From Rhodococcus tukisamuensis NBRC 100609 (GTDB lineage: Bacteria; Actinomycetota; Actinomycetes; Mycobacteriales; Mycobacteriaceae): DNA of 64,000 nucleotides. Each line of letters starts with the position of its first letter. Position 1 is the first letter of the stretch. The notes under the pieces were generated by a model. That model saw only the letters and a program-made list of their open reading frames with translations, did not search any database and was not told where the DNA came from. This document shows, one piece after another, positions 1 through 64,000 of this stretch. A program made the position numbers and the translations under genes. The DNA is taken from assembly GCF_001894985.1 (NCBI RefSeq), contig NZ_BCXG01000004.1:124001-188000 (forward strand). Direction: 5' to 3'.

Positions 1-239
1 ATGACGATGCAGGTGGCGACCGAGTCGGCACCCTGTCCGCCGAACTCCTCCGGCACGTGCACGGCGTTGAAGCCGGAGTTGACGAGGGCGACCCGTGCCT
101 CCTCGGGGAAGCGGGCCTTCTCGTCGACCTCCTTGGCGTACGGCGCGATCTCCTTCTCCGAAAGCGCGCGGATCGCCGCCCGGAGCTCGTCGTGCTCTTC
201 GGCGAGCTTGAACAGGTCGAAGTCCGGGTTTCCAGCCAT
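1..239 (-). CDS. fadE25: Acyl-CoA dehydrogenase, N-terminal part (FadE25-like), cut by window edge
   Basis: FAD-dependent acyl-CoA dehydrogenase of beta-oxidation. Only about 79 N-terminal residues are inside the window; the rest lies to the left. The visible part reads MAGNPDFDLFKLAEEHDELR, then the helical N-terminal domain with EIAPYAKEVDE, ARFPEEA and EEFGGQGADSVATC, typical of bacterial short/medium-chain acyl-CoA dehydrogenases and very close to what I remember of mycobacterial FadE25. The ATG at 239 is preceded by an AGGAG ribosome binding site. In M. tuberculosis fadE25 lies just beyond purE, as here. A TetR gene and a run of palindromes lie directly upstream, so it may be regulated by that protein. 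Confidence 0.88.
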   Translation of the reverse strand, partial: MAGNPDFDLFKLAEEHDELRAAIRALSEKEIAPYAKEVDEKARFPEEARVALVNSGFNAVHVPEEFGGQGADSVATCIV

Positions 240-291
240 CTGCAGCTCCTCTGGGAGAAAGTGGTGATCCGCCGCGACCGAAGTCCGACGC

Positions 292-378
292 GGCACTCAG
301 TGCCAAACTGAGGCCACTATACCCCAACCACCGGGACGTTCCTGGCGCACTACGTGCCACGGTGCGGCACCGAGTGCC
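292..378. promoter_or_regulatory. Palindromic sites upstream of fadE25
   Basis: The gap between the TetR stop and the fadE25 start holds three related palindromic words: GGCACTCAGTGCC at 292-304 (perfect, 6-bp arms), GGCGCACTACGTGCC at 344-358 (imperfect), and GGCACCGAGTGCC at 366-378 (5-bp arms). The spacing and symmetry fit a TetR-family operator controlling fadE25. Which regulator binds is inference. Confidence 0.5.
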
Positions 379-422
379 AGACCCTGCGCAGGATTGGCGC
401 CGCCTTGACTCCGGCCCCGCGG

Positions 423-1097
423 TCAGCGCCCCGAACCCAGCCGCTCCTGCAGCAGGTCCGCCACCCGGTTCGGCGCGGTCCCGCGCGGGAAGACCGCAAC
501 CACCATCTCGTCGGCGAACCCGTCCGCTCCCGCGGCCCGGTGGACCCGCGTCCGGATCTCGGCCAGCGCGGCGCGCAACTCGCCCGAGGTGGCGCGCACC
601 CCGTCGCGCACCATCCGACGCAACAGGTAGTTGTGGGTGGCGGTCACCGAGGCCGCGAACTGCACCAGCTCGAGGTCCGCCTCGTCGGGCAACTCACGAC
701 GCAGGTACTCCACGAACAGCCGCTCGTAGCGGTAGCCCGTCACGATCTCCCGGTCCCGCAACGCCGGTACGCCCTGGACCACCGCGTAGCGCCGTTCGGC
801 CACGTCCCGCCAGTGCGAGAAGCGCTCGAACACCAGCATGGCGGCGTCACACACGGCCTTCCACGGGTCGTCGTGGTCGGCGTCCAGGTACTCGGCGGCC
901 TGGGTCAGCAGCGTCTCGTGGTCGGCGAAGACCACGTCCTCCTTCGCCCGGAACTGCCGGAAGAAGGTGCGCCGCGAGATGCCCGCCGCCTCCGCGATCT
1001 CGTCGACGGTGGTGGCCTCGTAGCCCTTCTCGGCAAACAGCCGCAATGCCTCCGCCACCACTGTGAGCCGAAACTGTGCGGGATCGTCGCTGGGCAT
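423..1097 (-). CDS. TetR-family transcriptional regulator
   Basis: A 224-residue regulator. An N-terminal TetR helix-turn-helix is clear: ALRLFAEKGYEATTVDEIAEAAGISRR followed by TFFRQF, residues about 15-47. The remaining helical part would bind a ligand and dimerise. The reading frame stays open upstream to 1268, but the extra residues are low-complexity and run through a hairpin repeat, so I chose the ATG at 1097 (MPSDDPAQ). It lies just upstream of fadE25 on the same strand, and the intervening 183 bp contains palindromes, so control of fadE25 or of itself is likely. The ligand is unknown; an acyl-CoA is a guess from context. Confidence 0.85.
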   Translation of the reverse strand: MPSDDPAQFRLTVVAEALRLFAEKGYEATTVDEIAEAAGISRRTFFRQFRAKEDVVFADHETLLTQAAEYLDADHDDPWKAVCDAAMLVFERFSHWRDVAERRYAVVQGVPALRDREIVTGYRYERLFVEYLRRELPDEADLELVQFAASVTATHNYLLRRMVRDGVRATSGELRAALAEIRTRVHRAAGADGFADEMVVAVFPRGTAPNRVADLLQERLGSGR

Positions 1098-1120
1098 GCG
1101 GACCAGCGTAGGCCCTGCGG

Positions 1121-1182
1121 GCCTGTGCGCCTTTCTGGTAGCCGGAGCAACCAGAAAGGCGCACAGGCGGCGGAGCCGCCTA
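1121..1182. repeat. Dispersed palindromic repeat, copy A
   Basis: A perfect 19-bp inverted repeat (GCCTGTGCGCCTTTCTGGT at 1121-1139 and its complement at 1150-1168) with a 10-nt loop. It is followed by GGCGGCGGAGCCGCC, which abuts the stop codon of the minus-strand gene at 1180-2286. Transcribed from that gene it makes a strong hairpin just after the stop, so it could act as a terminator. A degenerate relative lies at 53150-53207, again at a minus-strand stop codon. Confidence 0.8.
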
Positions 1183-2286
1183 GGGGGCGACCGACGACCA
1201 GTCGGCGAACCCGGTGGGATCGTGCCTGCCGAGGCTCGCGTGCTCGAACAGGCCGGCGCCGGGCTCACCGTTGCAGGTGGCGCTGGCGGAGAAGTCGCTG
1301 ACGCCGAAGGGAATACGGCCCGCGATCGCCGGGTCGGTGAGGTCGTAGACCGCGCGTTCGACCCACTTGCGTCCGCGCCACTGGCCGTGCGTCCACTCGG
1401 GATCGCCGCCGTAGCCCGCGCCGACGTGCAGCGCGATCCCGGTTCGCGGGGTCACCTCGATCGTTACCGGGCTGCCGTCGGCCGCGGTCAGGTGCAGGGT
1501 GGCCGCCCGGGCCCGCCGGGTGCCGGAGACGTAGTCGAACTCGACCCGCGGCCAGCCGAGCTGCTCGATCCGGCCGTCGTTCCAGACCCGGGTCGCGTCG
1601 TTGAGAGTGCGGAACCCGTCCGGGCTCTCCTGGATGATCACGATCACCGAGAACTCCTCGAACCGCAACGGCACGTACAGCCACCAGAAGCCCTCGGACG
1701 GGTTGTCGACGAGCCGGCCCGCCGGGTCGCCGTCGCCGACCGGGCGGATCCCCCACGACCGGTCGCGGGTGCCCATCCACCGGTCCGGATCGACGACGAC
1801 GTCCTCGCCGTCGACCGACAGCACGCCCGACCAGGTGCCGGTCTGGGCGAACCGGCTCGAATCCAGCTGCGGCCGCAACCCGTTCATGAGCAGGTGCGGC
1901 TGCTCCTGCACCGCGGGGCAGGAGCCCTCCCAGGTGAGGTCGAATCCGAGGCCGCCGGCGTCGTCGCCCTCGCACACCACCCGCAGCCGCCGTAGCGGCT
2001 CGAGCACCTCGATGCGGAAGCCGCCGACCGCCAGGTCCAGCGAACGCTCCTCGAGCGCGTCGGAGAACCGCACCGCCCACTGCCGATCACCCTTGCGGAC
2101 GGTCGCGAACGCGTCGGTGACACCCAGGTTCGGGTACGCCCCGAAGCCGGTCACCAGGAACAGGTCGCCCTCGGTGTCGAGGGCGTTGAAGTACGAACGG
2201 TCGTAGAAGTTCTTGTCGCTGGTGGCGACCCGCGCCATCGACAGCGAGGTCTGGTGGATCGGGTACTCGTCAAGCGGCGCAGGCAT
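1180..2286 (-). CDS. Conserved hypothetical protein (possibly DUF7064/7065, CrtC-like)
   Basis: A 368-residue protein without signal peptide or membrane segments, rich in beta-strand-like stretches (for example FLVTGFGAYPNLGVTDAFAT and WMGTRDRSWGIRPVG). The fold and motifs recall the lipocalin-like hydroxyneurosporene-synthase (CrtC) group and the DUF7064/DUF7065 proteins common in Actinobacteria, but I cannot confirm the family and assign no reaction. The ATG at 2286 has a GGGAG ribosome binding site at good spacing. Its stop codon abuts the palindromic repeat at 1121-1182. It sits between purE and the TetR gene, where M. tuberculosis has no gene, so it is a lineage-specific addition to this block. 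Confidence 0.6.
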   Translation of the reverse strand: MPAPLDEYPIHQTSLSMARVATSDKNFYDRSYFNALDTEGDLFLVTGFGAYPNLGVTDAFATVRKGDRQWAVRFSDALEERSLDLAVGGFRIEVLEPLRRLRVVCEGDDAGGLGFDLTWEGSCPAVQEQPHLLMNGLRPQLDSSRFAQTGTWSGVLSVDGEDVVVDPDRWMGTRDRSWGIRPVGDGDPAGRLVDNPSEGFWWLYVPLRFEEFSVIVIIQESPDGFRTLNDATRVWNDGRIEQLGWPRVEFDYVSGTRRARAATLHLTAADGSPVTIEVTPRTGIALHVGAGYGGDPEWTHGQWRGRKWVERAVYDLTDPAIAGRIPFGVSDFSASATCNGEPGAGLFEHASLGRHDPTGFADWSSVAP

Positions 2287-2407
2287 GTCGACTCTCCCAG
2301 GTTGGAATTCGTTGCAACGATGAACGTAAATCCGAACGTCGCAGAATCTAACCCGGAAGTCCCGCCCCGATGCGCGAAACGGGCAACTGCCCGCCCGCGC
2401 TTCTCGG

Positions 2408-2917
2408 TCAGCCCAGCAGTTGGGCGCGCAGCGCCGCGTCCTTCTCGAGCACCATCGACTCGAGGCCGGCCTGGAACTTCTCCATCGCCGCCCGCAGCGC
2501 CGGGTCCGACGCCCCGAGGATCCGCGCCGCCAGCAGGCCCGCGTTGCGGGCGCCGCCGATGGACACGGTCGCGACCGGAACCCCGGCCGGCATCTGCACG
2601 ATCGACAGGAGCGAGTCCATCCCGTCGAGGTACTTCAGCGGCACCGGCACGCCGATCACCGGCAGCGCGGTCGCCGACGCGACCATGCCGGGCAGGTGCG
2701 CGGCCCCGCCGGCGCCCGCGATGATCACCTTCAGCCCGCGATCGGCCGCCTCGCGGGCGTAGTCCAGCATCCGCTGCGGGGTGCGGTGCGCGGAGACCAC
2801 GCCGACCTCGAACCGGATCCCGAACTCCGCCAACGCTTCCGCCGCTGCCTCCATCGTCGGCCAGTCGGAGTCGCTGCCCATGATCAGGCCGACCTGAGGC
2901 CCGTTCGTATCACTCAC
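2408..2917 (-). CDS. purE: N5-carboxyaminoimidazole ribonucleotide mutase
   Basis: Class I PurE, 169 residues, converting N5-CAIR to CAIR in de novo purine synthesis. Family motifs are complete: [13 protein letters not shown] near the N-terminus, [11 protein letters not shown], the glycine-rich [13 protein letters not shown], and [11 protein letters not shown] chose the GTG at 2917 (VSDTNGPQ), which has GGGGAG eight bases upstream. A TTG at 2953 is also in frame, but it would put residues encoded by the tandem repeat at the N-terminus. purK lies upstream on the same strand; the 119-nt gap is mostly filled by the 29-bp repeat array. PurK makes the PurE substrate, so co-transcription is expected. 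Confidence 0.95.
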
Positions 2918-2926
2918 CGTGTCACT

Positions 2927-3059
2927 CCCCGTCAATTCGCTCGGCTGGTTCAATTCCCCGTCGCTTCGCTCGGCTGGTTCAATTCCCCGTCGCTTCGCTC
3001 GGCTGGTTCAATTCCCCGTCGCTTCGCTCGGCTGGTTCAATTCCCCGTCGCTTCGCTCG
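2927..3059. repeat. 29-bp tandem repeat between purK and purE
   Basis: Four full units of 29 bp (2927-2955, 2956-2984, 2985-3013, 3014-3042) and a partial fifth (3043-3059). Units 2-4 are identical (CCCCGTCGCTTCGCTCGGCT then GGTTCAATT). The first differs by a few bases. The array carries the stop codon of purK and ends 10 bp before the purE start codon, next to its ribosome binding site. The last seven PurK residues (ASEATGN) are encoded by repeat sequence. Confidence 0.95.
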
Positions 3060-4338
3060 CCCCGCCATGCACGTCCCAACCGTCGGTCCACTCCCCGTGC
3101 GAGAGCCAGTGCGCCGCACGCTCGGCGCGCTCGCGCACCTGCGCCACGTACGCCGCGTCGTCGATCGAACCGCCGGCCGCGCCGACCACGTTCACGTGCC
3201 CGATCTTGCGGTCCTTGCGCTCGCCCTTGCCGTACAGGTGCACCTTCGCGTCCGGCATCCGGGCGAACAGGTGGTGCAGTCGCTCGTCCATGCTCATCGC
3301 CGGCGCCTCGGGCGCCCCGAGCACGTTCGCCATCACCGTCACCGGCGCGATGGGCGAGGTGTCGCCCAACGGGTAGTCGAGCACCGCCCGCAGGTGCTGC
3401 TCGAACTGCGAGGTCCGCGCGCCGTCCTGCGTCCAGTGTCCGGAGTTGTGCGGTCGCATGGCCAGCTCGTTGACCACCAGCCGGCCGTCCGTGGTCTCGA
3501 AGAGCTCCACCGCCATCGCCCCGACCGCGCCGAGCTCGGCCGAGATCCGCAACGCCAACTGCTCGGCCTCGGTCGCGAGCTCCACGGGCAGGTCGGCCGC
3601 GGGCGCGATCACCACGGCGCACTGCCCGTCCCGCTGCACGGTCTCCACCACCGGCCAGGTGGCACCCTGGCCGTACGGCGAGCGCGCGACCATGGCGGAC
3701 AGCTCGCGACGCATCGAGACCTTCTGCTCGACCATCAACCGCACGCCCTTGTCGAGCTGCTCGGTGACGATCGCCTCGGCCGACTCGGCGTCGGTCGGCA
3801 TCCACACGCCCCGGCCGTCGTAGCCACCGCGGACCGCCTTGACGACGATCTGCCAGCCGTGCTCGTTGCCGAAGCGCTCCACGTCCCCGGCCCAGGTCAC
3901 CTCGGCGAAGGCCGGCACCGGCACACCCAGCTCGGCGAGCCGCCTGCGCATCGCCAGCTTGTCCTGCGCGAAGACCAGCGCGTGCGGCGGCGGCTGCACG
4001 TTGACGCCCTCGGCGACCAGCACCTCGAGGTGTTCGGTGGGCACGTGCTCGTGGTCGAAGGTGAGCGCGTTCGAGCCGACCGCGACCCGGCGCAGCGCGT
4101 CCAGGTCGGTGTGGCTGCCGAGCACCACGTCGGAGCTGACCTGTGCGGCCGGCTCGTCCGGTCCGCCGGAGAGCACCCGAAGGCACTGGCCCAGCTCGAT
4201 CGCGGCCTGGTGCGTCATCCTCGCCAGCTGCCCGCCACCGATCATCGCGACCACCGGCATGCCGGCGGCAGGGCCTCGTGGGCTCGTGGGGCGGGGCTGG
4301 GATCCGGGTTCAACGCTCACGACTGAACATGGTGTCAT
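3037..4338 (-). CDS. purK: 5-(carboxyamino)imidazole ribonucleotide synthase
   Basis: ATP-grasp enzyme that carboxylates AIR to N5-CAIR with bicarbonate, supplying PurE. Key stretches are the N-terminal VAMIGGGQLARMTHQAAIELG, the ATP-grasp core with VVKAVRGGYDGRGVW, EQKVSMRRELSAM, and the C-terminal ELAMRPHNSGHWTQD and PNP-type DYPLGDTSP. The start is uncertain: ATG 4338 (433 residues) is given, but GTG 4320 and ATG 4260 are also in frame and none has a convincing ribosome binding site. The C-terminus runs into the tandem repeat, so its last residues (ASEATGN) are probably not ancestral. It is divergent from the GtrA gene across 135 bp, which should hold both promoters. Confidence 0.93.
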   Translation of the reverse strand: MTPCSVVSVEPGSQPRPTSPRGPAAGMPVVAMIGGGQLARMTHQAAIELGQCLRVLSGGPDEPAAQVSSDVVLGSHTDLDALRRVAVGSNALTFDHEHVPTEHLEVLVAEGVNVQPPPHALVFAQDKLAMRRRLAELGVPVPAFAEVTWAGDVERFGNEHGWQIVVKAVRGGYDGRGVWMPTDAESAEAIVTEQLDKGVRLMVEQKVSMRRELSAMVARSPYGQGATWPVVETVQRDGQCAVVIAPAADLPVELATEAEQLALRISAELGAVGAMAVELFETTDGRLVVNELAMRPHNSGHWTQDGARTSQFEQHLRAVLDYPLGDTSPIAPVTVMANVLGAPEAPAMSMDERLHHLFARMPDAKVHLYGKGERKDRKIGHVNVVGAAGGSIDDAAYVAQVRERAERAAHWLSHGEWTDGWDVHGGASEATGN

Positions 4339-4473
4339 GCCCGGTTCGCCGTGGGTACGTCGAGGTCGGCGGCACCCCCCGAACGCGACGGACGCCCCAC
4401 CCATCCTGACAGCCGCCTGAGATCGGAGTGTCCGTCGCACGTCACACCGGGCTCTTTCGTAGACTCAACCGTT

Positions 4474-5034
4474 GTGTCATTTATCGATCAAGTCGTGAGC
4501 CGCCTCCCCCGACCCCTGCGGGGGCTGGTGTTGCAGCATCACGAACTGGTCAAGTTCGCCCTCGTCGGCGGCACCACGATGATCTTCGACCTCGCGATCT
4601 TCTACTCGCTGAGCCTGACGATCCTCGAAGAGAAGCCCGTCGTCGCCAAGATCATCTCCGGCGTGATGGCGACGATCCTGAGCTACATCCTCAACCGTGA
4701 GTGGGCGTTCAAGCACCGCGGCGGACGCGAGCGCCACCACGAGGCGCTGCTGTTCTTCACCATCAGCGCCGTCGGCGTGGGCCTGGCCGCCGCCCCGCTG
4801 TGGATCGCGAACAACGTCTTCGACATCCGCGGCACGCAGGACGTCACCACCGTGGTGATCGTCGACTTCGTGCTCAACTACATCATCGGCAACCTGCTGC
4901 AGATGGTCTTCCGGTTCTGGGCGCTGCGCCGCTTCGCGTTCCCCGAGGAGAACGGCCGCGTCGAGCCCGACGGCACCATCGCGTTCGACGCGACCCCGGA
5001 CCAGCTCGCCGAGGAAGAACTCGACCACAGCTGA
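4474..5034 (+). CDS. GtrA-family membrane protein
   Basis: About 186 residues with four predicted transmembrane helices: FALVGGTTMIFDLAIFYSL, IISGVMATILSYILN, LFFTISAVGVGLAAAPLWI and VVIVDFVLNYIIGNLLQMVF. Charged residues between helices 2 and 3 include the family's NREWAFKH. GtrA proteins are thought to move polyprenyl-phosphate-linked sugars across the membrane for cell-wall glycan synthesis. The frame is open upstream to 4351, but the added residues are arginine/proline-rich, so GTG 4474 (VSFIDQVV) is preferred; its ribosome binding site is weak. It matches Rv3277 by position. The stop lies only 3 nt from the stop of the convergent histidine kinase gene. Confidence 0.85.
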   Translation: MSFIDQVVSRLPRPLRGLVLQHHELVKFALVGGTTMIFDLAIFYSLSLTILEEKPVVAKIISGVMATILSYILNREWAFKHRGGRERHHEALLFFTISAVGVGLAAAPLWIANNVFDIRGTQDVTTVVIVDFVLNYIIGNLLQMVFRFWALRRFAFPEENGRVEPDGTIAFDATPDQLAEEELDHS

Positions 5035-5037
5035 GGG

Positions 5038-6342
5038 CTATCGCGGTTCGACCGGCGCGACGGGATCCTCACCGCGGGCGGTCGGCACGAACACCGCGAA
5101 CAGCGCCGGTCGACGGCTCTGCAGTGCGAGGCGTCCGCCGTCGGCCTCGACCAGCGCCCGCGCCAGTGCCAGGCCCACCCCGGTCGACCCCGCCCCGGAG
5201 AACCCGCGTTCGAAGATGTGCGGGGCCAGCGCGTCGCTGACGCCCATGCCCTCGTCCGACACCTCCACACACACCATCGCGTCGCGCCGAGGCTCGACGC
5301 CCGGCACCATCCGCACCAGCACCGTGCAGGTGCCCGCGCCGTGCCGCAACGCGTTGTCGACCAGGACCGACACCGACTCCCGCAGTCGCGGCGCCGTCGC
5401 CGACGCCCACAGGTCCGGTGACCCGCGCAGCACCAGCGACCGTCCGGCCTGCTCGAACTGCGGCTGCCACTCCGCGACCACCGTCCTCAGCTCCGCCAGC
5501 ACCGGCACCCGGCGGTGCCCGCCGCCGAGAGTCCGGGACGAGCGCACCAGGTCGTCGATCGCCTGCGTGAGCCGATCCACCTGGGCGAGCGCCTCGTCCG
5601 CCTCGTGGACCACCGCCGGGTCCGGGTGCACGGACAGCTCGTCGAGCCGCAACCGGACCGCGGTGAGCCGGCTCCGCAGCTGATGGGAGACGTCGCCGAC
5701 GAGCTCGCGCTCGCGCTGCAGGCGCCCCGCGATCTCGACGGTCGCGGAGTCCAGCACGTCCGAGACGCGGTCGAGTTCGGGGATCCCGTGCCGCCGCGCG
5801 TCCTGACGGAAGTCGCCCTGCGCCAGCCGGGCGGCGCGGTCCGCCACGTCCTGCAACGGGTCCGCCAGCCGGCGGGCGGTGACCGATGCCACCGCCACAC
5901 CCGCGCCGAAGGTCACCAGCACCACCAGCCCGACGGCGGCGGCGGCCTGCCGCTGCATCGTCTGCATCCGGTCGGCCGACACCTCGAGCCGCAGCGAACC
6001 GGACTTGCCCATCGAGATCGACTCGACGAGCGGCTCGTCGAGCGGCTCCGCCCCGATCTCGACGTGGGCGACCGAGTCGTCGGGCATCGGATAGGTCACC
6101 GAGAGCCGGCCGCCGTCCGGGATCGCCAACCGCAGCGTGTCGACGTCGAGCCCGCCCTCGATCACACCGGCCTCGCCCTCCTGCGAGATGATCTCGTCGG
6201 CCAGCTGGTCGAGCCGGTTCTGCAGGCTGGTCCGACTGAAGTCCTCGACCCACATCCAGCCGAGGTACATCAGCGGCAGGCCGAGCAGCAGACCGGTGAG
6301 CAGGACGACGGCGACGATGGACTGCAGGATGCGACGACGCAC
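5038..6342 (-). CDS. Sensor histidine kinase
   Basis: Membrane sensor kinase, 434 residues. Transmembrane helix 1 is at about 8-30, an extracytoplasmic sensor of about 100 residues follows, then helix 2 at about 134-154 and a HAMP linker. The H-box is GDVSHQLRSRLTAVR with His220, the N-box VLVDNALRHG with Asn330, and the ATP-lid glycines DEGMG (363-367) and GSTGVGLAL (385-393). All phosphotransfer motifs are intact. It starts with GTG 12 nt after the response regulator stop, so the two are co-transcribed. The signal it senses cannot be read from sequence. M. tuberculosis has no such pair at this point of the locus, as far as I recall. Confidence 0.93.
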   Translation of the reverse strand: MRRRILQSIVAVVLLTGLLLGLPLMYLGWMWVEDFSRTSLQNRLDQLADEIISQEGEAGVIEGGLDVDTLRLAIPDGGRLSVTYPMPDDSVAHVEIGAEPLDEPLVESISMGKSGSLRLEVSADRMQTMQRQAAAAVGLVVLVTFGAGVAVASVTARRLADPLQDVADRAARLAQGDFRQDARRHGIPELDRVSDVLDSATVEIAGRLQRERELVGDVSHQLRSRLTAVRLRLDELSVHPDPAVVHEADEALAQVDRLTQAIDDLVRSSRTLGGGHRRVPVLAELRTVVAEWQPQFEQAGRSLVLRGSPDLWASATAPRLRESVSVLVDNALRHGAGTCTVLVRMVPGVEPRRDAMVCVEVSDEGMGVSDALAPHIFERGFSGAGSTGVGLALARALVEADGGRLALQSRRPALFAVFVPTARGEDPVAPVEPR

Positions 6343-6354
6343 TTCGGCGGCCTG

Positions 6355-7032
6355 TCAGTTGTTGAAGCGGAACCCGACACCGCGGACGGTGGCGATGCGA
6401 CGTTCGGCGACCGGACCCTCGTCACCGATCTTCCGACGCAACCACGACATGTGCATGTCCAGCGTCTTCGACCCGCGCAGATCCGCGTCGCCCCACACCT
6501 CGTGCAGGATGACGTCGCGCGAGACCACCTCGCCGGCCCGGTCGATGAGCACCTTGAGGAGTTCGTACTCCTTGTTGGCCAGGGCGATCTCGGTCCCGCC
6601 GACCAGCACCCGGCGGGCGGCCGCCTCGAGCCGGATGTCGCCGACCTCCACCACCGAGTCGTCGGCGTTGCCGCCGCGGCGCATCAGGGCGCGCACCCGG
6701 GCCATCAGCTCGGCCAGCCGGAACGGCTTGCCTACGTAGTCGTCCGCGCCCGCGTCGAGGCCGACCACGAAGTCCACCTCGTCGGTTCGCGCGGTGAGCA
6801 TCAGCACCGCCAGGCTGGACCCCTTGGCGCGCAGCTGTCGGCAGACCTCGAGCCCGTCGATGCCGGGCAGCCCGAGGTCGAGGATCAGCAGGCTGAAGGT
6901 CCCGCCCAGGGCCATGTCGAGCGTCTCGGGTCCGGTCTGGGCGACGGTCACGGTGTAGCCCTCGCGGCCCAGCGCGCGGGAGAGCGGCGTGGCAATGGCC
7001 TCGTCGTCCTCGGCAAGTAGTACGGCAGTCAC
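6355..7032 (-). CDS. OmpR/PhoB-family response regulator
   Basis: Response regulator of 225 residues. The receiver domain has the acidic pocket E8-D9-D10, phospho-acceptor Asp52 (LLILDLGLPGIDG), Thr80 and Lys102. It is followed by a C-terminal winged helix (about 125-225) with the family signature ending in KTLDMHMSWLRRKIG and VRGVGFRFN. It begins with GTG at 7032. The kinase gene follows after 12 nt. Upstream, 49 nt separate it from the PH-domain gene on the same strand, so it may be the fourth gene of a five-gene unit. It probably regulates transcription, but no target site was identified. Confidence 0.94.
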   Translation of the reverse strand: MTAVLLAEDDEAIATPLSRALGREGYTVTVAQTGPETLDMALGGTFSLLILDLGLPGIDGLEVCRQLRAKGSSLAVLMLTARTDEVDFVVGLDAGADDYVGKPFRLAELMARVRALMRRGGNADDSVVEVGDIRLEAAARRVLVGGTEIALANKEYELLKVLIDRAGEVVSRDVILHEVWGDADLRGSKTLDMHMSWLRRKIGDEGPVAERRIATVRGVGFRFNN

Positions 7033-7081
7033 GTCACCACAGTACGGAGCCGCGCAACCGCTGCGTATCCGTTGCCACCGA

Positions 7082-7621
7082 TCAGCCGAAATCGACTGCT
7101 CCGCCGGGGTTCTCCCCCGGGTCCAGGTACGTCGAGTCGAACACCTGGTGGTAGAGCAGCGAATGCACCCGCTGCACGTCCGGGATGTCCTCGAACTCGA
7201 GCGGATCGTCGGCGGCCGACACGATCACCAGGGTCCCGGTCCTCAGCATCCGGTCGAGCAGACCGTGCCGGAACTGCACATTGCTGATCCGGCCCAGCGG
7301 AATGTCGATGCCCGTGTGGGTGATCACGCCGTGCCGGATCAGCACCCGACGGTCGGTGATGATGAAGTGCGTCGACTTCCAACTGACGAGCGTGCCGACG
7401 CATCGCCAGCCCACGATCCCGAGCCACCCCGCGAGCACGACGAGGAGGGCCACCGTGCGCGCTGCCCCCTCGAGACGCGACTGGGCGAGGCCGGCGAGGA
7501 ACCCGGCGGCCGCCGTCGCGAGGAGAAACGTGATCGCCGGCAGCAGCAGCATCTTCCAGTGCGGGTGCCGGTGCAGCAGCAGTTCCTCGTCCGCGGCGAG
7601 GGCATCGTCCGGGTATCCCAT
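7082..7621 (-). CDS. Membrane protein with bacterial PH domain
   Basis: A 179-residue protein. Two transmembrane helices (about 24-46 and 57-74) are followed by a soluble domain beginning WKSTHFIITDRRVLIRHGVI, the signature of the bacterial PH-like family (YdbS/YdbT type), with GIDIPLGRISNVQF and GTLVIVSA. The ATG at 7621 (MGYPDDALAADEELL) gives the expected short cytosolic N-terminus. Rv3278c in M. tuberculosis occupies the same place beside birA. The molecular role of these proteins is unknown. Confidence 0.85.
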   Translation of the reverse strand: MGYPDDALAADEELLLHRHPHWKMLLLPAITFLLATAAAGFLAGLAQSRLEGAARTVALLVVLAGWLGIVGWRCVGTLVSWKSTHFIITDRRVLIRHGVITHTGIDIPLGRISNVQFRHGLLDRMLRTGTLVIVSAADDPLEFEDIPDVQRVHSLLYHQVFDSTYLDPGENPGGAVDFG

Positions 7622-7638
7622 GCGCGAAATTGTGCCAC

Positions 7639-8871
7639 CTATGCTCGGCCGGAGACCGTGCCCTCCACGACCGGCCCGGCCACGTCCTCCGCCAAGTCCA
7701 CCGCCGCGTCCGCGGCGGCATCCGCGACATCCAACTGCGCCTCCGCCTGCAGCGCCGCGGCACGTTCCGCCGCCTCCTGTTCCGCGGTCGCCAGTTCCTC
7801 CGGGGTCGGCGGGGACCCGGAGATCAGCGCGTTCGCCCATCGCGTCGACGGGTCGATGTCGAGCAGCAGGGCCTTCACCAGCAGCGTCATCGGGATCGCC
7901 AGCAGCGCTCCCAACGGGCCGAGCACCCAGCCCCAGAACACCAGGGCCAGGAAGGTGAGCGTCACCGACAGTCCGACCGCGTCGCCGACGAACTTCGGCT
8001 GGATCACCGACTGGATGATCACGTTGATCACGCTGTAGACCACGATCACCCAGAGCATCAGCACCGGACCGCCCTGCAGCAGGGCGATCAGGGCGGGCGG
8101 GACCAGGCCCACCACGAACCCGACGTTCGGGATGTAGTTCGTGATGAAGGCGAGCAGGCCCCACAGGATCGGCAGCGGAATCCCCATGGCCCACAACGCG
8201 GCCGTGTCGATGACCGCGACGATCAGGCCGAACACGGTCGAGACGATCAGGTAGCTGCGGGTGCCGCCGGCGAACGAGGAGAACGCGTAGGCGATGTCGG
8301 GTCGTGAATACGCGACGGCCCGCATCCGCTCGCCGAACGAACTCGCGTCGAACGCCATGAAGATCAGCAGCGCGAGGATGAAGAAGAGGTTCGAGAACAC
8401 CCCCAGCAGCCCGACCAGGATGTCGTTGACCAGCCCCACCACCTTGCCGAAGTCGATGTTGGACAGGGCCTTGTCGACCTGGTCGGAACCGATGTTCAGG
8501 CCGGCGAGCCAGCCCTGCACGTCCGCCAGCAGTTGCTCCGCCTTGTCCGCGTAGTCGGGGAGCAGCGTGGCCAGCTGCGCGATCGAGATCGCGAGCGAGG
8601 CAACCAGCCCCAGCAGGATCAGGTTGACGGTGGTGAGCGTCGCGATGACGGCGACCCACTTGGGAGCGCCCTTGCGCTGCAGCCAGTTTCCCAGCGGCTG
8701 CACCGCGACGACCAGCATCAGGGCCAGGAAGACGGGCCCGACGACACCGGCGAAGGCCCGGACGCCGGCGATCGCGACCACCGCGCCCGCCATGCCGAGC
8801 AGCACGACCACCCCGCGGGGCAGCACCGCGGGCGGGGCAGGCGGCGGTGCGGGTGACGCCTTCACTTCCAC
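7639..8871 (-). CDS. AI-2E family transporter (PerM-like permease)
   Basis: A polytopic membrane protein of 410 residues with about eight hydrophobic helices, in the order usual for AI-2E family permeases: two N-terminal helices (VVVLLGMAGAVVAIAGV, VVGPVFLALMLVVAVQPL), a long loop, then a dense C-terminal block with GIPLPILWGLLAFITNYIPN and VGLVPPALIALL. The last 70 residues are an acidic, alanine-rich tail. Family members export small molecules or ions; calling it an autoinducer transporter would be over-interpretation. It starts with GTG and overlaps the upstream DUF6069-like gene by 10 nt, so the two are translationally coupled. Confidence 0.85.
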   Translation of the reverse strand: MEVKASPAPPPAPPAVLPRGVVVLLGMAGAVVAIAGVRAFAGVVGPVFLALMLVVAVQPLGNWLQRKGAPKWVAVIATLTTVNLILLGLVASLAISIAQLATLLPDYADKAEQLLADVQGWLAGLNIGSDQVDKALSNIDFGKVVGLVNDILVGLLGVFSNLFFILALLIFMAFDASSFGERMRAVAYSRPDIAYAFSSFAGGTRSYLIVSTVFGLIVAVIDTAALWAMGIPLPILWGLLAFITNYIPNVGFVVGLVPPALIALLQGGPVLMLWVIVVYSVINVIIQSVIQPKFVGDAVGLSVTLTFLALVFWGWVLGPLGALLAIPMTLLVKALLLDIDPSTRWANALISGSPPTPEELATAEQEAAERAAALQAEAQLDVADAAADAAVDLAEDVAGPVVEGTVSGRA

Positions 8872-9305
8872 ACCGTCGCCCGGGACGCGACACCCGGCAG
8901 CAGACCGAGGATCGGCAGCCCGATGGCCAGATGGGCCACGCTGGTGGCGATCCGGTCACCGGTGACGGCGTCGTAGGCGAAAGGCAGCACCGCCGCTGCG
9001 AGGGTGAGCAGGCCGACGATCCAGCCGAAGAACGTCTCCCCGCCCGGCGTCGTCGCCGACAAGACGTACAGCAGTACCGCGGCGAGCAGCGTCGCAACGA
9101 ACCCGAGGACGGCGAACCGGACGGCCACGGTGAGGTCGGGCAGCCACGGCGGTGCCAGCGGGTCGAGTCCGAACACCCGCACGATCAGGGTGACCACCAG
9201 CGCGGTCAGCCCGGTGACCAGTGCAGCGGCAACGGCACCGGACCAGAACTTGCCGGCCGCGATGCCGCGGGTACGGGCTCCCGGCGCTCCGGAATAGGTC
9301 GTCAA
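8862..9305 (-). CDS. DUF6069-like four-helix membrane protein
   Basis: A 147-residue protein with four predicted transmembrane helices (about 19-43, 63-85, 92-112 and 122-141) and the conserved TTPGGETFFGWIVGL between helices 2 and 3. It resembles the DUF6069 family of actinobacterial membrane proteins; function unknown. The frame begins with a TTG at 9305 that has AAGGA eight bases upstream, so a rare TTG start is likely. The 3' end overlaps the AI-2E gene by 10 nt. It heads the minus-strand unit that continues to the two-component system and is divergent from the gene at 9509. Confidence 0.72.
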   Translation of the reverse strand: MTTYSGAPGARTRGIAAGKFWSGAVAAALVTGLTALVVTLIVRVFGLDPLAPPWLPDLTVAVRFAVLGFVATLLAAVLLYVLSATTPGGETFFGWIVGLLTLAAAVLPFAYDAVTGDRIATSVAHLAIGLPILGLLPGVASRATVWK

Positions 9306-9508
9306 ATGAGTTGTCCTTCCTCGGCCACTGAATCAGCACCGAGGTTCGCACCGGGGCGGCCGGGGCGGCATCACCCACGACGGATGACTTCGCAACCGGC
9401 GAATGTCACCCCCCACGGATGATGTCCGACCTGCGGCGACGCCGACAGAATTCTTGCGAAGCGCACCATGCTCATCACTCGCCACCGACAAGACGAGAGG
9501 AACCAGCC

Positions 9509-9928
9509 ATGACGGACCAAACTGCAACCCACCAGGCTGAGAACACTGTCAAGCAAGGTTTCGCGGCCGGGGCCTCCATCGCCGCCGCTGTTCTGTTGAT
9601 GACCGTCGGCATCCTGCAGCTGTTCCAGGGCATCTCCGCCGTCGCCAAGGACACCGTCCTGGTGGTCGGGCCCGAGTACACCTACCAGTTCAACGTCACC
9701 ACCTGGGGCTGGATCCACATCGTCGTGGGCATCCTGATCGCGCTGACGGGCCTCGCGCTGCTCAGCGGCGCCACCTGGGCGCGGGTCACCGCCATCGTGC
9801 TGGCGGCGCTGTCGATCATCGCCAACTTCCTGTGGCTGCCGTACTACCCGCTCTGGTCGATCCTCATCATCGCGCTCGACGTCGTGGTGATCTGGGCAGT
9901 GACCACCTGGGACAACGATCGCTACTGA
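9509..9928 (+). CDS. DUF7144-like membrane protein, copy 1
   Basis: A 139-residue protein with four transmembrane helices. After a soluble N-terminus (MTDQTATHQAENTVKQ) come GASIAAAVLLMTVGILQLFQG, the conserved YTYQFNVTTWGWIHIVVGILIALTG, ARVTAIVLAALSIIANFLWLPYYP and IIALDVVVIWAVTTW. The gene at 59863-60264 encodes a clear paralogue sharing the WGWIHI and NFLWLPY motifs. Function is unknown. The ATG at 9509 has GAGAGGAA just upstream, which rules out the longer in-frame start at 9419. A very strong hairpin follows the stop codon. Confidence 0.85.
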   Translation: MTDQTATHQAENTVKQGFAAGASIAAAVLLMTVGILQLFQGISAVAKDTVLVVGPEYTYQFNVTTWGWIHIVVGILIALTGLALLSGATWARVTAIVLAALSIIANFLWLPYYPLWSILIIALDVVVIWAVTTWDNDRY

Positions 9929-9942
9929 GTCAACCGGGCACA

Positions 9943-9991
9943 GACGCGACGGAGGGCGCGGGTCCAGCAGACCCGCGCCCTCCGTCGCGTC
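9943..9991. terminator. Strong hairpin after the gene at 9509
   Basis: A perfect 22-bp stem (9943-9964 with 9970-9991) closed by the 5-nt loop CAGCA, 14 nt after the stop codon. The arms are very GC-rich (GACGCGACGGAGGGCGCGGG). No U-tract follows, as is common in high-GC Actinobacteria. The hairpin lies between two genes that converge on it, so it could stop transcription from both sides. Its right arm overlaps the first unit of the 51-bp tandem repeat. Confidence 0.8.
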
Positions 9992-10236
9992 CGGACACGT
10001 CCGGACGCCCGCTCAGTCCCGCGGCCGTAGATCCGTCGCGTCCGGACACGTCCGGACGCCCGCTCAGTCCCGCGGCCGTAGATCCGTCGCGTCCGGACAC
10101 GTCCGGACGCCCGCTCAGTCCCGCGGCCGTAGATCCGTCGCGTCCGGACACGTCCGGACGCCCGCTCAGTCCCGCGGCCGTAGATCCGTCGTGTCCGGAC
10201 ACGTCCGGACGCCCGCTCAGTCCCGCGGCCGCAGGT
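9982..10236. repeat. 51-bp tandem repeat at the birA 3' end
   Basis: Five consecutive 51-bp units (9982-10032, 10033-10083, 10084-10134, 10135-10185 and a slightly diverged fifth, 10186-10236). Each has the near-palindrome CGTCCGGACACGTCCGGACG followed by CGCTCAGTCCCGCGGCCG. The second part of the fifth unit is the true end of birA, including its stop codon; the other four units repeat that gene end outside the gene. The array therefore looks like tandem duplication of the gene terminus plus a hairpin. Confidence 0.95.
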
Positions 10237-11059
10237 GCGTGACGTCGCCGGCCGCGACCGCCACCGGCTCGCCGCCGCCGTCCGGCAGCACCACGATGCG
10301 GCCCTGTTCGTCGACGTCCGTCGCGACACCGAGGAGCTCGCGGTCCCCCGGCAGGCTCACCCGGACCGGCTGGCCGATCGTCGCGCAGCGGGCGCGGTAG
10401 TCCGCAGCGAGGCCCGCGGTGGCCCAGCCGTCCTCGCGCCACGCGTTCCACTGGACCGCCAACTCCCGCAGCACCGCGCGCAGCAACGTGTCCCGGTCGA
10501 TGGTGGCCGCGCCCGCCAGCGCCAGCGACGTCGCGGTCGGGACCGGGAGCTCGTCCTCGGTGAGGCTGACGTTGAGCCCGACGCCCACCACCACCGAGGG
10601 CACCGGCACCGTCTGCGACACCTCCGCTAAGATGCCCGCCACCTTCCGGCCCCCGACGAGCACATCGTTGGGCCACTTGAGGCTCGCATCCACCTCCGCC
10701 ACCGAGCGCAGCGCGTTGACCACCGCGACCCCGGTGAGCAGCGGGAGCCAGCCGAGGCTGGAGATCTCGAGGCCGGGCATGCGCAGCAGCACCGACACCG
10801 ACAGCGCCGACCGCGGCGGCGCCACCCAGGAGCGGGCGTGCCGGCCACGGCCGTGGTCCTGGAACTCCGCGACCAGCACCGCGCGGTCGAGGTCCGAGTC
10901 GGCGGCGCGCGCGAGCAGGTCGGCGTTGGTCGAGCCGGTCTCCTCGACCAGGTCGAGGCTCGCGTAGGGGGCCCGGGAGGCGCCGTCGGGCCCCGAGCTC
11001 ACCAGGGCCTTGCGCAGGGCGTCCAGGTCGAGGGGTGGCCGGTTCAGGTCGGTGTACAT
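10217..11059 (-). CDS. birA: Biotin--[acetyl-CoA carboxylase] ligase
   Basis: Biotin protein ligase of 280 residues, which attaches biotin via biotinyl-AMP to the carboxyl-carrier lysine of acyl-CoA carboxylase alpha subunits such as AccA3 in this window. Motifs: ETGSTNADLL, the biotin/ATP loop GRGRHARSWVAPP, LKWPNDVLVGGRKVAGIL, and VVVGVGLNVSL. There is no N-terminal DNA-binding domain, so it is the non-regulatory group I type. ATG 11059 follows a GGGGGC sequence. The stop codon lies inside the last unit of the 51-bp repeat. It is divergent from accD5, the same arrangement as Rv3279c/Rv3280. Confidence 0.93.
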   Translation of the reverse strand: MYTDLNRPPLDLDALRKALVSSGPDGASRAPYASLDLVEETGSTNADLLARAADSDLDRAVLVAEFQDHGRGRHARSWVAPPRSALSVSVLLRMPGLEISSLGWLPLLTGVAVVNALRSVAEVDASLKWPNDVLVGGRKVAGILAEVSQTVPVPSVVVGVGLNVSLTEDELPVPTATSLALAGAATIDRDTLLRAVLRELAVQWNAWREDGWATAGLAADYRARCATIGQPVRVSLPGDRELLGVATDVDEQGRIVVLPDGGGEPVAVAAGDVTHLRPRD

Positions 11060-11145
11060 GCCCCCGAGCCTATGGGCGGCCCGGTCGGCGCGCGACCCTC
11101 CGATCGGCCGGCCGATTCGACGCCGACTTGATACTCGCCAGTAGC

Positions 11146-11168
11146 TTGGGTTCAATGGTTGTACCCAA
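11146..11168. promoter_or_regulatory. Weak inverted repeat in the birA/accD5 divergent region
   Basis: TTGGGT (11146-11151) and ACCCAA (11163-11168) form a 6-bp inverted repeat with an 11-nt spacer, 50 bp before accD5. The 159-bp gap between birA and accD5 must hold both promoters; a TTGATA box lies at 11129. An operator role is speculative. Confidence 0.25.
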
Positions 11169-11218
11169 TCTGCCCTCGGTCGACGGCCCCCGGAACCCTC
11201 TGGATAAACTCTGTCCTT

Positions 11219-12859
11219 ATGACGAGTGTCCAGGACCCCACCGCGCAAGAGGCGTCGAGCACCCCTGATATCCACACGACGGCAGGAAAGCTCGCTGACC
11301 TGCACCGACGCCAGGCGGAAGCCATGCTCCCGAGCGGCGAGGCCGCCGTCGAGCGCGTCCACGCCAAGGGGAAACTGACCGCCCGGGAACGCATCACCGC
11401 GCTCCTCGACGAGGGCTCCTTCGTCGAGCTCGACGCGCTCGCCCGGCACCGCAGCGTCAACTTCGGTCTGGCCGACAACCGGCCCGCGGGTGACGGCGTC
11501 GTCACCGGTTACGGCACCGTCGACGGCCGCGACGTCTGCGTGTTCAGCCAGGACGCCACCGTCTTCGGCGGCAGCCTCGGCGAGATCTACGGCGAGAAGA
11601 TCGTCAAGGTCATGGACCTGGCGCTGCGGACCGGCCGCCCGCTCGTCGGCATCAACGAGGGCGCAGGCGCTCGCATCCAGGAGGGCGTCGTCTCGCTCGG
11701 CCTGTACGGCGAGATCTTCCACCGCAACGTCCAGGCGTCCGGTGTGATCCCGCAGATCTCGCTGATCATGGGCCCCGCCGCCGGCGGCCACGTCTACTCC
11801 CCCGCCCTCACCGACTTCGTGGTGATGGTCGACCAGACCTCGCAGATGTTCGTCACCGGCCCCGACGTGATCAAGACCGTCACCGGCGAGGACGTCACCA
11901 TGGAGGACCTGGGCGGCGCCCACACCCACATGGTCAAGTCCGGCGTCGCGCACTACGTCGCCTCCGGCGAGCAGGACGCCCTCGACTACGTCAAGGACCT
12001 GCTGTCCTACCTGCCGTCGAACAACCAGGCCGCGGCCCCGCGCCTGGCGCCGTCCGACCCGATCGACGGCTCCATCGAGGACTCGCTCACCCCCGAGGAC
12101 CTCGAGCTGGACACGATCATCCCGGACTCGGCCAACCAGCCGTACGACATGCACGAGGTCATCCGTCGCCTGCTCGACGACGACGAGTTCCTCGAGGTGC
12201 AGGCCGAGCGCGCCGCGAACATCATCGTCGGCTTCGGTCGCGTGGACGGCCGCAGCGTCGGCATCGTCGCGAACCAGCCGATGCAGTTCGCCGGCTGCCT
12301 CGACATCGACGCGTCCGAGAAGGCCGCGCGGTTCGTGCGCACCTGCGACGCGTTCAACGTCCCGATCATCACCCTGGTGGACGTGCCCGGCTTCCTGCCC
12401 GGCACCGACCAGGAGTACAACGGCATCATCCGCCGCGGCGCGAAGCTGCTCTACGCCTACGGCGAGGCGACGGTCGGCAAGATCACCGTCATCACCCGCA
12501 AGGCGTACGGCGGAGCGTACGACGTGATGGGCTCCAAGCACATGGGTGCCGACGTCAACCTGGCGTGGCCGACCGCGCAGATCGCCGTGATGGGTGCCTC
12601 GGGCGCCGTCGGCTTCGTCTACCGCAAGCAGCTCAAGGACGCCGCGGCGTCGGGCGCCGACGTGGACGCGCTGCGCCTGGAGCTGCAGAACGAGTACGAG
12701 GACACCCTGGTGAACCCGTACGTGGCCGCCGAGCGCGGCTACGTCGACGCGGTCATCCCGCCGTCGCACACCCGTGGCCAGATCGTTGCCGCCCTGCGAC
12801 TCCTGGAGCGCAAGATGGTGACGCTTCCCCCCAAGAAGCATGGGAACATCCCGCTGTGA
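11219..12859 (+). CDS. accD5: Acyl-CoA carboxylase beta subunit (AccD5/PccB type)
   Basis: Carboxyltransferase subunit of 546 residues that moves CO2 from biotin on the alpha subunit to propionyl- or acetyl-CoA. Both crotonase-like halves are complete. The N-terminal half has [13 protein letters not shown] and [16 protein letters not shown], and the C-terminal half has [42 protein letters not shown] and [18 protein letters not shown] 11219 (MTSVQDPT) is chosen over an upstream in-frame ATG. The stop codon overlaps the GTG of the epsilon subunit gene (GTGA). Gene order birA, accD5, accE5, maf matches Rv3279c-Rv3282. The product feeds methylmalonyl/malonyl-CoA to fatty and mycolic acid synthesis. 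Confidence 0.95.
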
Positions 12860-13179
12860 CGACGACAGGCGACATCTTGAGCGACTCCGTACTCGAAGAC
12901 GTCGAGGTGCTGGCCGAGGCCGCGGCGACCGTCGACTCCGCCGCTGCGGCGGAGGCCGCGGCGACGGGCGCAGCCGACACCCGGACGCCTTTCCTCACGG
13001 TGCTCAAGGGCTCTCCGACGGACGCCGACGTGGCCGCACTGGTGACCGTGTTCGCGGCCGCAGCCGCGGCGGCGGACAGCGTGGTGGACAACACCCCGCA
13101 GGACCGCTGGGGTGAGCCGGTGCAGATGCACCGCACGCGCGCACCGTTCTCCCCGTACTCGTTCCAGAACCGGGCGTGA
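12856..13179 (+). CDS. accE5: Acyl-CoA carboxylase epsilon subunit
   Basis: A small protein of 107 residues. An acidic, alanine-rich N-terminal extension (about 1-45) precedes the conserved epsilon core [20 protein letters not shown], an alanine helix, then [20 protein letters not shown]. Epsilon subunits bind the beta subunit and stimulate the holo-enzyme in Actinobacteria. The GTG start overlaps the accD5 stop by 4 nt and the stop overlaps the maf GTG by 4 nt, so three genes are translationally coupled. The long extension is also seen in AccE5 of M. tuberculosis. Confidence 0.9.
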
Positions 13180-13817
13180 CCCGGCTCGTCCTCGCCTCGG
13201 CCTCGCCTGCGCGGTTGACAGTGCTGCGCAAGGCGGGGATCGAGCCGTACGTCCACGTCTCGGGCGTCGACGAGGACGCGATCCAAGCCGCGCTCGGTCC
13301 CCGGGCCGCACCGGAGCACGTCGTCACGGAGCTGGCCCGGGCGAAGGCGTCGGCGGTCCTGCCGGACCTCCCCGCCGAGATCGTCGCGGACGCCGTGGTG
13401 ATCGGCTGCGACTCGATGCTGCTGATCGACGACGAACTACAGGGCAAGCCGCACACCGCGGCCGTCGCCCGAGCCCGCTGGCGCTCCATGGCCGGCCGCA
13501 GCGGCACCCTGCTGACCGGGCACTGCGTGCTGCGGGTCCGTGACGGCGCCGTCGTCGACGAGGCCGCCGCGGACAGCGCGACGGTGGTGCACTTCGGGAC
13601 CCCGTCGGGCGACGACCTCGAGGCCTACCTCGATTCCGGCGAACCCATGCAGGTCGCGGGGGCCTTCACCCTCGACGGGCTCGGCGGCTGGTTCATCGAC
13701 CGGATCGAGGGCGACCCGTCCAGCGTGATCGGCATCGGCCTGCCGCTGGTCCGGCGTCTGCTCGGCGACCTGGGCGTCGGTATCTCCGAACTCTGGGCCG
13801 CTACCCCCGCCAGCTGA
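13176..13817 (+). CDS. maf: Maf-family nucleoside triphosphate pyrophosphatase
   Basis: A 213-residue Maf/Ham1-fold protein. The N-terminal signature [19 protein letters not shown], the acidic [17 protein letters not shown], and [33 protein letters not shown] are all present. Maf proteins hydrolyse non-canonical or modified NTPs to NMP and PPi; substrate choice cannot be read here. It overlaps accE5 by 4 nt (GTGA). In M. tuberculosis the next gene is sseA. Here a strong hairpin and then the giant NRPS, on the opposite strand, follow. Confidence 0.92.
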
Positions 13818-13857
13818 ACGTACGCACGCCAACCGAACGTGCACCCCGCCAACTGAA

Positions 13858-13905
13858 GAAATCGCCCACCGACAACCGCGATCACGGTTGTCGGTGGGCG
13901 ATTTC
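13858..13905. terminator. Bidirectional hairpin between maf and the NRPS
   Basis: A perfect 21-bp stem (13858-13878 with 13885-13905) and the 6-nt loop CGATCA. Its GC-rich core (CGCCCACCGACAACCG) is flanked by short A/T runs (GAAAT and ATTTC), so it resembles an intrinsic terminator on both strands. It lies between convergent maf and NRPS genes. Confidence 0.85.
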
Positions 13906-13928
13906 GTGTCCCTACCGGGGGCCCGTCC

Positions 13929-14735
13929 CTAGCGGGCCCCGTTCCCGTCCGTGTGCTCCTTCAGGACGGGTCCGACGACGCGCAGGGCGGCCGGCGACGT
14001 CATGCCCCAGTGGGTGCTGGCCACGCGATGGTTGCGGACATCGCCACTGACGTACTTCTCCCAGCCCGTCGCCGCGAGTTGTCCCGTCGGATCATCCTCG
14101 CCCGCAGTGAAGAACAGCACCTCGCCGTCGAAGATCTCGGGCCGGTACGCCGCGGTCAGCTCCGAGTTGTGCTCGGCCGCGACGAGGAGCCGGCCGACGA
14201 TCTCGGTGGCGCGTTCCTCGCTCTGCCCGGTCAGCAAGCCGAACATTGCAGCAACCTGGTCCAGGGTCATGTCCGTGACCTGCTGGTCACCGACCCCGTC
14301 CATCCCCATGCCGCTGAGCAGGTCTCCCATCGTCAGCTCGGCACCTCCACCGGTCGCAACGACTGCGGCCTCACTCTCGGCGGTGTAACTGTCGAGCATC
14401 GCCAGCAGTTCCACCGTCTCGCCCTCTTCCTGCAGTTGCACCGCAATGGCGTGGCTGATCACGCCGCCGAGCGACCAGCCGAGCAGGTGGTACGGCCCGG
14501 ACGGCTGCACCCGACGGATCTCGCGGAGGTAGACCTCCGCGACGGCCTCGATCGAACCGGGCAGCTCGCCGTCGCCCAGCACCGCCGGCGTCTGCAGTCC
14601 GTAGATCGGCCGGTCCGCGTCGACATGCTGGGCCAGCCCCGTGTAACACCAGGCCAGTCCGACAATCGGGTGGACACAGAACACCGGCGGCCGTGACCCC
14701 GTCGTGCGGATCGGGAACAGTACCTCGAAGGTCTG
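13929..14735 (-). other. NRPS C-terminal thioesterase domain
   Basis: Residues about 8906-9173. A type I TE of the alpha/beta-hydrolase fold: [27 protein letters not shown], nucleophile elbow [16 protein letters not shown] (Ser8993), LAMLDSYT, and the catalytic-His region [10 protein letters not shown]. It releases the finished peptide by hydrolysis or cyclisation; which one cannot be told. Confidence 0.88.
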
Positions 14736-17700
14736 GTCGGCGTCGGTGTCGCCGCGCTCGATCTGCCGGGCCAGTGCCTCCGGCGTGGGATCGGAGAACA
14801 GCCACGGCATCTGCACGATGGTGTCGAGTTCGGTCCGCAGCCGGCTCACCACACGCATCGCGCTCAGCGAGTTGCCACCGAGGTCGAAGAAGCTGTCGTC
14901 CAGCCCCGCTCGGTCCACCCCGAGCACCTCGACGAACGCCGAGGCGATCGCCAGTTCCGTCGGCGACACCGGTGCGCGGTACTCACGTACCTCCGCCGCC
15001 GGCGCCGGCAAGGCCCGGCGGTCGAGCTTGCCCGACGAGTTGAGCGGGAAGTCGTCGAGCACCAAGATCTGCGACGGCACCATGTACGACGGCAATGCCG
15101 CCCCCACCGCAGACTTCAGCGCGACCGGATCGAGCACCGCCCCCGGCTCCCCGACGACATAGCCGACGAGCATGTCCCCGGCAGTCGCCTGATGCGTTAC
15201 CACGACAGCGGCCCGCGCCACACCGGCCGACCGGGTCAGCGCCGCCTCGATCTCGCCGAGCTCGATGCGCAGTCCACGCAGCTTGACCTGGAAGTCGGTG
15301 CGGCCCAGGAACTCCAACTGACCGTCCCGGTTCCACCGAACTAGGTCACCGGTGCGGTACATCCTGCCGCCACCGGACCCGAACGGATCGGCCACGAAAC
15401 GATCGGCGGTCAGGTCCGGACGGCCCTGATAGCCACGGGCCACCTGGTCGCCGGACAGGTAGAGCTCACCCGGCACGCCCACCGGAACCGGCTTCAGGCG
15501 TGTGTCCAGCACGTACGCACCGGTGTTCCACACCCCACGCCCGATCGGCACCACCGCACCAACCTCGCCTTCGACGCGGTAGGCGGTCGAGGTCACCGTG
15601 ACCTCGGTGGGTCCGTAGGTGTTGTCGAGAACGGCATCGGTCCGGTCGGCGAAGCGCCGGGCCAGGTCGGCCGACAACTCCTCGCCGCCCGCGAGGACGT
15701 ACCGCAGCGACGACGGCAGTTGCAGCGACGGGTCCGCAAGGAAGACGTCGAGCATCGACGGCACGAACTCGGTGACCGTCACCTCCCACTCCTCCAACGT
15801 CGCCGCCAGGTACTCGGGGTCGCGATGGCCGTCCGGCTTCGCCACCACCAGCCGGGCCCCGGCGTGCAGGGGCAGGAACAGTTCCCACACCGACACGTCG
15901 AAGGTGACGGGGGCCTTCTGCAGCACCGTGTCGGACGGGCCGAGCGGATACCGGCCCTGCATCCACGCAATCTGGTTCACGGCCGCGTCGTGACTGACCG
16001 CCACACCCTTCGGCCGTCCCGTCGATCCCGAGGTGAAGATCACGTAGGCCGTGTTCTCGCCCCGCAACGGCGCGCACCGCTCGGTGTCCGCGACCGGAAG
16101 CCCGGAGAAGTCCGAGACGTCCAGTTCGTCGAGGTTCACCGACCGAATGCCCTCCGGGCATTCGAATGCGTCCCGCGCGGTCGACAGCACGATCGTCGCG
16201 CCGGAGGTGCCGAGAATGTACTCGGATCGCTCCATCGGCTGATCCGGGTCCAATGGCACGTAGCCGCCGCCGGCACGGACTATCGCGTACATCCCGATCA
16301 CCATCTCCAACGAGCGGTGCACCGCCAGTCCCACGAGCGACTCGGGCCCCACCCCCTGCGAGATCAGCCAGCGCGCGTGACGGTTGACCGCCGCGTCGAA
16401 CTCCGCATAGGTCAGGTGCCGGCCCTCGAAGACCACCGCCGTCGCGTTGGGAGCGGCGGCGACCTGGGCGTCGAATCCGTCGAGCAGCACGCCGGCCGGC
16501 ATCGGCACCGCGGTCTGGTTCCAGTCCTCGAGCATCGTGCGCCGCTCGTCGTCGTGCAGTAGGTCGACGTCCCCGACGGGCACCGCCTCGGTCGCGACCA
16601 CTGCACGGAGCACACGCTGGAACGACTCCACGAACCTCGTGATCGTCGACTCGTCGAACAGGTCCGTCGAGTACGTCAGGTTGGCGACGATTCCGTCCGG
16701 CCGACGGTTGTCGTCGTACCGGTCGGAAAAGGCGAAGTCGAGGTCGAACTGGGTGACGACCGTGTCGAGTTCGACACCGGAGACACGCAGACCCGCCAAC
16801 TCGAAGTCCGTACGCCCGAGATTCTGGAACGCCATCGACACCTGGAACAGCGGTGAATGCGCCTGGGAACGAACGGGATTCAGCGCATCTACCAGCCGCT
16901 CGAACGGCACGTCCGCGTTCGCGAAGGCCGCCAGATCCGATTCCCGAACCTGCGCGAGCACCTCCGCGAAATCGGCCTCGGGACGAATATCGGTACGCAG
17001 CACCAGGGTGTTGACGAACATGCCGACCACATCGTCGAGCGCCGCCTCACCACGCCCGGCGATCGGAGAGCCGATCACGACATCCCGGGATCCGCTCAGC
17101 CGGCTCAACAACACCGCCAGCGCTGTGTGGACCACCATGAACGGGGTCGCCTGGCGCGCTCTCGCGTACTCGCTCAGCGCCAGGTGCAGGTCCGCCTCGA
17201 TCTCGAAGGTCGTCGCGGCACCCCGGTTCGACGCGATCGCGGGACGCGGCCGATCCGTAGGCAGTTCGATCAGTTCCGGAAGCCCTGACAACGCAGACGT
17301 CCAGTACCCGAGCTGCTTCGAGAGCAACGACTCCGGATCCTCCTCGGACCCGAGCACCTCCCGCTGCCACAGCGCGAAGTCCGCGTACTGCACCGCGAGC
17401 GGTTCCCAGGTGGGCGCTTCCCCGAGACTGCGGGCGGCATAGGCCACCATCACGTCACGAGCCAACGGCCCCACCGACCAGCCGTCTGCACTGATGTGGT
17501 GCACCACGAACACCAAGACGAACTCGTCGTCTCCGACTTCGAACAACGCTCCGCGCAGCGGGACGTCCGACGTCACGTCGAACCCCTGCGAGAGCAGTCC
17601 GACGACTCGCCCAAGCACCTCGCCGGGTGCAACCGGGATCGGCGTCATCGCCGGTACCGCTCGCGTAGCCGGAACGATCACCTGGTACCCGGAACCGTCG

Positions 17701-20700
17701 GCTTCGGGGTACACGGTGCGCAACGACTCGTGCCGTTCGAGCACGTCACCGACCGCGGCCCGCAGCGCCACGACGTCAAGTTCTCCCGAGAGCCTGATCG
17801 CCAACGGAATGTTGTACGCGGGCGACGCCGGATCGAACTGGTTGAGGAACCACATCCGAGACTGAGCCAGCGACAGCGGAATTCGCTCCGGACGTGGCGC
17901 CGCCACCAGCGCCTTCCGCCCACCCGAACCCACATGCCGCTCCACCGCGACGGCGAGCCCAGCGACCATCGAGGCCTCGAACAGCACCCGCACCGGCACC
18001 TGCGTGTCCAGCGCCGCGCCGAGGCGCGAGATCACCTGGGTGGCGATCAGCGAGTTGCCGCCGAGCTCGAAGAAGTCGTCGTCGGCACCGACCCGCTCGA
18101 TCCCGAGCACCTCGGCGAACACGCCCGCCACGATCTCCTCGATCGGCGTCGACGGCGCGCGGAACTCGCGCGCCGCGAACTCCGGCACCGGCAGCGCCCG
18201 CTTGTCCAGCTTTCCGTTGACCGTCACCGGCAGCGCGTCGAGGACCACCACCTGCGCCGGCACCATGTACGCCGGCAACGAACCCGCCAGCTCGTCGCGC
18301 AACACCTGCTGGTCGAGGGCGACCTCCGGGTCGGCGACGACGTAGCCGAGCAACCGCTGCCCGGTGTGCGGGTCCTCGTGCACCGTCACCACGGCCTGCG
18401 CCACGCCGTCGCACCCGGCCAGGGCCGCCTCGATCTCACCGAGTTCGATCCGCAGCCCGCGCAACTTCACCTGCGAGTCGGCGCGGCCCTGGAAGTCCAA
18501 CTGACCGTCGGCGGTCCAGCGCACCAGGTCGCCGGTGGCGTACATCCGGGTCCCGGCCTCGCCGAACGGGTTCGCCACGAACTTGCTCGCGGTGAGCTCC
18601 GCGCGGTCGTGGTAGCCCCGGGCCAGTCCGAGCCCGGACACGTACAGCTCACCCACCACGCCGAGGGGCACCGGCCGCAGCCGCGTGTCGAGCACCATCG
18701 CGCCGACGCCCCCGACCGGCGGACCGATGGTGATCCGGTCACCGACCGAGATCGGCCCGGTCAGGGTGACGACGATCGTGGTCTCCGTCGGTCCGTAGCC
18801 GTTGATGAATCGCCGACCCGGCGCCAAGCGCGCCACCAGCTCCGGCGGGCAGACGTCGCCGCCCACCGCGACCATCTCCAGTGCAGGCAGGTCCTCGGGC
18901 CGAATGGTCCCGAGCGCGGCGGGCGCGCTCATCACGTGGGTGACCGACTCCTCGCGCAACAGCGCCGCGAGCTCGTCGCCGCCCATCACCGCCGGCGGCG
19001 CGACCACCATGGTCGCGCCGGCACTGAACGAGGCGAGCATCTCGAACAGCGACGCGTCGAAGCTGGCGGAAGACAGGCGGAGCACCCGTGACTGCGCGGT
19101 GATCGCCATGTCCGGGTTGGCGTCCGCGGTGAACGGGGCGAGGCCGGTATGGCTCACCGCCACGCCCTTCGGCATGCCGGTGGAACCCGACGTGTAGATC
19201 ATGTACGCCACGTTGTCCGCGGAGAGCGGCGTCGTCCGGTCCCGGTCGGTGACCGGGCCGTCGGACCAGCCCTCGGCCACCTCGCCGTCCAGCTCGACCC
19301 ACTCGGTGATGCCCGGCAGGCCCTCACGGATCCCGGCGACCGTCAGGCCCAGCGCCGCACCGGAATCGGTGAGGATGTGCTCGATCCGCGCGGCCGGCAG
19401 CGCCGGGTCCACCGGCACGAAGGCCGCGCCGGCCTTGGCGACCGCCCACATCGCGACCACTGCCTCGACCGACCGCGGGAACGCCAGCGCCACGAAGGAC
19501 TCCGGGCCGACGCCACGCGAGATCAGCAGCCGCGCCAGGCGGTTCGAGTCGCAGTCGAGCTCGGTGTAGGACACCTGGCGGCCGGACGCGGTCAGCGCGG
19601 CCTTGCCCGGGTCCAGGGCAGCACCGGCAGTGAGGATCTCCGGGAGCAGCCGCACCGGCAGTGGCGTCGCGGTCGCCCGCTCGGCGAGCACGGCGCGTTC
19701 CGCCTCGTCGAGCAGGTCGAGTTCGCCGACCGGCAGGGCCGGGTCGGCGGCAACGGCCCCGAGCAGCCGCACCAGTCGCGCGACGAATCCGCGCACCGTC
19801 GACTCGTCGAACAGGTCCGCCGCGTAGGTCACCGAACCCATCAGTCCGTCCTCGGAGTCCCGGAAGGTCAGCTCCAGGTCCAGCTTCGCGACCGCGATCT
19901 CCGCGTCGAGCGCGGACACCTCGATGCCCGGCAGCTCGAACGACGTCGCCCCCAGGTTCTGCAGCGCCAGCGCCACCTGGAACAGCGGCGAATGTGCCTG
20001 CGACCGAGGCGGGTTCACCACCTCGACGACCCGCTCGAACGGCACCTCGGCATTGCCGAACGCGGCCAGGTCCACCGCGCGGGCCTGCGCCAGCAACTCC
20101 GTGAATCCGAGCGTCGGGTCCACCTCGGTGCGCAGCACCAGCGTGTTGACGAACATGCCGACCAGGTCGTCGAGTGCAGCCTCGCCGCGACCGGCGATCG
20201 CGGTGCCGACGGTGATGTCCGTCGACCCGCTGAGCCGAGACAGCGTCGCCGCCAGCGCGGCGTGCAGGACCATGAACAGGGTGGACTGCTCGGCCAGCGC
20301 GAGCTCCCGCAGGCGACCGGCCAGTTCGGCGTCGACGCCGAACTCGGTGCGCGCCCCGCGCATCGACATCACCGGCGGGCGCGGACGGTCTGTCGGCAAC
20401 TCCAGCATTGCCGGCACGCCCGCCAACTGCTCACCCCAGTAGCCGAGCTGAACCGCGGCCAGCGACTCCGGGTCGTCCTCCGACCCGAGCACCTCTCGCT
20501 GCCACAGCGCGAAGTCCGCGTACTGCACCTCGAGCGGCTCCCACGTCGGCGCCAGCCCCCCGGCGCGGGTGGCGTAGGCGACCATCACGTCGCGCGCCAA
20601 CGGCGCCAGGGAGAAGCCGTCCGCACTGATGTGGTGCACCACGACCGCGAAGACGTGCTCCGCAGTGCCGGTCTTGAACAGCCTGGCACGCAACGGAATC

Positions 20701-23700
20701 TCCGTCGAGACGTCGAATCCGCGGGACACGAAGTCGAACAGCGAGGCCGTCAGCACATCCTCGGACACCTCCGTCTCGTCGAGGTCCGCCTCGATCTCGC
20801 CGACACCGACCACCACCTGGGAGGGACCGGCCGCCGAGTTCGGGAACACGGTGCGCAACGACTCGTGCCGTGCCAGCACGTCCCCGACGGCCGCTCGCAG
20901 CGCCGCCACGTCGAGTTCCCCGGTCAGCCGGATCGCCAGCGGGATGTTGTAGGCCGGCGAGCTGGTGTCGAACTGGTTGACGAACCACATCCGGGACTGC
21001 GCGAGCGAGAGCGGGATCCGCTCCGGCCGCGGACCAGCCACCAGCGCGACCCGTCCGCCGCCGCCGACGTGCCGCTCCGCCGCGACCGCGAGCCCGGCGA
21101 CCGTCGAGGCCTCGAACAGCACCCGCACCGGCACCTGCGTGTCCAACGCGGCACCGAGCCGCGAGATCACCTGGGTGGCGATGAGCGAGTTGCCGCCGAG
21201 CGCGAAGAAGTCGTCGTCGGCGCCGACCCGCTCGACCCCGAGCACGTCCGCGAACACGCCGGCCACGATCTCCTCGATCGGCGTCGACGGCGCCCGGAAC
21301 GCGACGGCCTCGAAGGCCGGCACCGGCAGGGCCTTGCGGTCGAGCTTGCCGTTGACCGTCACCGGCAGCGCGTCGAGGACCACCACCTGCGCGGGCACCA
21401 TGTACGCCGGCATCGATGCCGACAGCTCGCTGCGCAGCTTCTGCGGGTCGAGCGCGACCTCCGGGTCGGCGACGACGTAGCCGAGCAACCGCTGCCCGGT
21501 GTGCGGGTCCTCGTGCACCGTCACCACGGCCTGCGCCACGCCGTCGCAGGCGAGGAACGCCGACTCGATCTCGCCGAGTTCGATTCGCAGTCCGCGCAGC
21601 TTGACCTGTGAGTCGGCGCGGCCGACGAAGTCCAGGTCACCGTTCGCCGTCCAGCGCACCAGGTCGCCGGTGAGGTACATCCGGGTCCCGGCCTCGCCGA
21701 ACGGGTTGGCCACGAAGCGGGCCGACGTGAGGTCGGTACGGTCGTGGTAGCCGCGGGCCAGACCGGCACCTGACAGGTACAGCTCGCCCACCACGCCGAT
21801 CGGCACCGGCCGCAGCCGCGCGTCGAGCACGACTGCGCCGACGCCGCCGATCGGTGCGCCGATGGTGATCCGGTCACCGGCGGCCAGCGACGCGGTCCGG
21901 GTGACGACGATGGTGGTCTCGGTGGGGCCGTAACCGTTGAAGAACCGCCGACCGGGTGCGAGCCTGGCCACCAGTTCCGGCGGGCAGACGTCGCCGCCGA
22001 CGCCCACCACCTCGAGATCGGGCAGGTCCTCGGCGCGCATGGTCCCCATCGCCGCGGGCGCGCTCATCAGGTGGCTCACCCGCTGATCGCGCACCAGTCC
22101 CGCGAGTTCGTCACCGCCGACGACCTCCGGCGGCGCCACCACCATGGTCGCGCCGGTGCTGAAGGACGTCAGCATCTCGAACATCGAGGCGTCGAAGCTG
22201 GCCGAGGCCAGTCGAAGCACACGTGATGTGGCGGTGATGACCATTTCGGGGTGGGCGTCCGCGGAGAACGCGGACAGCCCGGTGTGGGTGACCACCACGC
22301 CCTTGGGCATGCCGGTCGAGCCCGAGGTGTAGATCATGTACGCGACGTTGGTGGCGGACAGCGGCGCCGTCCGGTCCCGGTCGGTGACCGGTGCGTCGGA
22401 CAGACCCTCGGCCAGGGCGGCGTCGAGTTCGAGCCACTCGGTGGTGCCCGGCATGTCCTCGTGGACCCCGGCGAGCGTCAGGCCGAGCGCCGCACCGGAG
22501 TCGGTGAGGATGTGCTCGATCCGCGCGATCGGCAGCGCCGGGTCCACCGGCACGAACGCGGCCCCACTCTTGGCGACCGCCCACATCGCGACGACCGATT
22601 CGAGGCTCCGCGGGAACGCCAGCGCCACGAAGGTCTCGGGTCCCATTCCTCGCGAGATCAGCAGCCGCGCAATCCGGTTCGACGTCGCGTCGAGCTCCGC
22701 GTAGGTCATCTCGGCGCCGGATCCGATCAGCGCGACCTTCTCCGGGTCCAGTGCCGCACCGGTGGCGAGCATCTCCGGCAGCAGCCGCGCCGGCAGCGGT
22801 CGCGCGAGCGCCCGCTGCGCCAGGGTCGCCCGCTCGCTCTCGTCGAGCAGGTCCAGCTCGCCGACCACCACGGCCGGCTCGGCCACGACCGAGCCCAGCA
22901 GCCGCACCAGGCGCTCGACGAAGGTCCGCGCCGTGGACTCGTCGAACAGGTCCGCGGCGTACGTCAGCGAACCGGCCAGGCCGTCCGCGCTCTCCCGGAA
23001 CGTCAGCTCGAGGTCCATCTTCGCGACCGAGGCGTCCGCCTCGAGCGCCGACACCTCGATGCCCGGCAGCTCGAACGAGGCCAACCCCTGGTTCTGCAGC
23101 GACAGGGCCACCTGGGCCAGCGGCGCGTGCGCCTGCGAACGCGGCGGGTTCACCACCTCCACGACCCGCTCGAACGGCACGTCGGCGTGACCGAACGCCG
23201 CCAGGTCCACCGCGCGGGTCTGCGCCAGCAACTCGGTGAAGGTCAGGGTCGGGTCCACCTGGGTGCGCAGCACCAGGGTGTTGACGAACATGCCGACCAC
23301 GTCGTCGAGTGCGGCCTCGCCGCGACCGGCGATCGGGCTGCCGACGGTGATGTCGGTGGATCCGCTCAACCGGGCCAGCTGCACCGTCAGCGCCGCGTGC
23401 AGCACCATGAACAGCGTGGACTGACGCCCCCGAGCCAGGTCCGTCAACTGCTCCAGCAGCTCCGCGTCGATCGTGAAGTCGGTGCGCGCGCCGCGCATCG
23501 ACGCCAGCTGCGGGCGCGGGCGGTCCGTCGGCAGCTCCAGCAGCGCGGGTGCCCCGGAGAGCTGCTCGACCCAGTAGCCGAGCTGGACCGCTGCCAGCGA
23601 CTCCGGGTCGTCCTCCGACCCGAGCACCTCGTGCTGCCACAGGGCGAAGTCCGCGTACTGCACCTCGAGTGGCGCCCACGTCGGGGCCTGCCCCTCGGCG

Positions 23701-26700
23701 CGCGCCAGGTAGGCCACCATCAGGTCCCGCGCCAACGGGCCTGCCGAGAAGCCGTCCGACGAGATGTGGTGCACCACGAACGCGAAGACATGCTCCGATG
23801 CCGATGCCCGGAACAGGCGTGCGCGCAACGGGATCTCCGCCGACACGTCGAAGCCCCGCAACGCAAACTCGGTGAACGCGGCCATCATGCCGTCCGACGA
23901 CGCCGTCACCTCGTCGAGGTCCAGCCGGACGTCGTCGATGCCGACGACCACCTGGGACGGTCCGTCCGCCGAGTTGGGGAACACCGTCCGCAGCGACTCG
24001 TGCCGCGCCAGCACGTCACCGACGGCCGCCCGCAGCGCCGCGACGTCCAGGTCGCCCGACAGCCGCACCGCGACCGGAATGTTGTAGGCAGGCGAGGCGG
24101 TGTCGAACTGGTTGATGAACCACATCCGGGACTGTGCGGGCGAGAGCGGGATCCGCTCCGGCCGCGGACCCGCCACCAGCGCCGGGCGCCCACCGGAGCC
24201 CGCGTGCTGCTCGAGTGCCACGGCCAGCGCCGCCACCGACGATGCCTCGAAGAGCACTCGCACCGGCACCTGCGCATCCAGCACCGCACCCAGCCGCGAG
24301 ACCACCTGCGTCGCAATCAGCGAGTTGCCGCCGAGCGTGAAGAAGTCGTCGTCCGCGCCGACCCGCGGCACTCCGAGCACGTCCGCGAACACGCCGGCCA
24401 CGATCTCCTCGATCGGGGTCGACGGCGCCCGGAAGGCCCGCACCTCGAACACCGGAGCCGGCAGCGCCTTCCGATCCACCTTGCCGTTGGCACTCAACGG
24501 CATCCGATCGAGCACCGTCACCGACACCGGCACCATGTACGCGGGCAGCCGCCTCGCAAGCGCCGACCTCAGGTCGTCCGCCGAGACGGTCCTACCCGCC
24601 GCCGCCACCACATAGCTCACCAACCGGTCACCGAGATGCCGGTCGTGATGCAGCACGACCACGGCCTGACCGACCGAACCATGTTCGAGCAACGCGGCCT
24701 CGATCTCGCCGAGCTCGATTCGCTGACCCCGCAGCTTCACCTGGAAGTCCGAGCGTCCGATGTACTCGAGGTGGCCGTCGCCATTCCACCGCACCAGGTC
24801 ACCCGTGCGGTACATCCGGGAACCGTTGTCCCCGAACGGGTTGGCCACAAAGCGATCCGCCGTCAGGTCGAACCGGCCACCGTAGCCGCGGCCCACGCCG
24901 ACTCCGCCGACGTACAGCTCACCCTCCACACCGGCCGGGACCAGCTGCATCCGACGGTCCAGCACGAACAGATCGATGTTCGCGACCGGCGATCCGATCG
25001 GCACTCCGGGGCCGTCGGTGACCGTTGCGCCGAAGAAGGAGACCACGTCCGAGGCCTCGGTCGGTCCGTAGCTGTTGACCACCCGCAGACCCGAATTCAT
25101 CAGCGCCTCGAGCTTGCCGAGCCGGATCGCCTCGCCACCGAGGAAGACCACCTCGAGGGCGGACAGGACACCGTCGGCGTCGCTGTCGACAACCGCCTCG
25201 AACGCGCTGGGCGACATGTTCGCCACCGCGACACCCGAACCGACCGTGGCGGCGGCCTCGACAATCCGCAGGATGTCCCGCGGATCGAAGCCGTCCGCGG
25301 CGAGATGGATCGCCCGACCCTCCGTCAGCGCGGCCCACACGTTCTTCTGCGTCAGGTCGAAACTCGGCGAGGAGGCGATCAGCAGTCCTCCGTCGCCGGA
25401 AGGCAGCTCACTGCGGTACCAGGCCAAGGTGTTCTCGATACCCGCCATCGGCACCAGCGTCGGCTTCGGCTTGCCGGTCGACCCGGACGTCGAGATGACG
25501 TAGCCCAGACGAGCGCCGGCCCCGGGCTCACGCCAACGGTCGACCGGACGCGCGAGCGGGCCTGCCGCCACGCCGAACTCGCCCGTCTGCACGACGTCGA
25601 CCGAAAGGTCGCGGGCCGTGTCGCTCACCACGCACCGGGCTCCGGTGTCCGCGACGATGGACTCGATCCGTTCTGCGGGATAGGTCGGGTCGATCGGCGC
25701 GTAGGCCGCCCCCGCCTTCCACACGGCCAGCATCGCAACGATCCATGCCACCGACCGCGGCAGCACCAGGGCCACCACGTCGTCGGCTCCGACGCCCCGT
25801 CGGACCAGCTCGGCCGACAACGCGGTCGATCGTGTGTCGAGCTCCGCGTAGGTCACCGATTCGTCACCGGCCGCGACCGCGACCGCGTCGGGGAACCGGT
25901 CCACCCGGTCACCGAACAGCGACACCGGTGACGTCACCGAGGACGGCGAACGACGGCCCCGCGACCACCCGAGCACTCGGGCGCGCTCGACCTCGTCGAG
26001 GATCTGGACGTCCCCGACCGCGACGGACATGTCGGTCACAATCGTGGACAGGATTCCGCGGAACGTCTCGGCGAACGACGCGATCGTCGACTCGTCGAAA
26101 AGATCTGTCGCGTACTCGAACTCGGCGAGCATCCCCCCGCCGCCCGCATCAACCTCGGACATCGTCAGCTGCAGGTCCACCTTCGCGGCGCCCGCGTCGT
26201 AGTCGACCCCGGAAATCGTCAGTCCCGGCAGCTCGAGCGAGGCCTGCGCGAAGTTCTGGAACACCAACATGACCTGGAACAGCGGGTGTCGGGCCTGCGA
26301 GCGAGCCGGGCTGAGCACCTCGACCAGTCGCTCGAACGGCACATCCGCATGCCCGAACGCCTGCAGATCCGACACCCGGGTACGCGCGAGCAGGCCCGCG
26401 AGGGATTCCGCCTGGTCGAGCGCCGTTCGCAGCACCAGTGTGTTGACGAACATGCCGACGACGTCGTCGAGCGCCGCCTCGCCGCGCCCTGCCACGGGGG
26501 TGCCGACTGCAATGTCGTCGGTACCGGACAGCCGCGAGAGCAGGACGGCCAGGGCCGCGTGCACGACCATGAACAGTGTGACGTGGTTCTCCCGCGCCAC
26601 CCGGTTCAGCCCGTGCTGCAGGTCAGCGTCGAGCGAGAAGCGATGCCGCGCACCACGGTACGAGGCGACGCTCGGCCGCGGCCGGTCACCCGGCAGGTTC

Positions 26701-29700
26701 AGCTGGTCCGGCAGGCCCTCCAGAGCGACCCGCCAGTGGGCGAGCTGGCCGGCGATCAAGGACGTCGGATCGTCCTCGGAACCGAGGACCTCACGCTGCC
26801 ACAGCGCAAAATCCGCATACTGCACGGCCAACGGCGCCCAGCCCGGCGCCTCCCCACGACTGCGGGCCTCGTAGGCCACCATCACGTCGCGGGCCAGCGG
26901 CCCGACGGAGAACCCGTCGGCGGCGATGTGGTGCACGACGACGACGAGGACGTGGTCGGTGTCGGAGAGCTCGAACAGTCGTGCCCGCACCGGAGCACCG
27001 GTCGTGACGTCGAAGCCTGCCGAGGCGACCTCGGCCAACGCCGGAATCAGCGCCTCCGGCGTGACCGGCAGGCCGACGATGTCGACTCCGGCCTCGGATG
27101 ATGTCAGGATCCGCTGCCGCGGACCGTCGTCCGAGCCGGGGAAGACGGTCCGCAGGGACTCGTGCCGCTCGAGCACATCGGCCAGCGCGGCGCGCAGCGC
27201 CGCGACGTCCAACTGCCCCGACAGCCGCAGCGCGATCGGCACGTTGTACGCCGCCGACTCGGGATCGAACTGGTTGAGGAACCACATCCGGGACTGCGCC
27301 AGCGAGAGCGGGATCCGCTCCGGGCGCGGGCCGGCGACCAGAGCCGCACGTCCACCCGTCCCGGCGTGCCGCTCGACGGCCACCGACAACGCCGCCACCG
27401 TGGACGCCTCGAACAGCATCCGCACCGGCACCTGGGTCGCCAACGCCGCGCCGAGGCGCGAGACCAGCTGGGTGGCGATCAACGAGTTCCCGCCGAGCGC
27501 GAAGAAGTCGTCGTCCACGCCGACCCGCTCGATGCCGAGCACGTCCTCGAACACGCCGGCCACGATCTCCTCGATCGGGGTCGACGGCGCGCGGAAGGCC
27601 CGCGCCTCGAACTCCGGCACCGGCAACGACTTCCGGTCCAGCTTGCCCACCACGGTGCGCGGGAGCTCGTCGAGCACGACGATCTGCGCCGGCACCATGT
27701 ACGCCGGCAACGACCCGGACAGCGCGTCGCGCAGCACCTGCGGATCGAGGGCGGTGTCCGCGTCGCCGACCACGTAGCCGAGCAACCGCTGGCCTGTGTG
27801 CGGGTCCTCGTGCACCGTCACCACCGCCTGCGCCACCCCGTCGCAGCCCGCAAGTGCCGCCTCGATCTCACCGAGCTCGAGGCGCAGTCCGCGCAGCTTG
27901 ACCTGCGCGTCGCCGCGACCGACGAAGTCCAGCTCACCTGTGGCGGTCCAGCGCACCAGGTCGCCGGTGGCGTACATCCGGCTACCGGGCAGACCACCCG
28001 GGTTCGCGACGAAGCGGCCCGCGGTCAACGCGGCCTGCTCGTGATACCCCCGGGCCAGCCCGGCACCGGACAGGTACAGCTCACCCACCACACCGACCGG
28101 CACCGGCCGCAGCCGGGCGTCGAGCACCGCCGCGCCCGCACCGCCGATCGGCACACCGATGGTGATCCGGTCGTCGACAGAGAACGGCTCGGTCAGGGTG
28201 ATGACGATCGTGGTCTCGGTCGGGCCGTAGCCGTTGACGAACCGTCGCCCCGGCGCCAAGCGCGCCACCAACTCCGGCGGGCACACGTCACCGCCGACTC
28301 CCACCATCTCGAGGTCCGGCAGGTCCTCCCCGCGCAGGGTCCCCAACGCCGCGGGCGCACTCATCACGTGGCTCACCCGCTCGTCCCGCAACAGCACCGC
28401 GAGCTCGTCGCCGCCCACGACCTCCGGCGGCGCGACCACCATGGTTGCGCCGGTACTGAACGCGCCCAGCATCTCGAACAGCGACGCGTCGAAGCTCGCC
28501 GACGACAGCCGCAGCACCCGCGACGCGGCGGTGATCGCCATCTCCGGACGTGCCTCGGCGGTGAATGCCGTGAGGCCGGTGTGGGTTACCGCCACGCCCT
28601 TCGGCGTACCCGTCGACCCCGACGTGTAGATCATGTACGCGACGTTTTCCGCGGACAGCGGTGCCGTCCGGTCACCATCCGCGACCGAGCCGTCCGGCAG
28701 CCCCTCGGCGACGTCGCCGTCGAGCTCGAGCCACTCGACGATGCCCGGCAGCCGGTCGCGGACCCGGGCCACCGTCAGCCCCAGCGCCGCACCGGAATCG
28801 GTCAGCATGTGCTCGATCCGCGCGTCCGGCAGCGCCGGATCCACCGGTACGAACGCCGCGCCGGTCTTGGCGACCGCCCACATCGCGACCACCGACTCCA
28901 CCGACCGCGGGAACGCCAGCGCCACCACCGACTCGGGTCCGGCGCCCCGCGAGATCAGCAGCCAGGCAAGACGGTTCGACGTTGCGTCGAGCTCGGCGTA
29001 GGTCATTTCGGTGCCGGACATCGTCAGTGCGACCTTCTCCGGGTCCAGCGCCGCGCCCGTGCTCAGGATCTCCGGCATCAGCCGGACCGGATGCTGCGTC
29101 GCGATCGCCCGCTCCGCGAGCACCGACAGCTCTCCCCCGTCGATCAGGTCGACCTCGCCGACGAGGACCGCAGGGTCGGCCGAGACCGAGCCCAGCACCC
29201 GGACCAGCCGGTCGACGAACCGCTGCGCGGTGCCGCCGTCGAACAGGTCCGCCGCGTAGGTCAACGAGCCCGACATGCCCTCCTCGCCCTCGCGGAAGGT
29301 CAGCTCCAGATCGGTCTTCGCGACGTCGATCTCCGGGTCGAGCATCGTCACCCGCACGTCCGGCAGCTCGAGCGAGCCGACGCCCTGACTCTGCAGCGAC
29401 AGCGCGACCTGGAACAGCGGCGAATATGCCTGCGAGCGGGGCGGGTTGGCGACCTCGACGACCCGTTCGAACGGCACGTCGGCGTGCCCGAATGCGGCCA
29501 GGTCGACCCCGCGGGTCTGGGCCAGCAGGTCCGCGAAAGTGAGCGTCGGGTCCACCTCGGTGCGCAGCACCAGGGTGTTGACGAACATGCCCACCACGTC
29601 GTCCAGCGCCGCCTCGCCGCGGCCGGCGATCGGGCTGCCGACGGCGATGTCGGTGGAGCCGCTGAGCCTGGCGAGCTGAAGCGACAGCGCCGCGTGCAGG

Positions 29701-32700
29701 ACCATGAACAGGGTCGAGCGGTGCTCGAGCGCGAGACCGTTGAGTCGCTCGGTCAGTTCCGCACCGACCACGAAGTCGACGCGGCCGCCGCGGTAGGACG
29801 CGACCGCCGGCCGGGACCGGTCTGTGGGCAGTTCCAGCACGCCCGGGACGCCGGCCAGCCGCTCCGCCCAGTAGGCCAGCTGGACCGACGCCAGCGATTC
29901 CGGGTCGTCCTCGGACCCGAGCACCTCACGCTGCCACAGCGCGTAGTCCGCGTACTGCACCGCCAGCGGCGCCCAGTCCGGGCACTCGCCACGAGTCCGG
30001 GCCTCGTAGGCGGTGAACACATCGCGGGCCAGCGGCAGGGTCGAGAAGCCGTCTGCGCTGATGTGGTGAACCACCAGCACCAGCACGTGCTCGCTCGCGT
30101 CGAGGCGGAACATGCCGCCGCGCAGGGGGATGGCGGCGGTCACGTCGAAGCCGCCGGAGACAAGACCGAAGATCGCGGTCCGCAACTCGTCCTCACCGTC
30201 GACATCGACCGGGGTGAGGTCCAGCGCCACCTCGGTGCCGGCCAGGATTCGTTGCTGCGGACCCTGATCGGAGTCCGGGAAGAGGGTGCGTAGGGACTCG
30301 TGCCGGTCGATGACGTCGCGCACGGCGGCCGCGAGCGCGGCGGCGTCCAGGGCGCCGGTCAGCCTGACCGCGAGTGGGATGTTGTACACCGCGGACGCGG
30401 AATCGAATCGGTTGAGGAACCACATCCGCTGCTGGGCCAGTGAGAGCGGGATCCGCTCGGGCCGCTCCCCCGCGACCAGCGGGATCCGGTCCGCGGCCTC
30501 GTGGGTGTCCACCAGGGTCGCCAGGCCCGCCACGGTCGAGTTGCCGAAGACCTCCCGAACCCGCAGATCGGTGCCCGCGGTGGCGTTGACCCGGGCCACC
30601 ACCTGGGTCGCGCTGAGCGAGTTGCCGCCCAGCGCGAAGAAGTCGTCGTCCGCACCGACCCGCTCGGTCCCGAGTACCTCGGCGAAGATGTCGGCAACCA
30701 CCTGTTCGGTGGCCGTCCGCGGCGGCAGGTACTCGCGCACCTCGAACACCGGCGCCGGCAAAGCCTTCCGGTCCAGCTTGCCACCCGGCGTCAGCGGCAC
30801 CGTCTCGAGCACCGTCACCGACGCCGGCACCATGTACTCCGGCAACCGATCCCGCACGAAGGCGGTCAGCGCGGCGGTGTCCACCTCGACACCCGCCCGC
30901 GGCAGCACGTACGCGACCAGCGACCGGCCACCGGCCGGGCCGTCGAATCCGACCGTCGCCGCGAAGTCGACATCCGCATGGGCGGACAGCACCGCGTCGA
31001 TCTCACCCAACTCGATCCGGTGGCCGCGGATCTTCACCTGGGCATCGGTCCGTCCGAGGTACTCGAGAGTCCCCTCCCGCGTCCAGCGCACCAGGTCACC
31101 GGTCCGGTACAGCCGCGAACCGGCCGCTCCGAACGGGTTCGCCACGAACCGCTCCGCCGTCAACGACAGGCGGGCATGGTAGCCACGCGCCAACCCGGCG
31201 CCCGACAGGTACAGCTCACCCGCGACACCGACCGGCACCGGATGCAACCGGGCATCGAGCACCACGACGTCGGTCCCGACGACCGGGCCACCCAGCGTCA
31301 CCGGAGCGCCGGGCACCATCGGATCCGAGTGGGCCGCAACCACTGTCGACTCGGTCGGCCCGTACGCGTTGAACATCCGGCGTCCCGGCGCCCACCGCTC
31401 CACCAACGACGTCTCGCAGGCGTCGCCGCCGACGACGACCACCTCGAGCAGGTCGAGGCCCGCCGGGTCCACCGTCGCCAGGGCCGCCGGCGTCACGAAC
31501 GCATGCGTCACGCGTTCCGCGCGCAACAGCCCGGCGAGGGTGTCGCCGCCGTAGACCTGCGTCGGCGCCACCACCATCGTGGCCGCGCCGCCGACCGCCA
31601 TCATCAGTTCCAGGATCGACGCGTCGAAGCTCGGCGACGCGAAGTGCAGTGTCCGAGAGTCGCTGCGAACCCCGTACCGGGCGCGCTGGTCACTCGCGAA
31701 CGCACCCAGACCGGCGTGCGTGACCACCACGCCCTTCGGGACGCCCGTCGACCCCGACGTGTAGATCACGTAGGCCGGACTCTCCGGACGCACCACACCG
31801 GACAGCTCGCCGTCGGTGATCGTCGCCGAACTCCTGGCCGCGACTCGCTCCGCGTCGACCGCGTCGTCGAGCATCAGCCACCGGACCGACTCGCCGAGCG
31901 CGCCTCGGCTCCGTTCCACCGTGAGACCGATCGCCGCACCGGAATCGGAGAGCATGTGCTCGATCCGCTCGGCCGGATAGGTCGGATCCACCGGCAGGAA
32001 TGCCGCACCCGTCTTGGCGACCGCCCACACCGCCGTGACGGATTCGACCGACCGCTCCAGGGCCACCGCCACACACGACTCCGGTGCCGCTCCCCTGGCG
32101 ATCAACTCACGCGCGACCCGGTTCGAGCGGGCATCCAACTCGGCGTAGGACAGAACTGTCCCCTCGAACGACAGCGCGTCCCCGGCCGGATTCGCCGACA
32201 CGGCCTGCGCCAGCAACGATGCCAGGGTCGGACCGACCGGCTCGGGCCGTGACGGCGCCGCACCCAATTCCCGCAACGACATTCGCTCGGCCGCGTCGAG
32301 GATCTCGATGTCGCCGACCGGGACCGCGGGCGTGCGCACCGCGGCGGTGAGGATCCGCAGGAAGCGCGTGGCGAACTCGACCACGGTTGCCTCGTCGAAC
32401 AGGTCACTCGCATAGACGAACTCGGCTGCGGCACCCTCGCCGTCCACCAGCTCGCCGACCGTCAGCTGAAGGTCGAACTTCGCGACCCCGAAGTCGAGGG
32501 GTTCGCGGTGGATCTGCAGACCGGGCAGGGCAAAGCCGTCGACCTGCAGGTCCTCAAACGCCAGGACCACCTGGAACAGTGGGTGGTACGCCGTGGATCG
32601 GGCCGGGGCCACCACCTCGACCAGGCGCTCGAACGGCACGTCCGCCTGCCCGAACGCGGCGAGGTCGACGTCCCGAATGTCGCGGAGCAGTTCGTCGAAG

Positions 32701-35700
32701 GTCAGCGCGCCGGCGACGTCCGAGCGCAGCACCAGCGTGTTGACGAACATGCCCACCACGTCGTCGAGCGCGGACTCACCGCGGCCGGCGACCGGGGTAC
32801 CGATCGCGATGTCGGTGGACTCGCTCAGCCTGGCCAGCAGCACCGCGAGCGCGGCGTGCAGCACCATGAACGGCGTCGCGTTCGCACGGCGGGCCAGCTC
32901 CCGGACGCCGTGGTAGACGTCGGCGTCGATGCTGAACGGCACTCCGGCGCCGCGATAGGTCGGGGACGTGGGACGCCGGTGGTCGTGCGGCAGCGCGAGC
33001 AGGTCCGGCAGTCCGGCCAACTGCTGCGACCAGTACCCGAGCTGGCGTGCAGCCAGAGACTGCGGGTCCGATTCCGACCCGAGGATCTCCTGCTTCCACA
33101 GCGCGTAGTCAGCGTACTGCACCGGCAACGGCTCCCATCCGGGCGCCGTGCCGTGTGCGCGAGCGCTGAACGCGGACATGACATCACGTGCCAACGCCTG
33201 CATCGACCAGCCGTCGATGCTGATGTGGTGCACCACCATCGACAGGACGTGCTCGCCGGGGGCCACCCGGAACAGGCGCAGCCGGATCGGCAACTCGGTG
33301 GTGACGTCGAACCCGCCCGCCACCTCCGCGCGCAGGCGGTCCGCCAGGTCGGCCGACGCCACCACGGCGACCGGCAGGCCGACCACGACGTCGCCCGCCG
33401 CCAGGATCTGCTGGCTGGGGCCGTCGACCGAGTCCGGGTAACGGGTGCGCAGGGACTCGTGCCGGCCCGTGACGTCGGCGACCGCGTCCTGCAGCGCGTC
33501 GATGTCGAGCGTGCCGCTCAGTCGCAGTGCCACGGCGACGTTGTAGGCACCGGAGCTGGTGTCGAACTGGTTGAGGAACCACATCCGGGACTGCGCCGGC
33601 GAGAGCGGGATCCGGTCGGGACGGACCGCCGGTACCAGCGGCCGTCGCACACCGGTGCCGTTGGCGTCGTCGAGCCGGGCGGCGAGCGCCCCGACAGTGG
33701 GTGCCTCGAACAGGTCTCGGACGCTCACCCGCACGCCGAGTTCGGCGTCGAGCCGGGCGAGCAGTCGGGTGGCGAGTAACGAGTTGCCGCCGAGGTCGAA
33801 GAAGTTGTCCGATGTACCGACCCGGTCCGCGCCCAGCAGCTCGGCACAGACCCCCGCGACCACGACTTCGGTGGCGGTGACGGGGGCGGCGAACTCCGCG
33901 CCGGCGAACTCGGGTTCGGGCAGAGCCTTCCGGTCGAGCTTGCCGTTGGCATTCAGCGGAAGCGCGTCGAGCACGACCACTACCGAGGGCACCATGTACG
34001 CCGGCAGGTCGCGCCCCAGGGAGTCGAGCAGCGCCGCACGGTCGATCTCCGCACCGACCGCCGGCACCACGTAGCCGGCGAGGTACTCACCACGGGCTCC
34101 CCCGCGCAGCAGCACCGCGGCCTGGGCGACCGAGTCGTCACGCGTGAGCGCCGACTCGATCTCGCCCAGCTCGATTCGCTGGCCACGCAGCTTCACCTGG
34201 AAGTCGGTGCGCCCCAGGTATTCCAGTTCACCCTGTGCGTTCCACCGCGCCAGGTCGCCGGTCCGGTACATCCGCGCGCCGGGGCGGCCGAACGGGTCGG
34301 GCACGAATCGGTCCGCCGTCAGGTCCGGCCGCTGGACGTACCCGCGCGCCAACTGGACGCCCGCGAGATAAAGCTCTCCCGCGGCGCCGACCGGGAGTGG
34401 ACGCAGCCTGGCGTCCAGCACGTAGGTCTGGGTGTTCCACACCGGCGCACCGATCGGGACAACCGTCTCCGCACGGTGCGTCTCGTGGAAAGTGACGTCG
34501 ACCGACGCCTCGGTCGGGCCGTACAGGTTATGCAGCCGTGCCCGACTGCGCCGGTGGAACTCGGCGACTGCACTGGCCGGCAGCGCCTCGCCGCTGGCGA
34601 ACACATGGCGCAGGGACTCGCACCGGGACAGGTCGGCGTCGGCGAGGAACAGCTCGAGCATCGACGGCACGAAGTGCAGCGTCGTGATCCGCTGGTCGTG
34701 GATCACCGCCTCGAGGTACCGCGGGTCGCGGTGGCCGTCGGGTTCGGCGATGACCATTCGTGCGCCGGTCTGCAACGGCCAGAACAGTTCCCACACGGAC
34801 ACGTCGAAGGTGACCGGGGTCTTCTGCAGTACCGCGTCCTCGCCGCCGAGCGGGTACCTGCTCTGCATCCACAGCAACCGGTTGACGATGCCGGAGTGCG
34901 GCACCGCGACGCCCTTGGGCCGCCCGGTCGAGCCGGACGTGTAGATCACGTACGCCGTGTTGTGGTCGCGCAACGGCGCCCGCTCCGACGCCGTCAGCGG
35001 CGCATCGTCGAGGCCGGACAGGTCCAGGGTGTCCACCGCCACAGTCGCCGCGGCGTCGGCCATGCCGGCGGCGTCTGCCGAGGTGGTCAGTACCAGCACC
35101 GGCCGGGCCTGGGACAGAACGTATCCCGTCCGCTCGGCGGGCTGGTCGGGGTCGATCGGCACGTACGCGCCGCCCGCGGCGAGGACCGCGTAGATGCTGA
35201 CCATCAGGTCGACGGAACGTCGCATCGACACCGCGACCATCGACTCGGGTCTCACTCCGGCGGCGAGCAGGTGCCGTGCCATGCGATTGACTCGTCGGTC
35301 GAGTTCGAGGTACGAAACGCACTCGTCGCCGGCGACCAGCGCGACCGCGTCCGGGGTCGCGGCAACCTGCTCGACGAACAGGTCGACCAGGGTGGCCGGG
35401 GCCACCGGGTGGTCGGTGTCGTTCCACTCCGAGACCACCAGGTCTCGCTCACCCGGGGTGAGGATGTCGATCTCCGCGATCGCGAGGTCGGGCTGCGCCG
35501 CCATGGTGTCCAGGATGCGGATCAGGCGGGAGGACAACAGCGTCACGGCGGCGCGGTCGAAGGACTGCGGCGCGAACCGCAGGCTCAGGCGCAGCCGTGG
35601 GTCGAGGATCGACATCAGGGTCAGCGGGAAGTGCGTCGCGTCATGCGCGTCGAGGTCGAGCACCCGCATCCCACCGATGTCGGTGTTCTCGTCGAACCCG

Positions 35701-38700
35701 GACTTGTCGACGGGGTACGACTCGAACACCGTCAGGGTGTCGAAGAGCTCCCCCACCCCGACGGCGGCCTGGATGTCGCCGAGACCGACGTGGTGGTGGT
35801 CGAGCAGGTCTGCCTGGTCGCCCTGCAGCCGGGAGAGGAACGCCGTGACCGACTCGTCCGGGTCGATGCGGACGCGGACGGGCACGGTGTTGATGAACAG
35901 GCCCAGCATCGACTCGACGCCTGCCAGCTGCGGCGGGCGTCCGGACACGGTGGCGCCGAAGGTGACGTCTTCGCGGGAGAGCAACCGGGCCAGCAGCAGA
36001 CCCCACGCCGCCTGGATCACCGTGTTCACGGTGATCCCGTGCTCGCGGGCCATCCGGCCGATCCCGTCCTCCAGCCCGGCGGGCAGGTCGACGGTCAACT
36101 CCTCGGGCAGCGGGCCGTGCTCCCCCGGCACCCGGGCGGGCGCGAGCAGGGTCGGCTCGGCGACGCCGTCGAGGGCCCGCGCCCAGGCGGCGTGCGCGGC
36201 GTCGGCGTCGGACTCGCCCAGCCAGGCCAGGTACTCGCGGTAGGAGCGTGGCCGGGCCAGCCCGACGACGTCGGCACCGGCGGCGTAGGAGACCAGCAGT
36301 TCGCGGACCAGCAGCGGCATCGACCAGCCGTCGAGCACGATGTGGTGGTTGGTGACGGCGAGCGTGTAACGCTCAGGTGCCGTGTGGACCAGAAGGATCC
36401 GCAGCAGCGGCGGCGCGGCCATGTCGAACCGCTCGGTGCGCTCGTCGTCGAGCAGCTTCTGCAGGCGCACCTCCCGCTCGTGCTCCGGCAGCGCCCGGAC
36501 GTCGACCTCGCGCCACGGCACGTCGACGTGCTCGAGCACGATCTGCACCGCGGTGCCGTCCTCGGCGTACCCGAACGCGGTGCGGAGGTTTTCGTGGCGG
36601 CGCACCAGATCCGCCACGGCAGAACGCAACCGGCTCGAGTCGACGACGCCGGCCAGGCTCAGCCGCAGCTGCGCGGTGTAGACGTCGACCGTCTGCTCCG
36701 ACAGCTCGGCGTGGAAGAGCAGGCCGCGCTGCAGCGGCGAGAGCGGCCACACGTCGGACAGCAGCGGGTAGCTGCGCTCCCACCGGTCGAGCTCGTGCTG
36801 GCGCACCCGGACCAGCGGCAGGTCCGAGGGGGTGAGTCCACCGGCGCCGGGCTGCTCGGCGTGCGAGGCAAACGCCAGGAGCGCGCATCGCCACAGGCTG
36901 GCGAGCTCGCCGACGTCCTCGGCGGTGAGCAGGCCTGTCGGGAATGCGAAGGTGGCCGACAGGCGCGGCCCGTCGAGCTCGTCGTCGACCACGGCGTTCA
37001 CGTCCACCGCCGCGGCGACGGTCATGCCGGGTCCGCTGGTGGCGTTGAGGTCCGGTGCGTCCGTGTCCGGGATCCAGCCGAGGCCGCGCAGCGCCTCGGG
37101 CACCTGCGCCGCACCGGTGCGGCCGAGGTAGTTGAAGCTGACCTGTGGCTGGCCCAGGGACGCGAGCACCGGAGCGGTCTCCTCGTCGAGGTACCGCAGC
37201 ACACCGAATCCGACACCGCGGTTCGGCACCTCGTGCAGCTGCTCCTTGACCGCCTTCATCACGGCGGCGGCCGCGTGACCGCCGACCATGGCGTCGTCGA
37301 GGTCCACCGCGCCCAGGTCCAGCCGCACCGGGAACATGCTGGTGAACCAGCCCACGGTGCGGGACAACTCGGCACCCGCGACGGCGGCGTCCTCGCGGCC
37401 GTGGCCCTCGAGCGTGAGCAGGACGCCCGACGACGAGTCGAGCCCGCGGTCCCGGCGCCACACCGACACCGCCACCGAGAGGGCCGCGACGAGCCCCTCG
37501 CTGACACCGCATCGGAACGCGCCGGGCAGACTGGTCAGCAGGGCCTCGGTGACGTCAGTGGGCAACTCCACCCGCACCCGGTCCGTGGTGGCCACCGTGT
37601 CGAGCTCCGGGTCGAGGGCGCGGGACCCGAGCGTCGGGTCCGGACCGGCGAGAACTCCTGTCCAGTAGTCCATCTCGCCGGCAAAGGTCTGCTCCGCGGC
37701 CGAGTCGATCACGCCGTGGGCCCAGCGCCGCAGCGAGGTGCCGACCGGCGCGAGCGCCACCTCGGCGCCCGCCGCGGCCTGCATCGCGGCCTGCGCGAAG
37801 TCCGGGACGATGGTGCGCCAGGACACCCCGTCGACGACGAGGTGGTGGGCGACGATCAGCAGCCGGCCCGCGACCTCGGTGCCATCGGATTCCGGTGCCA
37901 GCCAGACGAACTGGAGCATGACCCCGTCGGCCGGGTCCAGCCGGCCGGCGGCGGCGTCGCACTCGGCGAGCAGCGCGGCGGCGAACGCGTCGCTGCCGGG
38001 GGCCGCGTCGACGGTGACCCTGCGCAGCAGGCGGGCCGGGTCGATCGAGTCGGCCCGGGTCTCGAAACCCCAGCCGTCGGTGGTGGGGAGGAACCGGCTG
38101 CGTAGTGCATCGTGGCGGTCCGTCACTGCCGCGACCGCCGCGGTCAGCGACGCGTACTCGACACCGTCGGGCAGCGTCAGCGCGATCGCCTGGAAGAACC
38201 GGTCCGGGCCGCCGCGGGCGAGCATCGAGTGCACGATCGGCGTCAGCGGCACCGTGCCGATTCCCGCGCCGTCGAGTTCCACGAGTGCCGCGGACTCCGA
38301 GTCCTCCGCCTGCACCGCGACCCTGGCGATCTCGGCAATGGTCTTGCGCTCGAAGACGTCCCGCGCCGAGAAGCGCAGTCCACGCTCCTTGGCCCGCGCG
38401 ACGAGCTGGATCGCGATGATGCTGTCTCCGCCGACGGCAAAGAAGGACTCGTCGACGCTGACCCGGTGCGCTCCGAGCAGGTCCGCGACCACCTCCGCGA
38501 TCACCTTCTCCGCGTCGGTGACCGGCTCGCGGTACTCCGCGGTGGCCGCACCGAACACCGGGATCGGCAGGGCGCGGCGATCCAACTTGCCCGCGGTGGT
38601 CAACGGGACGCTGTCGATCACCATCACCACGGACGGCAGCATGTGGCCGGGCAGGAACTCGCCTGCCCGGGCGATGACCTCCGTCGGGTCCACGGCGTGG

Positions 38701-41450
38701 CCCGAGCGGGCCCGGACGTAGGACACCAGCGCGATCGCACCGTTGCTGCGCTCGTGCGCGATGGTGACGGCGAAGTCGATGCCGTCCTGCGAGGTCAACG
38801 CGGCGTCGATCTCGCCGAGCTCGATCCGGAACCCGCGGATCTTGACCTGATGGTCCGCACGGCCGACGAACATCAGCTCGTGGTCGTTCGTCCACCGGAC
38901 CTCGTCGCCGGTCCGGTACATCCGGGAACCCGGCTCCTCGAAGGGGTTCGCGACGAACCGGTCGGAGGTCAGACCCCGCCGGTCGTGGTACCCGCGGGCG
39001 AGCGCCGGGCCGGCCAGGTACAGCTCACCGACGGCCCCCACCGGCACCGGACGCAGCCGGCGGTCGAGCACCAGGGCACTCGCACCCTGGATCGGGGCGC
39101 CGATGGTGATCCGGTCGTCCACCGCGAGCGGGTGCCCGGTCGTGATGACGATCGTCGTCTCGGTCGGCCCGTAGCTGTTGGTGAAGCTGCAGACGTCGGC
39201 GAACTTCTCGACGAGGTCCGGCGTGCAGACGTCGCCACCGACGACCACCGCCTGCAGGTCCTCCAGACCCTTCGGGTCGACCGACCCGAGCACTGTCGGC
39301 GCCGAGATGATGTGGGTGACCCGCTGCGACCGCAGCAGGTCCACGAGGTCGTCGCCGCCGTAGACCTCCGGCGGGGCCACCACCATCGTGGCGCCCGCGC
39401 TGAAGGCCTGCACCATCTCGAAGACCGAGGCGTCGAAGCTGGCGGAGGAGAAGCGCAGCACCCGGGACTCGGACGTGATGTCCAACTCCGGCCGCGCCGC
39501 GGCCGCGAAGTTGACCAAGCCGGCGTGGGTGACCACCACGCCCTTCGGCAGACCCGTCGATCCCGAGGTGTAGATGACGAACGCCGGGTTGGCGACGCAG
39601 AGGGCGTGACGCCGGTCCGCGTCGGTGATCGGATCCGTCGACAGCGCCGAGTACCGGGCGATCGTCTCCGCGTCGTCCGTGGTCAGCCAGTCGACCGAGG
39701 ACGGCAACGCGCCGCACAGCGCCGCCGTGGTCAGCCCGACCAGGACGCCGGAGTCGGTGACCATGTGCATCTTGCGGTCCGCGGGCAGCTCCGGGTCGAT
39801 GGGCAGGAATGCCGCGCCGGACTTCGCCACCGCCCAGACGGCGACGAGCGCCTCGACCGACCGGGAAAAGGAGAGCGCCACGAACGACTCGGGGCCGACG
39901 CCCCGGTCGACGAGCAGTCGTGCGAGCTGGTTGGACCGGGCGTCGAGTTCCCGGTAGCTGACCCGCGCGTCGCCGGCGAGGATCGCGATTCCGTCCGGGT
40001 TCGCCGCGGCGCCGTCCCCGAGCAGGTCCGGCAGCAGTCGCGGGGCGGATGCGGCGGGCCCACGCAGCGGCACCAACTCGGCGCGTTCGTCGTCGTGGAG
40101 GACGTCCAGCCCGGACACCCGCGCCGCGCCGTCAGCCGCGGCGAACTGGGTGAGGTACTCGAGGAACCGGGCGTGGTGGCCCTGCAGGTCCTCGGCGGTG
40201 TACAGGTTCGGGTTCGCCTCGAAGTCGAGGTGCGGACGGCTTCCGGCGACGCTCGGGTAGATGTTGACGGACAGGTCCTCCACCGGACCGGTGGTCAGCA
40301 CCCGCATCCGACCCGTCAGGTCGCCGAAGCGAATCTCGCTGTGGAACATCATGATGTTGATCGCCGGCCCGAAGAGACCACGCTGCCCGGCGCCGGAGCC
40401 GAGCCCGCGACGCATGTCCTCGTGGCGGTAGCGCTGGTGGCGCAGCGCCCCGGTCAGTTCCAGCTGCACCGCGGCGACGAGCTCCGAGACCGTCGTCTCG
40501 TGGCCGACCTGGACCCGGAGCGGGATCACGTTGGACACCATGCCGCCGGACCGCCGCATCTGCGCGGTGGTCCGCGCCGACACCGGCAGGCTCAACGCGA
40601 CGTCGCTCTCACCGGTGAGCCGGGAGAGGAAGGCCGCCACCGCGGCGATGGCGATCGGCGTGAACGCCGACTCGTTGGCCTCGATCGCGGCCTCGGTGGC
40701 CTCCGCCAGCGGCCCTCCCGCCACCAGCGAGAACGGACCGACCGCCGCGGTACTGGCGGCGAGGCTGATCGGCTCGGGCAGCTCGCGGGTCCGCTCCGCC
40801 CAGTACTCGCGGTCCTTGGCGAACCGGGCGGACTCCCGGTAGCGGGTCTCGTCCTCGCAGATCTCCCGGACGGGACTGGCCTTGTGGTCGGCGGCGGCCC
40901 TGCCCTCGACCGCCGCCGTGTACAGCTCGGCCACGCGGTTCATGTACGTCATCGCGCCGAACCCGTCGAGCGCGATGTGGTGGATGCGGGCGTACCAGTA
41001 GTAGCGGTCCTCCCCGATCCGCAGCACCGCGGACTCGATCAACCGGTCCGTCACGAGGTCGATCGGGGCGCTGTACTCGGCGCGCATCCAGTCCTCGGCT
41101 GCCCCGGCCGGGTCCGTCGCGGAACGCAGGTCGACGATCTTCATCTGGTCGTTGAGCGTCTCGTCGATGACCTGCGCGGGCTCACCGTCGTGCTCGACGA
41201 TCCGGAGCATCCCGGTGCCCAGCTCACGCGAGGCGAGCGCTCCCGCCGCCTGCATCGCATCCATGTCGAGGTCGCCGACCACGTCGACGCACTGGGCAAT
41301 GGTGATCGGCACATCCGGCAGCAGGTGCTGCGCGAACCAGATCCCGCGCTGCGCGGCCGAGAGTGGGAACGCATCCACACCACCGTTCGCATCCGTCTGC
41401 GGAGAGTTGAGGATGTCGGACTCGCGGACGGAGTCACGTGCAGGAACCAC
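13929..41450 (-). CDS. Giant eight-module non-ribosomal peptide synthetase
   Basis: A single 9,173-residue NRPS. Domain order: C(starter)-A-T-E, then C-A-T seven times, then thioesterase (TE). All C and E domains keep HHxxxDG (first His near 157, 1702, 2741, 3795, 4840, 5894, 6939, 7984 for C; 1202 for E). All eight carrier serines are present (1010, 2557, 3611, 4656, 5710, 6755, 7800, 8861). TE has GWSLGG with Ser8993. By the colinearity rule it makes an octapeptide, N-capped by the starter C domain, with a D-residue at position 1 and Ser at position 2. It starts at GTG 41450, with GAGAGG eight bases upstream. It separates maf from sseA, which are adjacent in M. tuberculosis. No MbtH-like, PPTase, exporter or regulator gene flanks it. 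Product unknown. Confidence 0.96.
14736..17930 (-). other. NRPS module 8: C-A-T (approximate limits)
   Basis: Residues about 7841-8905. The A domain is of the FDVSVWELF type, like the serine module, but its code reads DVWELGTVTK; substrate not assigned. It follows the same [22 protein letters not shown] core and shares [10 protein letters not shown] with module 2. The carrier serine is 8861. Confidence 0.75.
17931..21065 (-). other. NRPS module 7: C-A-T (approximate limits)
   Basis: Residues about 6796-7840. The A-domain code reads DAFMAGGIVK, one residue away from modules 4 and 6, so the same or a similar amino acid is likely. The linker [15 protein letters not shown] recurs in modules 6 and 7. 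The carrier serine is 7800. Confidence 0.75.
21066..24200 (-). other. NRPS module 6: C-A-T (approximate limits)
   Basis: Residues about 5751-6795. The A-domain code reads DAFMGGGIVK, the same as module 4. C6 and C7 share long near-identical stretches, for example [17 protein letters not shown] and GPSQVVVG. The carrier serine is 6755. Confidence 0.75.
24201..27365 (-). other. NRPS module 5: C-A-T with a divergent A domain (approximate limits)
   Basis: Residues about 4696-5750. The A domain stands apart: its P-loop region is [20 protein letters not shown] instead of YTSGSTGxPKGVxVTH, and the pocket motif is SFDLTQKNV instead of SFDASxFEM. The code reads DLKNFGSDVK; substrate not assigned, but it is more polar than its neighbours. 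C and T domains resemble those of the other modules. The carrier serine is 5710. Confidence 0.75.
27366..30500 (-). other. NRPS module 4: C-A-T (approximate limits)
   Basis: Residues about 3651-4695. The A-domain code reads DAFMGGGIVK, identical to module 6 and one residue different from module 7; substrate not assigned. The surrounding sequence ([31 protein letters not shown]) is almost identical in all three. The carrier serine is 4656. Confidence 0.75.
30501..33665 (-). other. NRPS module 3: C-A-T (approximate limits)
   Basis: Residues about 2596-3650. The C domain begins [17 protein letters not shown]. The A-domain code reads DALFVGAVVK, which differs at two positions from a tyrosine code I remember (DALVTGAVVK), so an aromatic residue is a tentative guess. 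The carrier serine is 3611. Confidence 0.75.
33666..36815 (-). other. NRPS module 2: C-A(Ser)-T (approximate limits)
   Basis: Residues about 1546-2595. The C domain ([26 protein letters not shown]) looks like the D-donor-accepting class, as expected after an epimerase. The A-domain code is DVWHFSLVDK, identical to the serine code of EntF, so serine is predicted with good confidence. The carrier serine is 2557. Confidence 0.88.
36816..41450 (-). other. NRPS module 1: starter C-A-T-E (approximate limits)
   Basis: Residues about 1-1545. The C domain ([29 protein letters not shown]) resembles the EntF-like starter class that accepts an acyl or aryl group. The A domain code as I read it is DAFIVGSIVK: hydrophobic, not assigned. 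The carrier motif GGDSI (Ser1010) is the form usual before epimerases. The E domain has [19 protein letters not shown] and VSFNYLGR. It should load and epimerise the first residue after N-acylation. Confidence 0.82.
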
Positions 41451-41859
41451 CGGTAGAACCTCTCGAAATGATTGCTGAACCCCACCAGACTCGACACTTG
41501 GGCAAAGTGTCCAGCTATCGGGGAAATATGGGGTCTGTGCTGGGGAACCTTCGTGTCAACGGCGAGGATCGGACGCTGCAGTTCAGGGCACACGGATCGG
41601 CATGTGTCTGTGCGCAGAGAATACGAGATCCGGCGGACATCGCGCACGAGTATTGGACAATCATTCAACTTCCGAACAAGCGTCACCCGCATTTGGTCAT
41701 CGATGAATCCATGCAGGTCAAGGTGCAGTACCGTAGCAAGGATCTGTCGATCGCGGTACGCCTGGCGATCGGCGGGAACGCCTGGGCGGGCGGCGGCCTG
41801 GGCTGCGTCCGCCTAGAATTGAGGCCGCCCCCGCCCGCCGCCTTGTCAGGAGCCCACCT
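41451..41859. promoter_or_regulatory. Divergent intergenic region NRPS/sseA
   Basis: A 409-bp gene-free stretch between the divergent NRPS and sseA starts. It is clearly less GC-rich than its surroundings over about 41460-41760. It contains the inverted repeat GACACTT-GGGCA-AAGTGTC at 41493-41511, 43 bp before the NRPS start codon, a possible operator. Short reading frames here have no recognisable protein character, so I call no gene. Both promoters must lie here. Confidence 0.55.
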
Positions 41860-42762
41860 GTGCCCGTAGCCGCCGATTCCCATGCAGCCTTCGCGGCCTA
41901 TGCCCACCCCGAACGGCTGGTTACCGCGGACTGGCTCGCCGGCCACATCGGGGCACCCGGCCTCAAGATCGTCGAGTCCGACGAGGACGTGTTGCTCTAC
42001 GACGTCGGACACATCCCGGGCGCGGTGAAGATCGACTGGCACCTGGACCTCAACGACCCGGTCACCCGCGACTACATCGACGGCACGGCCTTCGCAAAGC
42101 TGATGAGCAGCAAGGGAATCCGCCGAGACGACACCGTCGTCATCTACGGCGACAAGAGCAACTGGTGGGCCGCCTACGCACTGTGGGTGTTCACCCTGTT
42201 CGGCCACGAGGACGTGCGCCTGCTCGACGGCGGCCGCGACGCGTGGATCGCCGAGAACCGCGACACCACCCTCGACGTTCCCGAGAACCAGCCCACCGAC
42301 TACCCGGTGGTCGAGCGGGACGACGCGTCGATCCGCGCCTTCAAGAACGACGTCCTCGGCCACCTCGGCCAGGGTCCGCTGATCGACGTGCGTTCTCCCC
42401 AGGAGTACACCGGCGAGCGCACCCACATGCCGGACTACCCGGAAGAGGGCGCGCTGCGCGGCGGGCACATCCCCACCGCGGTGTCGATCCCGTGGGCCAA
42501 GGCGGCGGCCCCCGACAGCCGGTTCCGCAGTCGACCGGAGCTCGAGGAGATCTACGCCGACTTCGCCACCACCGACAACGTGGTCGCGTACTGCCGGATC
42601 GGCGAGCGGTCGAGCCACACCTGGTTCGTGCTCACCCACCTCCTCGGGTTCGAGAAGGTACGCAACTACGACGGCTCCTGGACCGAGTGGGGCAACGCGG
42701 TGCGGGTCCCCATCGTCAAGGGCGAGGCACCCGGCGTGGTGACCGAGATCGGGGCGTCGTGA
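41860..42762 (+). CDS. sseA: Thiosulfate/3-mercaptopyruvate sulfurtransferase (rhodanese)
   Basis: Two-domain rhodanese of 300 residues. The N-terminal inactive domain has [20 protein letters not shown] and [14 protein letters not shown]. The C-terminal catalytic domain has [13 protein letters not shown] and the active loop [14 protein letters not shown] with Cys245. It transfers sulfane sulfur from thiosulfate to an acceptor. The GTG at 41860 has CAGGAG at the right distance. The SufE-like gene overlaps its stop codon by 4 nt, so sulfur hand-over between the two is likely. It matches Rv3283. Confidence 0.93.
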
Positions 42763-43169
42763 CCGCACTGCCCGCCCCGCTCGCCGAGATCGTCGACGAC
42801 TTCGCCGCCGTCGACGGGCAGGAGAAGCTGCAGCTGCTGCTGGAGTTCAGCCGCGAGCTGCCGGACCTGCCCGCGGAACTCGCGCAGGCCGCGATGGAGC
42901 CCGTCCCGGAGTGCCAGTCGCCGCTGTTCCTGTCGGTGGACGCCACCGACCGCGCGCACGTGCGGTTGCACTTCAGTGCGCCGCCGGAGGCCCCGACGAC
43001 GCGTGGCTTCGCCTCGATCCTGCACCAGGGGCTGGACGGGCAGAGCGCACAGTCGATCCTGGACGTGCCCTCCGACTTCTACTCTGCCCTCGGCCTCGCC
43101 GACGCGGTCAGTCCGCTGCGGCTGCGGGGCATGTCCGCCATGTTGACCCGAATCAAGCGACACCTGTAA
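42759..43169 (+). CDS. SufE-like sulfur-acceptor protein
   Basis: A 136-residue SufE/NifU-like protein. [26 protein letters not shown] and [13 protein letters not shown] carry the family's sulfur-accepting cysteine (Cys52), followed by [13 protein letters not shown] and [14 protein letters not shown]. SufE proteins take persulfide sulfur from a cysteine desulfurase; next to sseA it may take it from the rhodanese. It starts at GTG 42759, overlapping sseA by 4 nt. It matches Rv3284. In M. tuberculosis accA3 follows directly; here the condensation-like gene intervenes. Confidence 0.9.
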
Positions 43170-43347
43170 GGAATGAAGTCCAGTCGTCTCGCGACGACGC
43201 ACACAATGCGGTGAGCTGACGTCCGGCCCTGTCGGACTGCGTGCCTGTCCTCCCATCGGTAGAATTTCCGGTCGGAGGCCGCTGTGTCCGGCCACCCTCC
43301 CGGACCGGCTCGGTCTACGCCTGAAGCACACCACTCGCGAGAACTGG

Positions 43348-44772
43348 ATGCTGCCAATGGAATTTACTGAACTCGCCGACTACCCCGTCTCCCCGGGCAC
43401 CCTCACCGAATGGCTGCCCACGGTCAGTCCCCCGGCCGCTTCGTCCGCCGGACCCTGGTACGACGACCCCCGGCCCGCCTCGTTCGTCCAGGCGGCCCGC
43501 CTGCGCGAGGCGGCCACCCACACCGGGCCGGGGCACGAGTCCTGGCTCGGCACCGCGTTCACCGTGGCCGGCCCGCTCGACGAGGCCGCGTTCGGGCGGG
43601 CGCTGCGGGTCTGGATCGACCGGCACGAGGCGCTGCGCAGCCACGCCGAGGTCGAACCCGCCACCGGCAGACTCAGCCGGCAGACCTTCGACGACGGCGT
43701 GGTCTCGGTGTGCCCGCTCACCCACGGCCACCGGTCCTCGGCCGTGATCTTCGAGCACCTGCACGACCTGTTCGACCGCGCCACCTCCCCCCTGTCGTGG
43801 CCCGCGTTCGCCTTCGCGACCGTCGCGGCCCCGGACCCCGACGACGGCTTCACCGTCTACTTCGCCGCCGACCACGCGATCATCGACGGCCTGACCATCG
43901 TGTTGATCGCGCACGCGATCGAGGCGCTGTACCGGCAGGAACAGGGCGGTCCCGCCGCGGGCCTGTTCCCGGTGGGCAGCTACCTCGACTACGGCGTGCG
44001 CGAACGTGAGGACGCCGCCGACCTCGACGCCGCCGCGCCCGTCGTGCGCTCGTGGCGGGAGGCGCTCGACCGCAACGACGGCCGGCTGCCGCGGTTCCCG
44101 CTCGAACTCGGCGACCGGCCGGCCGGGCCGGTGCCGCAGGGTGCCCTGTCGGCCTGGGTGCTCGATGCCGAGGCCGCGGACGCCTTCGCCGTCGCCTGCC
44201 GGAAGGTCGGGCACAGCTTCTTTGCGGGCGCCCTGGCCTGTCTGGGCCTGGTGGGCGCCGAACTCGCGGGCGAGGACCGCTTCGACACCGTCACCCCGAT
44301 GCACACCCGCAGCGACCCCTACGCCGCGGCGTCGGTCGGCTGGTACGTGGGTATCGGTCCGATCAGCTTCGACGTCCGCGGGGCGCGGTCGTTCGGCGAG
44401 CTGGCCGGCCGGGCCGCCCAGCAGATCGCGGCCGCCAAGGACTCTTCGAAGGTCCCCTTCGACCGGGTCTGCGAGGTCCTGGGCCGGGGCGCGCGGCCGC
44501 GGTTCGTGGTCTCGTACATGGACGTCAGGTTTGCGCCGTCCGCCTCCCGCTGGTCGGAGTGGAACGCCCGCGCGCTGCGCAGCAAGCAGTACGACGACTC
44601 CGTCTACATCTGGATCAACCGCACCCCGCTGGGGGTCAACATCGCGTCGCGGTACCCGAACACCGACGTCGCGACCGCCAACGTGCACCGCTACCTCGCC
44701 CGCCTGCGGATCCGGTTGGAGGAGGTCGTCGGGACCGGCAGTTGCGCGCTCGGCGAACCGCTCCACCACTAG
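43348..44772 (+). CDS. Stand-alone condensation-domain / PapA-like acyltransferase
   Basis: A 474-residue protein of the CoA-dependent acyltransferase superfamily. The catalytic motif is DHAIIDG (His176, Asp180) after an N-terminal RALRVWIDRHEALRSHAE stretch. A C-terminal half follows with VGWYVGIGPISFDVRG, VPFDRVCEVLG, FVVSYMDVRFAP and YIWINRTPLGVNIASRYPNTD. This layout resembles PapA proteins of mycobacteria, which acylate glycolipids or polyketides, and NRPS condensation domains. It has no A or T domain. ATG 43348 has GAGA at 5 nt; ATG 43357 is an alternative. It interrupts the conserved SufE-like/accA3 pair, close to the NRPS, so acylating the NRPS product is an attractive but unproven role. 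Confidence 0.75.
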   Translation: MLPMEFTELADYPVSPGTLTEWLPTVSPPAASSAGPWYDDPRPASFVQAARLREAATHTGPGHESWLGTAFTVAGPLDEAAFGRALRVWIDRHEALRSHAEVEPATGRLSRQTFDDGVVSVCPLTHGHRSSAVIFEHLHDLFDRATSPLSWPAFAFATVAAPDPDDGFTVYFAADHAIIDGLTIVLIAHAIEALYRQEQGGPAAGLFPVGSYLDYGVREREDAADLDAAAPVVRSWREALDRNDGRLPRFPLELGDRPAGPVPQGALSAWVLDAEAADAFAVACRKVGHSFFAGALACLGLVGAELAGEDRFDTVTPMHTRSDPYAAASVGWYVGIGPISFDVRGARSFGELAGRAAQQIAAAKDSSKVPFDRVCEVLGRGARPRFVVSYMDVRFAPSASRWSEWNARALRSKQYDDSVYIWINRTPLGVNIASRYPNTDVATANVHRYLARLRIRLEEVVGTGSCALGEPLHH

Positions 44773-44826
44773 GCTCGAGAACTACTTGTCAGTAGTGTTT
44801 GCCGCCTCCCGAGAGCCGCTAGTGTG

Positions 44827-44842
44827 AATTGGCTATCCAATT
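44827..44842. promoter_or_regulatory. Inverted repeat upstream of accA3
   Basis: AATTGG-CTAT-CCAATT, a perfect 6-bp inverted repeat with a 4-nt spacer in the 185-bp leader before accA3. It is conspicuously AT-rich for this genome. A TACACT box follows at 44866-44871. It may be a regulator-binding site for carboxylase expression; this is inference. Confidence 0.35.
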
Positions 44843-44957
44843 ACATCGGCGTCCTGGACGGTGCATACACTCCCAACAGACGCCCGTCCATACCTGCCGG
44901 GCAGCGACCCCGGCCGGGGGACCGACGCGGTTTCCCATGCGACCAACAGGAGGCTCA

Positions 44958-46745
44958 GTGCCCAGTCATGCCAGCGCGCACATCACCAAGGTGCTCGTCG
45001 CCAACCGCGGCGAGATCGCAGTCCGGGTGATCAGGGCGGCAGCGGACGCAGGCCTGGCCAGCGTCGCCGTCTACGCCGAGCCCGACGCGGATGCGCCCTT
45101 CGTGCGCCTTGCCGACGAGGCGTTCGCCCTCGGCGGCCAGACGTCCGCCGAGTCGTACCTCGTCTTCGACAAGATCCTCGACGCGGCACGCAAGTCCGGC
45201 GCGGACGCCATCCACCCCGGCTACGGCTTCCTCTCCGAGAACGCCGACTTCGCCCAGGCCGTCATCGACGCCGGGCTGATCTGGATCGGCCCCTCGCCGC
45301 AGTCCATCCGCGACCTCGGCGACAAGGTCACCGCCCGGCACATCGCCGAGCGCGCCAAGGCCCCGATGGCCGCCGGCACCAAGGACCCCGTCAAGAACGC
45401 CGACGAGGTCGTCGAGTTCGCCAAGCAGTACGGCGTCCCGGTCGCGATCAAGGCCGCCTTCGGTGGCGGTGGCCGCGGCATGAAGGTCGCCCACACCGTC
45501 GAGGAGATCCCCGAGCTCTTCGACTCCGCCACCCGCGAGGCGATCGCCGCCTTCGGCCGCGGCGAGTGCTTCGTCGAGCAGTACCTCGACAAGGCCCGCC
45601 ACGTCGAGGCCCAGGTCATCGCCGACCAGCACGGCAACGTCATCGTCGCGGGCACCCGCGACTGCTCGCTGCAGCGCCGTTTCCAGAAGCTGGTCGAGGA
45701 GGCGCCCGCGCCGTTCCTCACCGACGACCAGCGCGCCCGGATCCACAGCTCCTCGAAGGCCATCTGCAAGGAGGCCGGCTACTACGGCGCCGGCACGGTC
45801 GAGTTCCTCGTGCAGGGCGACACCGTCTCGTTCCTCGAGGTCAACACCCGCCTTCAGGTCGAGCACCCGGTCACCGAGGAGACCGCGGGCATCGACCTCG
45901 TGCTCCAGCAGTTCAAGATCGCCAACGGCGAGGAGCTGGAGTTCACCGAGGATCCCGCACCGCGCGGCCACTCCTTCGAGTTCCGGATCAACGGCGAGGA
46001 CGCCGGCCGCGGCTTCCTGCCCGCCCCCGGCCCGGTCACCAAGTTCGTGCCCCCGACCGGCCCCGGCGTCCGCATGGACTCCGGCGTCGAGTCCGGCTCC
46101 GTCATCGGCGGCCAGTTCGACTCGATGCTGGCCAAGCTGATCGTCACCGGCGCCACCCGCGACCAGGCCCTCGCCCGCGCCCGCCGCGCGCTGGCCGAGT
46201 TCCACGTCGAGGGCCTCGCGACGGTCATCCCGTTCCACCGCGCCATCGTCGAGGACCCCGCGTTCATCGGCAACGGCGAGAGCTTCGACGTCTACACGAA
46301 GTGGATCGAGAACGAGTGGAACAACACCGTCGAGCCGTACACCGCCGGTGAGGCGCTCGAGGAGGACGAGGCCCTGCCGCGTCAGGCCGTCGTCGTCGAG
46401 GTCGGCGGACGCCGCGTCGAGGTGTCGCTGCCCGGTCAGTTCTCGCTCGGCGGTGGCGGATCCGCCAACGGCGCCACCCGCAAGAAGCCGAAGCCGCGCA
46501 AGCGCGGCGGCGGCGCGGGCGGAGCGGCGTCGGGTGACGCCGTGACGGCCCCCATGCAGGGCACCGTCGTCAAGGTCGCCGTCGAGGAGGGCCAGGAGGT
46601 CGCCGAGGGCGATCTGATCGCCGTGCTCGAGGCCATGAAGATGGAGAACCCCGTCAACGCGCACAAGGCCGGCATCGTGACCGGACTGGCCGTCGAGCCG
46701 GGCGCCGCCATCACCCAGGGCACCGTGCTCGCTGAGCTCAAGTAG
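44958..46745 (+). CDS. accA3: Acetyl/propionyl-CoA carboxylase alpha subunit (biotin carboxylase + BCCP)
   Basis: A 595-residue alpha subunit. The biotin carboxylase part ([23 protein letters not shown]-grasp loop [44 protein letters not shown]) is followed by a linker and a C-terminal carrier domain with the biotinylation motif EAMKMEN, Lys561. It carboxylates biotin, which the AccD subunits use; BirA biotinylates it. GTG 44958 has a near-perfect CAGGAGG five bases upstream, which excludes the in-frame start at 44829. It matches Rv3285. Expression probably starts from its own promoter in the 185-bp leader. Confidence 0.95.
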
Positions 46746-46758
46746 CACAAGCACTCTC

Positions 46759-46796
46759 ACAGCGCCCCCGGTTGCCCAGGCAACCGGGGGCGCTGT
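46759..46796 (+). terminator. Hairpin terminator after accA3
   Basis: ACAGCGCCCCCGGTTGCC and its complement form an 18-bp inverted repeat beginning 13 nt after the accA3 stop. The 2-nt gap between the arms means the tip opens, leaving roughly 16-17 bp paired. No U-tract, as usual in this genome. Confidence 0.8.
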
Positions 46797-46821
46797 GCTG
46801 TGCGCGCACTATCCTGTTCCC

Positions 46822-47238
46822 ATGGCAGAGGTTCCCGAGATCCGCATCGGCACCGCCGAACGCGAACAGGCGCTCGAGGCGTTGAGCCGCCACTTCAGCG
46901 ACGGTCGGCTGACGGTCACCGAATTCGACGAACGCAGCAGTCAGGTCGCCGCGGCCACCACCCGCGGCCAGATCGAGCGGGTGTTCGCGGACCTCCCGGC
47001 CACGGCGGGACCCGGCTCCCCCGCGCCCGCCGAACCGGCCCGACGATTCCAGCCGGACTGGTCCGGACGGGCGATGGCCGTCATCCCGATCGCCGCGCTG
47101 GTCCTGTTCTTCGTCACCGGCAGCTGGCTGTGGTTCCTGGCCGTCCCCGCGGCGGGCGCCCTGCTCTTCGGAACCGACCGCGAACGCAACGAACGCCGGC
47201 GTCGTGATCGGCGCAACGACCGAGAGGACCGCAACTGA
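46822..47238 (+). CDS. DUF1707 domain membrane protein
   Basis: A 138-residue protein. The N-terminal DUF1707 domain shows RIGTAEREQALEALSRHFSDGRLTVTEFDERSSQVAAATTRG read in two overlapping parts. One or two hydrophobic segments follow (MAVIPIAALVLFFVTGSWLW, FLAVPAAGALLFG), and then a strongly basic tail rich in Arg and Asn. DUF1707 domains occur in actinobacterial membrane-anchored proteins of unknown role. ATG 46822 is chosen as the start where the domain begins. The next gene starts on the last base of its stop codon (TGATG), so the two are coupled. Confidence 0.82.
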   Translation: MAEVPEIRIGTAEREQALEALSRHFSDGRLTVTEFDERSSQVAAATTRGQIERVFADLPATAGPGSPAPAEPARRFQPDWSGRAMAVIPIAALVLFFVTGSWLWFLAVPAAGALLFGTDRERNERRRRDRRNDREDRN

Positions 47239-47573
47239 TGGAACCGATCGAGGTCAACGCCGGCGCCTGGTACCTGCGGGCGCTGCGCGCCGACGAACGG
47301 GTCGACGACCGGCCGGCGCTCGCCGACGGCGGGATCGACGACCCGGACTACGTCGCCACCCGCACCGCGCAGTGGGCGGCCGACGAGCACTACTCGTGGG
47401 CGGTGTGCCAGCCGAACACCGGCGAACTGCTCGCCGAGGTGGGCCTGACCCTGGACGGACCCAGGGCCGTGCTGGCCGGCTGGGCCCGTCCCGGGCACGA
47501 GGATGCGCTGGGTACCGCGACGACCGTGATCCGCCGGTTCGCCGAGGGCGCGCTGGAGTTGACGGTTACGTGA
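47238..47573 (+). CDS. Small protein resembling a shortened GNAT acetyltransferase
   Basis: A 111-residue protein. It begins WYLRALRADERVDDRPAL, continues with WAADEHYSWAVCQPNTGELLAEVGLTL, and ends with a helix. The pattern recalls the N-terminal strands of RimJ/RimL-type GNAT acetyltransferases, but it is about 60 residues shorter than usual and lacks the acetyl-CoA loop (Q/RxxGxG/A). It may be a reduced, non-catalytic relative. Its start overlaps the upstream stop by one base, and its 3' end overlaps the convergent phosphatase gene by 8 nt. Confidence 0.55.
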   Translation: MEPIEVNAGAWYLRALRADERVDDRPALADGGIDDPDYVATRTAQWAADEHYSWAVCQPNTGELLAEVGLTLDGPRAVLAGWARPGHEDALGTATTVIRRFAEGALELTVT

Positions 47574-48372
47574 GCAGGTTGGCGCGCAACGCATCCCGGT
47601 CGGCCGCCGAGATTCCCAGGCCGTCCGCGAAGTAGCCCTCGACGTCCCCGAAGCTGGCGTGGAGCTGCTCGAGCGCGGCCTCGAGGTAGGCCCTGCGGAC
47701 GCCGAGGATCGGCAGCAGCAGATCGGGGTTGCCGCCCGCGGCACGGAACTTGTCGAAGACCGGCGCGAGGGCCGGCAGCAGCTGCTCGTTGGTCAGCAGG
47801 TAGTCCGCGAACGCGTCCTCCTTGCTGACCCCGAGGAACAGCAGCAGCGACGCGGTCGCCCAGCCCGTCCGGTCCTTGCCGGTGGTGCAGTGGATCAGCG
47901 CCGGCATGTTCTGCGCCCGCGCCAGGTCCGTGAACAACGTGCGGTAGGCCGCGACTGCGCTGGGCAGGGTGACGAAGTCCCCGTAGACCTTGAGCAGGAA
48001 TTCGTTGGTGTCGCCCGTGCCGAGCAACTCCTCCGCCACCTTCGGGTCTGTGAGGATGTGCTGCATCATCGCCGGGGCCGCACTCTGGTCCGCGTCCGCG
48101 AAGACGTCCAGCGCCACCTCCTTCGCGCCGCTCGGGGCCCGGTCGGGCAGCACCTCCCGCTCGGCCTCGGTCCGCAGGTCGAAGACCGTGGCGATGCCGA
48201 GGGCGTCCAGCGCGGCGACGTCACCGTCGGCGACGCGCCCGAGGTCGGTCGACCGGTAGACGACGCCGGTCCGAACCCGGGCCCCGTCCGCTGTCGGATA
48301 GCCGCCGATGTCGCGCAGGTTGGGCACGGAGGGGATCGGGACTGCCGCTCCCGTGGTGGGTGTGATGCTCAT
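47566..48372 (-). CDS. Tyrosine/phosphoinositide phosphatase (PtpB family)
   Basis: A 268-residue phosphatase of the bacterial Y_phosphatase3 group to which M. tuberculosis PtpB belongs. The N-terminus has NLRDIGGYPTADGARVRTGVVYRSTDL, then VFDLRTEAE, and the catalytic P-loop HCTTGKDRTGWA with Cys162 and the CX5R arginine. The last third (EDAFADYLLTNEQL, YLEAALEQL) is the family's helical lid. No signal peptide is visible. Substrates may be phosphotyrosine proteins or phosphoinositides. It converges on, and slightly overlaps, the small gene at 47238. Confidence 0.88.
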   Translation of the reverse strand: MSITPTTGAAVPIPSVPNLRDIGGYPTADGARVRTGVVYRSTDLGRVADGDVAALDALGIATVFDLRTEAEREVLPDRAPSGAKEVALDVFADADQSAAPAMMQHILTDPKVAEELLGTGDTNEFLLKVYGDFVTLPSAVAAYRTLFTDLARAQNMPALIHCTTGKDRTGWATASLLLFLGVSKEDAFADYLLTNEQLLPALAPVFDKFRAAGGNPDLLLPILGVRRAYLEAALEQLHASFGDVEGYFADGLGISAADRDALRANLLT

Positions 48373-48393
48373 ACCCAGCAGGCTAATCCACGC

Positions 48394-49461
48394 TCACCAG
48401 TAGTAGTCCTTGCGGACGATCATCGTGAAGCGGCGGGCCTCCCGCTCCAGGACCTTTTGCCACAGCGCGTACCTGGCCCTGCTCAGCGGCAGGTCGTAGG
48501 CGCCCAGGTAGTCGACGATGTCGTAGCTGAAGCTCTGCTTGAACTGGCCGATCCCGTGGAACGGGTGCGCCTTGTCGTCGGCGAACGCCGCGGGCGGTGT
48601 CCCACCCATGTCGTATCGGACGCATCCGGACTCCCTGGCCCACTCGATCATCGCCCACTGGACAGCATGCCCGACGCCGTGCGCACCGAGCCCGCTCTGC
48701 GCGGAGGAGTCCTCGCGCTTGCGCACCGAGGCTCCGTTCATGTAATACGCGTTGCGCCCCAACTTCATCGCAAACCCGCCCGCCATCACCTCGCCCTCGA
48801 AGCGGGCGACGAACAACTGGCCGTTCCCGGACGACTCGTAACGCCCCCAGAACTCCTCGTAGTACTCGTAGCTCCGAATCCCGAAGCGGCCCTTCGCGGT
48901 ATCGGAGAGCAGGTCGAACACGAGGCGGCAGTTGGCAGGGGTCGCCGGCACCCGGTCGACGCGCACCCCGTCCCGCTCGGCCCGCCTGATCCAGCGCCTG
49001 GCCCTGGTACTGAACCGCGACATCACCTCCGTCGGCTCTCCGGAGATGTCGAGCACAATGGTCGACGAATTTGCCGCGATGGAACGCGCCTGCCGGAAGC
49101 CCCGAGCGAGGAGCTGGCCGCGTTCGACGTCGCCGAACCTGATCTTGGGCTCGATCTTCACAGCAAAGACGCCGTGGGCGCGGGCGAACTCCGCGAGCAG
49201 GTCGACAACCGAGATCACCCCGTCGACGCCGACCACGCCGGGTCCTCCCGGCAGGTACCAGAGCTTCCCGAGCGCCACAACCCGCTTCTCGAGAACAGTC
49301 ACGGCGAGTCCGTCGACCATGAGGTGCACGGGGTGGTAACCGTTGAATCGCTTCTGCTCCGCGTAGTCGCGACTGCGCCAGACGTCACCGCCGTCGGGGT
49401 TGGCGACGATCAGGTCGTCCCAGCCCTCGACTTCGGACGGGTCCGCCATCCGCACGGTCAC
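48394..49461 (-). CDS. FemAB/FemX-like aminoacyltransferase
   Basis: A 355-residue protein with the double-GNAT layout of FemAB proteins: N-terminal WYLPGGPGV and AVKIEPKIRF, then IVLDISGEPTEVMSRFSTRARRWIRRAER (read in overlapping parts), NGQLFVARFEGEVMAGGFAMKLG, and the C-terminal YDMGGTPPAAFADDKAHPFHGIGQFKQSFSY region that marks peptidoglycan-bridge transferases. Classical members add amino acids from aminoacyl-tRNA to lipid II; in mycolata these proteins are often of unknown acceptor. It starts at GTG 49461, with ATG 49449 as an alternative. The 235 bp upstream (49462-49696) is AT-richer and gene-free and should hold its promoter. Confidence 0.83.
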   Translation of the reverse strand: MTVRMADPSEVEGWDDLIVANPDGGDVWRSRDYAEQKRFNGYHPVHLMVDGLAVTVLEKRVVALGKLWYLPGGPGVVGVDGVISVVDLLAEFARAHGVFAVKIEPKIRFGDVERGQLLARGFRQARSIAANSSTIVLDISGEPTEVMSRFSTRARRWIRRAERDGVRVDRVPATPANCRLVFDLLSDTAKGRFGIRSYEYYEEFWGRYESSGNGQLFVARFEGEVMAGGFAMKLGRNAYYMNGASVRKREDSSAQSGLGAHGVGHAVQWAMIEWARESGCVRYDMGGTPPAAFADDKAHPFHGIGQFKQSFSYDIVDYLGAYDLPLSRARYALWQKVLEREARRFTMIVRKDYYW

Positions 49462-49696
49462 GACGCAACCCGCCCGTCTCGCCGGACACCACGGAACCGT
49501 AAATCTTTAGCAAACGAAAGCAACTAGTCACACCCCTACACACAGAACCAGTCCAACTGCTGGATTATGCACAAGGCTCACCCCCTGCGGGCATGAATTC
49601 GAGGGTGAATTCGATCAGCAACCATCAAGCAAACCGCGCGGACGACAACCAGCTGGTGGGCTCACCGCACGCTGCGTGTGGGCCAGTCGGCAGGAG

Positions 49697-51055
49697 TCAG
49701 TGCCACAACCGGTCAGCATCGCCGGACGAGGTCAGCACCCGGTCCAAAGCGTCGACCGCATTGTCGAGTTCGGCGGCGGTGACGGTCAGCGGCGGCCTGA
49801 ATCTGATCCCCCGCTCCCCCGTGCCCAGGATCAGCACGTGTTCGCGTTCGCGCAATTCGGTGAGCACCCCGTCGCGGCGGGCCGGCGAGTCCAGCGTCAC
49901 CGCGCACATCAGTCCGCGACCGCGCGGGTCGGTGACGCATTCGTGCCTGGCGGCCAGCCAGTCCAGCCGGCCCAGTAGGTGCGAGCCCAGCAGTCGCGCC
50001 CGGTCGATCAACCGGTCCCGCTCGATCACCTCGAGAATTCGCCGGGCCCGGACCATGTCCGTCAGATTGCCGCCCCAGGTGGAGTTGACGCGGGAGGAGA
50101 CCCGGAACACGTTGTCTCGCACCTCGTCCACCCGCCCGCCGGCCATCACCCCGCACACCTGAGTCTTCTTCCCGAACGCGACCACGTCGGGGTCGAGGCC
50201 GAGTTGCTGGTACGCCCAGGACGTTCCGGTCATGCCGACACCGGTCTGCACCTCGTCGAGCACGAACAGCGCGTCGCGGCGCCGGCACAGCGCCGCCATC
50301 GCCTGCAGGAACTCCGGGCGGAAATGGTGGTCGCCGCCCTCGCCCTGGATCGGTTCGGCCAGGAAGCAGGCGATGTCGTGGGGATGTTCGTCGAACGCGC
50401 GGCGCGCCTGCGACAGTGCTCGCGCCTCGGCGGCCGCCACGTCCCGGCCGGGTTCGAGGTAGGGGGCATCGATCCGGGGCCAGTCGAACTTGGGGAACCG
50501 CGCCACCTTGCCGGGGTCGGTGTTGGTCAACGACATCGTGTAGCCGGTACGTCCGTGGAAGGCGTGGGTCAGGTGCAGTACCCGGGTGCCGAGCGCCGGG
50601 TCGATCCCGCGCGCCTCGTTGTGCCGGCTCTTCCAGTCGAAGGCGACCTTGAGCGCGTTCTCGACGGCCAGCGCCCCGCCGTCGACGAAGAACAGGTGCG
50701 GCAGCGCCGGGTCGCCCAGCACCCGCACGAAGGTCTGCACGAACCTCGCCATCGGCACCGTGTAGACGTCGGAGTTGCTCGGCTTGTTCACTGCGGCGGC
50801 GGCCAGTTCGGCGCGGAACCCCTCGTCATCGGCGAGGTCCGGGTGATTCACGCCCAGCGCGGAGGAGGCGAAAAAGCCGAACATGTCGAGGTACTCGGTG
50901 CCGTCGCGGAGGTCGACGAGCAGGCGTCCGCGCGAGCGGTCGAGGTCGAGAACCAGGTCGAAACCGTCCACCAGCAGGCTCTCCCGCAGCACCGTGAGCA
51001 CCCGGTCCGCGGGCAGACCCGCGGACGACTCGGATGACCACATCGCGGTGCTCAT
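49697..51055 (-). CDS. lat: L-lysine 6-aminotransferase
   Basis: Class III PLP aminotransferase, 452 residues, moving the epsilon-amino group of lysine to 2-oxoglutarate to give alpha-aminoadipate semialdehyde. Motifs: DMFGFFASSALGVNHP, VDGGALAVENALKVAFDWK, HAFHGRTGYTMSLTNTDP, VLDEVQTGVGMTGTSWAY and VAFGKKTQVCG, which holds the PLP lysine. ATG 51055 (MSTAMWSS) is preferred over an in-frame start at 51097. lrpA lies 64 nt upstream on the same strand. In M. tuberculosis lat (Rv3290c) rises in stationary phase and is controlled by LrpA. The product is taken on by Pcd. Confidence 0.94.
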   Translation of the reverse strand: MSTAMWSSESSAGLPADRVLTVLRESLLVDGFDLVLDLDRSRGRLLVDLRDGTEYLDMFGFFASSALGVNHPDLADDEGFRAELAAAAVNKPSNSDVYTVPMARFVQTFVRVLGDPALPHLFFVDGGALAVENALKVAFDWKSRHNEARGIDPALGTRVLHLTHAFHGRTGYTMSLTNTDPGKVARFPKFDWPRIDAPYLEPGRDVAAAEARALSQARRAFDEHPHDIACFLAEPIQGEGGDHHFRPEFLQAMAALCRRRDALFVLDEVQTGVGMTGTSWAYQQLGLDPDVVAFGKKTQVCGVMAGGRVDEVRDNVFRVSSRVNSTWGGNLTDMVRARRILEVIERDRLIDRARLLGSHLLGRLDWLAARHECVTDPRGRGLMCAVTLDSPARRDGVLTELREREHVLILGTGERGIRFRPPLTVTAAELDNAVDALDRVLTSSGDADRLWH

Positions 51056-51119
51056 GCGCCCAGGATAGGCGCATTTACGTGAAATTGACCATCCCACAGG
51101 AAATATGACGGCCTGGACG

Positions 51120-51557
51120 CTACCGATCGTAAAATGTCTGCAGGATGATGGTGCTGCGGGTCTGCACGTTGGCCGTCACCCGGATCTTCTGCAGCAACGC
51201 CTCGAGCGCCCGCGGCGACGCCACCCGCACCAGCAGCACGTAGCTGTCCTCCCCCGCCACCGAGTGGCACGCCTCGATCTCGGGCAGGTGCTCGAGCCGG
51301 GCGGGGGCGTCGTCCGGGCCGGACGGATCGAAGGGGGTGATCGCGACGAACGCGGACAGACCGTGCCCGACGGCCTCCGGGTCCACCTTCGCCGTGTAGC
51401 CGCGGATCACCCCTCGCGCCTCGAGTCGGCGTACCCGCGACTGCACCGCCGAGACCGACAGCCCCGCCTTCTCCGCAAGCGTCGACAGGGTCGCCCGCCC
51501 GTCCGCGATCAGCTCACGCACCAGCAGGGTGTCCGTCTCGTCCAGTTTCTCCGGCAC
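51120..51557 (-). CDS. lrpA: Lrp/AsnC-family regulator LrpA
   Basis: A 145-residue feast/famine regulator. The N-terminal helix-turn-helix DETDTLLVRELIADGRATLSTLAEKAGLSVSAVQSRVRRLEARGVI is read here in its parts, followed by a RAM ligand-binding domain (AVGHGLSAFVAITPF, ACHSVAGEDSYVLLVRV, TRSTIILQTFYDR). It starts at GTG 51557. It sits directly before lat and back to back with pcd, as Rv3291c does, so control of both by lysine-responsive binding in the 62-bp and 64-bp gaps is the obvious model. Confidence 0.93.
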   Translation of the reverse strand: MPEKLDETDTLLVRELIADGRATLSTLAEKAGLSVSAVQSRVRRLEARGVIRGYTAKVDPEAVGHGLSAFVAITPFDPSGPDDAPARLEHLPEIEACHSVAGEDSYVLLVRVASPRALEALLQKIRVTANVQTRSTIILQTFYDR

Positions 51558-51619
51558 CCGCGCAGGCTAACGCAGCGCACACTGGTCTCGGCGCACCCTC
51601 GCGACGAAAGGACACCGAC
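51558..51619. promoter_or_regulatory. Divergent lrpA/pcd control region
   Basis: A 62-bp gap between the lrpA start and the pcd start. It must carry both promoters, which is tight, so a shared regulator site is expected. I see no clear palindrome. The pcd ribosome binding site (GAAAGGA) is at 51606-51612. Confidence 0.35.
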
Positions 51620-53143
51620 ATGATCCTTCCCGACACCGACAGCCTGCGGACCCGGGCCGAGGCGGCGCTGGCCGCGTGCGGGGCCCGCGACGACCATCCC
51701 AACCCCGAAGGCGCGCTGACGGCCCGCACCCCGATCACCGGCGGCGTCCTGTGCCGGTTGACTCCGACCACATCGACGCAGGTCAGCGACGCCGTCGCCG
51801 ACGCGCACGACGCCTTCCTCCGGTGGCGGACGGTGCCGGCGCCGCAGCGCGGCGCGCTGGTCCGGCGGCTCGGCGAACTGCTGACCGAGCACAAGTCGGA
51901 CCTCGCGGCCCTCGTCACGCTCGAAGCGGGGAAGATCACCTCCGAGGCGCTCGGCGAGGTGCAGGAGATGATCGACGTCTGCGAGTTCGCGGTCGGGTTG
52001 TCCCGGCAGTTGTACGGCCGCACGATGCCGTCCGAGCGCGCGGGCCACCGCCTGATGGAGACCTGGCACCCGCTCGGTGTGGTCGCGGTGATCTCCGCGT
52101 TCAACTTCCCCGTGGCGGTGTGGTCCTGGAACACCGCGCTCGCCCTGGTCTGCGGCGACACCGTGGTCTGGAAGCCGTCCGAACTGACGCCGCTCACCGC
52201 GATCGCGTGTGATGCGTTGCTGCGCCGGGCCGCCGAGGACGTGGGTGCGCCGGCCGGGGTCCATCGCCTGGTCCTCGGCGCCGGGCCGGTCGGCGAGCAG
52301 CTCGTCGACGACCCGCGGGTCGCCCTGGTAAGCGCGACCGGGTCGGTCCGGATGGGCCGGGCGGTCGGGCTGCGGGTCGCGCAACGCCTCGGTCGATGCC
52401 TGCTCGAGCTCGGCGGCAACAACGCGGCCGTGGTCGCGCCGTCCGCGGATCTCGACCTGGCCGTGCGCGGGATCGTGTTCTCCGCGGCCGGGACTGCCGG
52501 CCAGCGCTGCACCAGCCTGCGCCGGCTGATCGTGCACTCCTCGGTCGCCGACGAGACGATCGAGCGGGTCGCTTCCGCCTTCCGGCAACTCCGGGTCGGC
52601 AACCCGCTCGAGGCGGACACCCTCGTCGGTCCACTGATCCGCGAACGGTCCTGGGAGGCCATGACGGCCGCGCTGGACAAGGCCCGGGCGGACGGCGGCA
52701 CCCTGGTGTGTGGCGGCGAACGGGTGGAGTCGGGCGGCGGTCACTACGTCTCCCCCGCGCTGGTCCGGATGCCCGCGCAGACCGCGGTGGTGCGTGAGGA
52801 GACCTTCGCCCCAATCCTGTACGTGCTCACCTACGAGACCCTCGACGAGGCGATCGCGCTGCACAACGATGTGCCGCAGGGGCTTTCGTCCTCGATCTTC
52901 ACCACCGACCAGCGCGAGGCCGAGCGGTTCCTCGCGGCCGACGGCTCCGACTGCGGGATCGCCAACGTGAACATCGGCACCTCCGGCGCGGAGATCGGCG
53001 GCGCCTTCGGCGGCGAGAAGGAGACCGGGGGCGGCCGCGAGTCGGGATCCGATGCGTGGAAGGCCTACATGCGGCGCGCCACCAACACCGTCAACTACTC
53101 CGATCAGCTTCCGCTCGCCCAGGGTGTGAAGTTCGGGCGCTGA
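51620..53143 (+). CDS. pcd: Alpha-aminoadipate semialdehyde dehydrogenase
   Basis: NAD(P)-dependent aldehyde dehydrogenase, 507 residues, oxidising alpha-aminoadipate 6-semialdehyde (or its cyclic form, piperideine-6-carboxylate) to alpha-aminoadipate. Motifs: VISAFNFPVAVWSWNTALAL, VVWKPSELTPL, SATGSVRMG, catalytic Glu in LLELGGNNA, nucleophile Cys297 in GTAGQRCTSLRR, and EETFAPILYV. ATG 51620 has AAAGGA upstream. It completes the lysine route begun by Lat and lies opposite lrpA, as Rv3293 does near Rv3291c. It converges on the SDR gene across repeat copy B. Confidence 0.93.
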   Translation: MILPDTDSLRTRAEAALAACGARDDHPNPEGALTARTPITGGVLCRLTPTTSTQVSDAVADAHDAFLRWRTVPAPQRGALVRRLGELLTEHKSDLAALVTLEAGKITSEALGEVQEMIDVCEFAVGLSRQLYGRTMPSERAGHRLMETWHPLGVVAVISAFNFPVAVWSWNTALALVCGDTVVWKPSELTPLTAIACDALLRRAAEDVGAPAGVHRLVLGAGPVGEQLVDDPRVALVSATGSVRMGRAVGLRVAQRLGRCLLELGGNNAAVVAPSADLDLAVRGIVFSAAGTAGQRCTSLRRLIVHSSVADETIERVASAFRQLRVGNPLEADTLVGPLIRERSWEAMTAALDKARADGGTLVCGGERVESGGGHYVSPALVRMPAQTAVVREETFAPILYVLTYETLDEAIALHNDVPQGLSSSIFTTDQREAERFLAADGSDCGIANVNIGTSGAEIGGAFGGEKETGGGRESGSDAWKAYMRRATNTVNYSDQLPLAQGVKFGR

Positions 53144-53149
53144 CGTGCC

Positions 53150-53207
53150 TTTGCGCACTCTTGGTAGCAGTAGCAGCCAGAAGTACTCACAGGCGGCGGA
53201 GCCGCTC
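53150..53207. repeat. Dispersed palindromic repeat, copy B (degenerate)
   Basis: TTGCGCACTCTTGGTAGC, a short spacer, CAGAAGTACTCACAGG, then CGGCGGAGCCGC. This matches the order of elements in copy A at 1121-1182 but has imperfect arms (about 10 of 14 pairs). The stop codon of the minus-strand SDR gene (53187-53189) is inside it. It fills the gap between convergent pcd and the SDR gene and may act as a terminator. Confidence 0.65.
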
Positions 53208-54023
53208 GTCGTAGTCGGCGCGCGCCCTCGCATCCACCGAGTCGACGGCCCGGTTGCCGCCGACGACCTTGCGGACCAACCCGACCAGTGGCTCCGGCGC
53301 GAGCGCGAGCGCGACGTCCACGGCCGCCAGGTAGCCGGGGACCGGGGTCTGTGCCCGACGCGTCGAGACCGTGCGCACGACCGCCGCCGCGATGTCCTCG
53401 GGGTCGACCGTCGGCAGTCCCTTGCCCAGCGGAAGCCCGGAGGTCAGCGTGGTGCGGACCGCGCTGGGCAGCACGGTGGACACACTGACCCCGTGTTCGG
53501 CAAACTCCAGCCGGGCCGTCGACGAGAGTCCCACGGCCGCAAACTTGCTGGCGTTGTAGACGGCCAGCCCCGGGATCGCGACCTTGCCCGCGAGCGAGGC
53601 GACATTGACGATGTGGCCGCGGCCGCGGGTGATCATCGCCGGGGTCACCGCCCGCATGCCGTGGATCAGCCCCCACACGTTCACGTCGATCGTGGCCTCG
53701 CCGATCTCGTCCGGCTCCTCGAGGAACGGCGCGACCGGCATCACCCCGGCGTTGCCGACCAGCACGTCGACGGGCCCGAGGTCGGCCGTCACCGCCGTCA
53801 CGCAGGCGTCCCACGACGCCCTGGTCCGCACGTCCAGCGTGTACGCCCCTGCCGCCGAACCGATCTCGGCCACCACCTCGTCAGCCGCGGCACGATCGAG
53901 GTCGGCGACCGCCACCCTGGCGCCGCGCGCGGCCATGGCGTGCGCGGTGGAGCGACCAATTCCGCGCCCCGCACCGGTGATCAGGACGACGGCTCCGCGC
54001 AGGTCAATCCCGGGGTACTTCAC
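53187..54023 (-). CDS. Short-chain dehydrogenase/reductase
   Basis: A classical SDR of 278 residues. The NAD(P) motif is VLITGAGRGIGRSTA, followed by VLVGNAGVMPVAPF, the catalytic serine in HIVNVASLAGK, and Tyr-x3-Lys in YNASKFAAVGLS. ADLDR after strand 2 suggests a preference for NAD(H). The C-terminal extension of about 40 residues is basic. It starts at GTG 54023, overlapping the monooxygenase stop by 4 nt, so it is the third gene of a coupled operon. It could make the ketone oxidised by the Baeyer-Villiger enzyme. The stop codon lies in repeat copy B. Confidence 0.92.
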   Translation of the reverse strand: MKYPGIDLRGAVVLITGAGRGIGRSTAHAMAARGARVAVADLDRAAADEVVAEIGSAAGAYTLDVRTRASWDACVTAVTADLGPVDVLVGNAGVMPVAPFLEEPDEIGEATIDVNVWGLIHGMRAVTPAMITRGRGHIVNVASLAGKVAIPGLAVYNASKFAAVGLSSTARLEFAEHGVSVSTVLPSAVRTTLTSGLPLGKGLPTVDPEDIAAAVVRTVSTRRAQTPVPGYLAAVDVALALAPEPLVGLVRKVVGGNRAVDSVDARARADYDERLRRL

Positions 54024-55483
54024 CGAGTCTCCATCTCGTAGGCGCGCTCGTCGAACTCGCCGAGCCTGGTCTTCATCCGCGCGGTGGACCACGGCCAGTT
54101 GAAGCTGTTGCGCCCGTTGACGTCCAGGAAGTAGCTCTGGCATCCACCGGCGTTGTAGACGGTGGTGGCCAGCGCCTGCTGCACCTCGGCGTTGAAGGCC
54201 GCCTGCACCTCCGGGCGGGTCTCCATCCGGGTCCAGTTGCCGTCCCTGGCCGCGGCGATCGCCTTCGCCAGGTAACCCAGCTGCGCCTCGAGGATCATGA
54301 ACGCCGAGGTGTGGCCGGTGCCGAGTGCCGGGCCCAGCAGCACGTAGGCATTGGGGAACCCGGCGATCGTGGTGCCGAGATAGGCCTGCGGGCTGCCCTT
54401 CCAGTGCTCGTCGAGGCTGCGGCCCTCGCCGTCGAAGATCTTGCCGCCGATCGGCATGTCGAGGATGTGGAAGCCGGTGCCGAGGATGATCGCGTCGACC
54501 TCCCGCTCGGCACCGTCGGCCCCGACCACCGTGTTGCCCCGGACGGAGGCGACCGCGTTGGGGTGCACCTCGACGTTGGGCCGGGTCAGCGCCGGCAGGT
54601 AGGTGTTCGACAGCAGCAGGCGCTTGCAACCGAGGGTGTAGTCGGGCGTGAGGGCCTTCCGCAGCTCGGGGTCGCGGACCTGGGCACGCAGCTGCGCCTT
54701 GCCGATCTGCTGCACGATCCGCAGGATCCACGGGTGCCGGAACCCCAGCCCGAGCGCCTCCATGATCGAGTACTCGATCGCGCGCAGGACGCGGTGCGCG
54801 CCCGGAATCCGGCGCATCACCCAGCGTTCCGCCTGCGGCACGTGATGGTCCGGCTTCGGCAGCACCCACTGCGCGGTGCGCTGGTAGAGGTGAAGCTCCC
54901 CCACGCTCGGTGCGATCGCGGGCACGAACTGTACCGCGGAGGCGCCGGTGCCGACGACCGCCACGCGCTTGCCCGCCAGGTCGTAGTCGTGATCCCAGCG
55001 TGATGAATGAAACACCTTGCCGCCGAAGGTGTCCAGGCCGGGGATCGGCGGCACCAGTGGTTCGTTCCAGGGGCCGACGGCCGCGACCACGGAGTTCGCG
55101 GTGAGCGTGCCGCTCGAGGTCTGCAGCACCCAGCGATGGGCCGACTCGTCCCAGTCCGCGCGGATCAGCTCGGTGCCGAAACGCACATGCGCGTCGACCC
55201 CGTGTTCGGCAGCGGTGCGGTCGATGTAGCGACGGATCTCGTCCTGCCCCGCGAACAGCCTGCTCCACTCCGGATTCGGCGCGAACGAGAACGAGTACAG
55301 CCCGGACGGGACGTCGCAGGCACACCCGGGGTAGTCGTTGTCGCGCCAGGTGCCGCCGAGCGAATCGCCCTTCTCGAGGATCGCGAAGTCCGTGATCCCC
55401 ATCCGCCGCAGGGTGATCCCGGCGCCGATGCCGGAGATGCCGGCCCCGACGACGAGGACCTCGTAGTGCTGTTCCTGTGTCAT
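54020..55483 (-). CDS. Flavin monooxygenase, type I Baeyer-Villiger
   Basis: FAD- and NADPH-dependent monooxygenase, 487 residues. It has an FAD Rossmann motif VVGAGISGIGAG (11-22), the type I Baeyer-Villiger fingerprint FxGxxxHxxxW[PD] at 153-164 (FGGKVFHSSRWD), and a second Rossmann motif VVGTGASAVQ (177-186). SLGGTWRDNDYPGCACD is also typical. Such enzymes insert oxygen next to a ketone to form an ester or lactone. It overlaps the patatin gene upstream (ATGA) and the SDR downstream (GTGA), forming a three-gene coupled operon. The gene set loosely recalls the mymA region of M. tuberculosis, but the actual substrate is unknown. Confidence 0.93.
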   Translation of the reverse strand: MTQEQHYEVLVVGAGISGIGAGITLRRMGITDFAILEKGDSLGGTWRDNDYPGCACDVPSGLYSFSFAPNPEWSRLFAGQDEIRRYIDRTAAEHGVDAHVRFGTELIRADWDESAHRWVLQTSSGTLTANSVVAAVGPWNEPLVPPIPGLDTFGGKVFHSSRWDHDYDLAGKRVAVVGTGASAVQFVPAIAPSVGELHLYQRTAQWVLPKPDHHVPQAERWVMRRIPGAHRVLRAIEYSIMEALGLGFRHPWILRIVQQIGKAQLRAQVRDPELRKALTPDYTLGCKRLLLSNTYLPALTRPNVEVHPNAVASVRGNTVVGADGAEREVDAIILGTGFHILDMPIGGKIFDGEGRSLDEHWKGSPQAYLGTTIAGFPNAYVLLGPALGTGHTSAFMILEAQLGYLAKAIAAARDGNWTRMETRPEVQAAFNAEVQQALATTVYNAGGCQSYFLDVNGRNSFNWPWSTARMKTRLGEFDERAYEMETR

Positions 55484-56415
55484 ACGAAGGCCTTTCGAGT
55501 CGTGCGCAGGGCGGCCTCCAACGTGGCCAGACGCCTGCGGTCGTCCATGAAGTTCGGGCCCATCACGGCGAGGTCCTCGGCGGTGGCGTCGAGCCTGACG
55601 ACCCGGGTGCCCGCCGCCGTGGCGGCGGCGATCTCCGCGTCCAGGCCGGCGCTCATCCAGCTGCGCAGGACCAGTCGCTCCGCACGGGCGGCGCCGCGGG
55701 CGCGCACGGGGCCGGTGGAGGCCATCGGCGCCAGCACCACCAGTTCGTCGAGTTCGAGCGGAGCAACCAGGTCCGCGGACGCGGTCGAGGCCGCGCCGCC
55801 GTCGACGTAGCGCCTGCCCCCGATCCGGACCGGCGGCATCCACCCCGGGATCGCCCAGGACGCGCGAAGCGCCTGCGAGAGTGTCGCTTCCGGCGAGCCG
55901 GGCGAGCCGAACGCGACGCGGGTGCCGGTGTCGTAGTCCATCGCGACCAGCCAGGTCGCGGGGTGCGGGACCCAGTCACGGTCGGGGTTCAGTCCCACCG
56001 CGAGCCGGTGCAGCCAGGACGCGTCGCCCCCGCCGGTCGGCAGCAGTCCGCTCAGCGCCGTCGCGGGCGCCACCTCGTGGCGCAGGCCCGCGCGGACGAG
56101 CGTCGGCGAGCCCACGCCGAGTCGGGGCAGCGGTGGCATCCGGCCGGGCGCGTCCGCGAGGTGATCGCGCAGCGCCGGATGGGTCGGCTGCTCCCCCAGC
56201 TGCATGGACAGCAACTCGCCGACGCTGACCCCGCTACCGAGCATGGTGACCAGTTCCGCCCCCGCGGAGGTGCCGACGAGGACGTCCGCGTCACGGGGAT
56301 CCCAGCCGAGCCCGTCGCGGACCGCCACCAGCGCCGCCACCGTCCAGGCCGCGCCGAGGGTTCCGCCGCAGCCGATGACGAGGCCACGGCGGATTTGTGT
56401 GTCACTCGAAGTCAT
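55480..56415 (-). CDS. Patatin-like phospholipase/esterase
   Basis: A 311-residue patatin-fold hydrolase. The oxyanion loop is GCGGTLGAAW (15-24), the nucleophile elbow VGTSAGAEL with Ser50, and the dyad aspartate Asp205 in RRYVDGGAAS. Both catalytic residues are present, so it should be an active serine lipase or esterase. ATG 56415 begins 70 bp from the divergent TetR gene. Its stop overlaps the monooxygenase start (ATGA). In this operon it could hydrolyse the ester made by the Baeyer-Villiger enzyme. Confidence 0.9.
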   Translation of the reverse strand: MTSSDTQIRRGLVIGCGGTLGAAWTVAALVAVRDGLGWDPRDADVLVGTSAGAELVTMLGSGVSVGELLSMQLGEQPTHPALRDHLADAPGRMPPLPRLGVGSPTLVRAGLRHEVAPATALSGLLPTGGGDASWLHRLAVGLNPDRDWVPHPATWLVAMDYDTGTRVAFGSPGSPEATLSQALRASWAIPGWMPPVRIGGRRYVDGGAASTASADLVAPLELDELVVLAPMASTGPVRARGAARAERLVLRSWMSAGLDAEIAAATAAGTRVVRLDATAEDLAVMGPNFMDDRRRLATLEAALRTTRKAFV

Positions 56416-56484
56416 ATTCAGAAACTAGCAGTATTCGAATACGATGGGTATGCCAAATCTGAAGTTTCCCTGAACGGAGTTGCG
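56416..56484. promoter_or_regulatory. Divergent control region with perfect palindrome
   Basis: A 69-bp gap between the patatin and TetR starts, with the perfect 12-bp palindrome GTATTCGAATAC at 56431-56442. It is AT-rich compared with its surroundings. Position and symmetry make it the likely TetR operator for both directions. GGAG for the TetR gene is at 56476-56479. Confidence 0.65.
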
Positions 56485-57102
56485 ATGGCGCGAATGACCA
56501 GGTCGGAGAGTCAGGCCCAGACCAGGGCCGACCTGATCGCGACCGCGCGCGACCTGTTTCTCGCCGACGGGTACGCCGCAACCTCGCTGGAGAAGGTCGC
56601 CGAGCAGGCCGGTTACTCCAAGGGCGCGGTGTACTCCAACTTCCGCAACAAGAACGAGCTGTGCCTCGAGGTCCTCCAGCTGATCCACGTCACCAAGGGC
56701 GCCGAGGTGGCGGAGGTGATGTCGCAGCAGGCGCCGCTTGAGGATCGGTTGACGGCGTTCGAGAGCTGGGCGCAGCGCACGCTCGGGGACGTCGGATGGA
56801 CGACACTCGAGTTCGAGTTCATCGTGCTGGCGCGCCACGACCCGGAACTCCGGGCCGCGCTCGTGGCCAGCCTCGACATGGCGCGCGGCATCGTGGCCGC
56901 CCTACTCGGTGCGCTCGTGGCGTCCGGCGAGGTCGCGCTGCCGATGTCGGTGGACGACGCCGCGACCAGCGTGCTGAGCATGGGCGTCGGTCTCGGCATC
57001 CAGCGCGCCATCGACCCCACCATCTCGACCGGCATCGTCACCCGAAACCTCCGCGCGCTTCTCACCGCTGCCGGCTCCGCGGATCTACCCTCACAAGCGT
57101 GA
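56485..57102 (+). CDS. TetR-family regulator, divergent from the BVMO operon
   Basis: A 205-residue regulator. The N-terminal DNA-binding domain reads RADLIATARDLFLADGYAAT, SLEKVAEQAGYSKGAVYSNF, followed by RNKNELCLEVL; the rest is the helical ligand/dimer domain. ATG 56485 has GGAG six bases upstream. The gene faces the patatin-monooxygenase-SDR operon across 69 bp with a perfect palindrome, and its stop overlaps the start of the acyl-CoA dehydrogenase homologue (GTGA). It probably represses both sides until a substrate is present. M. tuberculosis also has a TetR gene (Rv3295) beside lhr, but equivalence is uncertain. Confidence 0.9.
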   Translation: MARMTRSESQAQTRADLIATARDLFLADGYAATSLEKVAEQAGYSKGAVYSNFRNKNELCLEVLQLIHVTKGAEVAEVMSQQAPLEDRLTAFESWAQRTLGDVGWTTLEFEFIVLARHDPELRAALVASLDMARGIVAALLGALVASGEVALPMSVDDAATSVLSMGVGLGIQRAIDPTISTGIVTRNLRALLTAAGSADLPSQA

Positions 57103-58121
57103 CGAACTGGCAGAAGCTCGCGCAGGACATCGCCGACGACGTGCTGTTCCCGGCCGCGGACAGCGTCGACGCCGACGGCGAGATCCCCGTGAGCCATTTC
57201 GAGGTGCTGGCCGACGCGGGCTTCTACGCGATGGCGGCGCCACCCGAGCGGGGCGGTCCCGCGCTCGAACTCGACGACCTGGTCGCGGTGGTGGAGACTC
57301 TCTGCGGCGGCTGCCTGGCCACCAGCTTCACCTGGCTGCAGCACCACGGCGTGGTCGCCGGACTCGCGGGCAGCCCGAATCAGATACTGCGCGAACGGCA
57401 CTGGGACGGTCTGCTCGACGGAACGGTCCGCGCCGGCGTCGCCTTTGCCGGGGCGATCCCCCAACCACCACTGCTGTACGCGCGCCGGGTGGAAGGCGGC
57501 TACCTGCTGGACGGGGTGGCGCCGTTCGTCACCGGCTGGGGCATCGTCGACCTGCTGCAGCTGAGCGCGCGTGACGAGTTCGACGACTCGATCGTGCACA
57601 CGCTCGTCGAGGCCGTCCCCGCCGCCGGAATCACCGTCGAGGACCTGCCGCTGATCGCGGCCCGCGGCAGCAACACCGTGCGCGTCCGCTTCGACGGGTA
57701 CGAGGTTTCCGACGACCGGGTCGTGAATGTGGCGTCCCCCGAGCAGTTCCGGGCCGGACAGACCTTCGGGTCGTGGCTCAACGCGTGCATGGCGACGGGG
57801 GTGACGCGGCGGTGCCTCACCGAGCTTGCCGAGCTGGGTTGTGACACGACCGTGTTGACGGACGAGCTCTCGGGTGTGCGCGCGAATCTCGATACGGCGC
57901 TTGCAGGTCGCGGCGATCTGTACGCCGCGAGAGCGCAGGCCAGCGAACTCGCACTGCGGGCCGCTGCCGCACTGGTGACGGCCACCGGCAGCGCCGCCGC
58001 CCTGAGCGGCAGCACGGCCGAACGACTGATGCGCGAGGCGACACTGACCCTCGTCGCGGCGTCACGCCCGCAGATCCGCCGCACGCTGCTGGACCGACTC
58101 GGCGGTGCGGCCGGCAACTGA
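57099..58121 (+). CDS. Acyl-CoA dehydrogenase family protein
   Basis: A 340-residue member of the acyl-CoA dehydrogenase superfamily. It has the N-terminal helical domain (LAQDIADDVLFPAADSVDAD), the middle beta-domain with GVAFAGAIPQPPL, GGYLLDGVAPFVTGW and VRVRFDGYEVSDDRVVN, and a C-terminal helical bundle. It is shorter than typical members (about 380) and I do not see the catalytic glutamate region clearly, so a role as an oxygenase- or hydroxylase-like member is possible. It starts at GTG 57099, overlapping the TetR stop by 4 nt. It ends 7 nt from the convergent membrane hydrolase gene. Confidence 0.75.
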   Translation: MTNWQKLAQDIADDVLFPAADSVDADGEIPVSHFEVLADAGFYAMAAPPERGGPALELDDLVAVVETLCGGCLATSFTWLQHHGVVAGLAGSPNQILRERHWDGLLDGTVRAGVAFAGAIPQPPLLYARRVEGGYLLDGVAPFVTGWGIVDLLQLSARDEFDDSIVHTLVEAVPAAGITVEDLPLIAARGSNTVRVRFDGYEVSDDRVVNVASPEQFRAGQTFGSWLNACMATGVTRRCLTELAELGCDTTVLTDELSGVRANLDTALAGRGDLYAARAQASELALRAAAALVTATGSAAALSGSTAERLMREATLTLVAASRPQIRRTLLDRLGGAAGN

Positions 58122-58128
58122 GCCGAGG

Positions 58129-59838
58129 CTACTCACCGGCGTCGATGACGGTCCGGAGGGTGGCGAGCTGCTCCGCGGTGAGACCCGCGGGTTGCAGGAC
58201 CGCATTCCATCCGTCGACGTACTCGGCCGTGTACTTGTGGCCGTGCCCGCCCGGAACGCCGGTGGAGAACGGCAGGTCGGCGGTGATCTGCCAGAACGTC
58301 ACAAACGGTATCCAAACCATGTCCTCGAGCACGTCCCGCCCGGGCGGCTGACCGATCCAGTCAGGCTCGCTCAGGACGAGGTTCGGACTCCACCAGACGA
58401 TCGGGTCGGAGGGGTGCATCAGGTACAGCACCCGGGTGCCGTCCCACGGGCTCCCCGTGGGAGGAATTCCGGCCTCGGGGTCGTTGCTGAACCGCACCGT
58501 CCGCCCGTTCTTGTAGACCGGCTCGACTTCCGGGCTCCCCGGCTCCCGCCGGTCGCTGAACTCACGGAACAGCGTGTTGAAGTTGGGAGGGCCGGCGAAC
58601 AACGTTCCCGAGGTGCGGTTGCGCAGGTCGTACTCACCGCTGAAGGCGGTCTCGCCGCCGAACGAGCCCAGGCTCTCCCCGGCGACGAACAGCTGGGGAC
58701 GGTTGTCCGGCGGTAGCTTCGACCACACGTCGTAGACCGCGTCGAACAGGTCGCGCCCGGCTTCCCTGGCCTTCGACTGGTCGACCAGGTAGGAAATCCA
58801 CGACGGCAGGTACGAGTACTGGATCGCCACGGTCGCCGCGTCGCCGCCGGTGAGGTACTCGAAGCTGTCCACCAGGGCCGGGTCCACCCAGCCGCTCCCG
58901 GTCGTGGTGACCACGAGCAGGTTGCCGCGCTGGAAACCTCCGGCCCGGCTGAGGTCCTCGACCGCCAACGCCGCCCGGGACTCGGAGTCCGCCGACGACG
59001 CCAGACCGGCGTAGGCGCGAATCGGTTCCAGGGCCGGGTGGTCGACGAACTGACCGATCTGGTCGGTGGACGGGCCGTCGCCGATGAAGCTGCGCCCCTG
59101 CCATCCCAGCGAATCCCACGGCACCACCGATCCCGGGCCCCCCGACCGCAGGCTGGTGGCCGGCTGCTGCACACCCTCCGGGGTCATCGTGTCGCGCAAC
59201 GAGAAGGCCCCGTTGGCGGCGCCGACGAGGCCGCCGAGCAGTACTCCCGAGACCACCGCGTAGACCAGCCCCGCGATGAGAAACCAGCCGACCACCCCCG
59301 CGGCCCGCCGCCCGATCCACCGGTTGAGCAGCCTCGCGCTCGCGCGGTACAGGCCGCGGACGCCGCGTCCGATCACCAGGAGGAGACAGAACACCACCGC
59401 CGCGACGACGGGCGCGAGGACCACGAGCGGGATGTTGTACTCCGTGACCCCCATCAACGCGCGGATCTGGTGCTGCCAGTACTGCCCGACGCCGAACGAG
59501 ACGGCGAACAGCACCACCGCACTGACGAGGAACACCAGCCAGGGCCGGCGCCCCGGACGCCGCGGAGACCGGTCGGCGAACGCCCGCCACACGAAGGCCG
59601 CGAACACTCCCAGCCCGTACCCGATCGCGGCGGTGATTCCACAGACCACTCCCTGCAGCAGACCCCCACGCGGAAGCAGCGACGGGGTGAACGACAGACA
59701 GGCGAAGACGAGTGCACCCCAGCAACCGGGAAGGGTGGCGTACAGCAGCTTCCGGCGCTCGCCGGACTCGGGCGGCGCACCGTCGTCGACTCCGGCGGCG
59801 GACGGACCGCCGGGCGAATCCAGGACCTTCGGCTCCAT
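58129..59838 (-). CDS. Membrane alpha/beta-hydrolase (Abhydrolase_9 type)
   Basis: A 569-residue protein. The N-terminal half has about five transmembrane helices (within 40-230, for example LVFACLSFTPSLLP and WLVFLVSAVVLFAVSFGVG). The C-terminal half is a hydrolase domain with LLVVTTTGSGWVDP and the nucleophile elbow VAGESLGSFGG (Ser389), then HPSDPIVWWSPNL. This two-part layout fits the Abhydrolase_9 family of actinobacterial membrane proteins; substrate unknown. The ATG at 59838 has GGAGG at ideal spacing; an in-frame GTG six bases earlier is too close to that site. It is followed convergently by the acyl-CoA dehydrogenase homologue. Confidence 0.85.
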   Translation of the reverse strand: MEPKVLDSPGGPSAAGVDDGAPPESGERRKLLYATLPGCWGALVFACLSFTPSLLPRGGLLQGVVCGITAAIGYGLGVFAAFVWRAFADRSPRRPGRRPWLVFLVSAVVLFAVSFGVGQYWQHQIRALMGVTEYNIPLVVLAPVVAAVVFCLLLVIGRGVRGLYRASARLLNRWIGRRAAGVVGWFLIAGLVYAVVSGVLLGGLVGAANGAFSLRDTMTPEGVQQPATSLRSGGPGSVVPWDSLGWQGRSFIGDGPSTDQIGQFVDHPALEPIRAYAGLASSADSESRAALAVEDLSRAGGFQRGNLLVVTTTGSGWVDPALVDSFEYLTGGDAATVAIQYSYLPSWISYLVDQSKAREAGRDLFDAVYDVWSKLPPDNRPQLFVAGESLGSFGGETAFSGEYDLRNRTSGTLFAGPPNFNTLFREFSDRREPGSPEVEPVYKNGRTVRFSNDPEAGIPPTGSPWDGTRVLYLMHPSDPIVWWSPNLVLSEPDWIGQPPGRDVLEDMVWIPFVTFWQITADLPFSTGVPGGHGHKYTAEYVDGWNAVLQPAGLTAEQLATLRTVIDAGE

Positions 59839-59862
59839 GGCCACCTCCGCCTACCGCACCGG

Positions 59863-60264
59863 CTACTCCCAGCCGGAGCTCGGAATCCACGTCCATATCG
59901 CCCAGATCACGACGACATCGATCGCGATGATCACGCTGGCCCACCCCGGGTGGTAGGGCAGCCACAGGAAGTTGACGACAACAGACAGTCCCGCGATGAC
60001 GACGGCCAGCGTCCGCGCCCAAATCCCGCCGCCGAGCAGGGCGACGCCCACCAGCGCGATCAGCACACCGAGCACGATGTGGATCCAGCCCCACACGGTC
60101 AGGTCGAACTCGTAGGTGTAGTCGGCACCGACGGCGAAGACCTCGTCGGCGACCGCGGCGATCCCTTGAAGAACCTGGAGGATACCGACGGTGACGAAGA
60201 GGACCGCGGCCCCGATCGACGTGCCGGCCGCGACATGCTGTTTGTGGCTCAACTGATCGGACAC
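59863..60264 (-). CDS. DUF7144-like membrane protein, copy 2
   Basis: A 133-residue four-helix membrane protein, a paralogue of the gene at 9509-9928. Shared order: GTSIGAAVLFVTVGILQVLQG, YTYEFDLTVWGWIHIVLGVL, ARTLAVVIAGLSVVVNFLWLPYHP and IIAIDVVVIWAIWTW. It starts at GTG 60264 with GAGAGGTG upstream. The membrane hydrolase gene follows after 24 nt on the same strand, so they may be co-transcribed. Divergent from lhr across 81 bp. Function unknown. Confidence 0.85.
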   Translation of the reverse strand: MSDQLSHKQHVAAGTSIGAAVLFVTVGILQVLQGIAAVADEVFAVGADYTYEFDLTVWGWIHIVLGVLIALVGVALLGGGIWARTLAVVIAGLSVVVNFLWLPYHPGWASVIIAIDVVVIWAIWTWIPSSGWE

Positions 60265-60345
60265 GACGGTTCACCTCTCCGGACTCGGAAACGCTGCGCC
60301 CCCTCAGTGTGCGCCCATCCGCCCGTGTCGGTGGGCCGAGGCACT

Positions 60346-63300
60346 ATGGACACCATGGACACGGTGCTCGGCAGGTTCTCCGCCCCCACCCGGGAGTGGT
60401 TCGCCGGCGCCTTCCCCGCACCCACCGCCGCCCAACTGGGGGCCTGGGAGGCGATCGCGGACGGCTCACATGCGCTGGTCGTGGCCCCGACCGGATCCGG
60501 AAAGACCCTCTCCGCCTTCCTGTGGGCACTCGACCAGCTCGCCACCCGTCCGCACGACGAGAAGCGTCCACCGGGCACCACGGTCCTGTACATCTCGCCG
60601 CTCAAGGCCCTCGCTGTCGACGTCGAACGCAACCTGCGCGCACCGCTGGTCGGGATCACCCAGACCGCGAAACGACTCGGGCTGGCGCCGCCGGAGATCA
60701 CCGTCGGCGTCCGCTCCGGCGACACCACGCCCGCGGACCGCCGCGCCCTGGTCCGCACGCCCCCCGACATCCTCATCACCACCCCCGAGTCACTGTTCCT
60801 GATGCTCACCTCGGCGGCCCGCGAATCGCTCGCCACCGTGCGGACCGTCATCGTCGACGAGGTGCACGCCGTCGCGGCGACCAAACGCGGTGCGCATCTC
60901 GCTCTCTCGCTCGAACGGCTCGACATGCTGCTCGAGCGTCCGGCCCAGCGAATCGGGCTCTCCGCCACCGTCCGGCCGCACGAGGAGGTCGCGCGGTTCC
61001 TGGCCGGCGCGGCGCCGGTACACATCGTGTGCCCACCCGCACCGAAGACCTTCGACCTGACGGTGCGGGTACCGGTCGAGGACATGACGGAGCTCGGGGT
61101 CACGGCAGCATCCGACGACTCGAACTCTCCTGCGCCACAACAGGGCTCGATCTGGCCGCACGTGGAGGAACAGATCGTCGACCTGGTCCTGGAGCACTCC
61201 TCGTCGATCGTGTTCGCAAACTCGCGCCGACTCGCCGAGCGGCTCACCGCCCGGCTCAACGAGGTCTACGCCGAGCGGCTCGGCGCCCCCGTCGACACCG
61301 TCCACCGGCCAGCGGCGCAGATCGGCGCCCCCACCGAGGTGAACCACGGCGCGGACCCGCTGCTGGCCCGCGCCCACCACGGCTCGGTGAGCAAGGACCA
61401 GCGGGCGATCATCGAGGACGACCTCAAGTCGGGGCGACTGCGCTGCGTGGTCGCGACCAGCAGCCTCGAACTCGGCATCGACATGGGCGCGGTCGACCTG
61501 GTCGTCCAGGTCGAGGCGCCGCCCTCGGTGGCCAGCGGACTGCAGCGGGTCGGCCGGGCCGGGCACCAGGTCGGCGAGATCTCCCGCGGGGTGCTCTTCC
61601 CCAAGCACCGGACCGACCTGATCCACTGCGCGGTCACCGTCGAGCGGATGACCGCGGGCAAGATCGAATCGCTCGCGGTGCCGGCCAACCCGCTCGACAT
61701 CCTCGCCCAGCACACCGTCGCCGCCTGCGCGCTCGACCCGCTCGACGCGGGTGTCTGGTTCGACGTGGTCCGGCGCACCGGGAGTTTCGCCGCCCTGCCG
61801 CGCTCGGCCTTCGACGCCACCCTCGACCTGCTCGCGGGTCGGTACCCCTCCGACGAGTTCGCCGAGTTGCGCCCGCGGCTCGTGTGGGACCGCGACGCCG
61901 ACGTGCTCACCGGTCGGCCCGGCTCGCAGCGCCTCGCCGTCACCTCCGGCGGCGCCATCCCGGACCGCGGCCTGTTCACCGTCTACATGGTCGGCGAGAA
62001 ACAGTCCAGGGTCGGCGAACTCGACGAGGAGATGGTCTACGAGTCCCGCGTCGGCGACGTCTTTGCGCTCGGCGCCACCAGCTGGCGTATCGAGGAGATC
62101 ACTCACGACCGGGTCCTGGTCAGCCCCGCGTACGGACTGCCCGGCCGGCTTCCGTTCTGGCACGGCGACGGCCTCGGCCGGCCCGCCGAACTCGGTGCTG
62201 CGCTCGGCGAGTTCCTGCGCGAGATGTCGCTCGGCGACGCCGGCGACCTGCGCACCCGCCTCACCGACCAGGGCCTGGACACCAACGCCACCACCAATCT
62301 GCTGGCGCTGGTCGAGGAGCAACGGACCGCGACCGGCCAGGTGCCCACGGACCGGACCCTGGTGCTGGAGCGGTTCCGTGACGAGCTCGGCGACTGGCGA
62401 CTGGTGCTGCACTCGCCGTACGGGCTGCCGGTGCACGCGCCGTGGGCGCTGGCGGTCGGTGCCCGACTGCAGGATCGCTACGGGATCGACTCCACGCCAA
62501 CGGCATCCGACGACGGCATCATCGTCCGGCTGCCGGACACCGAGGACGCGCCGCCCGGCGTGGACCTGTTCGTCTTCGACCGCGACGAGATCGAGGACAT
62601 CGTCACCGAACAGGTCGGCCACTCCGCCCTGTTCGCGTCCCGGTTCCGCGAGTGCGCGGCCCGTGCCCTGTTGCTGCCGCGTCGCAACCCCGGCAAGCGG
62701 GCGCCGCTTTGGCAGCAGCGACAGCGGTCCGCGCAGCTGCTCGACGTGGCCCGCAAGTTCCCGACCTTCCCGATCCTGCTCGAGACGGTGCGCGAATGCC
62801 TGCAGGACGTGTACGACCTGCCCTCGCTGACCCGGCTGTTCGACGCCGTCGGCCGCAAGCAGATCCGGCTGGTCGAGGTGGAGACCGCCTCGCCCTCCCC
62901 GTTCGCCGGCGCGCTGCTCTTCGACTACGTCGGCGCGTTCATGTACGAGGGCGACAGCCCGCTCGCCGAACGCCGCGCCGCCGCACTGTCGCTGGACTCG
63001 ACCCTGCTCGCCGAACTGCTCGGCCGGGTGGAGCTGCGCGAACTGCTCGACGCGGATGTCATCGACCTCACCGAACGCGAACTGCAGCGCCTGGTCCCCG
63101 ACCGCAAGGCGAGGGACGCGGAGGGCGTGGCCGACCTGCTGCGCCTGCTCGGGCCCCTCACCACGGAGGAGATCTCGGCGCGGGCTGTCGCCGAGCCGCG
63201 GGAGTGGCTGGCCGAACTGGAAACCCGCAAACGCGTCATGCGGGTCGCCTTCGCGGGCCGCCGGTGGTGGGTGGCGATCGAGGACGCCAGCCGGATGCGT

Positions 63301-64000
63301 GACGCCCTCGGGGTGCCGCTGCCGATCGGGACGCCCGCCGCGTTCATAGAGCCGGCCCTGGACCCGCTCGGCGACCTGGTCGGCCGGTACGCGCGCAGCC
63401 ACGGCCCCTTCACGCTCGCCGACGCCGCCGCCCGGTTCGGGCTCGGCACCTCCGTCGTGCGGGACGTGCTGCGCCGGCTCGCCGTCGACAAGCGCGTCGT
63501 CGAGGGCGAGTTCCGGCCCGCGGAGTCGGGCAGCGAGTGGTGTGACGCCGAGGTGCTGCGCCGGCTGCGGCGCCGCTCGTTGGCCGCCGCGCGGCGGGAC
63601 GTCGAGCCGGTCGAACCGGCGGCGCTGGGCCGATTCCTGCCCGACTGGCAGCACGTGGGCGGCGGCCTGCGCGGTATCGACGGCGTCGCGGCGGTGATCG
63701 AACAGCTTGCGGGCGTACCGATCCCGGCCTCGGCCTGGGAGTCGACGGTGCTGCGGTCGCGGGTGCGCGACTACCAGCCGGCGATGCTCGACGAGCTCAC
63801 CACCACCGGCGAGGTGCTGTGGTCGGGCGCGGGGCAGATCTCCGGCAGCGACGGCTGGGTGCGCCTGCATCCCGCCGACGCGGCGCCGCTGACACTGACG
63901 CCGGCGGACTCCACCCAGCTGTCCGAGCAGGCCCGCGCGATTCTCGACGTGCTCGGCTCGGGCGGCGCCTTCTTCTTCCGAAACCTCGCCGATCAGGTCG
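60346..64000 (+). CDS. lhr: Lhr-type large ATP-dependent helicase, cut by window edge
   Basis: Superfamily 2 helicase; about 1,218 residues are visible of roughly 1,500 expected, and the 3' end lies beyond the window. Motif I is APTGSGKT (47-54, Lys53), motif II VDEVHA with D171-E172-V173-H174, motif III GLSATV, and motif VI QRVGRAGHQ. An Lhr-specific winged-helix and C-terminal region follows. Lhr unwinds DNA:RNA and DNA duplexes and is linked to DNA repair. The start is ATG 60346 (MDTMDTVLG) or ATG 60355. It marks the right end of the block shared with M. tuberculosis (Rv3296). Confidence 0.93.
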   Translation, partial: MDTMDTVLGRFSAPTREWFAGAFPAPTAAQLGAWEAIADGSHALVVAPTGSGKTLSAFLWALDQLATRPHDEKRPPGTTVLYISPLKALAVDVERNLRAPLVGITQTAKRLGLAPPEITVGVRSGDTTPADRRALVRTPPDILITTPESLFLMLTSAARESLATVRTVIVDEVHAVAATKRGAHLALSLERLDMLLERPAQRIGLSATVRPHEEVARFLAGAAPVHIVCPPAPKTFDLTVRVPVEDMTELGVTAASDDSNSPAPQQGSIWPHVEEQIVDLVLEHSSSIVFANSRRLAERLTARLNEVYAERLGAPVDTVHRPAAQIGAPTEVNHGADPLLARAHHGSVSKDQRAIIEDDLKSGRLRCVVATSSLELGIDMGAVDLVVQVEAPPSVASGLQRVGRAGHQVGEISRGVLFPKHRTDLIHCAVTVERMTAGKIESLAVPANPLDILAQHTVAACALDPLDAGVWFDVVRRTGSFAALPRSAFDATLDLLAGRYPSDEFAELRPRLVWDRDADVLTGRPGSQRLAVTSGGAIPDRGLFTVYMVGEKQSRVGELDEEMVYESRVGDVFALGATSWRIEEITHDRVLVSPAYGLPGRLPFWHGDGLGRPAELGAALGEFLREMSLGDAGDLRTRLTDQGLDTNATTNLLALVEEQRTATGQVPTDRTLVLERFRDELGDWRLVLHSPYGLPVHAPWALAVGARLQDRYGIDSTPTASDDGIIVRLPDTEDAPPGVDLFVFDRDEIEDIVTEQVGHSALFASRFRECAARALLLPRRNPGKRAPLWQQRQRSAQLLDVARKFPTFPILLETVRECLQDVYDLPSLTRLFDAVGRKQIRLVEVETASPSPFAGALLFDYVGAFMYEGDSPLAERRAAALSLDSTLLAELLGRVELRELLDADVIDLTERELQRLVPDRKARDAEGVADLLRLLGPLTTEEISARAVAEPREWLAELETRKRVMRVAFAGRRWWVAIEDASRMRDALGVPLPIGTPAAFIEPALDPLGDLVGRYARSHGPFTLADAAARFGLGTSVVRDVLRRLAVDKRVVEGEFRPAESGSEWCDAEVLRRLRRRSLAAARRDVEPVEPAALGRFLPDWQHVGGGLRGIDGVAAVIEQLAGVPIPASAWESTVLRSRVRDYQPAMLDELTTTGEVLWSGAGQISGSDGWVRLHPADAAPLTLTPADSTQLSEQARAILDVLGSGGAFFFRNLADQV

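Follow-up and report, generated by a model that had tools for sequence, protein, structure and literature searches.

A single-gene octamodular peptide synthetase at the maf–sseA site of Rhodococcus tukisamuensis and segment differences among its orthologues

The window (the whole stretch of DNA that was analysed, 64,000 nucleotides) contains a gene for a non-ribosomal peptide synthetase (NRPS) of eight modules, which lies on the reverse strand at 13929..41450, has a GTG start and encodes 9173 aa. It is probable that this is a collinear, one-protein lipopeptide synthetase, which would make an acyl-capped octapeptide with its helpers acting in trans, and which entered between maf and sseA once and was diversified later. 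Three sister species carry orthologues at the same site. A giant single gene is ordinary for Rhodococcus and of a kind already known, and it is the presumed segment exchange and loss of a step among syntenic orthologues in sister species, more than gene size, that is the more interesting part.

Frame and domain architecture

The initial annotation described a single uninterrupted frame for eight modules and a thioesterase (TE), and this is exact in coordinates and length: there are no internal stops in 9,173 codons, and the HH, carrier Ser and TE Ser motifs were found. The Pfam and motif results give the domain order C-A-T-E, seven times C-A-T, and TE. For the Pfam scan the protein was divided in frame into pieces of 4,919 and 4,254 aa, which gave 6 and 4 Condensation stretches, 4 and 4 AMP-binding, 3 and 4 AMP-binding_C, 4 and 4 PP-binding, and a single Thioesterase. 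By motif (HHxxxDG) there are nine C or E domains, and the cut at residue 4919, which falls within C5 (C5 HH at 4840), best accounts for the tenth Condensation stretch. GGxS (carrier) and GK[LV]D occur eight times each and GWSLGG (TE) once, and the TE Ser, Asp and His line up with those of solved TE domains. The gene is thus a type I modular NRPS, with repeating C-A-T units that have HHxxxDG, A motifs and carrier Ser, and a terminal TE with Ser-Asp-His. The N-terminus VV(P/T)ARD is common to all four NRPS genes read (this one and three orthologues).

The modules, all on the reverse strand, were assigned by motifs and A-domain codes. Module 1 (38370..41450) consists of a starter-type C (HHIALDG), A1 (DAFIVGSIV) and T1, and is followed at 33729..38369 by the E domain (HHLVVDG) and module 2, with C2, A2 (DVWHFSLVD, Ser) and T2. 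The remaining modules are each C-A-T: module 3 (30567..33728, DALFVGAVV), module 4 (27432..30566, DAFMGGGIV), module 5 (24270..27431, DLKNFGSDV, homoserine or Hse), module 6 (21135..24269, DAFMGGGIV), module 7 (18000..21134, DAFMAGGIV) and module 8 (14817..17999, DVWELGTVT). The type I TE, identified by Pfam, motif and alignment, occupies 13932..14816.

For A2 (Ser) and A5 (Hse), the codes match published ones closely or exactly. The A5 code is reported in PMC7524897, and Hse is predicted at position 5 on the basis of such published code predictions. Literature matches to the pocket codes were to Hse codes only, in two papers. The exact Ser code and six code stems are absent from PMC12283262, and a search of 5.39 million papers with five distinct pocket codes, representing six of the eight A domains, gave no match (one of them was searched whole only).

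The gene had been thought exceptional as a giant single gene, a view that does not hold, as this genome and family have many single-frame NRPSs that are about as large or larger: there are at least four others of 8.8–9.0 kaa in this genome, and one relative has a single-frame NRPS of 15.8 kaa.

The first condensation domain and the predicted product

When compared with solved chains, C1 scored 249 bits against the starter C domain of RzmA, the rhizomide synthetase (RzmA-Cs), 197 against CDA-Cs, 196 against EntF and 181 against ObiF1, with every other chain at 80 bits or less. C4 showed the opposite ranking, with 61 bits for RzmA-Cs and 325–382 bits for its top five chains, and so ranks with elongation C domains. 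C2, with a query that included the end of E, matches chains from bacitracin synthase 3, PvdL, McyB, surfactin and tyrocidine synthase 2. The first C domain is therefore of the starter subfamily by PDB chain ranking only, with EntF just behind CDA-Cs. That EntF scores almost level with CDA-Cs weighs against the acyl-CoA reading. The closest solved relative of C1, in a comparison that covers the first domain only, is the RzmA starter C, which condenses acyl-CoA with the first residue and is an acyl-CoA user in vitro according to the accessible text of PMC7804268.

Because C1 is closest to a starter C domain that uses acyl-CoA, the product is predicted to be an N-acylated octapeptide, likely with a D residue at position 1, Ser at position 2 and homoserine at position 5. 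The starter C domain would N-acylate residue 1. The nearest relatives of C1 suggest that the acyl group most likely comes from primary metabolism, as an acyl-CoA or acyl-ACP, and such a donor would make dedicated loading genes unnecessary. The adjacent E domain would turn residue 1 to the D configuration, C2 would pass it on, and six further C-A-T modules would extend the chain to acyl-D-X1-Ser2-X3-X4-Hse5-X6-X7-X8, in which X1, X3, X4, X6 and X7 are probably hydrophobic. Release by the TE may be by hydrolysis or by ring closure on the Ser or Hse hydroxyl, and a PPTase and, if needed, an MbtH protein would act in trans.

The EntF C domain accepts an aryl acid. The product could be an aryl-capped, siderophore-like peptide, for which an EntF-type C1 would take its starter (2,3-dihydroxybenzoyl or salicyl) from an aryl carrier protein in trans. 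We consider this rather unlikely. The EntF and ObiF1 scores of C1 are in its favour, as is the MxcG model, which fits module 1 best within the first Pfam piece; however, RzmA-Cs is clearly the better match to C1, a Pfam scan of 30 neighbouring frames shows no aryl-acid gene, and none of the eight A domains has an N-hydroxyornithine-type code.

It is very unlikely that the gene is a decaying or mis-assembled relic without a product. Conservation is lower toward the 3′ end, and among the neighbours no regulator, exporter or MbtH dedicated to it was recognised, as might be expected of a relic, but against this the frame is free of stops throughout, the motifs are kept and three more orthologues are open. 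The dN/dS ratio, measured against the three orthologues on modules 1, 3 and the TE, is 0.16–0.35, well below 1. The initial description of the gene as apparently functional is in line with these values and with the intact motifs. Since the orthologues are also open and there is no exact internal repeat of 100 bp or more, a frameshift or repeat collapse in assembly is an unlikely source of the frame, judged from the assemblies alone.

Rhodococcal C-starter NRPSs are described as frequent, with products mostly not known, in the accessible text of a survey (PMC5550956). The families in it resemble the present gene in having an N-terminal starter C, mostly unassigned products and a clade-specific distribution, whereas this gene is unmatched to a numbered family and the R. 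maanshanensis group is absent from that part of the account. The humimycin A/B NRPSs (R. equi IupU, and R. erythropolis) are likewise starter-C enzymes with a predicted N-acyl peptide product (accessible parts of PMC5550956 and PMC12024397). Humimycins, however, are heptapeptides (PMC12024397, same parts), while here, in a comparison by module number and gene content, there are eight modules, or seven in R. oryzae; and the humimycin clusters hold amidohydrolase, N-acyltransferase and MbtH genes (PMC5550956, same parts), whereas MbtH and amidohydrolase genes were not recognised nearby here. The present gene therefore lacks both marks of a humimycin synthetase, namely seven modules and a cluster with MbtH and amidohydrolase. 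Another candidate product, the 911-Da inhibitor from strain MTM3W5.2, which is closely related to R. maanshanensis, was rejected: a type I PKS is required for it, and a formula free of nitrogen is predicted from its mass (accessible text of PMC6310278). Among the papers listed for the three orthologue species and for Hse lipopeptides in Rhodococcus, none is on this gene.

The maf–sseA site and neighbouring genes

The left edge of the insertion site is maf (13176..13817, forward strand; Pfam Maf) and the right edge is an sseA-like rhodanese gene (41860..42762, forward strand; Pfam and synteny). In four relatives (G003, G005, G010 and G014) maf adjoins sseA, with a gap of 110–529 bp and no NRPS, while G001, G002 and G004 carry the orthologues at this site. 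The four carriers group together in an rpoB-region tree with support 100/99, and the gene would most likely have entered once, in the ancestor of the four sister species. Between the convergent NRPS and maf genes is a 22-pair hairpin (13858..13905; −49 kcal/mol, z −7.7), which is likely a terminator. It is recognisable in G001 and G002, and G004 has a different hairpin, as judged by eye. A weak test for a sigma-70-like promoter upstream of the NRPS found none.

Helper genes had been reported absent for at least 13 kb on either side. For MbtH and PPTase this is correct, but an acyltransferase-like gene, regulators and a transporter do lie within 13 kb, and those that could be checked are also present in relatives without this NRPS at the site. 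Of these neighbours the nearest, at 1.9 kb from the NRPS, is a 474-aa condensation-fold protein, followed by an AI-2E-family transporter at 5 kb, a FemAB/GNAT protein at 7 kb and a two-component pair at 7–9 kb; an AsnC regulator (10 kb) and a TetR gene (12.7 kb) are farther off. The FemAB/GNAT protein (48394–49461) has no match at E 1e-5 around the orthologues' sites or in five NRPS-free stretches, and is therefore not a conserved partner. Pfam identified no amidohydrolase in the 30 neighbouring frames. Two MbtH genes (only on contigs C2 and C16) and two PPTase-family genes are found on other contigs; one of the latter may be the fatty-acid AcpS. The absence of local partners is better explained by these genes, together with a starter domain able to use cellular acyl-CoA or acyl-ACP.

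The 474-aa stand-alone protein (43348..44772, forward strand; Pfam), which is presumably PapA-like, was rejected as a partner dedicated to acylating or releasing the peptide. Such a role is scarcely credible despite the protein's fold, its proximity to the NRPS start and its position adjoining the NRPS in G001 and G002 too: it sits between sseA and accA3 in G003, G005, G010, G014 and G027, all without such an NRPS between maf and sseA, and in G004, which does carry the NRPS, there is no more than a 28% match, at another place.

Differences among the orthologues

Orthologues are present in R. maanshanensis, R. oryzae (G002) and R. spelaei, and are open over 9,151, 8,103 and 9,182 aa. The R. oryzae orthologue has seven modules, module 7 being absent. 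The codes differ at position 2 and, in G004, at positions 4–5. In the A2 region, identity to the orthologues falls from mostly 70–100% to 10–70% and rises again near YRTGD (residue 2395). This sharp drop in the core, with conserved flanks, is as expected for an A-core exchange, judged without breakpoint statistics. The exchanged core covers residues 1988–2387 approximately (34290..35489, reverse strand), and its code is Ser-type here and Hse-type in the three orthologues. The differences at positions 4–5 of G004 and at position 8 of this gene extend beyond the A core, and in the latter C8 and the N-terminal part of A8 (about residues 7908–8477) have diverged from the orthologues. Conservation is lower in module 8 and the TE (52–95% in 40-residue windows) than in modules 1 and 3. 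All four genes have an identical code in their last module. Across the four genes position 2 is predicted to be Ser, Hse, Hse, Hse and position 5 Hse, Hse, Hse, Ser, which would keep a hydroxyl residue at both.

A donor search took in 6 genomes of the genus. Among the matches listed, the best outside the gene itself were 72% (G004 A5) and 70% (a G001 paralogue) for the A2 core and 61% for the module 8 segment, and hence no direct donor was found. The later diversification would have come about through the exchange of segments, of A-domain size or larger, and the loss of one module. As in most of the natural A-domain exchanges described in the accessible parts of PMC8097286 and PMC7486941, the A2 exchange takes in the A core but not A-sub or T; it differs from them in that a single gene is involved, at a single fixed site in Rhodococcus. 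We suggest, with more doubt than confidence, that the maf–sseA site holds a natural combinatorial series, in which the gene entered once, kept its place and was then altered between sister species: position 2 by A-core exchange, positions 4–5 and 8 by wider replacement, and module 7 by loss.

The gene is a compact target for product discovery, being a single gene for which partner genes need no assembling. Four syntenic orthologues, set apart by a small number of distinct segment exchanges and the loss of one module, make a small natural experiment on NRPS evolution. Should their peptides prove to be a matched set, they would serve to test whether ring closure or target binding is the reason for keeping the hydroxyls, and whether the acceptor residue is gated by C domains.

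Architecture, integrity and size of the gene

The NRPS gene (13929-41450, minus strand) is a single uninterrupted frame of 9,173 residues, for which motif and Pfam scans give the domain order C, A, T, E followed by seven C-A-T modules and a thioesterase, as described in the initial annotation. The catalytic HH, carrier Ser and TE Ser residues are likewise all in place (nine HHxxxDG, eight GGxS and one GWSLGG), as are eight copies of the lysine motif GK[LV]D, and the Ser, Asp and His of solved TE domains align with those of the NRPS TE. No exact internal repeats of at least 100 bp were found in the gene. Its codon-position GC (0.73/0.48/0.91) is similar to that of neighbouring genes, and dN/dS against the three orthologues, calculated for modules 1 and 3 and the TE, is 0.16-0.20 for the two modules and 0.32-0.35 for the TE.

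The observation of an octamodular NRPS is confirmed, and its kind is ordinary. The gene had been thought unusual, which is not borne out when frames are compared as stop-to-stop lengths with NRPS-type matches, rather than as annotated genes. A search of six genomes of the genus with the A2 core gave, among the matches listed, other single frames in the genome of the window with 8,989, 8,949, 8,946 and 8,826 residues, besides smaller ones with 6,461, 5,657 and 5,622. Sister species have, among the matches listed, frames of 14,589, 14,568, 14,485, 10,976, 9,876 and 9,536 residues, and another genus of the family has one of 15,769. According to a survey of 28 strains, a starter C domain begins most rhodococcal NRPSs, and lipopeptide hallmarks are present in 69 of the 79 NRPS families (PMC5550956).

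A further single-gene NRPS has 5,622 residues in this genome (within contig C1, 150000-189999) and 7,169 in the relative G003 (within contig C7, 365000-436000); the flanking frames match partly in size and strand, and the locus may be a second fixed site at which the number of modules varies. R. maanshanensis also carries a paralogous NRPS (contig C25, 56449-60924), with 73% DNA identity to the window NRPS in the first-module region and, among the matches listed, one A core that shares 70% identity with the Ser-type A2 core of the window.

Predicted substrates, initiation and neighbouring genes

Nine pocket positions were read by motif from each A domain, giving DAFIVGSIV (A1), DVWHFSLVD (A2), DALFVGAVV (A3), DAFMGGGIV (A4 and A6), DLKNFGSDV (A5), DAFMAGGIV (A7) and DVWELGTVT (A8). 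Compared with the Ser codes DVWHLSLVDK and DVWHMSLVDK, the A2 code is changed at position 299 alone, a position reported to vary (PMC12283262); the exact A2 string is absent from that paper. The A5 code is identical to DLKNFGSDVK, assigned to homoserine by antiSMASH 4.1.0 (PMC7524897), and A2 of all three orthologues carries DLKNVGSDVK, listed as Hse (PMC12283262). A literature search gave no match for the remaining five distinct codes (A1, A3, A4/A6, A7 and A8). A1, A3, A4, A6 and A7 are called hydrophobic because their codes presumably resemble those for Leu/Val. All four genes (the window, R. maanshanensis, R. oryzae and R. spelaei) are predicted to place a hydroxyl residue at both position 2 and position 5.

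C1 scored best against the starter C domain of RzmA (249 bits), followed by CDA-Cs (197), EntF (196), ObiF1 (181), and then VibH at 80 bits, with the remaining chains lower (RzmA, CDA, VibH and EntF entries named as in PMC7804268). The ranking is reversed for C4, with the top five chains at 382 and 325-329 bits and RzmA-Cs at 61. C2, whose query included the end of the E domain, matched chains of bacitracin synthase 3, PvdL, McyB, surfactin and tyrocidine synthase 2, some of which we take to be of DCL type; such matches would be expected for a position after an E domain. The RzmA-Cs domain catalyses condensation between acyl-CoA and aminoacyl thioesters, with acyl-ACP left by its authors as a possible donor in cells (PMC7804268). 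Since C1 is closest to RzmA-Cs, and this uses acyl-CoA, a model for initiation is suggested in which C1 would act as a starter using acyl-CoA or acyl-ACP, making local loading genes unnecessary.

Helper genes had been reported absent for at least 13 kb on either side. This holds for MbtH and PPTase: the two MbtH genes of the genome are on contigs C2 and C16 and its two PPTase-family genes, one of which may be the fatty-acid AcpS, are on C5 and C8, with none on contig C4, which holds the window. Transporter and regulator genes, on the other hand, do occur in this range. Neighbours were called by codon bias (27 genes), and a Pfam scan of these and three further frames placed an AI-2E-family transporter, a two-component pair, and AsnC and TetR regulators within 13 kb, together with a 474-residue condensation-fold protein (43348-44772, plus strand), a FemAB/GNAT protein (48394-49461) and a flavin monooxygenase (54020-55843). 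In five relatives that lack this NRPS between maf and sseA (G003, G005, G010, G014 and G027), the condensation-fold protein likewise lies between sseA and accA3, and its match in R. spelaei is only 28%. The transporter is present in the NRPS-free stretches of G003 and G005, and the two-component pair in that of G005. In the stretches around the orthologues, nothing matches the FemAB/GNAT protein. The TetR, AsnC and monooxygenase genes accompany some or all orthologues; the NRPS-free stretches compared are too short to reach them.

The site between maf and sseA

The gene order around the NRPS presumably resembles accD5-maf-sseA-accA3 of mycobacteria. The maf-sseA gap is filled by the NRPS in the window and all three orthologous loci, and measures, between tblastn ends, 118 bp in G003, 186 bp in G005, 110 bp in G010 and 529 bp in G014. 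A search for a copy elsewhere, covering G003 and G005, found no close one: their best matches to module 1 DNA are 67% and 66%, compared with 85-86% for the orthologues. In a DNA tree of the rpoB region from eight genomes, the four carriers group together (100/99), with G003 and G005 outside; as a single locus, this is weak evidence for branching order within the four. The simplest reading is a single insertion in the ancestor of the carriers, because two genomes of other genera likewise show a short gap; loss from the non-carriers is possible.

In G027 the gap measures 5,449 bp and is occupied by other genes. It contains two further condensation-fold matches (contig C6; about 5589-11037 of stretch L051) and a frame resembling a membrane transporter, and has therefore taken other cargo. 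The NRPS and maf genes of the window converge, with a 22-pair hairpin (13858-13905; z -7.7) lying between them; the hairpin is recognisable in R. maanshanensis and R. oryzae, and R. spelaei has a different hairpin instead.

Differences among the orthologues

A pattern-based scan of one genome for each of 84,980 species gave eight loci, a lower bound since such a scan can miss loci, including the three orthologues. R. maanshanensis and R. spelaei have eight modules and R. oryzae has seven. Modules 1-6 of R. oryzae are 71-91% identical to modules 1-6 of the window and its seventh matches window module 8 (61%), so that module 7 is absent.

Segment edges were placed from windows of 20-40 residues. 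Module 2 is 70-71% identical to the orthologues overall, but identity falls to 10-70% at residues about 1988-2387, where the code differs (Ser in the window, Hse in the orthologues), with flanks mostly at 65-100%. This segment corresponds to the A-core unit, the commonest natural exchange reported in PMC8097286, except that its left edge extends into the C-A linker, which according to that paper is usually kept. In module 4 of R. spelaei the C domain is 75-83% identical to the C4 domains, the A domain is Hse-type (78% identical to window A5) and the difference continues through A-sub. Its module 5 differs along its whole length (C5 58-59%; A Ser-type, 73% to window A2). In window module 8, C8 and the N-terminal part of A8 are 30-70% identical to the three orthologues, residues 8478-8747, containing the A8 pocket, 63-93%, and a second divergent part after residue 8747, 43-70%; the A8 code is identical in all four genes. 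The divergence of module 8 could represent an exchange or an old divergent version. Because the differences at positions 4-5 of R. spelaei and in window module 8 exceed the A core, only A2, as judged from sequence, appears to be of the plain A-core type. It is the orthologue series that deserves follow-up.
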